The position numbers and the translations under genes are program-made. DNA of 64,000 nucleotides from Telopea speciosissima (taxonomy: Eukaryota > Streptophyta > Magnoliopsida > Proteales > Proteaceae), in the NCBI RefSeq assembly GCF_018873765.1, contig NC_057916.1, positions 12,707,501-12,771,500 on the forward strand. The letters run 5' to 3'. Positions 1 to 64,000 of this stretch are shown in pieces. Within the stretch, counting starts at the first letter, position 1, and each line of letters opens with the position of its first letter. The notes under the pieces were generated by a model. The model did not search any database and was not told the DNA's origin. It saw only the letters and a program-made list of their open reading frames with translations.

Positions 1-1304
1 CAACTACTTTGCACTGGCTCCATTCACTTTTGTGATGATGGCGATATTTTCACATATAATTTAAGACTAAGATTTAACTAATGTAGGGGTTCTATACTCC
101 ACCGCATGTATTGGTATCTCCCATGGCAACCAAATTGGCATACGAGAGAAGTGTCTCAGGATTCGTATACAAGGGGACTCACATGGTTAGGGAGGAGAGA
201 GGAGGGTATATTAATGATAGTGGATATTATTTACACCATTTTCCTTTAATTGATAATTACATATTAAATCAGTAATTTCTTTCGTTTTTAGAGGGGTTTC
301 AAAATCGGCCCACTACAATAGGCCCAACCTAAATTGATTGGTTGATTCCCGAGACTATCCGACCAATTACTAAACATGTCAAGCTTGAGCACCGACCGAT
401 TAACAATCAGGCTTTTCCAGATCAAATAGTGGCCCAACGGTTGCCAGTTGGGACTGATTAATTGAATATTATGATCAAGTGTTTATAGCCAGATTAGCCA
501 ATGTAACCAGATTATATCTCGTTTAAAGACTATTTATAGCTTGCTCTGTCAATTAGACCATTTAAAGCATGATTATAATCCGGTTATCAACTAGTAATCG
601 ATTGACCAAATAGAAATATATCCATACCCTAATCCACGAGGCCAAGTAGATCCAACTTGACCCGACTAGGGCCAACCAGTTGACACCCCTAGGGGAGGAG
701 GGTTGGACGAGGACATACAATGATATTCTAAACAGCATATGATATCTTGGTTGCTTGATATTATAAGATCAGAAGCATGTTTACTTGAATAACAAACAGG
801 ACACTAATTTAATTAAAAAGGAAAATCAAACATCATCACCATCACCTTGAGAGTGAAGTTTCGTTTACCCACCTATGATATTAAAAATAGGGAGAAGAGA
901 AATTTAGAACTCCTTTTCCATCTCCTTCTCAAACTCCTTAATTATTATTACGTAAACATATAACAAAGCTTTGTCAAGGAGGGTTCATGACGAAGTAAGC
1001 CACAAGAAGTTCAAAATAAGCAAATTAAATACTTTAAGTCAAAGAGAGATTGGTTTATATCTTCACTTATAGTTTTAAAAAAACAATTAAGATTTGCAAC
1101 ATAAGTCAATGGCATCTAGCTACGTCACCATCAACTATGATTCTCAGAACCAAAGTACATGACTGGGATTGATCTTAAAAAACAACAGAAGAATGATGTT
1201 AACGACCAAGTCAGGTCCTAGAAAGACTCGTCCAACGGATGGAACATTGCCCAATTTGAATAAAAGCTATACTAAGTATTAAAAGTTTTACATCTGTATA
1301 ACAA
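1..1304. other. Gene-free intergenic stretch
   Basis: No open reading frame with family resemblance is present. The stretch holds one hAT-type MITE (listed separately) and, around 80-230, a decayed dispersed repeat with a 'cacatggttaggga'-like segment that recurs near 9890-10045. The rest is AT-rich sequence in which I see no function. Confidence 0.6.
289..691. mobile_element. hAT-type MITE, 'TAGGGGTGTCAA' family (decayed)
   Basis: The left end reads TAGAGGGGTTTCAAAATCGG and the right end TTGACACCCCTA, which are diverged terminal inverted repeats. The interior is the 'ccgatt/accggtt' low-complexity sequence seen in the better copies at 14482, 55444 and 61435. Its length of about 400 bp also matches them. 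No 8-bp target-site duplication is visible, so this is probably an old copy. Confidence 0.55.
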
Positions 1305-1378
1305 GACCGCATAGCGCAGTGGATTAGCGCGTTTGACTTCGGATCAAAAGGTCGTGGGTTCGACTCCCACTGTGGTCG
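1305..1378 (+). tRNA. tRNA-Arg (anticodon UCG)
   Basis: A complete 74-nt cloverleaf can be drawn. The acceptor stem pairs GACCGCA with TGTGGTC (one G-U pair) and G1378 is the discriminator. The anticodon stem pairs TTTGA with TCAAA around the loop CTTCGGA, which gives anticodon TCG and reads CGA arginine codons. The T-arm contains GGTTCGACTCC (B box). There is no intron and no encoded CCA. It lies alone in intergenic DNA. It looks functional rather than SINE-derived, because all stems pair and no tail follows. Confidence 0.95.
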
Positions 1379-2554
1379 ATGAACTATGGTTGAAACCCTC
1401 CGGGTGAAGTTTGTTTTAATTTTCCTATTTATCCCTTTAAACATCCTTTTTTATTATGGTTCTTGAGATGGAATAGTTGAGTTTTAATTCTTTTCTAATT
1501 TGTCATTTTATTTCATCTAAGTCCTATGGAATGGCCGAGCATTTTATCTAATATTATATATTTGTAAATTTAAGAATATATTGCCATATATAAACAGGCC
1601 TAATCCAATGCATATATTAAGGTCTGGGAAGGGTCAATTGTACGCAATCTTACCCTTGTTTTCAAAGAGGCTGTTTGTTATGGAATGGCTGAGTATTTTA
1701 TCTTATATTACATATTTGTAAATTTATGTCTCGTTTTTACAAATTAATGAATCGGTTGCCCATATATGCTGTCAAATCTGTTATATCTTACTTCTTTTGA
1801 CTGTTTGTCCAACCGGGACTGGTTGGCACCATCAACAGACCATTTATAGCTCAATTAGCTTCTCTATATTCTAATTATAACCCAATTAGCCCAATTAATG
1901 AGTCCGATTATGAACCACTAATCGACCAAATAGAAATGTGTCCACCATACTTGACCTATGAGGCCCGATTAATTAAACAATTGATAATGATGCGCGACCT
2001 TAAATTGGTAGGAACCTATTAGGCCCAACCGGGACTAACCCATTTACACCCCTAAATTGGCAATTTGAAACCCTCAACACTTGTGTTGATGATGTGATGG
2101 GCTCCAACCCATCAAGTTAATGTTTTAAGCCTTCCAATCACATTTCATTGTAATTATGTAATTGACATCAGGTTGGTTGTTCAATGGTATAGTGACAACT
2201 TTCAACCCGGAAAAAAATAGTGATGTCAACTGGTTGCAAACCTCCCACACAATATGCCCGGATACTTTTGAGGGGAGGGTTCTCTGAGCAAGTGGCATAG
2301 ACGACACTGATGGTGTGCAATGAATGGGTGGAATGAAGATATGAACAGTTTTGTAAATAGGGGGCACCAATGTCATTCATATAAGGAGATTTTTTTTTTT
2401 TTTTTTTTTTTTGGTAAAAATTAATGTAAGGAGTTGAGAGAGAGAAAAAAAAAAGAAGTGCCAACGTATCGTACTCTTTTTTTTTTTTTTTGCGGGGGGG
2501 TGTGTGGGGGGGACGCTCAAAGAAGCTTTTCCCATACTTACAAAAACCTTTCCC
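1379..2554. other. Gene-free stretch with a decayed hAT MITE and a SINE-like segment
   Basis: About 1800-2058 resembles the hAT-type MITE family (right end TTTACACCCCTA, 'accgggact' interior) but the left end is not clear. Around 2170-2265 there are tRNA-like A-box ('caatggtatagtgac') and B-box ('ggttgcaaacctcc') sequences, which could be the head of a tRNA-derived SINE; this is weak. Long T and A runs lie at 2390-2500. No gene is seen. Confidence 0.4.
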
Positions 2555-3400
2555 ATCTTGCATTTGGAAAGAAATTTAGATCTACCTCCAAATTAAGTCC
2601 TTTATTTGGAGAGCTTGTCACGATGCTCTAGCAGTGAAATCCAATTTAGTTGAGAGGAATCAAATCTCTGACCCTTCTTGTCCATGTTAACTAGGGATGT
2701 AAACGGATTGGATTCGGCTCAGATAGTGCTATATCCGCATTTGAATCCGCATCCGATTAAATTTCGGATGGATTCAGATAGTGCTAAACGGATACGGACA
2801 CGGATACGAATCGGATATTTTATTCGTTTACATGTAAGTATAACTTTTTGGATAGCTATAGCCTATCCGTATCCATATCCGTTTAGCTTTCGGACGGATT
2901 CGGATAGTGCAAAACAGATACAGATACGGAAACAAATTTCGACTATTCATTTACATCCCTAATGTTAACCTACTGAAACTATTGCTCATACCCTTTTATC
3001 CTGCAACCATGGCTAAGCTGGCCTGGTTTGGATCCCCAATTTGCCTTCAATCCTCTGTGTGGTACCATACATTTGCAGAGTCGCTTGAATCTTGGTTTGA
3101 GGTTCCTGTTTTATGTAAAAGAGATTGCAAGAAACCAGCTCAATTTAATGCTATTCTCTCTTGGGAGATTTGACGCACAAGGAACAGGAAGGATTTAAAA
3201 CTAATTTCAACTAATACTAAATGATACTTTATTCTTGGCTAATAGGACGGTGATTGACATTGCTTCTTCCATCAACAATCCCTCACAGGGAATCTCTTTT
3301 TTAAATGCTCCCATACAAGGATATGCTAAACTATCCTGGGATGATCATGGGTAGTTTTTGGGGGGCAATGCTCCAAAAGAAAGTGCTAGATGTGCTCTAT
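2555..3400 (+). mobile_element. LINE ORF2 3' fragment (zinc-binding and RNase H-like region)
   Basis: Translation gives the remains of a plant LINE ORF2 C-terminus. First comes the reverse-transcriptase zinc-binding segment (FIWRACHDALAVKSNL, then a run of cysteines). Then come AKLAWFGSPICLQSS and an AILSWEIWRTRNRK-like segment, followed by a decayed RNase H-like region. The reading frame is broken several times, so it is a dead fragment. A 270-bp hAT-type MITE interrupts it at 2692-2961; joining the sequence across the MITE restores the zinc-binding segment. The 5' part of the element is absent. Confidence 0.7.
2692..2961. mobile_element. hAT-type MITE with perfect 8-bp target duplication, nested in LINE
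   Basis: The element starts TAGGGATGTAAACGGATTGG and ends CATTTACATCCCTA (terminal inverted repeats). It is flanked on both sides by ATGTTAAC (2684-2691 and 2962-2969), an exact 8-bp duplication typical of hAT transposition. It is 270 bp long and codes for nothing. The interior consists of short 'cggatacgga' repeats. It inserted into the zinc-binding region of an already resident LINE. Confidence 0.85.
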
Positions 3401-4573
3401 TTTTTTACAAGTTAAATTTTAGTACAATTATAATGGATATTTCCAAACATATCAATTTCTCGAGTTTAGAGTCAGTAAACAAGGGGCCATTGCTTGGTAC
3501 TGGCCAAGAAGGATTGCCCTGCCAATGAGAGAGCTCAGGTATTGACTTCAAGACCGTAAACTCCATGCAGCAACGCAGAAGGGATAAAGTCATAAAACTA
3601 ACTCTTAGTCTAACCCGACCAGACTCTACGAAAGGAGTCCGACAAGGTTGCGGACTTGAAAGTTGAAACCCATTTAAGCTCAGGATTAATCAAGTCACTG
3701 AACATCAACAGCCTACAGCTCCTCGTTACTGTCACTAGATACCAGAGGGAAAACAAAACAATCCAAACACATGGATAGGGACCAAGTAATCTCAGTCTCT
3801 CTCCAGCAACCTCTAACAAGTTACTTCGATTACTCTTCACTTGGAAAGAGCACATACAAGTCCTAAAAACTCTAATTTCATTTGTGCATATACATGAAAA
3901 GCACCATTATTATCATACTGAAAACATGCCAATGCAAAGTTACTCATTAACACTATACGACTTCCCCCTCAGCTATCCTCTTCCTGCATAGGATCGATAG
4001 GCACTCCAACCTACCAGCATTGCTCAAGAGATACACGAACTATTCACTTCACTGTAAAATTTGGTTTTTTTTTTCTGCCATGAGTTGGTTTTGTGATTGC
4101 AATTCTTCTCTGCCAGATGAAACCAATATTGAGTGGATCCTGAGGATGACTATATGGTCATTCCTGGGGTTACAAATCTCAAGAATTACCTAGGAAGAAT
4201 TGTCAAAACATGAGAAGAGACCCTGGAACAATATGGCCGATATTAAACCGAAGATACAAGGTCACTTGACTGGGCAGACTGAAAAAAAATTAAACTCAGA
4301 TGCCTAACCTAAATTCGTAAATGAAAAAATAATGGCAAGAAAGCACATCTCAAGTAGGATTTTAACAAAATTTTCCTCATAAACAGGATATCTCAATATT
4401 ACCTCAACCAGACATGGAAAAAGACTTGATCCTCAGGATTTAAAGGAAAATCTGAGAATTAAATGCAAAACAATAAATAAAAAAAAAAAAAACCAATTAA
4501 GAGATATTCTTCCAAAGTTGCATCCCAAAATGACATTTTAAAGCAAAGTAACCAAACTTCCCTCTCTAAATTG
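3401..4573. other. Gene-free stretch downstream of RPL35
   Basis: The first few hundred bases may be the decayed 3' part of the LINE upstream. The part near 4300-4570 is probably the 3' untranslated region or flank of the minus-strand RPL35 gene. Nothing else is recognisable. Confidence 0.4.
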
Positions 4574-4618
4574 ACCCTACCCTACACCTTGATGGCATAC
4601 TTTCTCATTGACCCTACC

Positions 4619-4647
<29 letters not shown>
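4574..4647. repeat. 37-bp exact tandem duplication across the RPL35 stop codon
   Basis: Bases 4574-4610 are repeated exactly at 4611-4647. The second copy contains the last codons and the stop of RPL35 (minus strand, stop at 4619-4621). The first copy therefore puts a silent repeat of the C-terminal coding sequence into the 3' untranslated region. Identity is complete as read, so the duplication is recent. Confidence 0.85.
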
Positions 4648-7042
<2,395 letters not shown>

Positions 7043-7104
7043 GGCTGTGTCGCTCCCCTGCTACTCCCCTCTCACCCTCTAGCCTTCCTTCTTCCTTCGT
7101 CCTT

Positions 7105-7290
7105 CGTCTGAAACCCTAAATGGAGCAATATAAGGCATCAAAGGTTTTAACCTTTTATTCCTTCACTCAAAACCCTAGCTCGAACTCTTGTGGGCTGTTG
7201 CACCAAATAAAACACGCAAAAAATTAAAAGACCTCTTGTGGGCTGGACCTTTTGTTTGTTTTATGAACCTTTAACAATTTGGCCCATAAT
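7105..7290 (-). promoter_or_regulatory. RPL35 promoter: telo-boxes and site II elements
   Basis: Upstream of the minus-strand start there are AAACCCTAA at 7111-7119 and a related AAAACCCTAG at 7169-7178 (telo-boxes). There are also TGGGCT at 7191-7196 and 7239-7244, and GGCCCA at 7281-7286 (site II, TCP-factor type). In Arabidopsis this combination marks ribosomal-protein and proliferation-linked genes, so coordinated growth-dependent expression is the likely regulation. No clear TATA box is seen. Confidence 0.65.
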
Positions 7291-8792
7291 CAAATCATGG
7301 GCTCCTACGATCCATGAAGATTTTTGTGTGGTAGAGTTGAACAGCTAGAAGCTTTAACGCTGAAGGTCGAGCTGGGTCAGATTTTGTTGAGTCAGCCACT
7401 AAGTTGGACCAGCCCTGTTTTTCTCAATCAAGGCAGGCCCTAGGGATTATTCTGATTGCCTCTTAGATCTCTGATTCTAAAACATTGCAGGTCTCCCGGA
7501 ACCGCTTTCTCAAACATTGCAAGTGTGACTCTTGTGCTCATGCAAGGGTCAATGAGAGCACATGTTGCGGTGTTGTCATTCTGGGGTGGGGTTTCAGCTT
7601 TTCAAAGGTGGAGGGTGGTCATTTCGTTTCCTTTGTGTTTGGATATGGGCGGTACAATCTCTCACAAAGAACTTTCTTCTTTTATGTATTTTTATTTAAA
7701 AAGAAACTATTTTACTATTTTGTTTGCAAGGTATTAACTATTAACCCTTAAATAGAGCATAAATCAGTTCAGTTTTGGTTTCTCGATTAGGTTTTGGTTT
7801 GGTTCAAGATGTAATGAACGTAAATCAAAATCGAACTGATTATAAATCGAATTTCTCAAACCACAATCAATTAGCAATCGGATCCTAATCGTTTTCCCTT
7901 TTTCATCACTTCCTAACCCCAAACACAAAGGAATCAATGCTGAAAAATCTAAAAATTCCATCATTTGCATGAGTGTTCAAGTCTATCAAATTCGATAGAA
8001 ACAAAACATCAATGAGATGAGAGAGTGAGAGAAAATAAGAGATTGAAAGAAAGGGGGGGTCAAAACTCTCTGTAACTTCCTCTCACTCTCTCTCCTCGTC
8101 TTAAGCTTCTTTTATTATGAGGAATATTATATATTTCATGGTAAAAGATTTGCATAACACCGGTTTAGTTTCAAAATTGCATGTTGGCACCCCTTGTAAG
8201 ACTACATCCCCTGTAAAGTGTCTCATATGCCCCCTTATTTTTTATGTTTCTTATAACACCCCTCTTCCAAGGCATGAAGCTGCGCACTGTTCGTGTAGCA
8301 AACACTCTCCCATAGTTCATTGATTTACCAATTTAACGGTTTAATTGGTTTATCAGTTTGCAACACATGGTTTCTTGGTTAAATGTGAAATTGAACCGAT
8401 TATTTCCGGTTCATAATTGAAACACATACAAATCCTAACCCAGAAAAAAGCCGAGGAAATTTTATTAATTGATGCTACAAGGTTAGAAACTCATTACTCA
8501 TGGTGAGAGCTAAGCATCTAACCTAGCCCAAATCCAACCCAGAAACAGGCCCAACAAACTAAAAGATTTATTGGCTGGGCTGGGCTGGGCCAGGATCTCT
8601 TGCCCCTTAGGAGGTTGATAGGGTTGATTAGAGCCGGACCCACTGATACGTTTCCAGCCCTAGCCCAAAATAATGTATGAGTTGGAATAAAATCGAGATT
8701 CTGTGGCTGTGTGATACAGATCTCGGGATTTACCCAAAAAAATATATATATACAGATCTCGGGATAGATTTTCTTTTTTGGGGGTACCAAGA

Positions 8793-8967
8793 AGAAAATT
8801 ATCACATCAATTTGCCTGCCCGTCCATTTCCTCAATTTCATCTAATAGAGGGGGTGGACCCCACCCGAGCTATGTGTTCGATAAAGGAGTAGAATGGTCA
8901 TTTTCACCCCTATATGAGATGAAATTGAGGAAATAGACGGGCAGGCAAATTGAAGGGATAAAGGTCT
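8793..8967. mobile_element. Foldback MITE, 'TTTATC' (MULE-like) group, copy 1
   Basis: Arms of about 50 bp are near-perfect inverted repeats. The left arm contains TCAATTTGCCTGCCCGTCC and the right arm its complement. Flanking 9-mers GTACCAAGA (8784-8792) and GTACTAACA (8968-8976) agree at 7 of 9 positions, which suits a Mutator-like 9-bp duplication. The loop contains AGAATGGTCATTTTCACCCC, a core shared with other foldbacks in this window. The arms match the element at 20390-20565. Confidence 0.75.
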
Positions 8968-9889
8968 GTACTAACAATACATTAGAAAATTTTGATTGAA
9001 GCTTAAACAAAATCTGGGCTCTGCGACCTAATTTGTAAATTTTTTAACAATATTGGCTAACATCTAGGCCATCTTTAATAATGTCGAAATAATGAAATAT
9101 GTGCAAAGAGAGAAAAATTAAATAAATATAATAAATATCTAAGGATGCAATATTATCTATAAGGTTAAACAAATAAAAATTAAGATCGAAATTTACAAAA
9201 TTTTATATAAAAATGCTCCATTTTGTTTCGATGTAAAATTTTACCTGAAAATTTTTAGTTCGAAAAAATTTACATGAATAATTTTACATGTTGAAAAAGT
9301 TTTTCCCATGTTTGTTTTTCAAAAAGTAAAGAGAGCTAAATTAAAAGAGTTTGAATATCAAGCTTTACAAACTTAATAAAGAGATTTTAATTCCACACCC
9401 AGTTGTAAGAATCTTATTAGGGATAACTACATGCACGACAAAAGCATTTAATGGGTTGTTGTCGAGATATTTTCTAGACATGTCCGTCTAGAGAACCTCT
9501 TTTTCATATTTTATTTCCAATAATTAATAGGAGCATGATGCATTGGGATTGGGAGTTGGTTACCAACTGGTGAATGTACATCTTATAGCAAATAACATTT
9601 TAATTGTGTTTCCATAAAAACCCCTCCTCCCCTTGTAAACGGCAGATATAAGATAGATGGTTGGCTCTCACATGTAAATTCACCTGTTGGTATGTGTAGA
9701 GGAATCGAACTCCTCAAAATAGACCACAATCGTTATCAAATATAAAACCACTCTTCATTTCAAAAGCCAAACATTGGATTAGAATTACATTACAGAAGCA
9801 CCCTTTTAAGGTTACCGGAAAAATTTTTATGAAATGTTTACTCACCATATGCTCATTTTAGGGAGAAAAGCGTAACATTAGTATATTCT

Positions 9890-10045
9890 CTTAAGGCTGG
9901 GGATCTAAAAATTGCTCTCATGTAATGGTATCTCACTATCTCCCATGCCAAGTTAACTAATGGGTGCATGGGAAGAGGTACCTCACATTTCATACGTAGG
10001 GGTCCACATGGTCAGGGAAGAGAGTGTGTGAAGAGAAAAGAGTTT
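9890..10045. repeat. Dispersed repeat remnant
   Basis: The segment 'atctcccatgcca ... ggggtccacatggtcaggga' is similar to 80-230 and, more weakly, to 15845-15960 and 63470-63560. The class of the repeat is not recognised. No terminal repeats are evident. Confidence 0.4.
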
Positions 10046-10388
10046 GTGATCGAGATCGCAACATGAAAGGAAACTATTGTGATGACAACAACCGTGGAGA
10101 AGGTATGAATGATCATTGTCCATGTCGTTGATCCATTAACTGCTTTGTAATAAGGGTGACCCAATTGTATTTCTAGAACCATTGACTTCAACTAGGACAT
10201 GCAATACTCACAATTAACTCTTATTATAATTATATATCTCAACCACCTGATCTATTATTTCACATCAATTTGGATTTTGAAGGATCCTAACCGGATGCCA
10301 AAGGAAAGAAACAAGGCAATTGTAGGAAATAGGAACCAGAAAGAGATTGGCCTTCTTATTTATTGCAGTATGTCCTTAAAAGATATAA

Positions 10389-10525
10389 GGGGTGCTGTTC
10401 TCTGTGCCGCAGCGTAGGCTATGCCCCAGGCACAAGGGATGGGTGCAATGATCACACTGACCCCCTGAATAGTAAACCTATGTGCCTGGACGCAGCCTAT
10501 GCTGCAGCATAAAGAACATTCTCCC
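10389..10525. mobile_element. 137-bp foldback MITE with perfect 9-bp target duplication
   Basis: Inverted arms begin GGGGTGCTGTTCTCTGTGCC and end with the complement of GGGAGAATGTTCTTTATGC. The element is flanked by AAGATATAA on both sides (10380-10388 and 10526-10534). It has the same length and arms as 22184-22320. The loop carries AATGATCACACTGACCCC, a diverged form of the shared loop core. Confidence 0.85.
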
Positions 10526-11526
10526 AAGATATAAATAGTTCAATCTCAAAGTGAGGAATGTATAACTCAACCTTTAATTGTGACCCATTATTGTGGCCCA
10601 CTTATTTTTTATTTAACATGCTCGAAATTTTGTTCACATTTATCATCTTTTATTCCTTCATAGTTCAATCCTTCCAGAAGGTGTTGAATCAATAAAGTGG
10701 GGTCACTGATTCTCCACGTGGGAAAAATTTTGTAATGGGTATTATAATAATGTTGCGAGAGATACTTGAAATTAATAAGCCAAACTGTTCAACCAATAAT
10801 AAGCTTTGTCAGTTGTCCCGCGAGCTTTGGGTATTGGTTGTTTTGCTCTAGTTTCTCATTTTTCAGTTTTGCCTTGATTGGTGATGTTTTAGCCCTTAAG
10901 CTTGGAGATCAGTTGGGATCCGGGCCATCCGGCTCCTCTCCAACGCACCTTTGAGTTGGACATCGTCTGGTACGGCAGCAGAAATAGACACATGACCAGG
11001 GTGTCGTTCAAACGGCGAAAACAGATGAAACACATATGAGCATGGTCCACATGCGATGGAGAAAAGAAATTTTTTAATTTTGAGATCCTCATTTTCAACT
11101 TGGGGGTGTCGTTTGATTACACTTAAATTCGCATGTCGACATTTGATATCATGCCAGACAATGTCCCGCTCGGGGGTGCGTTGGAGAGGAGTCGAATCCC
11201 TTCAGTTGACAATCAGAATTGGTTTTACTCAGTTTTCTATGAATTTTGATTGTCAAGTTTTGATTCATTATCTGTCAAATTCTAGAAATGGACCGTCGTC
11301 AAAGATTTTTGACATTGTCGCTAATATGTTGCTCCTTCAGACATGTTTTGATTTTATGTGTAATATTTGTAGGTCTGTCAATGTTGTGTCCCATTCTATC
11401 TATAAGTGGACTGTTTCTTACCCTTAAAAGTAGTTTATGGGTGTCCGATTGTGGATCTCCTCAATTTTTGCCCGATGTAACCTAATAAATTCCCCCTTTC
11501 TATTGGGGTCTTTGCACAAAACGAAG

Positions 11527-11664
11527 GGAAAATTTTCTCTAGGGGGTAGTTCACACTTAGACACAGGGGCAAAATGATTGCTCTGCCCCTAATGAAAGAC
11601 AGAAATCCCACCCTTGAGATACAAGCATGCGTAGCCCCTGCACTCTCCCGCAGAGAATTCTCAA
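11527..11664. mobile_element. Candidate foldback MITE
   Basis: Imperfect inverted ends (GGAAAATTTTCTCTAGGGGG against GAGAATTCTCTGCGGGAG on the other strand) enclose the loop core GGGCAAAATGATTGCTCTGC. No target duplication is visible. It resembles 63641-63783. Confidence 0.4.
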
Positions 11665-12849
11665 CCCCCACCTTCCCCCCCCCCCAACCCAAAAAAAAAA
11701 TAACAATAAAATTTTGAAGGCACAACGACTACATCTTTCACACAAAGCCTTCCCTTACCCCTTCCCAAAAAAAAAAATATATATATATATATATATAATA
11801 AAATGAAGCAATTGGTTTCATGTGTCATCAGTAAAAGAGAAGCACAAAACGTTTTATTGGCACTTGTTGCCACGGAACACCAATAATGTTTGGGCATTGC
11901 ATAACATTTTAAGGGTGTTAATCGGGTGATTCAGTTTGGTTTTGGTGAGACTGAATCGATTTTAGGTATGTAGTAAGTTAAAAATCAAGGCCGAACCATT
12001 TTAAAGTGGTGCAGCAGTTTTTTAGTCTGATTTGGTTAGAGTTTTCTATCGGTTTTGCTTTATGGGTTCCTATCAGTCTAATACCAGTTTTAGTCCTGTT
12101 TGATAGAACACTGCTTTTTATTAGTTTTTCTTGGTTTGATCAGATTTCTGGTTCGACCGTTCGGGTTCAATTTCAGTCAGTCTATTTTGTCAAGTGAAGT
12201 ATGAACTTCCCCTTCCCCCACTCTACCCCAATTATCAAAGAATATTGAAAGATGATGGCATAAAAGATGTCGATGGAAACCTAATAAGATGGTGCATGAA
12301 AATATAGAAGATATCTAAATCAAGATAAGTAGAGCCTCGTTTCTTTTCATTTATACAATGACATTCTACAAAGAGATTAGAAGCAAGATTTATTTCACAA
12401 TCATAGCAATGATAGTTGTTCATAATATATTCATAAAATGTAATTGTGTTGAGAATGTTGTCATCTTTTATTTTTTGTACAAAGGAATCCTTTAGGTCAA
12501 AGACTATACGATGGTACCTTTACATGATTCTATGACCTAATCATATCATATCATATTATCATACTGTTATATAAAAGTATGAACTATTTTTTAATAGTTT
12601 GGTATACTTTTTTCACTTGACAAATTTTTCATAATATAAATTTTCTTCTTTAAACCCCGCTCCCAAAAATCCCTCTCCTTATCTTGTTTTATATGCAAAA
12701 TTTAAATTTTAATAGAAAATATCTAATGCAAATCGATCTGTATTTTTCCATCTCTTCTCTCTCCTATTGTCAAATGTGCATGGGTTTTCAATCAATACAC
12801 CAACACAACTAATAGGCTATACAGGTGGAGGAAGAGAGGAGAGGGAGAG

Positions 12850-13019
12850 GCGTTGAGTTCCTCTGTAGCGCGAGAGGTAGTGTAGTGCACATCCAACGAC
12901 TCACAGTGCTTGGGCATGCAGCCCAACACCCCGCTTGTGTGTTGGGCTACGTGCCCAAACACTGTGGACCATCGGATGGTGCACTACAAACCCTGTCGCG
13001 CTACAGAAGACCCAAATCC
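12850..13019. mobile_element. 170-bp foldback MITE with perfect 9-bp target duplication
   Basis: Long inverted arms share TCTGTAGCGCGA, GTAGTGCAC, CAGTG and TTGGGC segments in mirrored order. The flanking duplication GAGGGAGAG (12841-12849 and 13020-13028) is exact. The element is non-coding. The 9-bp duplication indicates Mutator-like transposition. Confidence 0.8.
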
Positions 13020-13157
13020 GAGGGAGAGAGCATAAATACCCAAAAAACTCTAATGCTTGAATGGTCTAGCGATAGACTCAGGCACTCCATAGTGATAGAT
13101 GGGGCCTAACTCCTCAAACATATAAACTCAAAACTATTCTATTGACAATAGACTAAG

Positions 13158-13298
13158 GGATCTTTATCTCCTCTAGTTCTCTGTCCAACCCAATTCCCCA
13201 GTTCCTCAAACATGGGGGGCTGAAATGACCACCCTACCCCACTACTGGAGGAGCTGAGGAACTGGGACGGGCAGGGAACTGGAAGAGATAATTTTCCG
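13158..13298. mobile_element. 141-bp foldback MITE, 'TTTATC' group, perfect 9-bp duplication
   Basis: The ends are GGATCTTTATCTCC and, on the other strand, CGGAAAATTATCTC. Target copies TAGACTAAG lie at 13149-13157 and 13299-13307. The loop contains TGAAATGACCACCCTACCCC, the reverse complement of the shared loop core. Confidence 0.85.
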
Positions 13299-14481
13299 TA
13301 GACTAAGTCATTGTTAGAGGATTTGAGATGAGCACTCCATAATGTATGGCGGGACCTTACTTAAATATGCCAACTCAAACTATCCCATTGAGGAACATGG
13401 TTGCCTTTTTTGATAATAAATGTTATATTGATTACTTTGCTCTTTTGAAAGCTTAACAAATTGAACCGAGTTTTCCTTTAACCATGGTGAATAGATCACC
13501 GAGGTGGGTTTTGATGTCCGCAAAGGTATAGGGGTATTTTGGTGAACATACTAAAACCCTATAGGGTTCATGATGGTGGTTAAATAACTAAACATTCATT
13601 GAGCGGTGGAGGAAAACTTTGTCGTAGCAATTTTATCTATGATATTTAACAATATAAGTTCTTTAGCATAATTAGATTAAATATTAGAAGAATCACTCAA
13701 TTCAATTGCATTAATTCTCCAACTATATATCACATCATGTTTTTCTTGTAAGAATTTTCATAACCTTTTGTAAAACATAAAACAAGGGGCTTCCATGTGA
13801 GAGTGAAAATATTTCTATTAATGTATAGTATAAATTTGGGAAAAGTTTCACAGTCAAGAAAGGAATCTATTTGACACTTATTTTCCACATGGATGGGTGG
13901 TTCAGTAATTCCAACTATTGAATATCTAATGAATGGTTTGGATTATTCCACATGGATGGGCGATATGTATAACTTTTAGAAATTAATTTTCAAAGGTTGA
14001 TTTTATGACTTGGTCCAACTCTATTTGTGTTGAGAATTGACATTTGAGCAGATGACCTTGGGTTCATTTAAGACAGAGAGCTTTATTTTGACTTTGAACT
14101 AAATCAGTTAATTACAAATGAAGAAGAGGATCAGTTCTATATCTTGTAATAGAACTTATGCTTGTTAGGGTTTACATATTCGTAAATTTTGACCTATCTA
14201 ACCACCATAAATTAGGTTAGAGATAGATTAGGTATGAATAAACTCATGGTATCTCTTTTGTAATTAACTCCTCTGTAGTACTTATAAATATTTGTAGGGA
14301 GAGAGAACCCTATCACCTGGGCATGTGCTGTACGCTGTCCATGCGTCCAAGTAGCATTTTTTCTTCCATATTTATATGATTAATTTGCATTCAAATATGC
14401 TTTGGTTCGTGTATTATGATGCCATTGCGTGAGGTGCAAAGAAAACTAATTGGCGAACATATAAAGATGTTTTAATTATTT

Positions 14482-14875
14482 TAGGAGTGTCAAAATGCAA
14501 TCCAAACCGGCTGGACCGATTGTAACCAAATGAGAAATAAACAAAGAGAAAACGAATCAAACTGAACTGATTCTCTTATCGATTATATTTGGTTTGGGGT
14601 GTTTTGAAAGTATACAAAATGAAATCACCGGCCGGACCAATCGAAACTGAAAAACTAAATAAAACAAAACAAATTGTTTTTTTTTTCCCCCTTTTTGCAT
14701 TAGTTTTTTACACTTATAAATCGAAATTGAATGGCAACAACCCAATAATGGACCGATAAATACTTATTAAGCCAACTTGATCAAAACCCAATACTGAATA
14801 TGAATCTCACTTATGACTAAACCGTTTGGCTCCAATTTAGACCAATTGACATCGGATCGACCGTTTGACATCCTA
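14482..14875. mobile_element. 394-bp hAT-type MITE, 'TAGGGGTGTCAA' family
   Basis: The left end is TAGGAGTGTCAAAATG and the right end TTTGACATCCTA. Flanking 8-mers AATTATTT (14474-14481) and ACTTATTT (14876-14883) match at 7 of 8 positions. Its length agrees with 55444-55835 (392 bp) and with 61435-62071 once the SINE in that copy is removed. Confidence 0.8.
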
Positions 14876-15419
14876 ACTTATTTTATAAAAAATAAATAAA
14901 TGAAAGCAAAGATGTGGAACCCACTCTTCCTATAAGCTCCCCACTATCTCCATGAACAAATGCAGTCATACGCTGCCATTTTTTTCCAACTTTGAAATGA
15001 TTTTTCTTGGATTAGGTGCTGATGTCTTCATCACTTCTTTCCTATTCAACCAACCAATGATCAAATAATGTTAATATACATCTATCCCCCCCCCCCCTCC
15101 CAAAAAAAAAAAAAAAAAAAAAAATATAGATATCACCATTATAAGAAAGACAATGGTATCTTTCTAATTTTTTTGATAACTAACAACAATAGCAATAACT
15201 AGTAACAATAGCCTGCAAATGATCTCCTTTGAGGGTTATGTATTATTTTTCTTGGTTGGTGATCTCTGTCAAAAAAAAAAAAAAATTTTTTTTTTGCATT
15301 TAGTTTTGATCAATTAGTGTAGTCTAGGCACCCTAGATATTGAGAAAGAGAGGGATAGGTTCTAAATGATAGGTGGGGAATCACTTCATAGAATAGGGAA
15401 ATATCTATGCTATACATAA

Positions 15420-16305
15420 TTTTTATCACATTGTAAGTTAGATGTGACTGAAATTTTGCGGATAAGTAGTAGGTTTTCCCTCCTTGTATGTCAAGTTTCA
15501 ACCCAAATGGATTGACCAAGTGGTTCAATAGAGTTTTGAAAAATCCAAGGTTATAGAAAGGTGCAGTTAAAAATTACCGGGACCCATGGCTATACAAGGG
15601 AGGGTATTTGATTGAAATCGAACATGGAATTTGATATTTGGCCTATTGAAAGTAATTTCAATATATATCCAATGGTTAGAATTAACATATTATCCTTCTC
15701 CAAGCACAATAAGGTGTGTAGAGCATATAATCATATGTCTTTGATCAGATGATACAAAATGTGATGGATAACATTGGCATCATGAAGATCATAAGATATT
15801 TCCTTGTTTAATTGACCATTTTCTTAATCTTCAATATTTCTTTCATGGGGGAGAGTTCCCCACGAAACAAATTCATGTAGTATGAATCTCCCACGACACC
15901 AATGGCATCACGTGGGACAATATCATCAGTAAGGATACACAAGAGTCAGAGATGAGAGATAAAGTAAATGAATAAAAAATTCATATAAGAAGGTATACAT
16001 TAAGTGGATATGTTTATTGTCACGTGGCAAGTCATATGTGGTTAAAATTTTGTGGACAAGTAGACCTAAGTTCTTATTTCTCACATGTCAAGATTCAAAC
16101 CAAATAAATCTAATCAAAATCAAAATAGAACTTTGAAAAATCCACGACAGCATTGACATGCACGAAATGATGTTTTATTATTGAATTTGAGTTTAAACTT
16201 TAACACATGACATATCCATATAATTTCGAATCTAATAATCAAAATTGCATATCATCCTTCCACATAGTACAAATATGTGGAGAGCATATAACATCTTAGA
16301 CTCTA
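15420..16305 (+). repeat. Pair of diverged direct repeats about 600 bp apart
   Basis: Segment 15420-15755 and segment 16018-16305 share an ordered series of blocks: 'attttg.ggataagtag', 'atgtcaag.ttcaa', 'ttgaaaaatcca', 'catattatccttc' and 'gagcatataa'. The two copies are strongly diverged. The nature of the repeat is unknown. Confidence 0.55.
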
Positions 16306-16810
16306 AACTTTTGCCATTAATTAATTATTGGGTCTGTAAATTTTGTATTAGGCCTTAAGCCTATCGCTTTTATGGATGTTAAATACTTCTTTTGAAGGTG
16401 TTAATTATTGATTTAATTGAAATTTGCCGAAAGTACAGACAATTATTAGTTATTAGTCGCCGTTCACCGCAAGAGGAAACGAAAGATTAGGGACAAAGAT
16501 GGTGGGCCGGGAAACTGGCCCACGAGTTTATATGGCTGAAGTTAGTAATTTGGAAAATCTGAACTGACGGCCCAGCCAAGTCAAAGCTGCCGTCGCCGTC
16601 TATGACGAATTGACGATACAATCTAAGATCCCAATGAGAGGCAATGACCCAATCTCATGTGGGGTCAGGATCAGGGAATTTAACATTTTAACTCCAACCC
16701 CCCCCTCCCCACTCCCCAGTCCCCACACACTTGGAGGGGAAAAACACGTGCAAATTGCAACTGAAACAAAATCCGGAAAAGTGGCCTATCTCTACACTGA
16801 TTTTTTTGTC

Positions 16811-16960
16811 ACGGGCAGAGCGGTCTGAGCGGCACACATACAGGTCGCCTTGTAATGATCCTCTTGCCCCTGCCCAAGCATCTTGCCTGAGTGGGGGTAA
16901 GATGGTCATTGCTGAGTGCCCAGTTTGTGCACCGCTCTGGGCAGGGCGCCGTAGACGATC
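16811..16960. mobile_element. Candidate foldback MITE upstream of the MAGL-like gene
   Basis: Inverted segments GGGCAGAGCGGT (left) and ACCGCTCTGGGCAGG (right) enclose GGTAAGATGGTCATTGCTG, a variant of the shared loop core. I could not find a target duplication, so the ends are approximate. Confidence 0.45.
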
Positions 16961-17221
16961 TCGATTGATTTTCTACCTACTTCAAGATGATAATCCCGGT
17001 TCACTTTACCAAAAGATTATCCAACCCGCACCGGCCAATCCAGTTTCAAATCCACTCACCCCTCTGTCCTCGCCACTTCCGCGGATATAGGTATGGCAGT
17101 AGCCGTTATTACTTATCAGTTATCTATATTAAGGACCAATGGAACCTTCATTGTCGGACCCGGACCTTATCAGTCCAGCCGAGACCCATAAGGCCTATAA
17201 CCTCTCTCTCTTGGGTTACCC

Positions 17222-17232
17222 TATATATATAA
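17222..17232 (+). promoter_or_regulatory. Possible TATA box of the MAGL-like gene
   Basis: The sequence TATATATATAA lies about 200 bp before the start codon, followed by a pyrimidine-rich leader (about 17260-17433). The position suits a core promoter. It is inferred only from sequence. Confidence 0.45.
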
Positions 17233-17433
17233 GTCTATAACATCAAGCCTTAACGCGTTTCCTAATCCCACTCCTCCTTTCCCGCTTGCATATTTTTTAT
17301 TTCCTTATCATCATCTATTTTTTTACCCTTTTTAATCTATAAAACTTGACTTGGGTGCTCTGCATCCATCGTCTCTTTTTATTTCTCTTCAATTCCCCTG
17401 TTTCTGAGGCGACTCTTCTTCTTCTTCTTCTCC

Positions 17434-20386
17434 ATGGTCAGATTCCTTACCCTCCCCAAACCCCTGCTTTGTGTTCTACTGCTTTCTGTCTTAACTATCT
17501 AATTTCTGTTTTTCCTTTTTCTTTTCTTATTTTTAAATTTACAGGCGCTTGAGACTGGAAGTATCAGATTCGAAGAGGTAATTTATTTGCTTTTCTGATT
17601 CAAGGGTATATTTCTGTTGTTCTTTCTGATCAAGTAATGGTAAGTGATTGGTTTTCTCTTCTTCTCCATAAAACTGCAGGAATTTATATTGAACTCTCGA
17701 GGATTTAAACTTTACACATGCAGATGGCTCCCTGGAAATACAGAACCAAAAGCCTTAATCTTTCTCTGTCATGGTATATCCTTGATCACCAGCTGTTGTT
17801 CCAGAATTACTCTGTTTTTCCATAGATTAGTCTTAATTTATTTCTGTCATTGTTTCTCCTTATGATCATAGGTTATGCCATGGAGTGCAGCATCTCCATG
17901 AAAGGTAAATGGAATAAACTCAACCTTCTTCTTAATGGCTTGATTCATATTTAAATTAAGAACAGAAAAAGAAAGTTAAAAGGGTTTTTGAATCTCTAAT
18001 GCAGGAACTGGAATTCGACTTGCAATGGAAGGTTTTGCAGTGTATGGGATTGATTATGAGGGCCATGGGAAATCAGATGGGTTGGAAGCCTATATCCCTT
18101 TCTTTGATGATCTTGTCAATGACTGTTCCAGCTATTTTACGAGCATAAGTGGTCAGATTAAATTTCTTCTCTCCTTCCACTCTTCTCTTTCAAAATTATT
18201 CATTAAAATCAATGTTGTAAGTTATTATAAACTAAACAAGGAGCAACTTGCTTTCCCATTACAGAGAAGACAGAGAACAAAAGAAAATTGAGATTTCTAT
18301 TGGGAGAATCAATGGGTGGAGCAGTGGCTCTTCTCTTGCACCAAAACAAGCCAGACTATTGGGATGGTGCAGTCTTGGTTGCTCCCATGTGTAAGGTGTG
18401 CCTCAATCTCATCACATGATTCACATCTCCTTTGTGTTTTCTCTTCTTTGTAGTTTCTATTAGAGTTTTTTTTCTTTCTTTTTTTCTTCTGGGTTTTTCA
18501 AGGTAAACTATTAATTGGTTTTCTTTCTATTGTGAGTTACAGATAGCAGATGATATGAAACCTCATCCATTGGTTCTTAGTGGATTGGCTAAGCTTTCCA
18601 AAATCATTCCCAAATGGAAAATCATCCCAACTAAAGATATAATTGATCTCGCCATTAAAGAACAAGAAAGGAGAGATGAGGTAGTGTACATATATCTGAA
18701 CAGATAAATATAAAATCTATGATTTTTGCTTTAATGACACTTTGATTAGGGCAAATTAATCAATAAGTAACCAACTTAAGGGGTTTATGGTATTTGGTTT
18801 ATTAATAATGTGTTGACTCCTTCTCTCAGGTTCGCTCAAACCCTTTGTGTTACAAGGGAAAGCCACGCCTAAAAACTGGCTCTGAGCTTCTCAGGGTCAG
18901 CTTAGAATTGGAAAAGAATCTTTACCAGGTCAGTTTTCACTTACCCAGTTAGTTTTATACTTTCAATCTTTATTATTTTATATTTTTTTTTCTGTCTTGA
19001 TTTAAAGTATTGTTTAGTAATCAAATTAATCTTTCATTATCATATGACAACTATCATATATAAACTATCTTTATATAAAGTTAAAAGCAAGTTTTTATTT
19101 TAATTTAACGGTTAGCATTCTTTCTCCCTATCAAATATAAAGTTTTATCTTTAATATAATATAACTAATAAGGTCAATAATGGATATAAAAGTCTTGGTC
19201 ATATCACATCCCTAATAAAGTATATGATGTTAGTGTTCTATATTATATATATTTTGGTCACATCTTTTTTGTCATTTATTCTTATTTACGTTTTTTAATG
19301 TTTAATGGTTACATCCACTAAGATTGCGAAGGAATCGGCCTACCCGTTTTTTCCTCTTTTTTCTAGTTAGTAAAATAGCAGAAAATCAATGAAAATTTAA
19401 AAAAAAAAATTAAAATAAAAAGCTCCCCCCAAAAAAAAAGATTTAAGATATGTGGAAATATTTGCTTCTCTACATGGTTTAATTTTCTAGGGGTATGGTA
19501 ACTCCAATTTGATTCAAATCATACTTGATGGAGACTGATTCCAATTTGATTTGAATCAAAATCGATGGAGACTGATCCCATGTTTGGTTACAAGCTTTAA
19601 AATTTGAGGAGTCTTGAATTCAAATCGAAACCAATGGAGACTGATCCCATGTCCAATTCTGAGTTTTGAAAACTTTGGAGTCCCGAGTATAAGTTGCATT
19701 GAACATCCCGTCCCATGTCCTCTCACATAATGAGTCAGGATACCTTCTACCAAAAAAAATGAGCCAGGATGCATGCCCACATTGACACATTTTATCTTCA
19801 AATGAAACTTAGTTATCAAGGCGTCGCCTCGGCGTCCAGGCTCAGTCTAGTTGGGCGCCTTGCCGCCATGGCGGTGTCGACTTGATTTTTGACCCTCTAA
19901 AACGCCATGCTCGCCTTCTTGCCTTGACAACTATGAAATTAAATATAAATTTTCTACTAAATGAAAAAAATCTTCATCTCTTTAATTGTTGTGATTTTCT
20001 ACTATGGCATCATGGGAAACCTCTACTACCCTTTAATTATTATATGCTTACGTGAATGCACGTAACTGGCACAGGTGTCATTACCTTTTCTAATAGTGCA
20101 CGGAGGCGACGACAAAGTAACGGATCCGTCCATAAGTAAATTGCTATACGAGTCTGCAGCAAGCGAAGACAAGAGCTTCAAGTTGTATCCAGGGATGTGC
20201 CATGCCCTAACATCAGGTGAACCTGTTGATAACATCAACCTCGTCTTCACCGACATTATCGACTGGTTGGATCACAGAACAACACCTGGGACGACGACCT
20301 CCAAATGGGAAACAGAGCAGAAGGCTCAATTTGATGACCCTCACATTCATGCTCTCCAAGGCAAGAAAATGCTTGTAGACCCTTAA
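17434..20386 (+). CDS. Monoacylglycerol lipase-like alpha/beta hydrolase, nine exons
   Basis: This is a serine hydrolase of the plant MAGL/caffeoylshikimate-esterase family. It probably cleaves monoacylglycerols or lysophospholipids, but the substrate cannot be read from sequence. Exons: 17434-17436 (ATG only), 17545-17577, 17680-17773, 17872-17904, 18005-18151, 18265-18395, 18543-18680, 18830-18928 and 20075-20386. Together they make 990 nt and 329 residues, with every phase consistent and GT-AG borders. The N-terminus MALETGSIRFEE resembles Arabidopsis MAGLs. Visible motifs are CHGYAMECS (oxyanion region, about 42-50), YEGHGKSDG (72-80), the nucleophile elbow GESMGG with Ser119, DDKVTD with Asp239, and GMCHAL with His269; this triad is complete. 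There is no signal peptide or membrane segment. Intron 8 (1.1 kb) contains a tandem repeat and a MITE. A foldback MITE begins 3 bp after the stop codon and would lie in the 3' untranslated region. Confidence 0.92.
19500..19690 (+). repeat. Imperfect tandem repeat in MAGL intron 8
   Basis: The phrase 'atggagactgatyccatgt' recurs about every 55-70 bp near 19527, 19565 and 19633, each followed by a variable 'gaattcaaatc'-like segment. It is non-coding. Confidence 0.5.
19810..19932. mobile_element. hAT-like MITE, 'AGTTGTCAAGGC' family
   Basis: The element runs from AGTTATCAAGGCGTCGCC to GCCTTGACAACT, with a GC-rich 'gcgcc' interior unlike its surroundings. Flanking 8-mers ATGAAACT (19802-19809) and ATGAAATT (19933-19940) match at 7 of 8 positions. 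It lies in MAGL intron 8. Confidence 0.65.
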
Positions 20387-20389
20387 GTT

Positions 20390-20565
20390 TGGAAAATTAT
20401 CACCTCAATTTGTCTGCCCGTCAATATCCTCAGTTCCATCTAATAGAGGGAGGTGGATCCCGCCCAGGCAGTGTGTTTGGGCAGGGGGTAGGGTGGTCAT
20501 TTCTGCCCCCTATTAGATGGAATTGAGGAAATTGAGGGGCAGGCAAATTGAGGGGATAAAGATCC
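20390..20565. mobile_element. Foldback MITE, 'TTTATC' group, copy 2, at the MAGL stop codon
   Basis: Arms of about 50 bp (TCAATTTGTCTGCCCGTC and its mirror) match the element at 8793-8967. The loop holds GGGTGGTCATTTCTGCCCC and, before it, GGCAGTGTGTTTGGGCA. Flanking 9-mers CCTTAAGTT (20381-20389) and TCTTAAATC agree at 6 of 9 positions; both contain the stop triplet TAA. It starts 3 bp after the stop codon, so the transcript would contain the hairpin. Confidence 0.75.
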
Positions 20566-20952
20566 TCTTAAATCCACATTTAAGTGAAGAACTAGTGATA
20601 GAAAAGCCTAAAAAAAGGGAAAAAAACCAGAGGATTGCAGCTCCCCATGCCCACATTGTAGATTAGGTTCATTTTCCATCCATGGTTGAAACTTTGAAAG
20701 GAATGAGGACCATCCAATAAATCTCTAAATGTATTTTAATGAAAAGAGTTGTCTTTTAGAATTTCTTGTACCTTTTAAACACAATTGTATTCCCGGTAAC
20801 CTACAAAGCTCCTGCCAAATCAATTCAAATTTACAGCATTATAAAAATCGTGAGATATGCAGTTTCTTTAGGATCTGCTCAGTTAAACTTAAAAGCCAAG
20901 GAAATTAAAATTCGCAAGTTTAATTTGATTGAAGACATTTTGAAGACATTTT

Positions 20953-20980
20953 GAGAGAGAGCGAGAGAGAGAGAGAGAGG
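20953..20980. repeat. GA microsatellite
   Basis: A run of GA dinucleotides with one interruption. No function is suggested. Confidence 0.8.
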
Positions 20981-21213
20981 GGTAACGTGCTTGTGTCCCC
21001 TATTATTTAACGGGAAAAAGCTCCTCACAGAGTGTGCTTAGTCCTCTGATGGGGCATTTTTCATTCATTTTCTCTCCTCACTGACCATTGTGGGCCCCTT
21101 TCGAAATCGTCTCACGCGTAATGTGGCATGTGAGATTCCTTCTACACGGCAGGGTGGGAACCCAACCATTGTTTAATTATCAGAAAAGATTCTCTGAACC
21201 ACAGGGGTAGGAT

Positions 21214-21352
21214 GAATTTTTATCTGTTGTAACTGGAGCGCTGCTGTGTGCATCGTGCGGCGCAACAGCGGCCATGTGTGTATAGCGGATCCCACTGTGC
21301 ACACATGGCCACTGCTACGCCGCATGATGCGCACAGCAGCACATAAAGGTCC
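21214..21352. mobile_element. 139-bp foldback MITE with exact 10-bp flanking repeat
   Basis: The ends GAATTTTTATCTG and, on the other strand, GGACCTTTATGTG enclose GC-rich arms (GCTGCTGTGTGCATCGTGCG and its mirror). GGGGTAGGAT lies on both sides (21204-21213 and 21353-21362). The end motif belongs to the same 'TTTATC' group as neighbouring elements, but the arms are unrelated to theirs. Confidence 0.8.
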
Positions 21353-21412
21353 GGGGTAGGATACACTAGCATCTTTATGTTTACCTCTCTCCTTACATGA
21401 AATGACCTAGTA

Positions 21413-21582
21413 GGATTTTTATCGTCCCAGTGCGGTGCATTATCCAGTGCACCACCCTTGAGAATCCAACCATTAAACCATGGGCAGTGATGTGTTTTTA
21501 TCTTCGCAAGTGTTGGTTTAATGGTTGGATTCTCAAGTGTGGTGCACTGGACAGTGTACCGCACTGGGGGCGATAAAAATCC
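21413..21582. mobile_element. 170-bp foldback MITE, 'TTTATC' group
   Basis: The element runs from GGATTTTTATCG to CGATAAAAATCC, with arms of about 68 bp that are close to perfect inverted repeats (GAGAATCCAACCATTAAACC and its mirror). Flanking 9-mers GACCTAGTA (21404-21412) and AAACTAGTA (21583-21591) match at 7 of 9 positions. It is a strong hairpin if transcribed. Confidence 0.8.
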
Positions 21583-22183
21583 AAACTAGTACCCCAGTGT
21601 CTTCCTCGCATGAAATGACTTAGCTGCCATCCAAATATGGTACCATAATATTGCACCTTATCGATGTGCACTTTTATGTCACTTGCTCAAAGGACACTCT
21701 CCTTTTGATTATTATAATTATAATGACAATATAAATCAAGTTGTAAAAGTTTAAAACCAAGACAAGTGATAACTGTACCCGAATAATCCCCAATGCTTCA
21801 TAAGGATTATTATTCATTTAATTGTACGATCTTTAATTAGAAGCGTGAACTATATATATATTAGTCAATTGTTCAAGACCTAATTAAAATAACATCAAAT
21901 GGTTAGTCAATTGCTCAAGACCCAAATTAAAATTGCGTCAAATGGTTAAACTAAATAAAGGGAAAAACAATGATACATGGTGGCGTAGCTCCTATGCACA
22001 AATGCATGAGCACGTAAAAGTACCACATCTATGTTGATGCCTTTGAAATTAGTAATCGCATCTATGTTGATGTCCCTGCGTGCACTCTAATTGGCCCCTG
22101 CACTGGTGCAGACACTACACAACCAGACAATGATTCATGTGTTTAGAGGGGAGTATGGGATGGGATAGTCCGATATGTAAAGA

Positions 22184-22320
22184 GGGGTGCTGTTCTCTAT
22201 GCCGCAGCGCAGCCTGCGCCTAGGCACATGGGGGTGGGTGTAATGACCACCCTGCCCCCCTGCACAGGCTGCCCATGTGCCTAGGCGCAGACTGCGCTAT
22301 GGCACAAAGAACATTCTCCC
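22184..22320. mobile_element. 137-bp foldback MITE, second copy of the 10389 family
   Basis: It has the same length and terminal arms as 10389-10525. Flanking 9-mers ATGTAAAGA (22175-22183) and ATGTAAAGG (22321-22329) match at 8 of 9 positions. The loop contains AATGACCACCCTGCCCC, the shared core in reverse orientation. Confidence 0.85.
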
Positions 22321-22539
22321 ATGTAAAGGCATAGAAAAAAAAGGATAAAATGAGAGTAAATTCACTGTAATATCAATGCTAGCCCTTGGGGAAAGAGAAA
22401 GAGACGGGAAAGTAGATGTCATCAAAAAAAAAAACAAAAAACTAAGAGCGAATTAAGCCCAAAACCGAACCAGGAAACAACTCCACAAGCTACAAAGCAA
22501 GCGTTAGCGCTTAGATGAGATGATATCCCAAGTTCCTCC

Positions 22540-23610
22540 GCTTCCCCTTCAATTCCTGTTGATTGATTGATGTTCAATTCATTCATTCACTACATTTTGA
22601 ACTTTTAGTTTAATGGGTACCCGTATAGTTTGAATTCCAGTATCTCTTCTTGGGCTTCCTTGTTTAAGATCTTTTGTGACCATGTGCGGCTTACTGTGTA
22701 GCAAGTAGCAACCTTTGCAGATTTGAAATTTAATTAGTAGATATATATTCGATCTGCATTAGTTTCTTAGATTTTACTTTATTTATTTATTTATTTATTT
22801 TTTTGACTCAGCTATTTGTATTTTTATATGCCCTGATCGTGCCAATCTCGCATACCCCATTATATACTGTTCCTACTTATCAACTCAATACATTATCTGT
22901 TATGTGTCTTGAATTCTTGTACCTATTTCGAAGATTGAACTGTTCTGACATTTTTTATGGTAACTTGAATGTGATTTTTTCTGAGGTCTGTGATAGTAGC
23001 AGAGGGCTTGGGCTAATAGGCGATACTACCCGAACCGATGGATTGACCCAACTTGGAGGAATATATATTTGTTTTAGTATCTTCTTGTGTAAGAAACTGC
23101 AAACGCCTGAGATTTGGAGAGTTTTCGAGTTAGGGTTTTTTGGGAAGAGTTTTTGACGACATTTGGATTTTCTTGAGAGATTTCCATGTGTTGCACTTTT
23201 CTTCCATTACATAGTGAAACATCTTCAACTTCCAATATCATCTTCTCTCTATTTTATTTTTCTTCGTATTTCTTGGTGTTTTGTTTTAACATTATCTGTT
23301 GCACATATGTGGGAGCTGTCAAAAGATAAACGTTTTGGCATATGAAGTGTGTATGGATGTACTTTGCATTGTAACCTTCATCGTGTGAGATTTGGGTTAG
23401 ATGGCATTTCTGGTTAATATTTGTATTTTCAGCCTACATCACCTTATTTTGGTTGATGCATGAGGCAATAAAGGACTAATTTAAGAGCTCAAAGGGACTT
23501 TGACAGAGAGATCATCCCTTCTGGTAATTTCATTTCTATTTATCATCATTGCGGGGCAGAGTTTATTTTGTAAGTTGTACCATGACAGAAAAGGGAGGCA
23601 TGCTTGTTTT
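22540..23610 (+). pseudogene. Rearranged duplicate of UXS intron 3 sequence
   Basis: Segment 22540-22830 matches 28565-28800 inside UXS intron 3 (shared blocks include 'cttgtttaagatctt', 'gtgaccatgtg' and 'agctatttgtatttyta'). Segment 23390-23605 matches 28916-29110 ('gatttgggttagatggcatt' is identical). Between them, about 22837-22900 matches 28853-28920 in the opposite orientation. The open frames here are not coding. This is a duplicated gene fragment that acquired a local inversion, or the gene copy did. Confidence 0.75.
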
Positions 23611-23719
23611 ATCAATTCATGGATGAATTGGACTTACTACATTTTGGGTATAGAGAGAGAGAGAGAGAGAGAGGGGGGGGGTTTATAACTCATAAGATCG
23701 ATCAGATACCAGTATCATT

Positions 23720-25167
23720 ACTGTTGAATCTTAGGGAAAAAGTTGTGCACAATGTTCGCTAAAACATGAAATTACACACCTCCTCATATATCATTGTTTG
23801 TGTGAGGGGGTGATATTTTATAAATACCCTTCCTCCTTTTGTCATATTCCAAATGGGTTTCCTTATTTTCTTGAAACTGTGCTTAGACAGTGTAGGTAAT
23901 CGTCCCTCCCTTAACCTTATTTCTCTAAATGTCAACAACACATAATTTTTTTTTACCGGGAGGGGATGTTAGGGGATCACAGCTTTATCTTTATAAGAGG
24001 AGAGTTCCTTTCTTATTGTTCATTTGTGAATCTGATTCCCCCCCCCCCCCCCCAACCCTTAAAAACATCCTTTGTGCATAAGAATTCGTTTATTTAATAA
24101 TAGAGATTAAGAGCATCAATGCAGTTTTATCGTTGTCGATATCATAGTGGTATCGTATCGGTTTTGCAAGTGACCAATACCTGATCCGATATCGTTCACT
24201 AAAACCATGGGTACCGTAGGTCACCGATCCCAATCAGGTTTTTGTAATCGGTATCGGTCCCTGCTTCCTTCAAAACATTAGATTTTTTTTTTTACATTTT
24301 TACCCTTATTTGTACTGGTCCATCAATACGAGATCAGCCATGATACTAATACAAATCGGTCGATTTGAGACAGATTCTTCAAACCATGATCCCAATATTG
24401 TGCCATACCATATTAGTGAAATGGTACAAACAAAAGGTAAAATAGCAACAAAAAAAAAAAACCCATATTTTATAGGAAATCAGGGGAAAACTTGTCCGAT
24501 ATGACCGATTGGTGTCGTTGCCCTACACTAAAAGAGAGAGATATTTGAGTGTCTATCTTAGTGACCAATTTGAAAGCAAATCACGTTTAATGGATTCCTA
24601 TAAAAAAGGGAGAGAAAGGAAAAAGAAAAAAAATATAAAAAAAATAGAGAAACAGAGTGAACTTTTCGTGAATTGATATATATACACGTGGCATCAAGAG
24701 AGACATTGGAGAGGAATCCTCTTCAATGTCGTTGGTGAAGATCCGGACTCGGATCAATACTGTTTAATCTTAGGGAAAAAGTTGTGCTCAACGGCAGCTA
24801 AAAAATGAAATTACACACTCCCTCACATGTCATTGTTCTAGTGAGAAAGTGATATATCATAAATACCCTTCCTCCTTTTATCATATTCCAAAAGGGTTTC
24901 TTCATTTTCCTGAAACTGTGCTTAGACAGTGAAGGTAAACCCTCCCTCCCTTAACCTTATTTCTCTAAATTTCATCAACACGTAATTTTTTTTTCCCGGG
25001 AGGGGGTGTTAGGGGATCACAGATTTATCTTTATAAGAGGAGGAGAGTTCCTTATTTATTGTTCATTTGTGAATCTATTTTTTTCCCCCTTAAAAACATC
25101 CTTTTAAGCACAAGAATTCGTTTATTCAGTAATCGAGATTAAGGACAACAATGCAGTTTTATCGTTG
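23720..25167 (+). repeat. Direct repeats of about 410 bp separated by 623 bp
   Basis: Segment 23720-24135 and segment 24759-25167 are colinear and clearly similar throughout ('atcttagggaaaaagttgtg', 'ataaatacccttcctccttt' and 'tgcagttttatcgttg' are shared). The spacer 24136-24758 contains 'tatcgtatcggttttgcaa' sequence that recurs at 61155-61395. No primer-binding or polypurine features were recognised, so this is best read as a local duplication later separated by an insertion. Confidence 0.75.
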
Positions 25168-25374
25168 AAGCACTAAATAAGACAATTAGGGAAACAATAT
25201 TAATTAATTAGTGGAATTACTTGGAACGTAATTTAGCTAAGCCAGCTGTATCAACAGCTGTCTAAATTTTATTATAAATACAAGTAAATGGGTTTGATTA
25301 TTGGTAACGTCATCATAAGGAAAAACTCTCTCTCTCTCTCTCTCTTCAATTCTTGCTTAGCTCCTCTGCTATCT

Positions 25375-25500
25375 TCAGAGAGTTTCGGAATTGAGATCCA
25401 GAGATTGCCTGAGCGGGTGGTGCTGGGTTCGTTGGTATTCATCTTGTGGACAAATTTTTCTGGTGAAGAAATTATCAATTACAATCACATAGTGCCAAGG
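25375..25500 (+). pseudogene. Rearranged fragment of UXS exon 1
   Basis: The first part (about 25410-25455) reads GGTGCTGGGTTCGTTGG and onward, homologous to the UXS nucleotide-binding loop coding sequence at 27668-27705. It is followed directly by sequence (about 25460-25497) homologous to UXS 27718-27756 but reverse-complemented. A nearby block 'cagagagtttcggaatt' also resembles exon 1. It is too short and scrambled to encode protein. Confidence 0.75.
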
Positions 25501-25535
25501 TCTGTATCATCATGGTTTTCTAAATAAGTTCAAAC

Positions 25536-25732
25536 CAGGGTTTTAAAACCAGGAATCGATCCCTAATGATTCCAAATCAGATTGGATTGGATCGTAATCA
25601 GGTCCAAAAAATCTTTGAATCGGCCTGAAATGGTAGAAATCGGGAGAATATTGACCTGAATATTCCGATTCAGGTTGGCAAAAATCAGGATCGACCGATT
25701 CCCAAGCCTATTCACCAAAATTTTGAAACCTG
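25536..25732. mobile_element. 197-bp hAT-type MITE, 'CAGGGTTTTAAAA' family, perfect 8-bp duplication
   Basis: It starts CAGGGTTTTAAAACC and ends AATTTTGAAACCTG. The exact flanking duplication is GTTCAAAC (25528-25535 and 25733-25740). The interior is made of 'gattcc/atcggg' blocks. A second copy lies at 38449-38612. Confidence 0.85.
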
Positions 25733-26454
25733 GTTCAAACCTTGAATAGAAGGTTGTGGTCTGATCTACTAGTATTCTTAATTCGTCAAGGTGCGTTACA
25801 GTCTAGTGGTGATGTGTCTGCTCACACCTACATGGCTTGCTTCTGCATAATCTATTGCTTCTTCTTTTACTGTAGAGTTTGTAGTTGTGAGGCTTGAGCT
25901 GGGATGATTAACATTCCTCCCCTTGGTGATATTCTAACCACCTAATGTGACTCGATCTTTCCTTATTAGCTAGATGTAATTCTCTGATCTTGCCTGAATA
26001 ACATCTAGGAGTAGGGTATGTTCCTCATTAGATTTAGTTACTTTCCATTCCTACTAAATGAACTTAGAATTTCCATGTTCCGTAGCTGTCGTTTTTAGCG
26101 GTTCATATCTTAGGTAGCTTTTATTCTGACGGTAAATAGTTCTTTCCAAGGGACTTCATTCTGCTCTAGGGTTTTTGTCTTGTGCAGGTAACCATTTCTT
26201 GAGAACTTTTACTTTACTTTAGGTAACCCTCTTAATGACCTAAACCCGTGATATGGTGTTTGATTCTTTGATATCAAATGTTAGGCACTTGATTGATACG
26301 CCAAAAGATACAGATATCAATCACCTTTAAAATCAATACAATACCAATATGATATTAGCAAGGATGAGCTCTATTAGACATTTACCCTTGGTTTTCATTA
26401 AAAACTAGTCTATCCCTTGTACATACCATTTAACCGACATAGGACGATCAAGTA

Positions 26455-26638
26455 GAATTTTTATCCTCTGTTGTCTGTTGCCCAAAAAGCATGCTGTCCC
26501 CTCACATGGGCGTGAATGATGATTTAATCACCCCTTGGGCAGTGTGTTCGGGCAAAGTGCTTAAATCGTCCTTTTTCTTCCATGTGAGTGGACAGCACTT
26601 TGCTGTCCAGATAGTGGACAGTAGAGGATAACGATTCC
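26455..26638. mobile_element. 184-bp foldback MITE, 'TTTATC' group
   Basis: The ends are GAATTTTTATCCTCTGTTG and, on the other strand, GGAATCGTTATCCTCTACTG. Flanking 9-mers GATCAAGTA (26446-26454) and GACCAAATA (26639-26647) agree at 7 of 9 positions. The loop holds GGGCAGTGTGTTCGGGCA, almost the same as in the unrelated-arm element at 20390. Confidence 0.75.
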
Positions 26639-27328
26639 GACCAAATATCGTTATTGGTCATCTTCAAAATCGTGCAATATCAGCCGAATCGGACAATCCA
26701 ATACCGCTATCTCTAACCATGCTAATAAGGGCTAGTGAGCCTTAGGGCTAGGATGGTGCTGCTTAGATATATAAATATAAATATATGTAAGACACGAGGA
26801 TTCGTTGCGGTACCGGCACCCTCAAGAATCGGGACGTCAAAGGTCACGCACTCACGCGTGACGCTTGCTTACTTCTGGATCTGTTTCATGTTTCGGTTCT
26901 AATGCACGAGGACTAACCCACCCTCTCTCTCTCTGTCTCTCTGTTTCGCGCGCTCTCTTATCTTTCCAACTTCAAACTACCTTCTTTACCTGCTCTTTTC
27001 TTCTCAAGAACACATGTCGAAACAGATCATGGCTTCACCAACTGCTTCGATTCCATCAGACTCCGAGAATTTTCCCTCGTATCAGAAACGACTCTCTTTC
27101 TTGTTCTTCTCCGAATGATCTGTTCGTTCCCTGGTAAGAATAAAACGCAAAGGTAAAAGGAAAGAAGATTAGAATTCTGTCTCTCCTTCCTTTCCACTCA
27201 ATTCTTTGTTTCTTTCGCGAATTCTGTAATCCATTGCATCGCAGTACTCATCTCCTCGTCCTTCAACCTGAAAAGAGTTTTAAAAAAAAACAGCGAATCT
27301 TGTTTCAAGAAGCAGAACCACACGGAAA

Positions 27329-30300
27329 ATGAAACAGCTCAAAAAACGAGCAAGCTCTTCTTATTTCCCCAAAACCCTAAACCAACCCAGGTCTCTGACG
27401 AGATCTGTCAATTACCTCTTCAAAGAACAGCGTCTTCTCTTCGTTCTCGTAGGCATCCTAATCGCCTCCACCTTCTTCATCCTCCAGCCGACCTTAATGA
27501 GGCTTGGCACAACCTACACTACGATTCCCAGAGAGTTTCCTTCCGGGGTTACCAATCACAAGCAGGTTACATACCCGTTTCGGAATTCTTTGAATTTTGG
27601 AGCTGGTGAGGTTGGGAGACTTCCGGCTGGGATTCAGAGACGATCTTTGCGGGTTGTGGTCACTGGTGGTGCCGGGTTCGTAGGTAGTCATCTTGTTGAT
27701 CAGCTCTTGGATAAAGGGCATTATGTGATTGTAATTGATAATTTTTTCACTGGAAGGAAAGAGAACGTGATGCACCATCTTGGGAATCCAAGATTTGAGC
27801 TTATTAGGCATGATGTGGTGGAGCCAATTCTTTTAGAGGTGGATCAGATTTACCATTTGGCTTGTCCAGCTTCACCTGTTTACTACAAATATAATCCTAT
27901 CAAGACAATTATATCCTTTCTACTGTTATCATGGTTTTCTGAATTTTTCTTTTTGCTATTTTTGTTTCTTTGGGTTTAACATAAAAAGTCTGCGATTGGT
28001 TTCTGTAGTCATTTATTGAAACTTTTAACCATTTATGGTCCTTGACTATGATTACAAAACCAATGTGATGGGAACCCTGAACATGTTGGGCTTGGCGAAA
28101 AGAGTTGGGGCCCGTTTTTTGCTCACCAGCACAAGTGAGGTTTATGGGGACCCGCTAGAGCACCCACAGAAGGAAACATATTGGGGAAATGTGAACCCAA
28201 TCGGTGAGCTGTCATTTATAACTCCATTGTTACTCTTACTTGTCCATTTGTTTATCTACCTTTTCTGTACGTCTGTACAGATTTTCTACGCTTTCTATAC
28301 GTTTCTGGGAAATGTTTTGACTCTTTGGTTGTGTATAGGTGTCCGGACTTGTTATGATGAAGGAAAATGGACAGCTGAAACTTTAGCAATGGATTACCAT
28401 CGAGCCTTAGCAGTTGAGGTAATTGACTCTGATATCACTTGCTGAGCTGTTTTAGAAATATACATCTTGCTACTTGATATGTGAATCATTCTGCTTTTCT
28501 CCCTCCCTCCCTCCCTCTGTGTGAGAGTTGGTACTACTTGTCTTGTTTAAGATCCCCCCCCCCCCCGGCCCTGTTGATTGATGTTCACTGCTTGCATAAA
28601 TTTGGAGGTAAGCCGCATTTTGAATTTTTAGATTAGTATAGTTTGGATTCTATCAGTTCTTCAAAGGGTTCTTGTTTAAGATCTTGTGACCATGTGCAAC
28701 TTGCCATAGTAACCTTTGCGTATCCAACATTTAGTGGATATTCTGATTCTGCATTAGTTTCATAGATGTTTTGACACAGCTATTTGTATTTCTATATGCT
28801 TCAAGAAAAAGAGAAACAAGGTCTGCCAATTTTTAGCTTTTGACAACTCCCATATTGCCAATGGATAATGTATTGACTTGAGAACTAGGAGCAGTATACA
28901 AGGAGGTATGCGAGATTTGGGTTAGATGGCATTTCTGGTCAAAATTTGTCTTTTCAGCGTCCACTTTATTTTTGTTGATGGGGCAATAAATTTCTTATTT
29001 AAGGGCTCAAATGGACTTTGACAAAGGGATCCCTGCTGATCATTTCATTTTTATTTATCATCATCACTGAAGCTGAGTTTACTTGTAATTTGTACCACAG
29101 ACAGAATACGGATGCATAGTGGAGATCTTTTGATTTGAAGCCAGGGAATCATGAAGCCTCTTTTTCCAATTTGGTGAATTGAGCAGTGGAGGCCGTCTTT
29201 AAGAAATTAATGGAACTATGATAATGGGACTTTAAGAAATTAATGGAACTATGATAAGGGAATTCTCTCAACATTTGTATCCAGCAATGTCGGCTGAATT
29301 AATTGGAAGCCAAAGCATCATGAAGCCTCTTTTTCCAATTTGGGGAATTGAGCAGTGGAGGCCGTCTTTAAGGAATTAATGGAACTATGATAAGGGAATT
29401 CTCTCAACATTTCTATCCAGCAATGTTGGCCGAAGATTGTATCAACTTCTACCACAAGTCGATGCAACTTAAATTCAACAAGTAAGAAGGATATACTTTC
29501 TTGGTCTCTACAGGGTATTTTTGAGTATTTTGGTTCAGGTTTAATTATGGCTGCATGATGTTTTGGTATTTTATATCTTGTTGTCTTATTCGATAGATTA
29601 ATTGTTGAAGGTTTCTAGGTTCAGAGTATCTAGGCTTTGTCAAGTAATTGAAGATATGGTTTTATCAATCTATGTACATGTTTAGTTTTAAAGGTCCTTT
29701 GCATCTATCAGCCATATAAATGGTATAAGTCTTTCAGGAGTCATCTGTATTCAATGTATAAGCCATTATAAAATTCAATGAAAGGAGTTCATTAGTCCAA
29801 TGTATTTCATTAAAGGGTGAGTCTGCAAGAACTGAGAAGGCTATATGAGGGGTGGCCAGCTTCATCTATAACAAGAAAATTTGAATGAGAAGATTTGTTT
29901 GAGCTGGAGTTCCACTTGTGAAACCCAAGAAGTACCTAGGTCTCTCTCTCCATCCATTGCATTGTTGCATTTATCAGTCCATATTCTCTTCCTTTGCAAC
30001 CTATAACTTAGGTTCCATCCTTTTAGTAACCCACACCTCAGAGCCAATCATATGACCTACTTTTTGCTGAATCATAAGCTGAAAGGGAAAGGGAGGTATC
30101 ATTGTAGGCTTTAACCAGATTTTGGCGGTGCTTTACAATTAACCTGTCAATATGATACTCTGTGCTATCTCTTGGAGCAATATCCTGTCTCAGATACGGT
30201 AAAAAACTAGTTGAGATGAGTGAAAATGAAATGTTTGTTAGAAGTAGGAAAGTCTACTTTGGTTTATAATCCAATGCTTATTCTGTTGTCTTGTTCTATT

Positions 30301-33300
30301 TTTCCTTGATAAGTAAAAGACTTTAGAAGATTCTCTGTTGCAGTTATGTGTAGGAATAATTAGATATATTATATAATATGCGTTTCTTTTTTATCCTTAT
30401 ATTGTTAGAGTTGTCGTTAGCAGTAGAAGTAGAGTTTGCGTTCAATGTTAATTCAGTTTTAGAGTTTGAATAGGTTTGGTTTCTTGTTCACAACTCTTTA
30501 AATAGATGCATGTAGTCCATCGTTGGACAGATTGAGATTTGGAATGAAAAGTTTGAGTTGATACCATTGGCTGCCAATAGCTGGGCATCCCTCTCTCTCG
30601 TCTCAGGTACAATCAATCCATACTCTTCCTTTATTTTCTTCTGTTATCCCGAGTTCTTCCATTATCAACAACAACAACAACAACAAACTCAGCCTTTATC
30701 CCAACTTGGGGTCTGCTACATGGATCCAAACAAAACAAAGTAGGGAAAACTGAGGCCTAAACAGAAAAGGGGAATAAAGAGATGGGAAATGAAATGACAA
30801 ATGACAAATGAAAAAATGGAAAACAAAAAGGAAATGAAAGATGAAATTAAGAGGAAAGAGGCACAGCCCAGCAAGTCAGGAGAATCTCAGCTAAATGGGC
30901 TCTGCTACATGGATCCTATCCCCAATAGGCTCTATCCGAAGTCATAGTTGGTACAAGACCTTGACTATGCAAGTCCTTCCTCACAACTTCTCCTATGGTT
31001 ATTTTAGGCCTGCCTCTAGCTCTTTTAGCTCCTTCAATCGGAATCATATCACTCCTCCTTACAAGGACGTCCCTAGGCCTTCGTTGAACATGACCATACC
31101 ACCTCAAACAACTCTCAATAGAGAGGGTTTCATTGATATCATTACGGAAGGAGATCCAGCTACTATCAATGCCTGGCTGTCTTCCAATAAAGGCAGCCCT
31201 TGGAGGTTCACTCATGTTATTAGAGACATCAAGTTTTTGGCTTCTCAAGTTAACTGCTTGTTCCAGTGAAAGCTAAGATCAGCTAGTGTCCTGGCAAAGA
31301 GGCTGGCCAAGAAAATGGTTCATAGATCGAGTTGGTTTTGGGATGTTTTTCGCCCCTGGCTCACTAGTTTTGTATATTCTGTTTTATTTCCTAGTGTATG
31401 TTCTGGGCCTTTTAGAATTGGAGCTTCATATTTTGTCTTGGGTTTTCTACTATTTCCATTTTATTGTACTTAGATTGTTATTATTTTGTCTCAAAAAAAG
31501 TTATAACAATAAAGTTATAAAAAAAGGTAAAGTAGATTAAAAGAGATTTTTATGGGATTGCCCTGAAGAGTGATACCATCTTGTTGATTGAACTCTATTT
31601 GGAAGTTTAAGGATCAATAAGTTAGGTCTTAGAACAATGCATTATTTAGTAAGTGGCTGGTGAATTTTGCTGAAGAAAATAGTCATTTGGAGGTCAGTTA
31701 TTAGTTTTTTCTGATCTTGGCGGTCGGTTATTGATACTGGGTATGGAAGCAAGATGTCCATTCATATCAGAGTTTTGAAGTCTCATGTGCATACTTTGTG
31801 TGTCTGGTTGGCTACACTTGATGAGTTTGACAAACGTTGTCTCCTTCAGGATCAAGAGAGGTGACTGAATTACTTTTTTGGGAGTTTATATGTTAAGAGA
31901 TGTGTGGCATGTGCCTGATGAGGGGACCTACTGACGCCAGGAAGGTTGATTAGTTGATCAAACTATAATCAAAAAGTTGTCATACACATATCAGCCCCCT
32001 TGAAGATCCATGTATGGGGATCAAAGACCAAATCCTTTTTCTTGACCTTGATTGGTAACGTGAGATGGATTTCCTGAGGCATTCATCTAGTGGCCCCCCC
32101 CCCCCCCCTTTCTTCCACCTGAGACATTTGTCATTTGAACCCTTACCTTGAAAATATCCTTAATGCTGATAGTTTGCTATCAAGGAAGAAAGTAATGGTC
32201 AACTACGTCATCTGGACACTTCAAAATAGAAGTCATGACCTGCACTTCATGGTTATGAAATATTTTAAAGTTGTATCCTTGCTACACCTGTGTACCGATG
32301 AAGGTCCGTGCTTTTGTATGGTAAATATTGATGTGGTAGTAAACTTCTGTTGTCTTGCAGCTTTTGATGAAGATTTGATCAATTAACTTCTTAACAATCT
32401 TTGTCCATCAAAGTGATGACATTTGGATGTTTGGCCTGTTCAAGACTTCAGCAAGATTTTTCATTACTAGAACAGCACTCATGAGCTTGTTAACTGATAT
32501 ACCTTAAGTGCCCTCTTGTTTTGGTCATTTATCCTTAAGATTTTTTAAGGAAACAATCAAAAAATAAGTGGATTTCTATCACCTTGATGATTCTTTTGCA
32601 ACAACCTACTTATCCTCGTAGCAACTACTTGGGTTCGGTGATATGAATCCTGTCCTGGCATTCCACAAGGTTGGCCTAAAAGTTTCTTGATTCATGTCTG
32701 CTGACTTTTTATTTGTGCTTGGACTTTATACTCCATGGACCAGGGTGCAACTGTTTTATAGTTCTTCCTTTCCTTCCAAAAATACACGCTAACTTCTATG
32801 ACATGTGACTGATTTGAGACAGTGAATACACAAATTGACATTCGCTGTTGTTTAGGTGGTTTAATATTTTGGCTATTTTCCAAAGAAAGCTTTTTAAATG
32901 TGTTGTTACATAGAAAATAAATGTTTTTTATATGTGTTAATCCATTATATGCCTGATTATGTAACCTATTAAAAGCATATCCAAGGTCAACGAAAGATTA
33001 AAGCTTTTAAGCTACTTAAATTTTACTTCCAGGTCCACATACCCTCTTTTTCATGGTTTACTATGCCATTGTGAATATATTGTAATGCTTCTGTACATAT
33101 TTTCTTTGACCCTTTGGGCCCCATATAACAAGAACATTTATATCAGTGCATCAATGTTCTGTACTGAGAGTGTGCATGCTAAGAAAATTTTATAATGGAA
33201 CCTACCGCCATGTCATACAGCATAGTATGTGGTTGAATGAAGCGATGGATGAGTACAGATGTAAAGTTCATATTTTGTGCAGTGTCTTTGTCTGCAAAAA

Positions 33301-34895
33301 AATTTTGGGACCATTTTGGTTTGCTATGATCTGATTATGTAAGGAAGATCCTCCATTGTTTGCTTGTCTTAGAAGTCCTTTATCTGCTAGCCTTTTCACT
33401 GCCTAAATGGACATTTTGATGTTAGGAAAATGCTCCACACAAAACGATTCTGCAGGATTTATTGAGAAGATTAGAAGGGTAATCTGAGGTTTTTCTTTTG
33501 CAGGTGCGTATTGCCCACATTTTTAACACATATGGACCCCGTATGTGTATAGATGATGGACGTGTGGTCAGCAATTTTGTTGCCCAGGTTTGTTCTCTCT
33601 AACAGTTCTTTAGTTAGGCTTTGATAATACGATGAATTCTGAAATTAGGATATTTGAACATTCTATTGTCGAGAAGATTTTCCAACTGTCATACCTTGCA
33701 GGTCCTTCGTAAACAACCAATGACAGTATATGGTAATGGAAATCAAACACGAAGTTTCCAATATATATCTGACCTGGTAATCCTCAAATTTATCTTATTA
33801 AATGTTTGTTTTATGCATGCATTTATTTTCCCATTGGGATTGGGGGGAAGGGGGTCGTTATCTGTTAATATTAGTTATGCATGCTATCTTTCTTTTGAGT
33901 CTTTGAGATTACCAATTGTTTGAGATTACTGCACACGATGCGTGCCTGCTATGCTATAAATTATCTGATTTTTTTTTAATCTGTCAATCTCTCATTGATG
34001 ATACTTGTAAATCTTTTAAGATGATCCTAAATAGAAAGGTAGGAAGCGTGGTATTATTTTATCTCAGTTGGAAAAATATTACTTATTTTTAATGCTTAAG
34101 TAGGGGAATAGATGGCAACTTCTTTCTTTTGCTTCTCTTTGCCATGATATCTTCTCATGGTTTTTTTTTAATTTTTTTATGGATGGAGCAGTGCATCAAC
34201 TAGTTGCCCTTTTTGGTAAATAGTAATTATTTATGACTATTAAAGAGATCAAAACCTCACAAATATCATTTTATTTGAACATATAGAGCATGTGCATATT
34301 ACTTAAAATAAAGTTCATATTAGTGGCTGATTTTTCTGTGATTTACCATCCAATTAGAAATTGAATGTTCGTGACTGCTATTTTGGGTGGGTGGTTGTTT
34401 CTTTCTGGATCTCATCGCATGTTTCCATTCAATGTCAAAATGTTGCAGATATATAATAGAGTTGAGAGTTCTTAAAATTTTCAGGATACAAAATAGTGTG
34501 CTAAGGTTTCTTGTTATAGGTTGATGGACTGGTTGCACTAATGGAAGGCGAGCATGTTGGACCATTCAATTTGGGTAACCCGGGTGAATTCACCATGTTA
34601 GAGCTTGCTGAGGTAGGTAATTTTTGGATGGTATTATGGGACATAGTTTGGCTTGCTTAGCTACAAGTTTCTTTTGCAATCAATAAAGTTTTAACTGTCA
34701 ATGCAGGTTGTCAAGGAGACAATTGACTCTAGTGCAACCATTGAATTCAAAGCAAACACCGCAGATGATCCACATAAAAGGAAACCAGATATCTCCAAAG
34801 CTAAGGAGCTGCTGAAGTGGGAGCCAAAGATTTCATTGAGGCAAGGCCTTCGTTTAATGGTTACTGATTTCCAGAAACGTATCCTAGAGTGCTGA
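27329..34895 (+). CDS. UXS: UDP-glucuronic acid decarboxylase (UDP-xylose synthase), type II membrane form, seven exons
   Basis: The enzyme converts UDP-glucuronate to UDP-xylose with bound NAD+, supplying xylose for cell-wall xylan and xyloglucan in the Golgi. Exons: 27329-27910, 28056-28203, 28339-28418, 33504-33587, 33702-33776, 34520-34612 and 34707-34895. They make 1251 nt and 416 residues. A cytosolic basic N-terminus precedes a single membrane anchor (about 36-54). The nucleotide-binding loop GGAGFVG is at 113-119, and the catalytic YxxxK is Tyr249 to Lys253. The segments [47 protein letters not shown] and DDPHKRKPD are family hallmarks. Odd points are Trp254 after the catalytic Lys (usually Arg), His275 in VRIAHIF (usually Arg), and a C-terminus ending RILEC, shorter than remembered homologues. 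Intron 1 is AT-AC; intron 3 is 5.1 kb. Rearranged fragments of this gene lie 2-5 kb upstream. No broken frame or splice site is seen. Confidence 0.93.
27911..28055 (+). other. U12-type AT-AC intron (UXS intron 1)
   Basis: The intron begins ATATCCTTTC at 27911, an exact match to the U12 5' splice consensus. It ends AC at 28054-28055. The U12 branch-like element TCCTTGAC lies at 28039-28046, so its A is 10 nt before the end, the usual spacing. Joining ATT to AAA across it restores the conserved protein stretch [15 protein letters not shown] in phase 0. No GT-AG alternative preserves the conserved sequence. Confidence 0.88.
29138..29433 (+). repeat. Tandem duplication in UXS intron 3
   Basis: A unit beginning 'gaagcc' and running through 'catgaagcctctttttccaa' and 'agcagtggaggccgtcttta' occurs at 29138-29307 and again at 29308-29433. 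The first copy has an additional internal repeat of about 34 bp ('ttaatggaactatgataa'). Confidence 0.7.
30660..31110 (-). mobile_element. RTE-like LINE 3' end, 5'-truncated, in UXS intron 3
   Basis: On the minus strand the sequence encodes [32 protein letters not shown] and [16 protein letters not shown]. This is the C-terminal tail of the RTE-type reverse transcriptase widespread in plants. It ends in a (TTG)n tail, seen on the plus strand as a CAA run at 30664-30687. Only the last part of the element is present. Three plus-strand relatives lie at 53573, 55419 and 62485. Confidence 0.75.
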
Positions 34896-34935
34896 AGGTC
34901 TCTAGGATATATTTCTGGAAATCCATAACCATTAA
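34854..34935. repeat. Inverted repeat enclosing the UXS stop codon
   Basis: The arms 34854-34889 and 34900-34935 are complementary at 32 of 36 positions, with a 10-nt loop that contains the TGA stop (34893-34895). The left arm encodes the last residues of UXS; the right arm is its mirror in the 3' untranslated region. A stable hairpin is expected in the mRNA. Confidence 0.85.
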
Positions 34936-35683
34936 TGGAAAACATGCCATGACCCCACAAGAAGGTTTTTTTTTTGTTTTCCAAAATTTTTTGAACATGT
35001 CAGCTGCTTCTATGATGAGGAGATTTTGTTTTAATTCCTAGTATGTTTGTTTTTTTTGATATATTTCTTCATGATCTGTATAGTTCCTGGAACCACAGTC
35101 ATCCATAATTCCTCCTGATGACGTGTAATACTTTTTGCTTTATCAGAAGGCTACAAGCTTGTATTCTAGAATTTTACTGGGCAGAGATCTAGTGTAAAAG
35201 TTTACCCATAATCATTAAGAAACAGAAAATCCTTCATAGCAGGTAGTACATATTTAATTGGTCTATTCATCTTCTTGATTTTGTTGCAGGGCTTGTTCGG
35301 CTTACCTTCCAATCTATCCTATTGCTTTAACAAAGAAGTAAAATCCTGTACTCTTTAACTATTCCTAAAAACTGTTAAAATGTTGGGATTGTATCAAATC
35401 ATAAAGAGATAAGGTTCATCTCAGAAAGTTTCAAAACTCAGACTCGGGCATAAAATCAGTCAATATACCTTTTTCCAAAACCAGGGTAAATCGGAATCAG
35501 GCAATGCACCTTTGGTGATTTTGCAATAACTGAGGGAAACGTCACTCTCTCTGGCCTTGCAATTCATCCAGCAAGAGCCTAAAGGGTCAAAGTAACTCAT
35601 GAAGTGATTTTGCTTCTGATTGGGTCAAAACACACGCAACCGCCAAAGGTTGTTTTGAGTGATAGGAAAAATTATTTTAAGGG

Positions 35684-35854
35684 AAGCAGTTTTCTGTACG
35701 GGAGTGTGGCCTATGCCAATGCCAGCACTCCCGTCTGTCTATCTCTCTCCTCCTTAAAACAAGGGGGTAGAGGTGTCTTGTCAAATGGGGAGGAGAGAGA
35801 TAGACTCATGGGAGTGTTGGCAGAGGCCACACTCCTGGACAGAGATCTTTGTCC
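35684..35854. mobile_element. 171-bp foldback MITE
   Basis: The arms GGGAGTGTGGCCTATGCCAA (left) and TTGGCAGAGGCCACACTCC (right) are mirrored, as are further 'tctatctctctcctcc' segments. Flanking 9-mers TTTTAAGGG (35675-35683) and TTTTAACTT (35855-35863) agree at 6 of 9 positions, so the target duplication is uncertain. Confidence 0.65.
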
Positions 35855-35951
35855 TTTTAACTTATGGGGAGTTATTTAAGTCATGGGTCACTATGACCCC
35901 ATTTGTTTAGAAGTGATTTACGTGGGGCGAGAAAATTGGGATGGCAAAATA

Positions 35952-36526
35952 CTGATGTGACACTTCAAAACCCATGAAAGAGACTTTGTTTATTGTTCAT
36001 GAGCAAAGAAACTTTACTTCAACATTTTTATTCCAACAAAACCTCACCAACATGTGGGTCCCATCTTTCCTACAATCCCATATTCTCACCCTTTTTCTTT
36101 TTTTTTGATCAATCCCACATTCCCACCCCACCTTCCCCTGGACAAACGGGGGCCTACAAGAAAGAGTTTAGGTGTACTATCCACATGGGGGACAGGTAGG
36201 GACAGATCTGAACCCTCTATGGGGGTGTGGGACGGAAAAATGCTGATGTGACACTTCAAAATCCCATGAAAGAGATTTTGGTTACTATTCATGAGAAAAG
36301 AAACTTTACTTCCACATTTTCATTCCAACAAAACCTCACCAACATGTGGATCCCGTCTTCCCTACAATCCCATATTCTCACCTTTTTTTTTTGTTGATCA
36401 ATCCCACATTCTCACCCCACCTTCCCCTGGAAAAACAGGGGCCTACAAGAAAGAGTTCAGATCTGCTACCCACATGGGGACGGGTGGGGACAGATCTGAA
36501 CCCTCCATGGGGGTGTGGGACCCACG
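35952..36526 (+). repeat. Tandem duplication, unit about 290 bp
   Basis: Units 35952-36242 and 36243-36526 are colinear ('ctgatgtgacacttcaaaa', 'ccaacaaaacctcaccaaca' and 'cctacaatcccatattctca' are shared). Divergence is modest. Neither unit codes for a recognisable protein. Confidence 0.8.
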
Positions 36527-36713
36527 CAAGTGATCTCTCTTCATCGTAAGTAAAGAGAGAGACTCGGGATTCCATCCCGTATTGTGATAATCTGTCAAAA
36601 AAATAAAATAAAAAAAGGTATAATTGCACCACTGCCCCTCAACCCCACAATACCCGGTTCCAGTCCATGCCTCTTCTCAATGCCACTTTTTTAATTTGTA
36701 TTCCTTTTTCTCT

Positions 36714-36843
36714 GTTTTTTTAATTTTTAAGTGCAATTCAAGGGCCGATCGGCCATCAACTCTATCATGCTAAGGAGACTTGAACCACAGATCAAGCTCC
36801 TATCTCCCAAGGGAGTAACGAACCATCAAGCCTTGGATCAACG
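36714..36843 (-). mobile_element. tRNA-derived SINE, short form (family also at 61528)
   Basis: On the minus strand it reads GATCCAAGGCTTGATGG, GTTACTCCCTTGGGAG, the B-box-like GTGGTTCAAGTCTCCTTAGC, then GTTGATGGCC and CCCTTGAATTGCAC, and ends in an A-rich tail. It matches the copy at 61528-61761 but lacks that copy's middle of about 120 bp. Flanking CCTTTTTCTCT (36703-36713) and CCTTTTCCTCT (36844-36854) form an 11-bp target duplication with one mismatch. Confidence 0.75.
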
Positions 36844-37810
36844 CCTTTTCCTCTTCACACTATAGTGGTTGTTGCATATAAATTCATCACAGTGGAACCT
36901 ATATACCCTTTTTATTATTTCTTAATTATCAAGATAATCATGAAATCCATTATCACTTTAAAGTAAAGAACCAGTTTATATATAGACTATGTACCTCTTT
37001 CTTTTTTTTTAATATAAGAAAAAGTGGGCAAAATTATGGCTCGTGATAGAAAAGGAAGGCAAGTTAATTGTAACATAATTAGGCTCTTAAGGGAAAAATA
37101 ACCCATTTAATGGTACAAGTTGGGGAAAGATTGTTGGCATGGTAGACACAGAGACCAAAAGAAAAAAAAATATCTGTATGCTCAGCTATGATAAACACAA
37201 ACCATGGAAGAGAAGATAAAGATGGAGAGGATAAGGAGAGGAGGAGAGGAAGATTCAAAAAAGAAAAAGAGCCATTGATTAATAAAAGACCTCACATCAT
37301 TTAAACTAGTGATTATAAAACAAATGGCTTCAATTAGACCCACCTAACATTAGAAAGGGAAGGAAATCAGGGAGAGGGTTGGTCAGGAGAGAAAGCTGAA
37401 GAATCGTGATTCTTTTGGACACTCTAGCTCAGTGCTTTCTTTGAGGGGGATAAGGAAGAGATTTAAAGGGTCAAAAAAAGAAAGAAAGAAAAAAAGAATC
37501 GGATTCGATAAGATTGTGGAATGAGAACATGAGATATTAATAGAGAAGGAAAGTAGCTTTGTGTCCCATTCATCCAGAGACACCCAAAAACCATTCTTGT
37601 ATTCTACAGGGTTATGGGTGCGAGGGAGCATTTGTTCCCTTAAGAATCTGGTTTTTATACTGAAGCTTCTCAACAATTAGTCCTCTACTCTCTTGATTAT
37701 GGTTTTGTCAATCTTTTGATTCGATTCTCTTTCAAAGAACACTTTCTCACTAAATATCGAAGGGGGAAAAACCCTCAGTTGATTAGTGTTATATATATTT
37801 ACATATAAAC

Positions 37811-37975
37811 GAGGGCAGGCGTGGGTGCAATGTTAAGGTTGCTCCATTACAGTCTAGTGGTTGCGGGTTCAAGTCAGGAAACAGCCTCTCTGTGAAGTGA
37901 GGGGATAAGACTACGTATATTATGACCCTCCCTAGACCCTAGAATAGTGAGAGTTTCGTGTACTTGGGTACTACG
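37811..37975 (+). mobile_element. Au SINE, full-length with perfect 17-bp target duplication
   Basis: It contains the Au-family landmarks TTAAGGTTGCTCCATTA, TAGTGGTTGCGGGTTCAAGT (tRNA-like B box), GAAACAGCCTCT, ACCCTCCCTAGACC and a terminal GTACTTGGGTACTACG. It is flanked by exact copies of TATATTTACATATAAAC (37794-37810 and 37976-37992). Au SINEs are tRNA-derived non-autonomous retroposons found across flowering plants. The exact duplication points to a fairly recent insertion. Confidence 0.92.
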
Positions 37976-38448
37976 TATATTTACATATAAACCTTTCATT
38001 TACTACAATTGTAGAATGTGCAACTTGTTTAATTAGATAATTTTGCTTTAAATTCACTTTGGTTGTGTTTGTTTCATTGAAAATATTTTACGATATTTAT
38101 TGAAAATTGATATAAATTATATAAGAATTGAAAAAAGGGGAAAATGCTTTACTGAAATATAATACAAAGAAGGTAAAAATGTTGTTTTCCCAAAACTGTG
38201 ATAATATTTTACCAATATTGGTATTCCTAGCACCCATAGAGGATTCCACTGTTTTCCTTCACCCATAGTTAAGAAGAATCTCTTTAGCCAGTGATCATCT
38301 TTGTTTTTGGATGGGGCTCTAGAAGAGTAAAATACATTTCGGACCTTCAACATATAAGGGGCCGGGGCAAGTAATGACTGTAGATTCAAGGGTGAACTAG
38401 GTAACAAAAAAAAAAAAAAAGAATTCTTTCAATTAAAGTGTTATTCAT

Positions 38449-38612
38449 CAGGGTTTTAAAAATCGGTATCAAATTGACTGGATCCGAATCAGTCAAGACA
38501 TATCCCATTCCTAAATCTAGGGTTAGGGCAACTTTGGTCCGATTCTAATTCGGAGATCAAATCAGAATCAATCGGGATCCATCCGGATATCGATTCTGGG
38601 TTTTAAACTCTG
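38449..38612. mobile_element. 164-bp hAT-type MITE, 'CAGGGTTTTAAAA' family
   Basis: The left end is CAGGGTTTTAAAAATCGG and the right end GGGTTTTAAACTCTG. Flanking 8-mers TTATTCAT and ATTTTCAT match at 6 of 8 positions. It is related to 25536-25732. Confidence 0.7.
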
Positions 38613-38629
38613 ATTTTCATACAATCTAA

Positions 38630-38739
38630 GGCTGCTTTTGGTATACATTCTAGGTTGATTTTGCATTCTCGGATGACAAAAATAGTTGTTTTATCATTTG
38701 AGAATACGAATCGATCAAGAATATATTCCAAACACAGCC
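38630..38739. mobile_element. 110-bp Tourist-type (PIF/Harbinger) MITE
   Basis: It runs from GGCTGCTTTTGGTATACATT to CCAAACACAGCC, as inverted repeats, with TAA target duplications at 38627-38629 and 38740-38742. It is related to 42115-42252. Confidence 0.8.
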
Positions 38740-40321
38740 TAAAACTAGCATTAATGTCTCAATAAGTGGTGTTTTCATAGAACTTAAAACTACCATTACA
38801 TATTTATATTGGAAGGAAAATGTTTGGTCATTAGATTATCATGATCCCACTAGCCCAATTTCAAACTAGTTGAACCAGGCCTACTAATGAGGAAAAAAAA
38901 CAGGGATTTTAGGCCATCCCTGATCAGGTCAGAAAGTGTCTAACCAATACAAAATCCAAAATCAAATTTGTGACAGGGTAGAGAAAGATTCGAGAGGGAC
39001 AAGGATCACATGAGGGATGATCAGGGCTCTTAATATAAGGTTGCACTCTGATTCTGGTTTTATTTGTTTATAGAATATTGTTTGGGTTCTTAACTCTTAC
39101 ATGTCTTATTGGTTCCTGAATTATAAAGACTGAAACTGAACCCACTGTCTGAGTAAGTCATTGCTGAATACTTGACCGTTGCTTTGTCCCATATTATTTT
39201 TGAATCACAGATTTTAGAATTCTTCAATTTTGTCTGTGAAACAATTAAAAATAATCAGGAACAATAAATTTGTAGGCCATACCATAGTAACCGGTACCTT
39301 AGTGTATGACTGTGAGAAGGAGTGAGAGAGAGGTGGGGCAAGCTTAAATTGTTCCATAAAGAACTGTGCATCCCACCATGGCCCAAAATAATAGCTGAAA
39401 TTAAACAATGACAAGCACAGGACCCTATTATTTAATGAGGATGGTTAACAGTTTTCTTTATTAGGGTAAGGTTGCTTTTAGGGTCGCACTACAATGCACC
39501 GTTAGATGCTCGCACTGCAGAGTATTTTAATCCGTCAATTTATTAGAATTAAATATTTTAAAAAAAAATTTAAAGAGAGAAGAAACTTAGATATATTATT
39601 TTTTCATCTAAGATATGTCCTTAAGGGCCATGGCTCTTTAATGAACTATAAAGATAGAATATCCCATGATGTACACCAAAAAACTGAGGGGTGAAGATGG
39701 TGAAGAGAAAATCTCTTCAGTCATGAGATTTGACCCCGTTAATTTGATTGAGGCAGGATATTTTGGGCCTTTGTCAATAGAGGTGAATGATTAATGATGA
39801 GTTTTATTGTTTTAGGAGTCCAATTATAGTGTCAAATCATCGCATGTAGATTTTCCCTCTCTCAATTCTTCCCTGGATGACAAAAAACTTTCGCCCCACT
39901 TTTTTTATGTTAATGTGAAGAACATTACACAATGTGGATTTAAAAACATTAAAAAAAAAAAAGATCGAATTCTTTTCACCTATGATGAAAGAAATCCCTT
40001 ACAACAGAACCGAACCATACCATTTACCAAACGATCCAAATTGTGATTATGAGACGATTTGATTACGGTTTCTACCCTCAAACAATTAAAACCGAACTGA
40101 ACCGATTAACTCCCTGACCGGCTACGCATCTTTTTGTTTCCTCCCTGTCCAGTCTCTCTCCTCTGGCCCAAGCTTAAAAGCAGATCATGCTAGCTCGCTT
40201 GGAAGTTCCTCCTCTATCTCTCTTTTCTCAACAGTCTGCAGTCAATATTGCACCGAATTCATAAGCGTCAAAAGTTAAAACCAGAAGTGGCGTTTTGTGA
40301 TCAGAACCCCTTTTATCAGAG

Positions 40322-41366
40322 ATGAAAGGAATTGATCTCTTCTGTGCATCACCAGCCTCAACGGCCATATGTGTGAGCATGGAGAAAAGCTCTGTGGTTC
40401 TACAAGGTGGCCGGGCCATCGATCGCCACAATTACCCTCTTAGAGACGCAAGAAGAAGCACCAGAGGTCTTCTTAATCCATCATCCTCATCCTCATCTTC
40501 CTCTCACTCTCAATCTCAACCACCCACAAATTCCAAAGCTTACCCTAAAAATCAAAACCAGAAGAAGACTGATAAGAAACGCTCTGCTAAGGCTACCAAC
40601 CTCATCACCCCACCTGGTTCCTCCAGATATCTCTTGGGCGAATCCTCTTTCTTGGAAGTTTATTCGGATTTTGACCCAATCCCAGCATGGATTCCTTCTG
40701 AACCTTCAAGGCCTCTTTCTCTCAACCTTGATGATTCCCCTGCTTTGAAACCTCCTTCTTCTTCTTCTTCCTCCTCGATTACCTCTTCATCTCTTACATT
40801 AAAACCTTCTTCTTCCTCAACTCCCTCACTTCCATCTCCTGCTTTAATACCTTCTTCTTCTTCAACTCACTCCCGTCACCAGGTTCGTCTCTGTTCGTCT
40901 CTTCTCTCTCTGTCTGAATCTCTCTGTATTTCTCTGTTCTTCTGTTATTTTCTTTAATAATTGATACCTTCGTGAGGTATTGCAGGTTGTGGTTTTGAGG
41001 GTGTCATTACACTGCAAGGGCTGTGCAGGGAAAGTGAGGAAACATATCTCTAGAATGGAAGGTAAATTTGATCGATTGGGCGTTAATTTCTCTTACAAAA
41101 TCATGCAAATTTCGAAATTTAGTGGGTGTTGTTCATGTTTCTAATGCTCTTTCGTCTGGTTAATGTTGTCCACAGGGGTGACATCTTTCAGCATAGACTT
41201 TGCAACAAAGAAGGTGACAGTGATCGGAGATGTGACGCCATTGGATGTCCTCGCGAGTATTTCAAGGGTTAAGAACGCACAATTCTGGCCGTCTCCATCG
41301 CCGGCGCCTGTCCCGTTATTGGTTGGCTCGACTTCCGGACAGAATCGAGGAAGAACAATAATGTAG
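40322..41366 (+). CDS. NaKR-like heavy-metal-associated (HMA) protein, three exons
   Basis: It resembles the Arabidopsis SODIUM POTASSIUM ROOT DEFECTIVE family: small HMA-domain proteins of vascular tissue linked to ion homeostasis and, for NaKR1, to long-distance FT movement. Exons 40322-40882, 40986-41061 and 41176-41366 give 828 nt and 275 residues with consistent phases. The N-terminus MKGIDLFCASPASTAIC is the family signature. It is followed by a Ser-rich low-complexity region (about 50-187). The HMA domain (about 188-253) has the metal-binding CKGC (Cys197, Cys200), then AGKVRKHISRMEGVTSFSID and ATKKVTVIGDVTP. No C-terminal prenylation box is present (it ends RGRTIM). A 5' untranslated region rich in 'ctctc' precedes the start. 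Function is inferred from the family only. Confidence 0.92.
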
Positions 41367-42114
41367 TTTCAGAATTGGATCAGGGTTTTATGTGTGTAGT
41401 CTGTTTGAGAGAAAATGGAGGCAAAAGGAAAGATGTTTGGTTCTCCTTCTTATTATCCTCTCTGCTCATCATGTCTTGGAAGAATCAATGGCGTCTTTTG
41501 GTTATCGTTAATTTTGTCTCTGTTATGTTTGGGAAAAATCCAATTAATCCAATAATCCAAGCACTTACCACGCCTTCGTTTCTACCAATGAAATCGCTTC
41601 GTACAAAGGAAATATAAATCCGTTTTCTCTCATTTGTAATAAGATCAAATGGGCTTTTGACTAATATTTAATACTATGAAGCACCCATGAGCAATTAATT
41701 AAACCGTGAACATCTTATATAGATGCAAAGCTCGAAAACTAATTCTCCGGTCTTCCTTTGCCCAAATAATTACATAAGGTGTGACAGCCAAACGGTTTTT
41801 ATGTTCGGATAGAGCCCGCTGAGAGGGACAAAAACAAATTTTCCTGCAAACCGGACTCTAGGGATTTTCCTTGCTGCCCATAATTGTAGGAGTCAAAATG
41901 GGATCTCGCTATTTTAGAAAAAGGGGAAAAGAATGTTACTTGGTCATGTGGCTCGCATTTCTTGTATTTAGACGCAGAAAAGCATGTGTGAAAGTATCGC
42001 ATTGTGCCCAGGGAAAGGCAAAAATTCCAAATAGGTAGAAGCGTGTGGCCAGCATGCACGTGCAGGCTCTAAAGGCCTAGGCAACGATCTCTTTCCCTTT
42101 AGAAAATATTATAA

Positions 42115-42252
42115 GGTTATGTTTTGTATGCATTTTTGGAATATGGTCTTGGTTGCTTTTGCATTCTTAGACGATAAAAACAACTATTTTTGTCATTTGA
42201 GAATGCAAAATCGACCCAAAATGCAATCCAATAATGCATACCAAACACAACC
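42115..42252. mobile_element. 138-bp Tourist-type MITE
   Basis: It runs from GGTTATGTTTTGTATGCATT to ATGCATACCAAACACAACC and is flanked by TAA (42112-42114 and 42253-42255). The inner arms 'ttgcattctta' and 'gagaatgcaaaatcga' are mirrored. Confidence 0.8.
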
Positions 42253-42979
42253 TAAAACTTAAAAGAGTATTTGCGAATACATAGAAGGAGATTATTCCAT
42301 CTTTGTGCATAAGATTGTCGAGCAGCAGGGTAACTTAATAGAGAAGAGAGAAGGTAATGTGTACTATCATCCTCTCAAATGCAATACATTATCTAGTACA
42401 CCTTTGAAGTGCATCAGACGATGATCACTACACTTGAAAGGATAAAAATCCAATGCACAAATGAGGTGCACCGCCAAATACACTTTAAAACAGTACACAG
42501 CACTTAAGGGGATAAAATTTTGTATAATTTCCTCTCATAATCACCCTCCTCTCCATTAAATATGACGGCTCTTTTCTTTCTCCTTGTTAGATATATTGTT
42601 TGACTATTAAGTATTAGTGTGGGCCTGTGGGGTGTACAACATAAGCGGGGAAAGGACAATGTGTAAATCCCTCTCCCTTTATCCCGCACCAAATTTCCAC
42701 TTATAGTAGTAACTTTGATGTGCTATTATTTAAAGTATTTTTTCTTTTGTAATTAGCGAATTTCCAAAATATATGTTTTGTTGCTTCGCACATGAACAGG
42801 AGACACAACGAATTTAAACTGAGGACCCCCATCCATATTCCCTAGCTAAGTGGCCAGGTTGTGGGGTTCCAGGCATCCTTGAGTTCATCACCTCAATTTA
42901 AGAACTGATACCAACTAAAGAAAAGCCCACCCATCCACCTTAAAAAAATTGAAATCCTCTCTCTCTCTCTCTTCCAAGC

Positions 42980-43453
42980 TAGAGGTATCAATCAGTCGGT
43001 TCGACCTGGTTTCGATTGGCTTGAATCAGTCTTTGGATTCAATTGGGCCAAACCCAAGCCACCCTGATAAGAAAAAGGATGCGTTTTGGCTTGGTTCGGT
43101 TTCAGCTTTGTATTGGCTATCGGGTTGGGTTAATGGGCTATTATCTTTTGTTAATTGATTAGTACGGTTCGTTTTGGAATATTTAAAGAGAATTATTAAC
43201 AAAACCAACTTTTTTATTGATGCTTTTGCCTTCTTTTTTTCAGATTTTTTGTTTTTATTGGGTTTGGTTCGATTCTCAATTGGTTTCGGTTTCAATTGTC
43301 CAAATCGATCGGTCCAGACGATTTCAGTTTCAAACAATTTGTCAAAGTCCAGACCGAAACCTGCCCTATAAGAGTTCAGTTCTTTTAGGTTTGGGTTAAA
43401 CCAGTCAGTTTTGATTGGTCCGACCAGTTCAGGTTGAAATTTGACAACCCTGA
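42980..43453. mobile_element. Decayed hAT-type MITE, 'TAGGGGTGTCAA' family
   Basis: The left end is TAGAGGTATCAATCAGTCGG and the right end TTTGACAACCCTGA. The interior consists of 'ggttcggttt' repeats and is typical of the family. No target duplication was found and the element is longer than intact copies, so the ends are approximate. Confidence 0.5.
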
Positions 43454-44022
43454 GAATTCAGCCCACATCTCAAATATGATCTTCCAAATTAACATTTTCA
43501 GTTCAGAAATGGACCAGAAAGAGCGTATCTCAACCATGCATATAGCCCATAATCCACTGGATCTTCTCTCATTTATTTTTTCATCCATCTGATCATTGGA
43601 CGGCTGGCATAACAATTCTAACCGTTGGATCGACAGATGAGCATGTGGATCACCTAGTTTTAAACCCTACCAAATTTATAGTTCAGTAGTAGGGTCAGGT
43701 CATCCAGGGATCAACTTCAGGTGAGCCCTAAAGTATTGGCCTAGGATGGGCTTCGACAACTTCTAACCAAACGAATACTTGAGCCAACGGCCCAGCCAAA
43801 GTAAGCCATGTATAGATAGGCTGGACTCAAGCAAGAACAAATCTTTGATAGGCCCATATATATCTGATGGACTGTAAAATATGGTCCATAATTTCTACAC
43901 TTTCAGTAAAATCACAAATATACATTGTTCCTCATTAAACTAAATTTTCATTTCTTTAGTTGAAGGGAAAAAGTTCCCTTACAGAAAACTCCTTTCCTTA
44001 GTTGAATTACAATATCAAAACT

Positions 44023-44095
44023 GGGGATGTAGCTCACATGGTAGAGCGCTCGCTTTGCATGCGAGAGGTACGGGGTTCGATACCCCGCATCTCCA
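44023..44095 (+). tRNA. tRNA-Ala (anticodon UGC)
   Basis: A complete 73-nt cloverleaf. The acceptor stem pairs GGGGATG with CATCTCC (one G-U pair) and the discriminator is A. The anticodon stem pairs CTCGC with GCGAG around TTTGCAT (anticodon TGC). The A box TAGCTCACATGG and B box GGTTCGATACC are intact. There is no intron and no encoded CCA. Confidence 0.95.
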
Positions 44096-44620
44096 CTGCT
44101 TTTTTATTAGAAGGTCTAGTTCAAATAAGAAAAGTGGTGGGAGTCATCTATTTTTCTGATCTGATTCTCCTCATTAAATTGAGTGTTTGTTTTTCCGAAC
44201 CAGGAGGCCAAGGCCGGAAGGGGGCCGGGGAGGAACTTGTGATCGATATCATCTCATCTGTGGTTACGTTTGCTTGTTGCTTGTGGATATTCGTTTCCTG
44301 TTTCGGTTCTTGGAGACTAATGGAATCCATTGGAGTACATGGCCATGGTTCTTAATTGAGAACATCATGAGGTAATTAAGTTTGAGTATATAGACTTCGA
44401 ATGGGTTCTTAAAATTAAAAGTAATTGGTGAAGTTGGAAAGAGTTTATAATTATTGTTTCTACCCCAAAAAAAAATTTAATTTATTGTCTCCTTTGTGAT
44501 AAAACCTTGAAAGATGAAAAGTTGTGACAGCGAATTGGGTTTTGATAGTCTTGGCTCAAGAACAGATCGAACTTAAGAACAGTTACACTGAAACATAATC
44601 AAACAGATTTCTGCATATCT
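44096..44620. other. Gene-free stretch between tRNA-Ala and the dirigent gene
   Basis: I see no recognised gene or repeat. The right part is the probable 3' flank of the minus-strand dirigent gene. Confidence 0.4.
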
Positions 44621-44621
44621 A

Positions 44622-44661
<40 letters not shown>

Positions 44662-44670
44662 AACACACAC
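44621..44670. repeat. Compound CT/CA microsatellite
   Basis: A CT run changes into a CA run and sits about 60 bp beyond the dirigent stop codon, within its likely 3' untranslated region. Confidence 0.85.
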
Positions 44671-44731
44671 AGTGATTTGATTTGAATTTGACATTAGAAA
44701 CATATTTGCTCTATCAAATCCTAAGCACACA

Positions 44732-45727
44732 TTAGTAAGTGACGTAAACCGTAAACTGAAGCAGAGTCTCAACTCCATCGGTGGAATTCTGATCAGTAGA
44801 AGGAAGGGTCTTGACGGCGGCATATCCCCTGGCATTCACATACTTTCCCGTCCCACCCATGATAGCAAGTTGCGACTCCGTCACTGCCGTTCGATGAACC
44901 CCTAAGAAACTCAAGCTATCCGCATAACCACCGCTTTCAAACATGACGGTGAACGCCATTGTCTGACTGGTTCCATCCTCCGAGCTCACTACATAAAACC
45001 CCTGTGCCTTCCCTACCGAACCCGACCCTAACTGCTCTCCGTCTGTCACCTCATCGTCTATCACCGTCATCGTTCCAAACGTAAGGTCCTCAAGCGTGTT
45101 CCCCGCAGGCATCTTGCCACCGTTGGCTACCGGAAACGTAGATCCACCACCACCACCGTTGATCAAGTTGTTGCCGCCGTTGTTTTGAAATACAGTGTTA
45201 GTGTTACCGCCTAAGCCGGTTAAGAATGGAATGTTGTTGTTGTTGACGATTCCATTGTTACCGTTATTGAGTGGAACGCCGCTGTTAACGGGAAGAACTG
45301 CACCGTTAGGTCTAGCGAATGGGAGTTCACCGTTGACGGCTGGGTTGGTGACGATTCCGGTGACTGCTCGAGCTGAGGGGTTTGTCCCACCAACAATGTC
45401 ATGCATGAAGAAGGACATAGGTTGTTGGTTTGTACCTGAACCAACCACGGCTGAACCGGCCGATGCGGATGCAGTTGGGCCGGCAGCCACGCCAGCTGGT
45501 GGGAGTGAGACAGTGGCAGCAGGTGCAGCCGAGATAGGAATTACTTGGGTGACAGAAGGTTGGACCGGACCAAAAGCCGGTGCTGCAGGGATGACTGCCG
45601 GAGTGGGTGGCAAGACTTGGTCTAGAATGCGAGCGTGGGTGGTAGTGGTACATGCGAGGGCAAGGGCTAGCAAGAATAGATGGGCAATGGCCCTGTGCGA
45701 GGTGGAAATGGACTTGTGGAACTTCAT
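44732..45727 (-). CDS. Dirigent protein, long ESB1/DIR10-like type, intronless
   Basis: Dirigent proteins are secreted and steer the stereochemistry of phenoxy-radical coupling. The ESB1/DIR10-type members are needed for the lignin of the Casparian strip. The 331-residue frame starts with a signal peptide (about 1-32, ending THA). A Pro/Ala-rich stretch (about 36-95) follows. The first dirigent segment is MSFFMHDIVGGTNPSARAVTG (about 104-124). A low-complexity Asn/Gly-rich stretch lies at about 150-205. The dirigent barrel continues from LEDLTFGTMTVIDDEVTDG, through GFYVVSSEDGTSQ and FLGVHRTAVTESQLAIMGGT, to GKYVNARGYAAVKT. It ends FTVYVTY. Single-exon structure is normal for the family. A TATA-like box lies about 90 bp upstream. 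The antisense frame over 45195-45794 is a shadow. Confidence 0.93.
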   Translation of the reverse strand: MKFHKSISTSHRAIAHLFLLALALACTTTTHARILDQVLPPTPAVIPAAPAFGPVQPSVTQVIPISAAPAATVSLPPAGVAAGPTASASAGSAVVGSGTNQQPMSFFMHDIVGGTNPSARAVTGIVTNPAVNGELPFARPNGAVLPVNSGVPLNNGNNGIVNNNNIPFLTGLGGNTNTVFQNNGGNNLINGGGGGSTFPVANGGKMPAGNTLEDLTFGTMTVIDDEVTDGEQLGSGSVGKAQGFYVVSSEDGTSQTMAFTVMFESGGYADSLSFLGVHRTAVTESQLAIMGGTGKYVNARGYAAVKTLPSTDQNSTDGVETLLQFTVYVTY

Positions 45728-45813
45728 GATAAGATGGAAATTGAGCTTTCTTCTTTGTGAATGGCCTTCTATATCAGACTACTTTGATGTGTGACTTAAG
45801 AGAGTGGGAATGT

Positions 45814-45823
45814 CAATTTATAG
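45814..45823 (-). promoter_or_regulatory. Possible TATA box of the dirigent gene
   Basis: On the minus strand the sequence is CTATAAATTG, about 90 bp before the start codon, a normal distance for a short leader. Confidence 0.5.
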
Positions 45824-45829
45824 ATGATG

Positions 45830-47137
45830 AGTGGAAGAGGAAGGAAAAAACGAAAGAAGCAAAATTAATGGAGCTGGTGCTTACTGTGTTTCTTCCCTCG
45901 AGATGGTGTGTTTGGTTAGAACCTAAACCTCAGTGTCAACTACTATGAACTATGAAGTAGTTAAGTGACCTCAAATCTCTTTAGATAGATGACCGGAGAT
46001 TGCAAGAACTTGGACACACTAGAAAACGATCAAAACCGCTAATAAGGAATCAAGGTGGTAACTAGGGACTGTGATTCTCACAAAACGTTGGAGCTTTTAA
46101 GCTGGCCCGGACTATAATATAATTCAAGGAGTCAATACAATGATTTAAAACTTGGTGAGTGGGACCAATTTTTCTCGATTGAATTTTGTAAGTCTCTTCA
46201 CAACTCCAATCAAGTAAAGTATTTTGGGCAAATTGGATCAAGTAACTCAATGATTTAATCAAGGTAAGTTGATTTTAAAGTCAAAAGAAATGAACATTTC
46301 ATCTTTCTAATAAGTGTTATAAGTGGTTTGAAAAAAAAAAAAAAGGTGTTATACATAGATATATTTAAGAAGAGGGTTCTAAGACAAATGAAGAAACTCA
46401 TTTTGAAATCTGACAATAGAGGAAGGGGCATTTATGACATATCACCTCTTACATAATCAGTGATATGTGAGAGAGTGATCAATTTCATTTTTTGGGCTGC
46501 CATTGTACAAAACTTTTATCCTCATATTTATATCAAAAGTTTTTTGTTTCCCACTATAACCCGGTCGAATCCTTCTCATAGGGGAGACAGCCCTAGTATC
46601 AAACCACGAATTCAAACTCCTACAATTCTCAAATTCAGATGTTTGGAAGAACATTCTAAAGAGAATCACCTTAGGTTAAAGTATGCTTAATGTAAACATA
46701 AATTATGACTTTGGGCTTAAAAAATAAAAATTCTTAACTTAAAAGCCTATTGGATCAATCATTGAGGGTGTTTCTGTTCATCATCTGTTAATTTTAACTC
46801 AAGTTATGTTTGGAATGCCAAAAAAAAAAATGAAGAAGAAGATGAGAAATAAATATACATAAACTTCCATAATCGCTTCCAAAGCAATTGTACATGATGA
46901 CTTTCACTTAATCGCTATTTCTTAACGGTTTTCAATCTATTTCAGGTAGTCCTTTCTGTGATTCAAACCCATAACATGGTATCTGACTATGATACCAAAT
47001 GTTAAGTACTTGATTGATACGCCAAAGGCTTCAGTGCTAGTGAAACACGTCCCTTAAATGAAACTCCTTAACCTAGCCATCCCCTACTAGGATCATTTTC
47101 CTCTCCAACAGTCCCATGATTCCCATCTACCCAAAGC
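45830..47137. other. Gene-free stretch between the dirigent and PPR genes
   Basis: No gene was recognised. A segment near 46985-47035 ('acttgattgatacgccaaa') recurs near 26285-26305, marking a dispersed repeat of unknown type. The last part is the PPR 3' flank. Confidence 0.4.
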
Positions 47138-48586
47138 CTATGAAGCCATACAGAGCAGCTCTTTTAGGAGCTCAGTTGCACCTCCATCTGAACCACAAGA
47201 ACTCTTAACTAAAGTTTCCCAAGCATTTGAATGGAACCTCATCTTCCTCTTCTCCATCTCCTCCAAAACAAAGGAAGCATCACTCAACCTCCCACCCTCA
47301 CAGAGTCCAATAACCAAACACCAAAATGTCTCTAAGCGCGGGCAGTGCCTATCAGTGAACATTGCATTCAAAACCCTCAAAGCTCTGTCGAATTCTCCAA
47401 CCTTGCAAAACCCATCAACCATCATCCTATACGTCGCAGAGTTAGGTTCGCAACCTTCGATCTGCATTTCAACCATGGTTTTGTAAGCCTCTGCCGCCCT
47501 TCCTTCCTTACACAAGTAATTTATTAAGATATTGTACGTTACCACATCTGGCTTAAACCGCCTCTTCTTCATCTCATTGAGTAAGGCTTTTGCATCCTCA
47601 ATCTTCCCTCTCTTTCCGAGATCCGTCATCAAAACCCCAAAATTCACTAGGCGTGGTTTGCACCCTCGGTACTCCATATCAAACATCATCTTTCTTGCGG
47701 CGTCATATTTCCCCATAGAGCATAAACCCTCCATCACCAAAGCGTAGGTGACCGCATTTGGGTGTTTCCCTTTCCGGGACATGTCTTCCAGCAAACTCTT
47801 GGCCTTCTCCATATCACCCGTTTTACACAGAAACCCAATTAAGCTATTATAAGTCACTACAGTAGGTTGGACTTCCCTCTCGAGCATATCTTCAAACAGT
47901 TGGCACGCTTGTTCCCACTCGCCTTTCTCAAGCCAAGCTTTGATGATAATGTTGAAGGAAACAGAATTCTTCCGAAAACCCATCTTGGATGAGCGGTTAA
48001 AGATCTCTTTTGCATCAGCGATCCGACCGTTTTCGACCAGGACGTTGAGGAGGAAATTGAAGGACTGTAATGTACGAGTGCAATTGAAAGAGGGGATTCT
48101 ATGGAAGAGGTCGATGGCCCTCTGGGATAAATTGGATTTTCCGTAATGTTGGATTAGAGCGATAAAGAGGGTCTCTTGGCACCGTATATTGTTGTCTCGG
48201 ATGTAATCGAGAAGAGTCTCAACTGCTTCGAAATCTTGAGAACGAGCAAGTTTGTAAATGAGAGCAGAATAGGAGGGATAGTCGTGTTTGAATCCCTTTT
48301 GTTGATATTCATGGAAGATGGTTAGTGCATCATGTCGGTCATCAACTTCCTTGAGATGGGTAACAAAAGGAATAGGCGTGCGAGGTTTTGGAGAGGCTTT
48401 ACGAGGCAATCCATGGCGGCTTTTGTTTCCAGGTCTGTTTGGACGAAGAGTGCGGTATGAGACTGATTTGATCGAATGGTGAAGTATGCTTGTCCGTGTC
48501 TGATCGACAGTTCTTGTTCTCAGTGAGAACATGGAGGAAAGTAATGACCAACAGTGCACGAAGCCGCAGCCATTTACAAGCAGCAA
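47138..48586 (-). CDS. P-class pentatricopeptide repeat (PPR) protein, probably mitochondrial, intronless
   Basis: PPR proteins bind organellar RNA, one base per repeat, and act in RNA stability, processing or translation. The 482-residue intronless frame resembles the Arabidopsis At1g07740-like group. A basic, Ser/Arg-rich N-terminus of about 60-80 residues suits a mitochondrial presequence. About ten 35-residue repeats follow, for example VVTYNSLIGFLCKTGDMEKA, AVTYALVMEGLCSMGKYDAA, VVTYNILINYLCKEGRAAEA and SATYRMMVDGFCKVGEFDRA. There is no E, DYW or SMR domain, so it is P-class. The start could be the first Met or Met19 (MFSLRTRT); both would leave a targeting peptide. The RNA target cannot be read with confidence. 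A foldback MITE lies 260 bp upstream. Confidence 0.92.
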   Translation of the reverse strand: MLLVNGCGFVHCWSLLSSMFSLRTRTVDQTRTSILHHSIKSVSYRTLRPNRPGNKSRHGLPRKASPKPRTPIPFVTHLKEVDDRHDALTIFHEYQQKGFKHDYPSYSALIYKLARSQDFEAVETLLDYIRDNNIRCQETLFIALIQHYGKSNLSQRAIDLFHRIPSFNCTRTLQSFNFLLNVLVENGRIADAKEIFNRSSKMGFRKNSVSFNIIIKAWLEKGEWEQACQLFEDMLEREVQPTVVTYNSLIGFLCKTGDMEKAKSLLEDMSRKGKHPNAVTYALVMEGLCSMGKYDAARKMMFDMEYRGCKPRLVNFGVLMTDLGKRGKIEDAKALLNEMKKRRFKPDVVTYNILINYLCKEGRAAEAYKTMVEMQIEGCEPNSATYRMMVDGFCKVGEFDRALRVLNAMFTDRHCPRLETFWCLVIGLCEGGRLSDASFVLEEMEKRKMRFHSNAWETLVKSSCGSDGGATELLKELLCMAS

Positions 48587-48847
48587 ATGTTGTTAAATTC
48601 ACAGCTCTCATTATCAGAAATCTAGATTGTGTTTGGAATGCATTCTCAAAATAGATTATGAGTTTAGAACCCATTCTAAAATTTAATTCTTTTCTATAAC
48701 CCATTTTAGGCGCTCACCCCTACGGTGGGAGTAAAGGTGCAACTTTATTTATTTATGAAAAAGTATTTCTAAGAGATATTTTCACATTAAATGTTATATA
48801 TTTATCTCACATGAACTTTCCCCTATTTAGAAAACCTTTTCTTCACC

Positions 48848-49083
48848 GAATTTGGATCCTTTGCAGTCTGCGCTCAATTCACAGGCCACCTCGTAGAATT
48901 AATGTTGATCCAATGGTTGGTAGATGGTGGTCTGACATTTTTTTTTAATTTTGAGTAAAAATTTTGAATTTTGAATTGTCGTCATCTATCAACCATTGGA
49001 TCAGCATTAATTCCACGTGACGACCTATGAGTTGAGCGCAGCACGATGGCCGTTCAACTCCAAGCCGTAGAGGATCCAAATCC
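48848..49083. mobile_element. 236-bp foldback MITE upstream of the PPR gene
   Basis: The ends are GAATTTGGATCC and GGATCCAAATCC. The arms of about 80-100 bp include 'ctgcgctcaa', 'attaatgttgatccaatggt' and their mirrors. Flanking 9-mers TTCTTCACC (48839-48847) and TTCTCCATC (49084-49092) match at 7 of 9 positions. Confidence 0.75.
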
Positions 49084-49099
49084 TTCTCCATCCCCTTGT

Positions 49100-50560
49100 T
49101 GGTGCGCTCCCCCTATGCCGCTTGTTATCTAATATGAACTATCAAACAATTCATGATTCCCCTTCTTGAGTTAATTTTTTCTGCCATGAGTATCAATATC
49201 TAGCTGTACCGATTGGCTAAACATAAAACCAGCCGACAAATATGTAAAATTGGTCCAGTTTCAGTATGGGCTCTATATACTTTTGATGTTCAATCAGCCT
49301 CGATCTGGGTCGGTTAATCTGAAGAGGGACCCGAATGAATTAAACCAAAAATACTGAACCTGAACGAATTGAAAATAAACCGTAAGAAACCAAAAATTGT
49401 GATTCAATCTAAGGTCTCCTGACTCTTCATGTGATTCACCAAAAAAAATTAGGTCTCCTGACTTTTCAAACGATTTACAGCTTTTAATCCAGGTCTTAAT
49501 CTTGGGCCAGGTCCATTCATATATGGACCTTTGAGTCCACAGTTTCTACATGTGAGCCAAACCTTTATTTGATTTGGAGACTGGATATAGGATTAATTAA
49601 AGCCTTATTGGCCTGAGGATCGAGCCTTGATCTAATGGAATATCATTTTCAGTCTGGGCAACTTTAGTACCAAAACCTTGCCTCAAATGATTGTATAACT
49701 AACTTCAAAATATTCTAAATAAGATTATAAAATTATTTTAACAATCAAATCCTTTTGATTTGAAAAATAAAATAAATATTACATCTGAAAACTATAATTA
49801 TCAAATCTTGTAAGAATTTTAAGTAGTTTATACAATCATGATTATAAATCTTTTTTTTTTTGTTTCTTTTCAAAACTGATTTTAATTCCCTTCTTTTACT
49901 TTTACTTAAAACCAGAAGGAGCCAATATGTTGGTCTAAAAAGAGGGTACAGTGATGATTCATTTGCTAGAACCAAAAGTGACAATTTTGCAAGATGGGGA
50001 TCCCATAAAAACTTTTCAAGAAGTGCGATAGAATAGATCATTTCTTAATAACAATAGTGAAGGGCCCTGAGAGTACTTAATGTTTTGATGCATAGAAATA
50101 TATACCCAGTTTGGGGAGAGTCTGATCTTGGTCCCAAACACCCATTCAAGTGCAGTAATGGCCATCGGTGGAGGAAATAACTCAAGGAACAATCAGTCCA
50201 TTTAACATTATAGATAGGCAAAAGTTTTCATTCTCTAATGGAGAAGAAAGAATCCCCCCTCCACTGGTGATTTGACCTTGTGATTGAATCAAAAACTCCT
50301 CTCCCTAATCCAATCAAACAGAATCAATGCCAATGGTGAGGGAATTCCTCCTTCAATATGGGTGAAGGAAAACTCAGTCCTTTAAAAGTCTGTACGTTGG
50401 AATCTTGTCGTTTGTTCGATTTTCTTTAGACATGGAAGATTCAAATCATTATTTTATTTATTCCCGTCTACATTGATATACCTCATTTCAATACATGTAC
50501 GTATTCATATCCACCTACATACTTAGAGAAAGAAAAGGAGAGGAGAAAACCACTAATTGT
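49100..50560. other. Gene-free stretch before the TRM-like gene
   Basis: About 49190-49420 carries 'accgattggc ... aaccgtaag' sequence typical of decayed hAT-type MITEs, without clear ends. I see nothing in the rest. Confidence 0.4.
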
Positions 50561-50569
50561 GACTACTCT

Positions 50570-53500
50570 TTACATGCTGACAACCTCTTCTATCAGCTCA
50601 TCAAGTAACAATTTCTCTATTTCCCTACCCACCGCATCAATATCATCCCCTACTTCCAGCCACATCATCTCTGTTCCCAAAACCTTCTGCGACGAGTCAT
50701 TACTTCCTTCCTGTCCCTGGTTCACCAACAATTTCCAAAGCTCGTCCACTAGAGACTCTTCATACCCAGTGGTTAGTCTTTTCATTGCTGGCTTAACCCA
50801 GGGGTGTGGATCCATACATGGCCTAAGAATCTCCATTAACCCATAGTTTATACGATCAAACAACAGCTTCCTTTCTGATCTTGGCCATGTCAAATGTTCA
50901 CGACACTTCTTCTCAAGCTTCTCAAACACCCTGGGATCTACAGGGCATTCCGGTGAGTGCAAAGCTGCCAAAACCATTTCCCGATCCAAAAAATCCAAAC
51001 CCGAATCAACAAACACATCAACAACATAGAAGTAGTCTCGATTTTCTCCAGTGATCAATAAGCTCAAATGGTCACCTTTCTCTTCTAAATGACCAACAGA
51101 TTCTTCTCCAATGTCTTCATCACTTGACACAAACATTTCTATTCCATCTGCATATGGATCTGAGCTCTCCAACTTGAGAAGCTGAAGCTGCATCCGAAGT
51201 CCTAGAGCAAAAAAGGTGAAGAGTTTTAAACTAAGGACAATATGAATTATAACGGGCACATACAAAGGATCTGTCAGTTTTCTATACCATTTAGATCAGC
51301 ACTGACCCTCTCGAAACACTCAGAACCAGATGAGATGTCTTCCTCAAATGGTGGCTCCAGAACTGAAACTGGACTAGGCTGATCAACCTCTTTGGAGCTT
51401 GCTGGAGATTCTGGCTCGGGTAAAGAATAGTTTGCAGAGAGCAATCCTTTCTCAGTGGATTGGTCTGGTTCTTTCTGAAATATTATGACATTTTTCCAGA
51501 GAAAACAATTAGTATCAAAACAATATCATACAACTGATTTAACCAATGAGGAAACCTACTGTGTCATGGTAATAAATCTTAGATAGAAAGAACAAAAGCT
51601 CAAAGGAGTGACCAAAAAGCATCTAAAACAACTCTTTGGCAAGACTGATTACCAAGAAAATGACTGGCTGGATCAGCTAGCCTACTTTATCCAATATATT
51701 AATGCAAGCAAATCATAAGCCATCTGAATTGTAAGCCTACAGGTCCACTCCAAAGAAAGAGTTAAGGGAACAATTTGAGCCTTAAAATCACATGGACTGT
51801 TGGGAGGGAGATGCTCCATGGATCCAAAATCATTTTACTGTCATGAGATCAAGAATTGAAAATTATTTGTTTAGGAAATACAACAGTTATCAGGCTTGCA
51901 GGCTGTGTCACCACTTGGATTTTGAAAAGAAACTAATTTGGAGTAAATTAAAAAGAAAAACGAATAATTAAATAGTAAATACATCCAAACGATAATGAGA
52001 GGGTGTGTAAAACAAATGTTTAGAGATATTTCTGTTGAGCACAAATACAGTTTGGCGTTTGAGATTGATTTGGCCTTATTATTGTGGGTTACATGTTCAC
52101 CACTCTTCTTTTTCTTCCAACCCCTTCCCCCCACCCCCCCCCCCAACCCAAAAAAAGGAAAAGAGGGAAAAAAAAAAAGAAAAAAAAAAGAGAAGATTAA
52201 AAGTGAGGAGGAAAAAAAATTAGGTTAACCCTAGCAAAACTGATGTTTCAGTGTATCAAAAATTAACCCAACACACCACTACAGAAAATGAAATGGAAGG
52301 CACCAAAAGGATTCCCAAAATTTTTTTCCCCCTTTGGATGGGAGGGGCGGGTGGAATCCATTTTCACTAAATCAAATTTAGCTAACAAAAAGAGGGGGGG
52401 AGGGAACACAATTCAAATAAATCATAGAAGAAAGTAAGCATTTTCAGAATATGTGCTCCTTGATAATTACATTGTACACTACAGCAAACCAACCCTAAAT
52501 GTTGGTCAGTGAAGAAACAAAACATAAACAAAATTAGGCTATCTTTGGTATCATTTATGTTTTCATTTATTTGACACATTTTTCATTTTTGCAGAGGTTT
52601 GGTATCATTTATGAACCTTATTTCTATTTAAATAAGTCAGAATAACACAAAAATCATAAAAGACTCAGAAGCCATTTATTTTACGCGCTCAACTTTAATA
52701 AACAAGTGTTCTAATGGCTAAAAAGAAGGGGTAAAATGGTAAAAACATATTCTAAAAGAAACAATATAGCCAGGCAATTGGTTGAAGTAAACAAAGTGGA
52801 AAACAGATATTATCAATTGAACGATCCGACTAGGCATTCTCCTCCTTCTCGGTTCTGACCCACCAAATCGAAGACCTTTTCTTCTTCTGAGTTCTCATTT
52901 CTTTGATTCTAAAGTGTGAACTCAACTGGGTCAATGGTGATTCCCTGTGAATCTGCAGTACTTGGTTGCTGGCAGCGAATCTACGGTTTCTGTTTTCTTG
53001 TCTTGAAGCTGAGACTTTCAGCAAATCTATGCTTCTTTAAGTTTTGAATCCGTACATTTGAATAATCTACTATTAATTTGGAGGCGCAGTTGGTAAGTAT
53101 TGTTGGTCCTAAATGAGAGTTTCATTGAGCGATCTATAAGAAGCTAAGTATACAAGGGCTTTGCCAGTTTGAAATGAATTTCACTGTGATCTAGTTGGTT
53201 GATTTCCAAAACCTTAGTGGGGAAATTGTTTTATGTGTTAGTGTAGTATTAGTAGCAGCAGATGTTCTGTAAATTTTTCGGATTTGCTAGAAGCTTGTAC
53301 TCAGCCTTGAAAATTTTCTTCTCTGGGTATCATGAAATTTTGCATGAGAGTTCATTGGGTGTAGTTATGTAGATTATCTGCAATATGCTGGAAGTTGGTA
53401 GTGGTAAGCCTTGAAAACTTTTGTCTAAGAGTGAGGTTATGGTGGGTATGTCTAGGTAATTAGATTGGGCTAGGGATTGGCTCTTCCAAAGCTTGTTTGG

Positions 53501-56500
53501 ACTGTTTGGAGATACTTGTCAAGTTTGTTTTTTCTTTTTTCCTTTTTTGGTGAGGGGAGAGAGTGGAATAAGGTGACATAGAGGATGATGTTTCACAGAG
53601 AATTAAAGTGGGATGAATGAAGTGGAGAGGTGAGTCCGGAGTGTTGTGTGACCGACGTATTCCTCTAAAGCTTAAAGGAAATTTCTATAGGACTATTGTT
53701 CGCCCGGCCTGATGTATGGGGCAGAATGTTGGGCAATTAAGAAGTATCATCTTGATAAGCTTTGTGTAGCAGAGACGAGGATGTCAAGATGGATGTGTGG
53801 AAAAATAAAGAAGTACGGAATGAACATATAAGAGCAGACTTGGGAGTTGCCCCGATCAATGACAAGCTTCAAGAGAGTCGTTTAAGGTGGTATGGTCATA
53901 TTCAACAAAGGCCTAGGATGCCCTAGTGAGGAGTGATATGATTCTGATTGAAGGAGCTAAAAGAGCTAGGGGCAGAACTAAAATGACCATAGGAGAAGTG
54001 GTGAAGATGGACATGCATAGTCTAAGTCTGGTTCCAAGTATGACCTCAGATAGAGCCTATTGGAGGGCAAGAATCTATATCGCAGACCCCATTTAGCTGA
54101 GATTATCCTGACATGCTAGGTTGTGCCTCTTTCCTCTTACTATCTTTCATTTGTCTTTTTTCCTTTGTCATTTCCCATCACTTTCCCCATCCCTCTTCCC
54201 CCATCTTTTCTTCACCTTTTGTTTTAGTATAACTATGTTTTCTCTATTTTGTTTTGTTTGGATCCATGTAGCCAACCCCACTAAGTTGGGATAATGTTGA
54301 GTTTGTTGTTGTAGAGAGTGGAATAAGATGTTCATGATGAAATTCAAAAAGTAACAGAGGAGCCAATGATTAACCCAATCATGGAAGCAGTTGCTACAAA
54401 AGGCTTACCTTATGATGAAGTGGTGGATAATGTGATGAGGGATTAATTGTTGCAAAGAACATTTCTTATCCAAAAGTGCAACCTATGGTTAGTGCAAGCA
54501 GTGAATTGATTGCTTCAGAGTATACTAACCCAAAGGAAAGTCTTGTATGTACTATAGATAATACATTTGCTGTTGCAGAGAATATTACTTATCGAAAAGA
54601 GGGCGGTTGATTTTGACAAGGAATTACAAACTGTAGAGAAAATTACTCTTTTACAACAAGAAAGCATGTCATGTCCATATAGAGCTTTTAGCTATGAAGT
54701 GGTATTATATGAGCTTTAATCAATACATATGTTGTTTAGCAATGTGTTGAGTCTTTGTTTTTGTTATATCTGCTGTCTCAGAATTCCTCACCTATCTTGT
54801 GAAAGTTTTCATTTCTCTCTCTCTCTCTTTTTTTTTTTTTTTTTTTCTGGGGGGAGGGGGGGAGGAGGGGTGAGGGGTTGAGGATCATAAACTCTTTAAT
54901 ATTCAATAATCGACATAATGGTTGTTCTGTTCAATTAGGATAAAGAAAAAGTTGGTACATTCAAGAGCTGTTAGTGGAATAAAGTTGGGTTTCGATCATT
55001 ACAGTGGTCACCTTGTTCTTTGTATTTGGCTTTTACTTTAATAATCAACAATCGAAATAAAGGTTGTTCATTATCCCCCGCCCCCTCCAACCACCACCAC
55101 CCAGCAAAAAAAAAAAGGTTTTGCCCAGACTGGTTGAAAGGGTTACCATGTTTCTAGAGTAACTTTTGTTGTGGCCTCATTTCTACAAAAAAATACTATA
55201 AATGGAGTTCTAAAAAGCAATATTTAATAAAAGTTTCAAAGTTATAAAAAATATTCTGCACATAGGCATACCAAACCTATTTTTCATTTTATAATCTATA
55301 ATTTCTAGTACTTACCAAAGGATTTTTATTTTAAGATCATATATGATTTTCATTAATGATTTTTATAAATAGGTCATAAACAAAACATAAATGATACCAA
55401 AGATAAAATTATTGTACCTGAAATTAGGATGTTAAGATGGATGAAAGTGTGTCAATCGGTGTGAGCTTTAGGGAAACCAAAACCGAACCAATAAGGGTTT
55501 TCGGTTTCAGTTTGGGTTCTGCTCGATTTCGGTTCGGGTTGTGATATCAGATTCAATTCGGTTCGGTTTGAAACCCGGGTATAGGCTGGTTTTGGGTAGG
55601 AATTAGGTAGAGTTTTTAGGGTTTTGGGGTTGGTTTTAGTTTTCGATTCGGTTTGGTCCTATCGGGCTGGCCAATCGGTGGCCTGTCGGTTTAGCCTGAA
55701 CCGAGCCGAAACCAAAATGTGCTCTAACCCGGAAACTGAAGCCGAACCGATAAGCCATCGGTTCAGTTTGGATCAGGCTTGATTGGGTTTGGCAGGGCCG
55801 GTTTTGCCGGTTCGTTTTAGGTTTTGACACCCTTAGATGGATGAGTGGTGAAAATAGAAAAAGATAAAATAAGAAATTATCAAATTAGCGCTAATTTAGG
55901 AATAGCATAAAAACATGATTAGTTGCGAGAAAATCATTTGATGTGGCATGGAAATGTGCATCGGAGGCCTTTGAGTGCTCCAATACGAAGGGGTGATTTG
56001 GTGTAGATCAAAGAAGTTAAAAGAGTCAACGGTAGGCCTAAAATGACTATAGGAGAAATGGTGAGAAAAGACATGCATAGCTTAGGACTGCTAACAAGTA
56101 TGGCTTTGAATAAAGCTGATTGGTGAAAAAGGATACTTGTAGCCGACCCCATTTTGTTGAGATAAGGCTGAGTTGAGTTGTAATACAGAAAACCAGCCTA
56201 CTCAACTGGAGAAGTACATGCAAGTGGTTAATTAAGTCAAATCTAGGTGAAACAAGAGGCCTCAAGATTGTGATCATAATGCAAAGTCAAACAACATAAA
56301 GAGAACCAAATCAGCCAGTGACTACACAATCGTACCCACTTCCACAAAGGCAAAAGGGTGGGGGGAGTCATTGGAGATGTGCCTCTAACAGTTTATCAAG
56401 CATCATTTGAAACCACGCTACCAACTATCAAAGTGAGGAATGTCAGTAACGCTCATGCATGTAGCTTAAGTTCACTAACTTCACAAGGAAAAGTAAAACA

Positions 56501-59500
56501 GAACAGCAACAACTCAATACAGAAAACTTTTTCAAAAGAAACAAAATAAATAAAAACTCAAGAAAATCCCAGAAAACTCTTGTGAGAAAACTGTCCTGAA
56601 ATTTAAGAACCTAAAGGAAGGCGTAAAAGAAATCTAGAGGAAATTACCATATTTTGCTGATGGCATCAGCAAGAAACCTATTGTTTGACATAAAATCTGA
56701 ACGTTGCAATAGTTATTCTGATATTATTATTCATTTACAAAGTCAACCAGTTGAGTTTAAATCTTTTAACACCCTCATTCTAGAAAAAGAGCACATCTAC
56801 CTCCAGTGTGTCCATGTGTATGAGAAAATAAGTCTTGACTCGGGATTATTAGACTGCCTAGAGACACCTGCTTCCGAACACATCAATTTTCTGAACTCCA
56901 ATCTATGATTACAAGTTGAGTAAAAATAGAAAGTGACAAGGTCCAAATGAAAAATTACTCTAGGATAACAAAGATACAGGTGACAAGCAATCCATCTAAC
57001 ATGTTTGAGAGGGCAGTCAACAAGAGAATTCTAACCTTTAGAATTGATTCATTAGCATCATGAACAGAGGAGGCTTCAACGTTCTCTAATATGATACAGG
57101 CTGCCGATTCAGGCAGTTCCTCTTCAGGGGTTTCGGCAAGGCTGTTTATGTCCCACATCTCAGAAACTACCACTTCCTCAACAATTGGCCTCTTATCTGC
57201 CACATCACAAGAGAGCGGTTCAGGAATAATAGGTTTCTGCTCAGGTTGATCCCTTTCTACCAGATTCTTTCTTGGTTCATCCAGCCTTGGATGAGTTTCT
57301 TGTTCAGCATGATTATTCTCCCAATTTGTTCTAAAAGAAGAGTGAGATTTGCCATTCTTGTAGCTTAGGTCCCTGAGGAATGAATCTTCAATGCGGTTGG
57401 AATTTTTAATTATTAAATTATGAGGTCCCCGGTTGATAGCCTTTGACATCAACCAGCTGTCATTCCCAACAGCTCCATGAGCAATGCCAGATTTTGGATT
57501 TTCAAACAAAGTAAATGAAGCTGGAACTGATTTGGACCTTGGCAGATGTTTAGGATAGCCATCTTTCCAACCATCTCTACTGCTAATACCAATAGGGGTA
57601 CCCCACCTTGCAATTCCATCAGTCCTTGCCAATCCATCACCTGACCCCAACATCGTTGGCTGGGTTTCTTTATCAGGCATAGCAAGCATTTCACCAAGGG
57701 TGCTGCCCTTGCCAACCAATCCCACTTCTTGATATCGGCGAGTCCTCTTCCACCTTTCTGAGAGTCGCTTCTTTGCCTCCTTGCTTACAGATGACTCAGT
57801 TGAACATGATGATGATGGACTGTACCTGTTCTTCCACTCAAGGATATCTCTAGAAGTTGGTGGCACGGCCTCTGATTCATTTGCAGAATCAACCTCCGAC
57901 ATGCTACATGAACTCTCATCCCCAGCATAACCTCTAAGACGTGAGCTGGATGCCCTTATAGAACTATTGCTTACACCTTGTCTCATTTGTCTAGTAATCT
58001 CCTTTGCAATTTCTCTGGAACTTTTAGACCTATGCCTCACATTGTTTGATGAACTTTTTCTATCCCACACTTCAGCAGACAACTGATGATTCTCAGAACT
58101 TCGAGATTCACCATCGATCCTGCATTCTGAATGGAAGCCTACGGAAGAACTTGGTGAGGCAGATCTTGATGTAATATGTGCCTTTCCAGGGTTGGGCTTC
58201 AAAACAACAATCCTCGTAGGAAGAACACAGTCCTCATCCTTCTCTTCAAACCGAGATTTCATGTTCTTAGATGAATTGTAGGCACCATCTCTACCATGGC
58301 CATGGCCAAAGTCTTTCGGCATCAAGTTTATAGTTTCCCCCTGGTCAGTTTTTCGCCCAGCTTTCCAGCATATGTCAGGGTGTTCATGCATTGAAGCATT
58401 TGATGATTTTAAGACTGTTATGTGACCAAATTGGTGAGTGGGTGGGGCACCATGGAGATCACGTAAATGCTTTGAGAATAGAGAATCTGGTTCTTGAAGA
58501 AATTTCAGTAAGAGATCCTTGTTGGAGTCTAACACATCTAGTGCATCATGGAATTCCTTTGATTGTTGAAGCTTTTCATCAGTCGATAGACGTTTTGCAT
58601 CCATGAACTTCTGCCTAATGAATGCCATCTTTGAATCACTAGGTTTAGAGTTTCCTATGCCTTTCTGAATTGATGGCTTACTCTGCTTCTCTCCCTTTGA
58701 TGTTTCCCTGACTTCAAAGACATCCTTGAATTCCTGAGCCTCCTTGACATGCTTCTTTCTTGAGAAACGGGCCTCATGCGATGGTTTCTTCTCTTGAAAA
58801 GCTATAGATGCAGTTTTTTGTAGGTAGTTTTTCGAGAACACTTTCGGTTGTTCATGAACAGGCTGCTGAGATGGCAATGCATCAAGGCCCATCAATCTTG
58901 CAATAACACTTGGAGGACGTCGCTTGGATTCCATATCTTTTGACAATTCTTCTGCTAATAGCTTCTTCATTGGAGTCCCACAGGCTTGTTTTGAAGAACT
59001 TCTCCTCAAATCAAACATAAACTAAAACAAACACAAAATATACTTGCATCAGGTGGAAGAAGATATTCAGTAATTATAAGGGGGGGGGTAGGGGGAAAGA
59101 ACCACGTCTCATTGAGATATCAGCAAGACTGACATTTGATTCTTTACCAAGTAAATATAATTAATTAAAGAGAAATTAGTGCAAAGAGGATAAATGGCTT
59201 ACCGAATCTTCATCTACAGGACCACTGCTACAAGAACTAGAATCAGAGGCTTCATCCGAGGAGATCACTGATTTTCTGCTCTGCCAATCTCCTGGAAATA
59301 AACACAGTACTATTATGACTAAAGTTCCATGGGGAAAATATGCACTATACAGATTAATAGAAATAGCAGATAGCCTTTTAAAAATAGAAAACCATAGAAC
59401 AGCAAAGAATATTGGGAAAAGTATCCACACCCAAAGATGAGATGAACATTGGAGATAGCAAATAGCTGCAATAAACTTTTACTTCCCTCCCAAGGATAGA

Positions 59501-60146
59501 GTTACCCATTAATTTCATTCGTAACCGAGCTATTGTTGAACATGCTGAAGAAGAAGAAGAACAGAGACGGGAAAGGATCTTTCTGACATCAAGTAATATT
59601 TATAGAAAATGGCAGGCCGAAATCAAGTGCAAATCGGAACCATACCAGACAAATAAATAACAGAACGGTTAAAAGATATAAAAGCAGAACATGAAGCAAA
59701 ACGTTCACCCGGGAGAATACCAAATAAAAAACACTCGCCATTGCCAACAAAAAGCAGAAAAGCAAAGAAAGAAAAAAAAAATCTAAAGGAAGCCCACATC
59801 ACTGTTATGATACCTCATTATAACCTCCAAACTCTTCCATTGAAGAGAGACATAATCATGCGAATAGCACCATAGGAAAAAATCAAATACAGATATCATT
59901 CGAAGCAAAACCTACTTTTCTCAAAACAGAATAATACCAACATCAATAAGTAAAAAAAAAAAAAAAAAGAAGGAAATTCAACCTTAAAATAACGCCACAG
60001 CTGCACATATGAGGAAAGGAAAGGAAGAAAAAAGCCCTAGAAGCCATGGCAACCGTTGTCTGACCTTCTGACGAGAGGTTTCTGATCTTTGCTGCATATC
60101 CGTGTGAAGGTCTCTCCCGACCATGCCACCTCTGAAATCCCTCCAT
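50570..60146 (-). CDS. TRM-family protein (DUF3741 and DUF4378), five exons
   Basis: TON1-recruiting-motif-like proteins associate with cortical microtubules and influence cell shape and division planes; the role here is inferred from family only. Exons on the minus strand: 60146-60065, 59291-59203, 59021-57036, 51474-51288 and 51201-50570. They make 2976 nt and 991 residues with matching phases. Seen features are [18 protein letters not shown] (the conserved N-terminal motif of the family), then a DUF3741-like segment [19 protein letters not shown] and [17 protein letters not shown], long Ser-rich disordered stretches, and a C-terminal DUF4378 ([20 protein letters not shown] and following, ending [12 protein letters not shown]). 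The first exon is least certain: another ATG exon at 59519-59507 also fits the phase. Intron 3 (5.6 kb) is filled with nested transposons. A GA-rich leader and the promoter lie beyond 60150. Confidence 0.85.
52537..55408. mobile_element. PIF/Harbinger-like non-autonomous element, 2.9 kb, in TRM intron 3
   Basis: An exact 23-bp inverted repeat, containing ATCTTTGGTATCATTTATG, starts at 52540 and is mirrored at 55382-55404. TTA lies on both sides (52534-52536 and 55409-55411). A sub-terminal copy 'ggtttggtatcatttatgaa' lies at about 52594 and a partial mirror near 55250. No transposase is recognised. A 5'-truncated LINE inserted inside (53573-54312). The outermost 3 bases of the two ends differ, so the assignment is tentative. 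Confidence 0.6.
53573..54312 (+). mobile_element. 5'-truncated RTE-like LINE with perfect 15-bp target duplication
   Basis: Translation in several frames gives [20 protein letters not shown], a [13 protein letters not shown]-like segment, [11 protein letters not shown] and [17 protein letters not shown], the reverse-transcriptase tail of plant RTE-type LINEs. The 3' end has the 'tagccaaccccactaagttg' motif and TTG repeats. The flanks carry AGAGAGTGGAATAAG exactly (53558-53572 and 54313-54327). The frame is broken, but the duplication is intact. Confidence 0.85.
55419..56175 (+). mobile_element. RTE-like LINE 3' fragment interrupted by a MITE
   Basis: It begins EIRMLRWM and, after the MITE at 55444-55835, continues with the rest of the tail: '[10 protein letters not shown]', [13 protein letters not shown] and [20 protein letters not shown]. 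It ends with 'gccgaccccattttgttgag'. It is related to 53573-54312 but more diverged. No target duplication was found. Confidence 0.7.
55444..55835. mobile_element. 392-bp hAT-type MITE nested in LINE, perfect 8-bp duplication
   Basis: The ends are AAAGTGTGTCAATCGG and GGTTTTGACACCCTTA (imperfect inverted repeats). GATGGATG lies on both sides (55436-55443 and 55836-55843). The interior is 'cggttcggtttcggtt' low-complexity sequence. It belongs to the 14482 and 61435 family. Confidence 0.85.
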
Positions 60147-60149
60147 ATT

Positions 60150-61150
60150 CACGCATAAAAAGCCAAAATCTCGATCTCAGTACACGAACATAAATCTTAA
60201 ATCCCGGAAGAGTAACACGACGATTTGTCGTGGAGAATGAAGGAAGGATCCCAGAAAATCATACTCAGAAACCTCAGCTTTTCTATCTTATGTTATCTTA
60301 AAAAAGAACTGCGATATAAAATTGTTTCTATGCGTGTCTGATCTGAGAAACGCACGGATCGGAACCAAGTCGTGTTGGCTTCGCAAAGGAAAGAATGTGC
60401 GAGAGAACAAAGAAGAGAAGCTCCAAAAATGGCAAGAAAAAAAGGAAGAAAGATAGTTGAAGCTCTGGTTCCCAAACTGTAACGCAACGGCGGACATTAA
60501 TGTCTCTCCTGACGATCTCGACCCAGATCTTTCGGCTTTCACTCCTCCTTTACATCACTACCTCAGCTATTAACAACTGGATAACCTGAGAAATGAGAAT
60601 GGAGAGAGAGTGAGAGAGAGATACAGAGTTTTTTGAACTTTCAAATACCGATTTTCTGACACCAACCTGACCCTTGCGCGGGCTAATGCCCTAATCCACG
60701 CGGCGCTTCTCTAATGGATCACGTATTTAATGATCTTCCTTATTCTCAAATTAATTGACTATAATGTCCTTTCGTTAAATAAAGTAGGTTATTACCACCG
60801 TACATGTGGATGTCCATCAAGACTGATTGTCTCCGTTAAGGTCTCTCCGTTACATTGGATCTTGTCCCCGTATCACACATTTGAAAATGACAGTATCTAA
60901 ATACGTGTTTAATGGCGTGGGCCTGGGTTAACGACAACTCGGCCCATCATGCGTGAAGTATACGAAAGCATGGGACCCACTGGATAGTTCCCGTTTAACA
61001 ACAACAAATAAGCTCTGATGCTTTCCTCTATCACATCAATTTAAAGCAATATCCCTAAGTTTTAACTTTAACCATTCGTATCATCACATAATCTAACGCC
61101 CTTTAATTAATACCAATTGAAACAGTAGGGTTATAAGGTAGGGTCTTCAT
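60150..61150. other. Promoter side of the TRM-like gene and gene-free flank
   Basis: About 60150-60640 is the likely leader and core promoter of the minus-strand TRM-like gene, including a GA-rich stretch near 60600-60630. The remaining sequence to 61150 shows no recognised feature. Confidence 0.4.
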
Positions 61151-61154
61151 GATT

Positions 61155-61395
61155 CGAGGTCGGTATCGTATCGGACAATACATTTCAGTTTTACTAGTCA
61201 CTGATCTTGATACTGTATCAATATTGTATCGATAAAATAGAACAAACAAAAGATAAATTAGTGAGGAAAAAAATAAAAAGCATGGAAAATCAGGGCAAAT
61301 TTTGTCTATTACGATGAATTCATGCCGACATTATATTGATATTGTATTGGTTTTGCAACTGATCAATACCCGATCCAATACCTTGCACTAAAAGC
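61155..61395 (+). repeat. 'TATCGGTATCG' dispersed repeat
   Basis: Sequence such as 'tattggttttgcaactgatc' and 'caatacccgatccaatac' closely follows 24140-24210. Related decayed material lies near 26640-26710. The element ends were not determined. Confidence 0.5.
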
Positions 61396-61434
61396 ACGAG
61401 GGTCTTCTTAAAATGAGTCTCGAATCCCAAGGAG

Positions 61435-62071
61435 TAGGGGGTGTCAAATTTCAGCTAAAATTGGCATCGATGATCAAAACCAACCAATTCCAACCAGATC
61501 AAATCGAACCAAACTCTATTTAGGGGTCGATCCAAGGCTTGCCCTGGTGGTTCGCTACTCCCTTGGGAGAACTGCGTCAGGCGCTTGATCGGTGGTTCAA
61601 ATCTCCTTAGCGACACCTAATCCACATTTAATTGCTTTCCAAGAAGTGGAGTCTTTGGGTACCATATTTGACCCCTTGTGGGTCCCCTCGTTGTCTCCTT
61701 GTGGGGTCCTGTTAAGGTTGATGGCCAGTGGGCCCTTGAATTGCACCCCCAAAAAAAAAAAAAACTCTATTCAGGGGTTAGTTTCTATCTGGGCTCTTAC
61801 AAAACCAATAGAAATTGAAAACGCTCCAATAGAAAACCACATTGAACCCAATAAATACTGGGAAAATCTAAAAAATCAATACAAATTGTACTTTTTCAAT
61901 CGAACTAATAGCAACCCATTAACCAAATCTGATATATACCCGAAATTGAACTGGATTGAAACCGATACTTTTCTTGTTGGGCAGGCTTTGGTTTAACCCA
62001 ATTAAGAATTGAGAACGAAGACTGATTCAACTTGATCAAAATCGAACCAAACCAACCGATTGATAACCCTA
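61435..62071. mobile_element. hAT-type MITE containing a nested SINE
   Basis: It runs from TAGGGGGTGTCAAATTTC to GATTGATAACCCTA, with flanking 8-mers CCAAGGAG (61427-61434) and CGAAGGAG (62072-62079) that match at 7 of 8 positions. Subtracting the SINE and one copy of its target duplication leaves about 386 bp, the size of its relatives at 14482 (394 bp) and 55444 (392 bp). Confidence 0.8.
61528..61761 (+). mobile_element. tRNA-derived SINE, long form, with 17-bp target duplication
   Basis: The head reads CCAAGGCTTGCCCTGGTGG, GCTACTCCCTTGGGAG and the B-box-like GGTGGTTCAAATCTCC. A body of about 120 bp follows, then GTTGATGGCC and CCCTTGAATTGCAC and an A tail. It is flanked by AAACTCTATTTAGGGGT (61511-61527) and the same 17-mer with one mismatch (61762-61778). 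The shorter relative at 36714-36843 lacks the middle. I do not recognise a named family. Confidence 0.8.
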
Positions 62072-62484
62072 CGAAGGAGAGTCAGCTCTTCCCATATATG
62101 TGATATGTAGATTTTAATACTTATCACACTTGTGAGTGCCATTCGGCAAACACGTGGCCTAATTTAAATACATATATTTGGCAATTAATATTTCGTTTCT
62201 ATTACCCTCTTGAGGTGGGAACCCATCTATTTTTTTGCTTGTAAATTGATTTGGTAAGATAGATTATTATGGAGGTACAAATGGAGCCACCTATGTTAAC
62301 AAACTCAGAAGAATTGTGCTTTTTAAATTTAACACACAAAAATGATGCCAAAAATATGTATTGAAATTTTGAAAAATTGTTTTTCTGACACTTTATTAGC
62401 ATAATTAAAGGATAGACGATTTGATCATTTTAATCAACGAATATATGAAGTTAAAATGAATGTATAAGGTGCAAATTTATCACA

Positions 62485-62860
62485 TCTGTAGCTGAAATTA
62501 GGATGTTGAGATGGATGAGTGGTAAAATTAAAAAAGATAAAATAAAGAATGAACAAATCAGAGTTAATTTAGGAATAGCTCCGATACATGGTAAGTTGCG
62601 AGAAAATCGTTTGAGCTGGTTTGGACATGTATAATGGAGGCTTTTGATTGCTCCAGCAGGGAAGGGTGATTTATTTAGATTGAGAGAAATTAAAGAGTCA
62701 CAGTAGACCCAAATTGATTCTAAGAGAAGTGATGTAAGAAAATAAATGCATAGCTTAGGACTCATAACAAGTAAGACTTTGAATAGAGCCGATTGTAAAA
62801 CCAGGATCCATATAACCGAACCCATTTAGTTGAGGAAGATGTGTAAAGTTTTGTTGAGTT
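62485..62860 (+). mobile_element. RTE-like LINE 3' fragment
   Basis: The sequence reads [20 protein letters not shown], then IRVNLGIAPIHGKLRENRLSW and FGHV, with breaks after that. The tail 'ccgaacccatttagttgag' matches the other RTE-like copies. No target duplication was found. Confidence 0.7.
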
Positions 62861-62944
62861 GTAATCACCACATCATTCTATGTATCCTTCCCAAGTCCCA
62901 AACATGTGATACACTCTGGCAAAAATCTACGGTCATGTACCAGG

Positions 62945-63045
62945 GCTTGTAGAGTGGTTTGGCGCAATGGTAAGTTGACACATTGTCTTAGATGAAAGAG
63001 CTCAAGACTCACCATTTGTTAAATCATAGTTTTTTTTTTTTTCCT
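62945..63045 (+). mobile_element. Possible tRNA-derived SINE head
   Basis: 'tggtttggcgcaatggtaag' resembles an A box, and 'gctcaagactcacc' could be a decayed B box. A T run follows. The evidence is weak, and the resemblance may be chance. Confidence 0.3.
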
Positions 63046-64000
63046 GCCTTTCTTGATGCCCCTTTGACATCACAACTCAAAAGAGTTTTTAAGTTGAAAA
63101 ATCAACTTGATCATGTGATCGTTGCTTAACAAGGGGAAAGGGGAAGCATATTCCTGGCCATAAGGTCATTCAAAGAAAGAAATTTGATAAAGACCAAGTT
63201 TCCCTTCAACCATAGACTTTGATCCTTAGATTAGATTGAGAAAGAGTATTTTCGGTTTCATATAATAGGGTTGGGAGCTAATGATGACTTCAAAATTCAA
63301 TTACATTGTCACCTCGCCAACGGTGAAGGAAAACTTAATCTAGTAAAGCATAATTAAATTACAAATTAATCAAATAGCAAATAATCATCAAGTCAAGTTG
63401 AATTTTTATTTAAATTGACTATGACGTATTTTTTTTTTTATCTAATTAGATGATTCCTCATGATGCAAGTGTGGGGGATTCTCTCACGCTACACCAATGG
63501 CGACACAGAGAACGATATCATGCATATGAGATCCACATGGTCAAGAGAAGAACAAAATAATAATAAAAGACCCATATGAGAGAGCAATAGTGCACAAGCG
63601 ACGTGGGGATTAAGATTAAACTAGAATTGACACACTTTTTGTTTTTGGAGAAAAGTTCTCTACAGAGGAGTGTAACGATCATGCATAGACACAAATGGGG
63701 TGAAATGGCCGCTCCGTCCCCATGATACCAACGCGCTCTCTCGGTGACCCCAAGTGCAGGGCCACGTTCCCCACAGAGAATGCAGGCCCATTTTTTTGTT
63801 ATATTGAAAGAAATGAATTTAGGCAAATTTCACAAAATCTATAGGAAAATCATTCATGATAAACCAAAAGCAGGTCAACCAGCTACTCCTTTGCTTTTGT
63901 TTGTCCAATTAAGCAAATGTAACCTATCATGAAAATCACAATGGTGGGGCCGTTGGGGCAAGTCTTTTCTACACTATTACCAAATCCAACTGGCCCAATC
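63046..64000. other. Gene-free end of the window
   Basis: No gene was recognised. A candidate foldback element (63641-63783) and a dispersed-repeat remnant near 63470-63560 are the only structures noted. Confidence 0.45.
63641..63783. mobile_element. Candidate foldback MITE
   Basis: Imperfect inverted ends (GAGAAAAGTTCTCTACAGAG against GCATTCTCTGTGGGGAA on the other strand) enclose GGGGTGAAATGGCCGCTCC, a diverged version of the shared loop core. No target duplication was found. Confidence 0.4.

Follow-up and report, generated by a model that had tools for sequence, protein, structure and literature searches.

Foldback elements of the window and their target duplications

The window, by which we mean the whole analysed stretch of 64,000 nucleotides (C1:12707501-12771500), contains nine named elements that were assigned to families F1 to F5. 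They are short (120-190 bp) and non-coding; among the window elements, just that at 16800-16960 is overlapped by a stop-to-stop frame of ≥130 aa (16692-17090). Family F1 is represented by the foldbacks 8793 (8793-8967; ends AGAAAATTATC and GATAAAGGTCT, head at 8859-8909, subfamily C-like by eye) and 20390 (20391-20565; ends GGAAAATTATC and GATAAAGATCC, head at 20459-20509, exact core at 20491-20509, subfamily C), whose arms match each other. A third foldback, 13158 (13158-13297; 9-bp duplication TAGACTAAG, head match at 13216-13240), is without part of the loop that its relatives have, and its membership of F1 rests on these BLAST relatives and on subfamily E, in which they place it. Family F2 contains 10389 (10389-10525; 9-bp duplication AAGATATAA) and 22184 (22184-22320; 8-bp duplication ATGTAAAG, head at 22236-22275), the latter with the exact core AATGACCACCCTGCCCC, from which 10389 and 16811 differ by three mismatches each. 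Family F4 is that of 26455 (26455-26637; end GAATCGTTATCC, apex phrase GGGCAGTGTGTTCGGGCA, head at 26529-26575), which has a degenerate core, and 16811 (16800-16960; head at 16850-16898) is of F5 type, with a core copy to either side of the apex; one of its ends looks F5-like by eye and the other is degenerate. The two F3 elements have short inverted ends and no significant fold, namely 11527 (11526-11680; ends GGGAAAATTTTCTC and GAGAATTCTC) with a single core near one end and 63641 (63640-63790; GGAGAAAAGTTCTCT end, assigned by eye) with a degenerate core. A further near-perfect foldback at 21412-21585 has an F1-like end (GGATTTTTATCG) and no head, so that a head does not follow from the ends by themselves.

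Seven of the nine named elements consist almost entirely of an inverted repeat. Folding exceeded that of shuffled sequences for 8793, 10389, 13158, 20390, 22184, and 26455 (z = -4.3 to -12.6) and for 16811 (z = -2.8). Elements 11527 and 63641, which a sequence-only reading had listed with 16811 as foldbacks with a looser core, were rejected as foldbacks (z = -1.3 and +0.4 against shuffles).

Exact target duplications of 8-9 bp flank three of ten window elements (13158, 9/9; 10389, 9/9; 22184, 8/8), and 63641 has in addition a T-rich 8-mer (8/8). One duplication at one mismatch was present in 16811, and none at ≤1 mismatch was found for 8793, 20390, 26455, or 11527. In a set of 50 distinct F1 elements, which excludes 17 of the 40 loci L001-L040 as well as 8793 and 13158 of the window, 26 have a 9-mer duplication at ≤1 mismatch (nine exact), as compared to 0.18 (0.02) on average with swapped flanks. 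A separate survey of 63 end pairs, which include repeated pairs of one element and both orientations, likewise pointed to duplications of about 9 bp. On F1 elements, the duplications agree with the 8-11 bp expected of Mutator-like MITEs. MULE domains are abundant in the genome, as all 150 scored of 828 candidates were above the cut-off. Two MULE hits, spotted by eye, lie 3.6 and 4.1 kb from listed elements, with a chance expectation for such pairs of about 0.2-0.3 as calculated from partial lists; at these two loci, no inverted repeats were seen around the frame, and no autonomous partner was found.

A palindromic head with thousands of genomic copies

Within the window, the 19-mer core occurs exactly at 20491 (+) and with one mismatch at 13216 (-), these being two hits at ≤3 mismatches versus 0.01 expected; looser copies are at 22234 (-, four mismatches) and 8892 (+, five mismatches). 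All five elements for which a common loop core had been proposed (8793, 13158, 20390, 10389, and 22184) contain a version of it; the fit to the 19-mer ranges from exact in 20390 to five mismatches in 8793, and 10389 was matched to AATGACCACCCTGCCCC. The proposed second loop phrase is likewise common to 26455 (exact, C1:12734037) and 20390 (two mismatches). In the searched genome (823 Mb; contigs C1-C11 of 57-88 Mb each), which encodes plant genes such as PPR, dirigent, and DUF4378, the core at ≤3 mismatches has 5824 places, compared with 37 for the reversed control; it recurs in foldbacks with different arms. The 18-mer AAATGACCACCCTACCCC has 1187 exact places (control 0), AATGAYCNNNCTGCCCC 2422 (control 5), an arm word of 22184 at ≤1 mismatch 2420 (control 0), and the apex phrase GGGCAGTGTGTTCGGGCA 422 (control 0); these sets of places overlap with each other and with that of the core. 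The window and 60 loci yielded 117 foldbacks when searched regardless of the core, and 23 of these contain it at ≤4 mismatches, versus 10 of 410 random pieces and four of 585 shuffled foldbacks; four foldbacks of this set are counted twice (L060 and L061 overlap the window), and its flanks lie ≤1.5 kb from a core copy, so that it is no random sample.

At all 40 loci chosen for an exact core match, the element was by eye of TTATC..CTCC type and was assigned to F1, two of them being half-elements. Clustering by arms placed 36 of 50 extracted F1 elements in one cluster, and arm words split F1 into subfamilies A-E; six elements fit no subfamily word and were left out of the consensus, alignment, tempo, and network analyses. 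Thirty loci picked by AATGAYCNNNCTGCCCC comprised, by eye, 22 F2, five F3, one uncertain, and two other elements. F3 is represented in the comparisons by three single sequences. F5 was first met in foldbacks not selected by the core. Its head has 2264 genome places at ≤3 mismatches (versus 0), and in 40 of 40 fetched loci the sequence around the head aligned as an inverted repeat that includes the core; 28 of these loci were sorted by eye into five arm subfamilies and 12 into none.

The core is part of a palindromic head of 55–90 bp with the order AATGACC-ACCTTACCCC-TGCCCGAACACAC-TGCCCGGGTGGGGTAAGGTGGTCATT, whole or partial, and the foldback consensuses place the start of the core about 57-68 bp from the element end. 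F1, F4, and F5 have centres that align as one sequence (AATGAYC-ACCTTACCCC, apex TGCCCRAACACAC-TGCCC) plus an inverted partner, which is complete in F4, F5, and the F1 relative L068 and degenerate in the F1 consensuses. Homology of the centre extends across families (F1D-F2a, z = 8.6 over about 60 bp; F1D-F4, z = 15.2; F2b-F3, z = 10.2), with about 55 bp of centre common to F1 and F2, which have no arm similarity. A profile built from ten heads, none of them from F2, recovered, at E ≤4e-4 each, the heads of 20390, 16811, 26455, 13158, 8793, and 22184 (six named elements out of nine) and found F2 elements, e.g. at 22236-22275 of the window (E = 3e-4). This F2 element, 22184, is the independent match, since 16811 is in the training set and window copies are part of some training consensuses. 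The profile did not report 10389, 11527, or 63641 in the window at E ≤1, and some elements elsewhere are without the core (L206:1830-1977, L054:1596-1747).

Arm groups and joint change of the two arms

Direct comparison of the window arms (21 pairs) related 8793 to 20390 (z = 12.5) and 10389 to 22184 (z = 5.3), all other pairs having z ≤2.3; the arms of 13158 had z = 2.1 to 20390 (p = 0.035) and z = 0.5 to 8793. With ends and centre removed, the F1 subfamily consensuses are interrelated (z = 2.0-6.1), and no similarity of F2 arms to the F1 or F4 consensuses was detected (z ≤1.0). Arms do align within groups (F1A-F1C, z = 10.4; F1B-F1E, 9.0; F5a-F5b, 8.4; F5b-F5c, 6.8; F4-F5a, 4.7). A network of 13 arm consensuses (78 comparisons, ambiguous sites and G-runs masked; seven of eight fetched F4 copies, 13 of 14 F5a, and four of five F5b) falls into five components at p<6e-4 and three at p<0.005; at p<0.01, a threshold that would let through about 0.8 false links among 78, it becomes a single one. 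The three groups at p<0.005 are {F1A-E}, {F4, F5a-e}, and {F2a, F2b}; F4 and F5 thus join in the masked network, while F1 and F2 stand apart. Links between the three groups are not secure and are seen at p<0.01 only. An earlier, unmasked network that joined all 13 consensuses at p<0.005 was discarded, as it leaned partly on an artificial G-run in the F5c consensus. F1 and F2 arms were without similarity in ten of ten comparisons (p = 0.55-0.96), and F2b had weak similarities, which are not independent, to F4 and to F5a, b, c, and e (p = 0.0065-0.016); with a weak similarity of F1C to F5d, these are compatible with common descent of the arms. The ends of F2 are similar to those of F1 or F4 at the 0.05 level in three of 12 comparisons (p = 0.001, 0.008, and 0.029).

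The arm families are therefore fewer than the sequence-only reading had claimed, although three mutually unlinked groups at p<0.005 do surround a homologous head. Three of its elements, 8793, 20390, and 13158, belong together in F1 (13158 through subfamily E). The arms of 20390 and 26455, which it called different, are of F1 and F4, with 26455 and 16811 falling near one group (F4/F5). Of the two outcomes that it had named, neither fits the genome sample cleanly. Unrelated arm families are not numerous, and alignment to a common ancestor is seen within F1, within F4/F5, and within F2 but not securely between the three groups.

Arms and loop of F1 differ in tempo (CpG sites left out). The inner arms differ by 16.7% and 21.0% between subfamily consensuses and by 7.7% and 8.0% between a copy and its own consensus, whereas the respective values for the loop outside the search pattern are 10.7% and 12.5%. 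The arms are thus 1.6–2 times more different between subfamilies than the loop, and the between/within ratios are 2.16 and 2.64 for the inner arms versus 0.86 for the loop. In 98 of 100 bootstraps the loop ratio was lower than that of either arm, with overlapping ranges (loop 0.67-2.14, left arm 1.89-3.13); the consensus pairs are not independent, and the subfamilies were set by arm words, which were trimmed before counting. Faster decay in single copies combined with less change between subfamilies suggests that the loop is unprotected in copies and held in sources. The left and right arm consensuses of each of the five F1 subfamilies have one to six differences in 40-49 sites, compared with arm differences of 18.6% and 21.5% between subfamilies. 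Near-complementarity of left and right is thus kept in every subfamily, which means that the arms change together. Single copies had no excess of private mirrored changes (seven versus a crude 49; five versus 15 without F5), which disfavours in-situ correction of the arms and suggests that symmetry is established no later than amplification. It may have arisen by a template switch, by repair of a hairpin, or because symmetric sources were selected.

Evolution of head and arms

By their centre, the elements look like one lineage. Each is a near-palindrome with three zones, in which the ends (GGAAAATTATC, GAATCGTTATCC, GGATCCTCTAC, GGGAGAATGTTCTC) are followed by arms that measure about 25-50 bp and the head lies at the centre. 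Our main reading, to which we assign a probability of roughly 0.54, is that they form a lineage of Mutator-type foldback MITEs in which head and ends are kept for mobility and the arms are turned over symmetrically. A Mutator-type transposase acting in trans would move the elements and require ends and head, and source copies would keep both zones for this reason. The arms would be a spacer, free in sequence while both sides remain complementary. A change in one arm could be copied to the other at the birth of a source copy, by template switching or hairpin-templated repair, and the arms would drift, with an occasional segment lost or gained by both arms together, until groups cease to align. 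Drift with short symmetric replacements is the best reading of the arm divergence, which it explains only in part. As a tentative extension, the head might be a functional module (transposase site or hairpin start), with the flanking arms being rewritten in a symmetric manner, segment by segment, at each new source birth, giving rise to open-ended arm families.

Alternatively, head and ends could be kept and whole arms replaced by recombination or capture and then mirrored, much like the modular element acquiring new arms that the sequence-only reading had envisaged. Such exchange would account for three arm groups without secure links round one head and for the common centre and unlike arms of F1 and F2. 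It is also consistent with two elements (L096:1811-1992, L206:1830-1977) that retain the ends of F1 and, in full or in part, its head, but in which both inner arms are different, and with the F5 outer arm 'a', which is paired with two inner types, many of these typings being uncertain. However, the 28 matches to an F1-left/core/F2-right pattern included no hybrid (one orientation searched; judged on the first 80 letters), the replaced pieces seen are short, and F2b has the weak similarity to F4 and F5 given above. The modular idea is thus right in miniature, since short segments are replaced on both sides; wholesale arm exchange we regard as unlikely.

Separate gain of the core by independent foldback families, through convergence or capture, would fit its presence in an LTR-like repeat that has no foldback (by eye, 6 of 20 loci) and arm groups that are unlinked at strict thresholds, but the similarity spans 50-60 bp of the centre and not the core alone, and this extended homology already makes the explanation very improbable. 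We give equally little credence to retention of the head by the host, for a regulatory or small-RNA role, rather than by the transposon; no other internal part is as well conserved between F1 subfamilies, but loop decay in single copies above that of the inner arms (12.5% versus 7.7-8.0%) indicates that copies are not protected. Duplications of 8-10 bp are not exclusive to Mutator, and no transposase with these ends was found at the two loci read, as would be compatible with the same anatomy in another cut-and-paste superfamily; given duplications of about 9 bp and abundant MULE domains, we consider this improbable.

The elements resemble plant Mutator-like MITEs and non-autonomous MULEs in being non-coding, of high copy number, and flanked by inverted ends and duplications of about 9 bp, and a transposase in trans is expected for both. 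They differ in that the head varies less between subfamilies than the inverted arms do and in that arms and head form one palindrome. Mutator TIRs contain a conserved motif of about 32 bp that is bound by MURA, and in one family an internal motif is the most conserved part, according to PMC3310237. The motif described there is internal to long TIRs, whereas the core found here begins about 57-68 bp from the end and lies at the foldback centre; by likeness to the MURA motif, the head may be a transposase-binding site. Drosophila Foldback4 elements, as described in PMC2955051, are similarly palindromic and non-autonomous with inserted, deleted, and substituted domains, but share termini of >400 bp and vary in the interior, unlike the elements studied here, which share the centre, vary in the arms, and measure 120-190 bp. 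Among open-licence PMC papers, none was found that describes this head or modular or palindromic Mutator MITEs like these, and the core letters matched a zebrafish paper that is unrelated by title. Going by its title, PMC3169594 places Tm1, a foldback family of root-knot nematodes, with Mutator.

Inverted ends and arms are the usual basis for sorting MITE families. Such sorting would here split one head lineage of thousands of copies, of which the centre is the informative part. The elements also provide a natural data set in which both arms of a palindrome change together and the centre is held, and template-switch and hairpin-repair models make predictions on such joint arm change.

Core and head symmetry

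The genome-wide 18-mer search returned inverted copies of the core, the short loop motif recurring in the foldbacks, paired at 42–49 bp spacing at C1:19318413/19318462 and C1:50224167/50224209 (C1, NC_057916.1), and both pairs presumably represent elements with the core on either side of the apex. In the consensus of foldback subfamily F5a (from the F5 loci L165–L204), the core has AATGTCC on the left side but AATGACC on the right; the palindromic head thus retains asymmetry, whereas the arms are symmetric.

Core-like letters in another repeat

AATGACCATTCTGCCCC is present in an LTR-like, non-foldback repeat (judged by eye; L148, L149, L150, L152, L155, and L156), with AATGATCATT... in the L150 version. 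These core-like letters may reflect chance or common origin with the foldback core.

Other palindromes and tRNA genes

A near-perfect 174-bp foldback at 21412–21585 has an end like that of family F1 and no head (DNA fold z −17.8). Three more strong foldbacks, of other arm types, at 12859–13010, 21240–21340, and 48868–49041 lack the core. A separate, recurrent family of small palindromes, also without the core, carries GCTAAACGGATACGGA or a close variant (window 2783–2887, L053:459–563, L064:2014–2118, L096:2651–2761). The window contains tRNA genes at 1305–1378 and 44023–44095.
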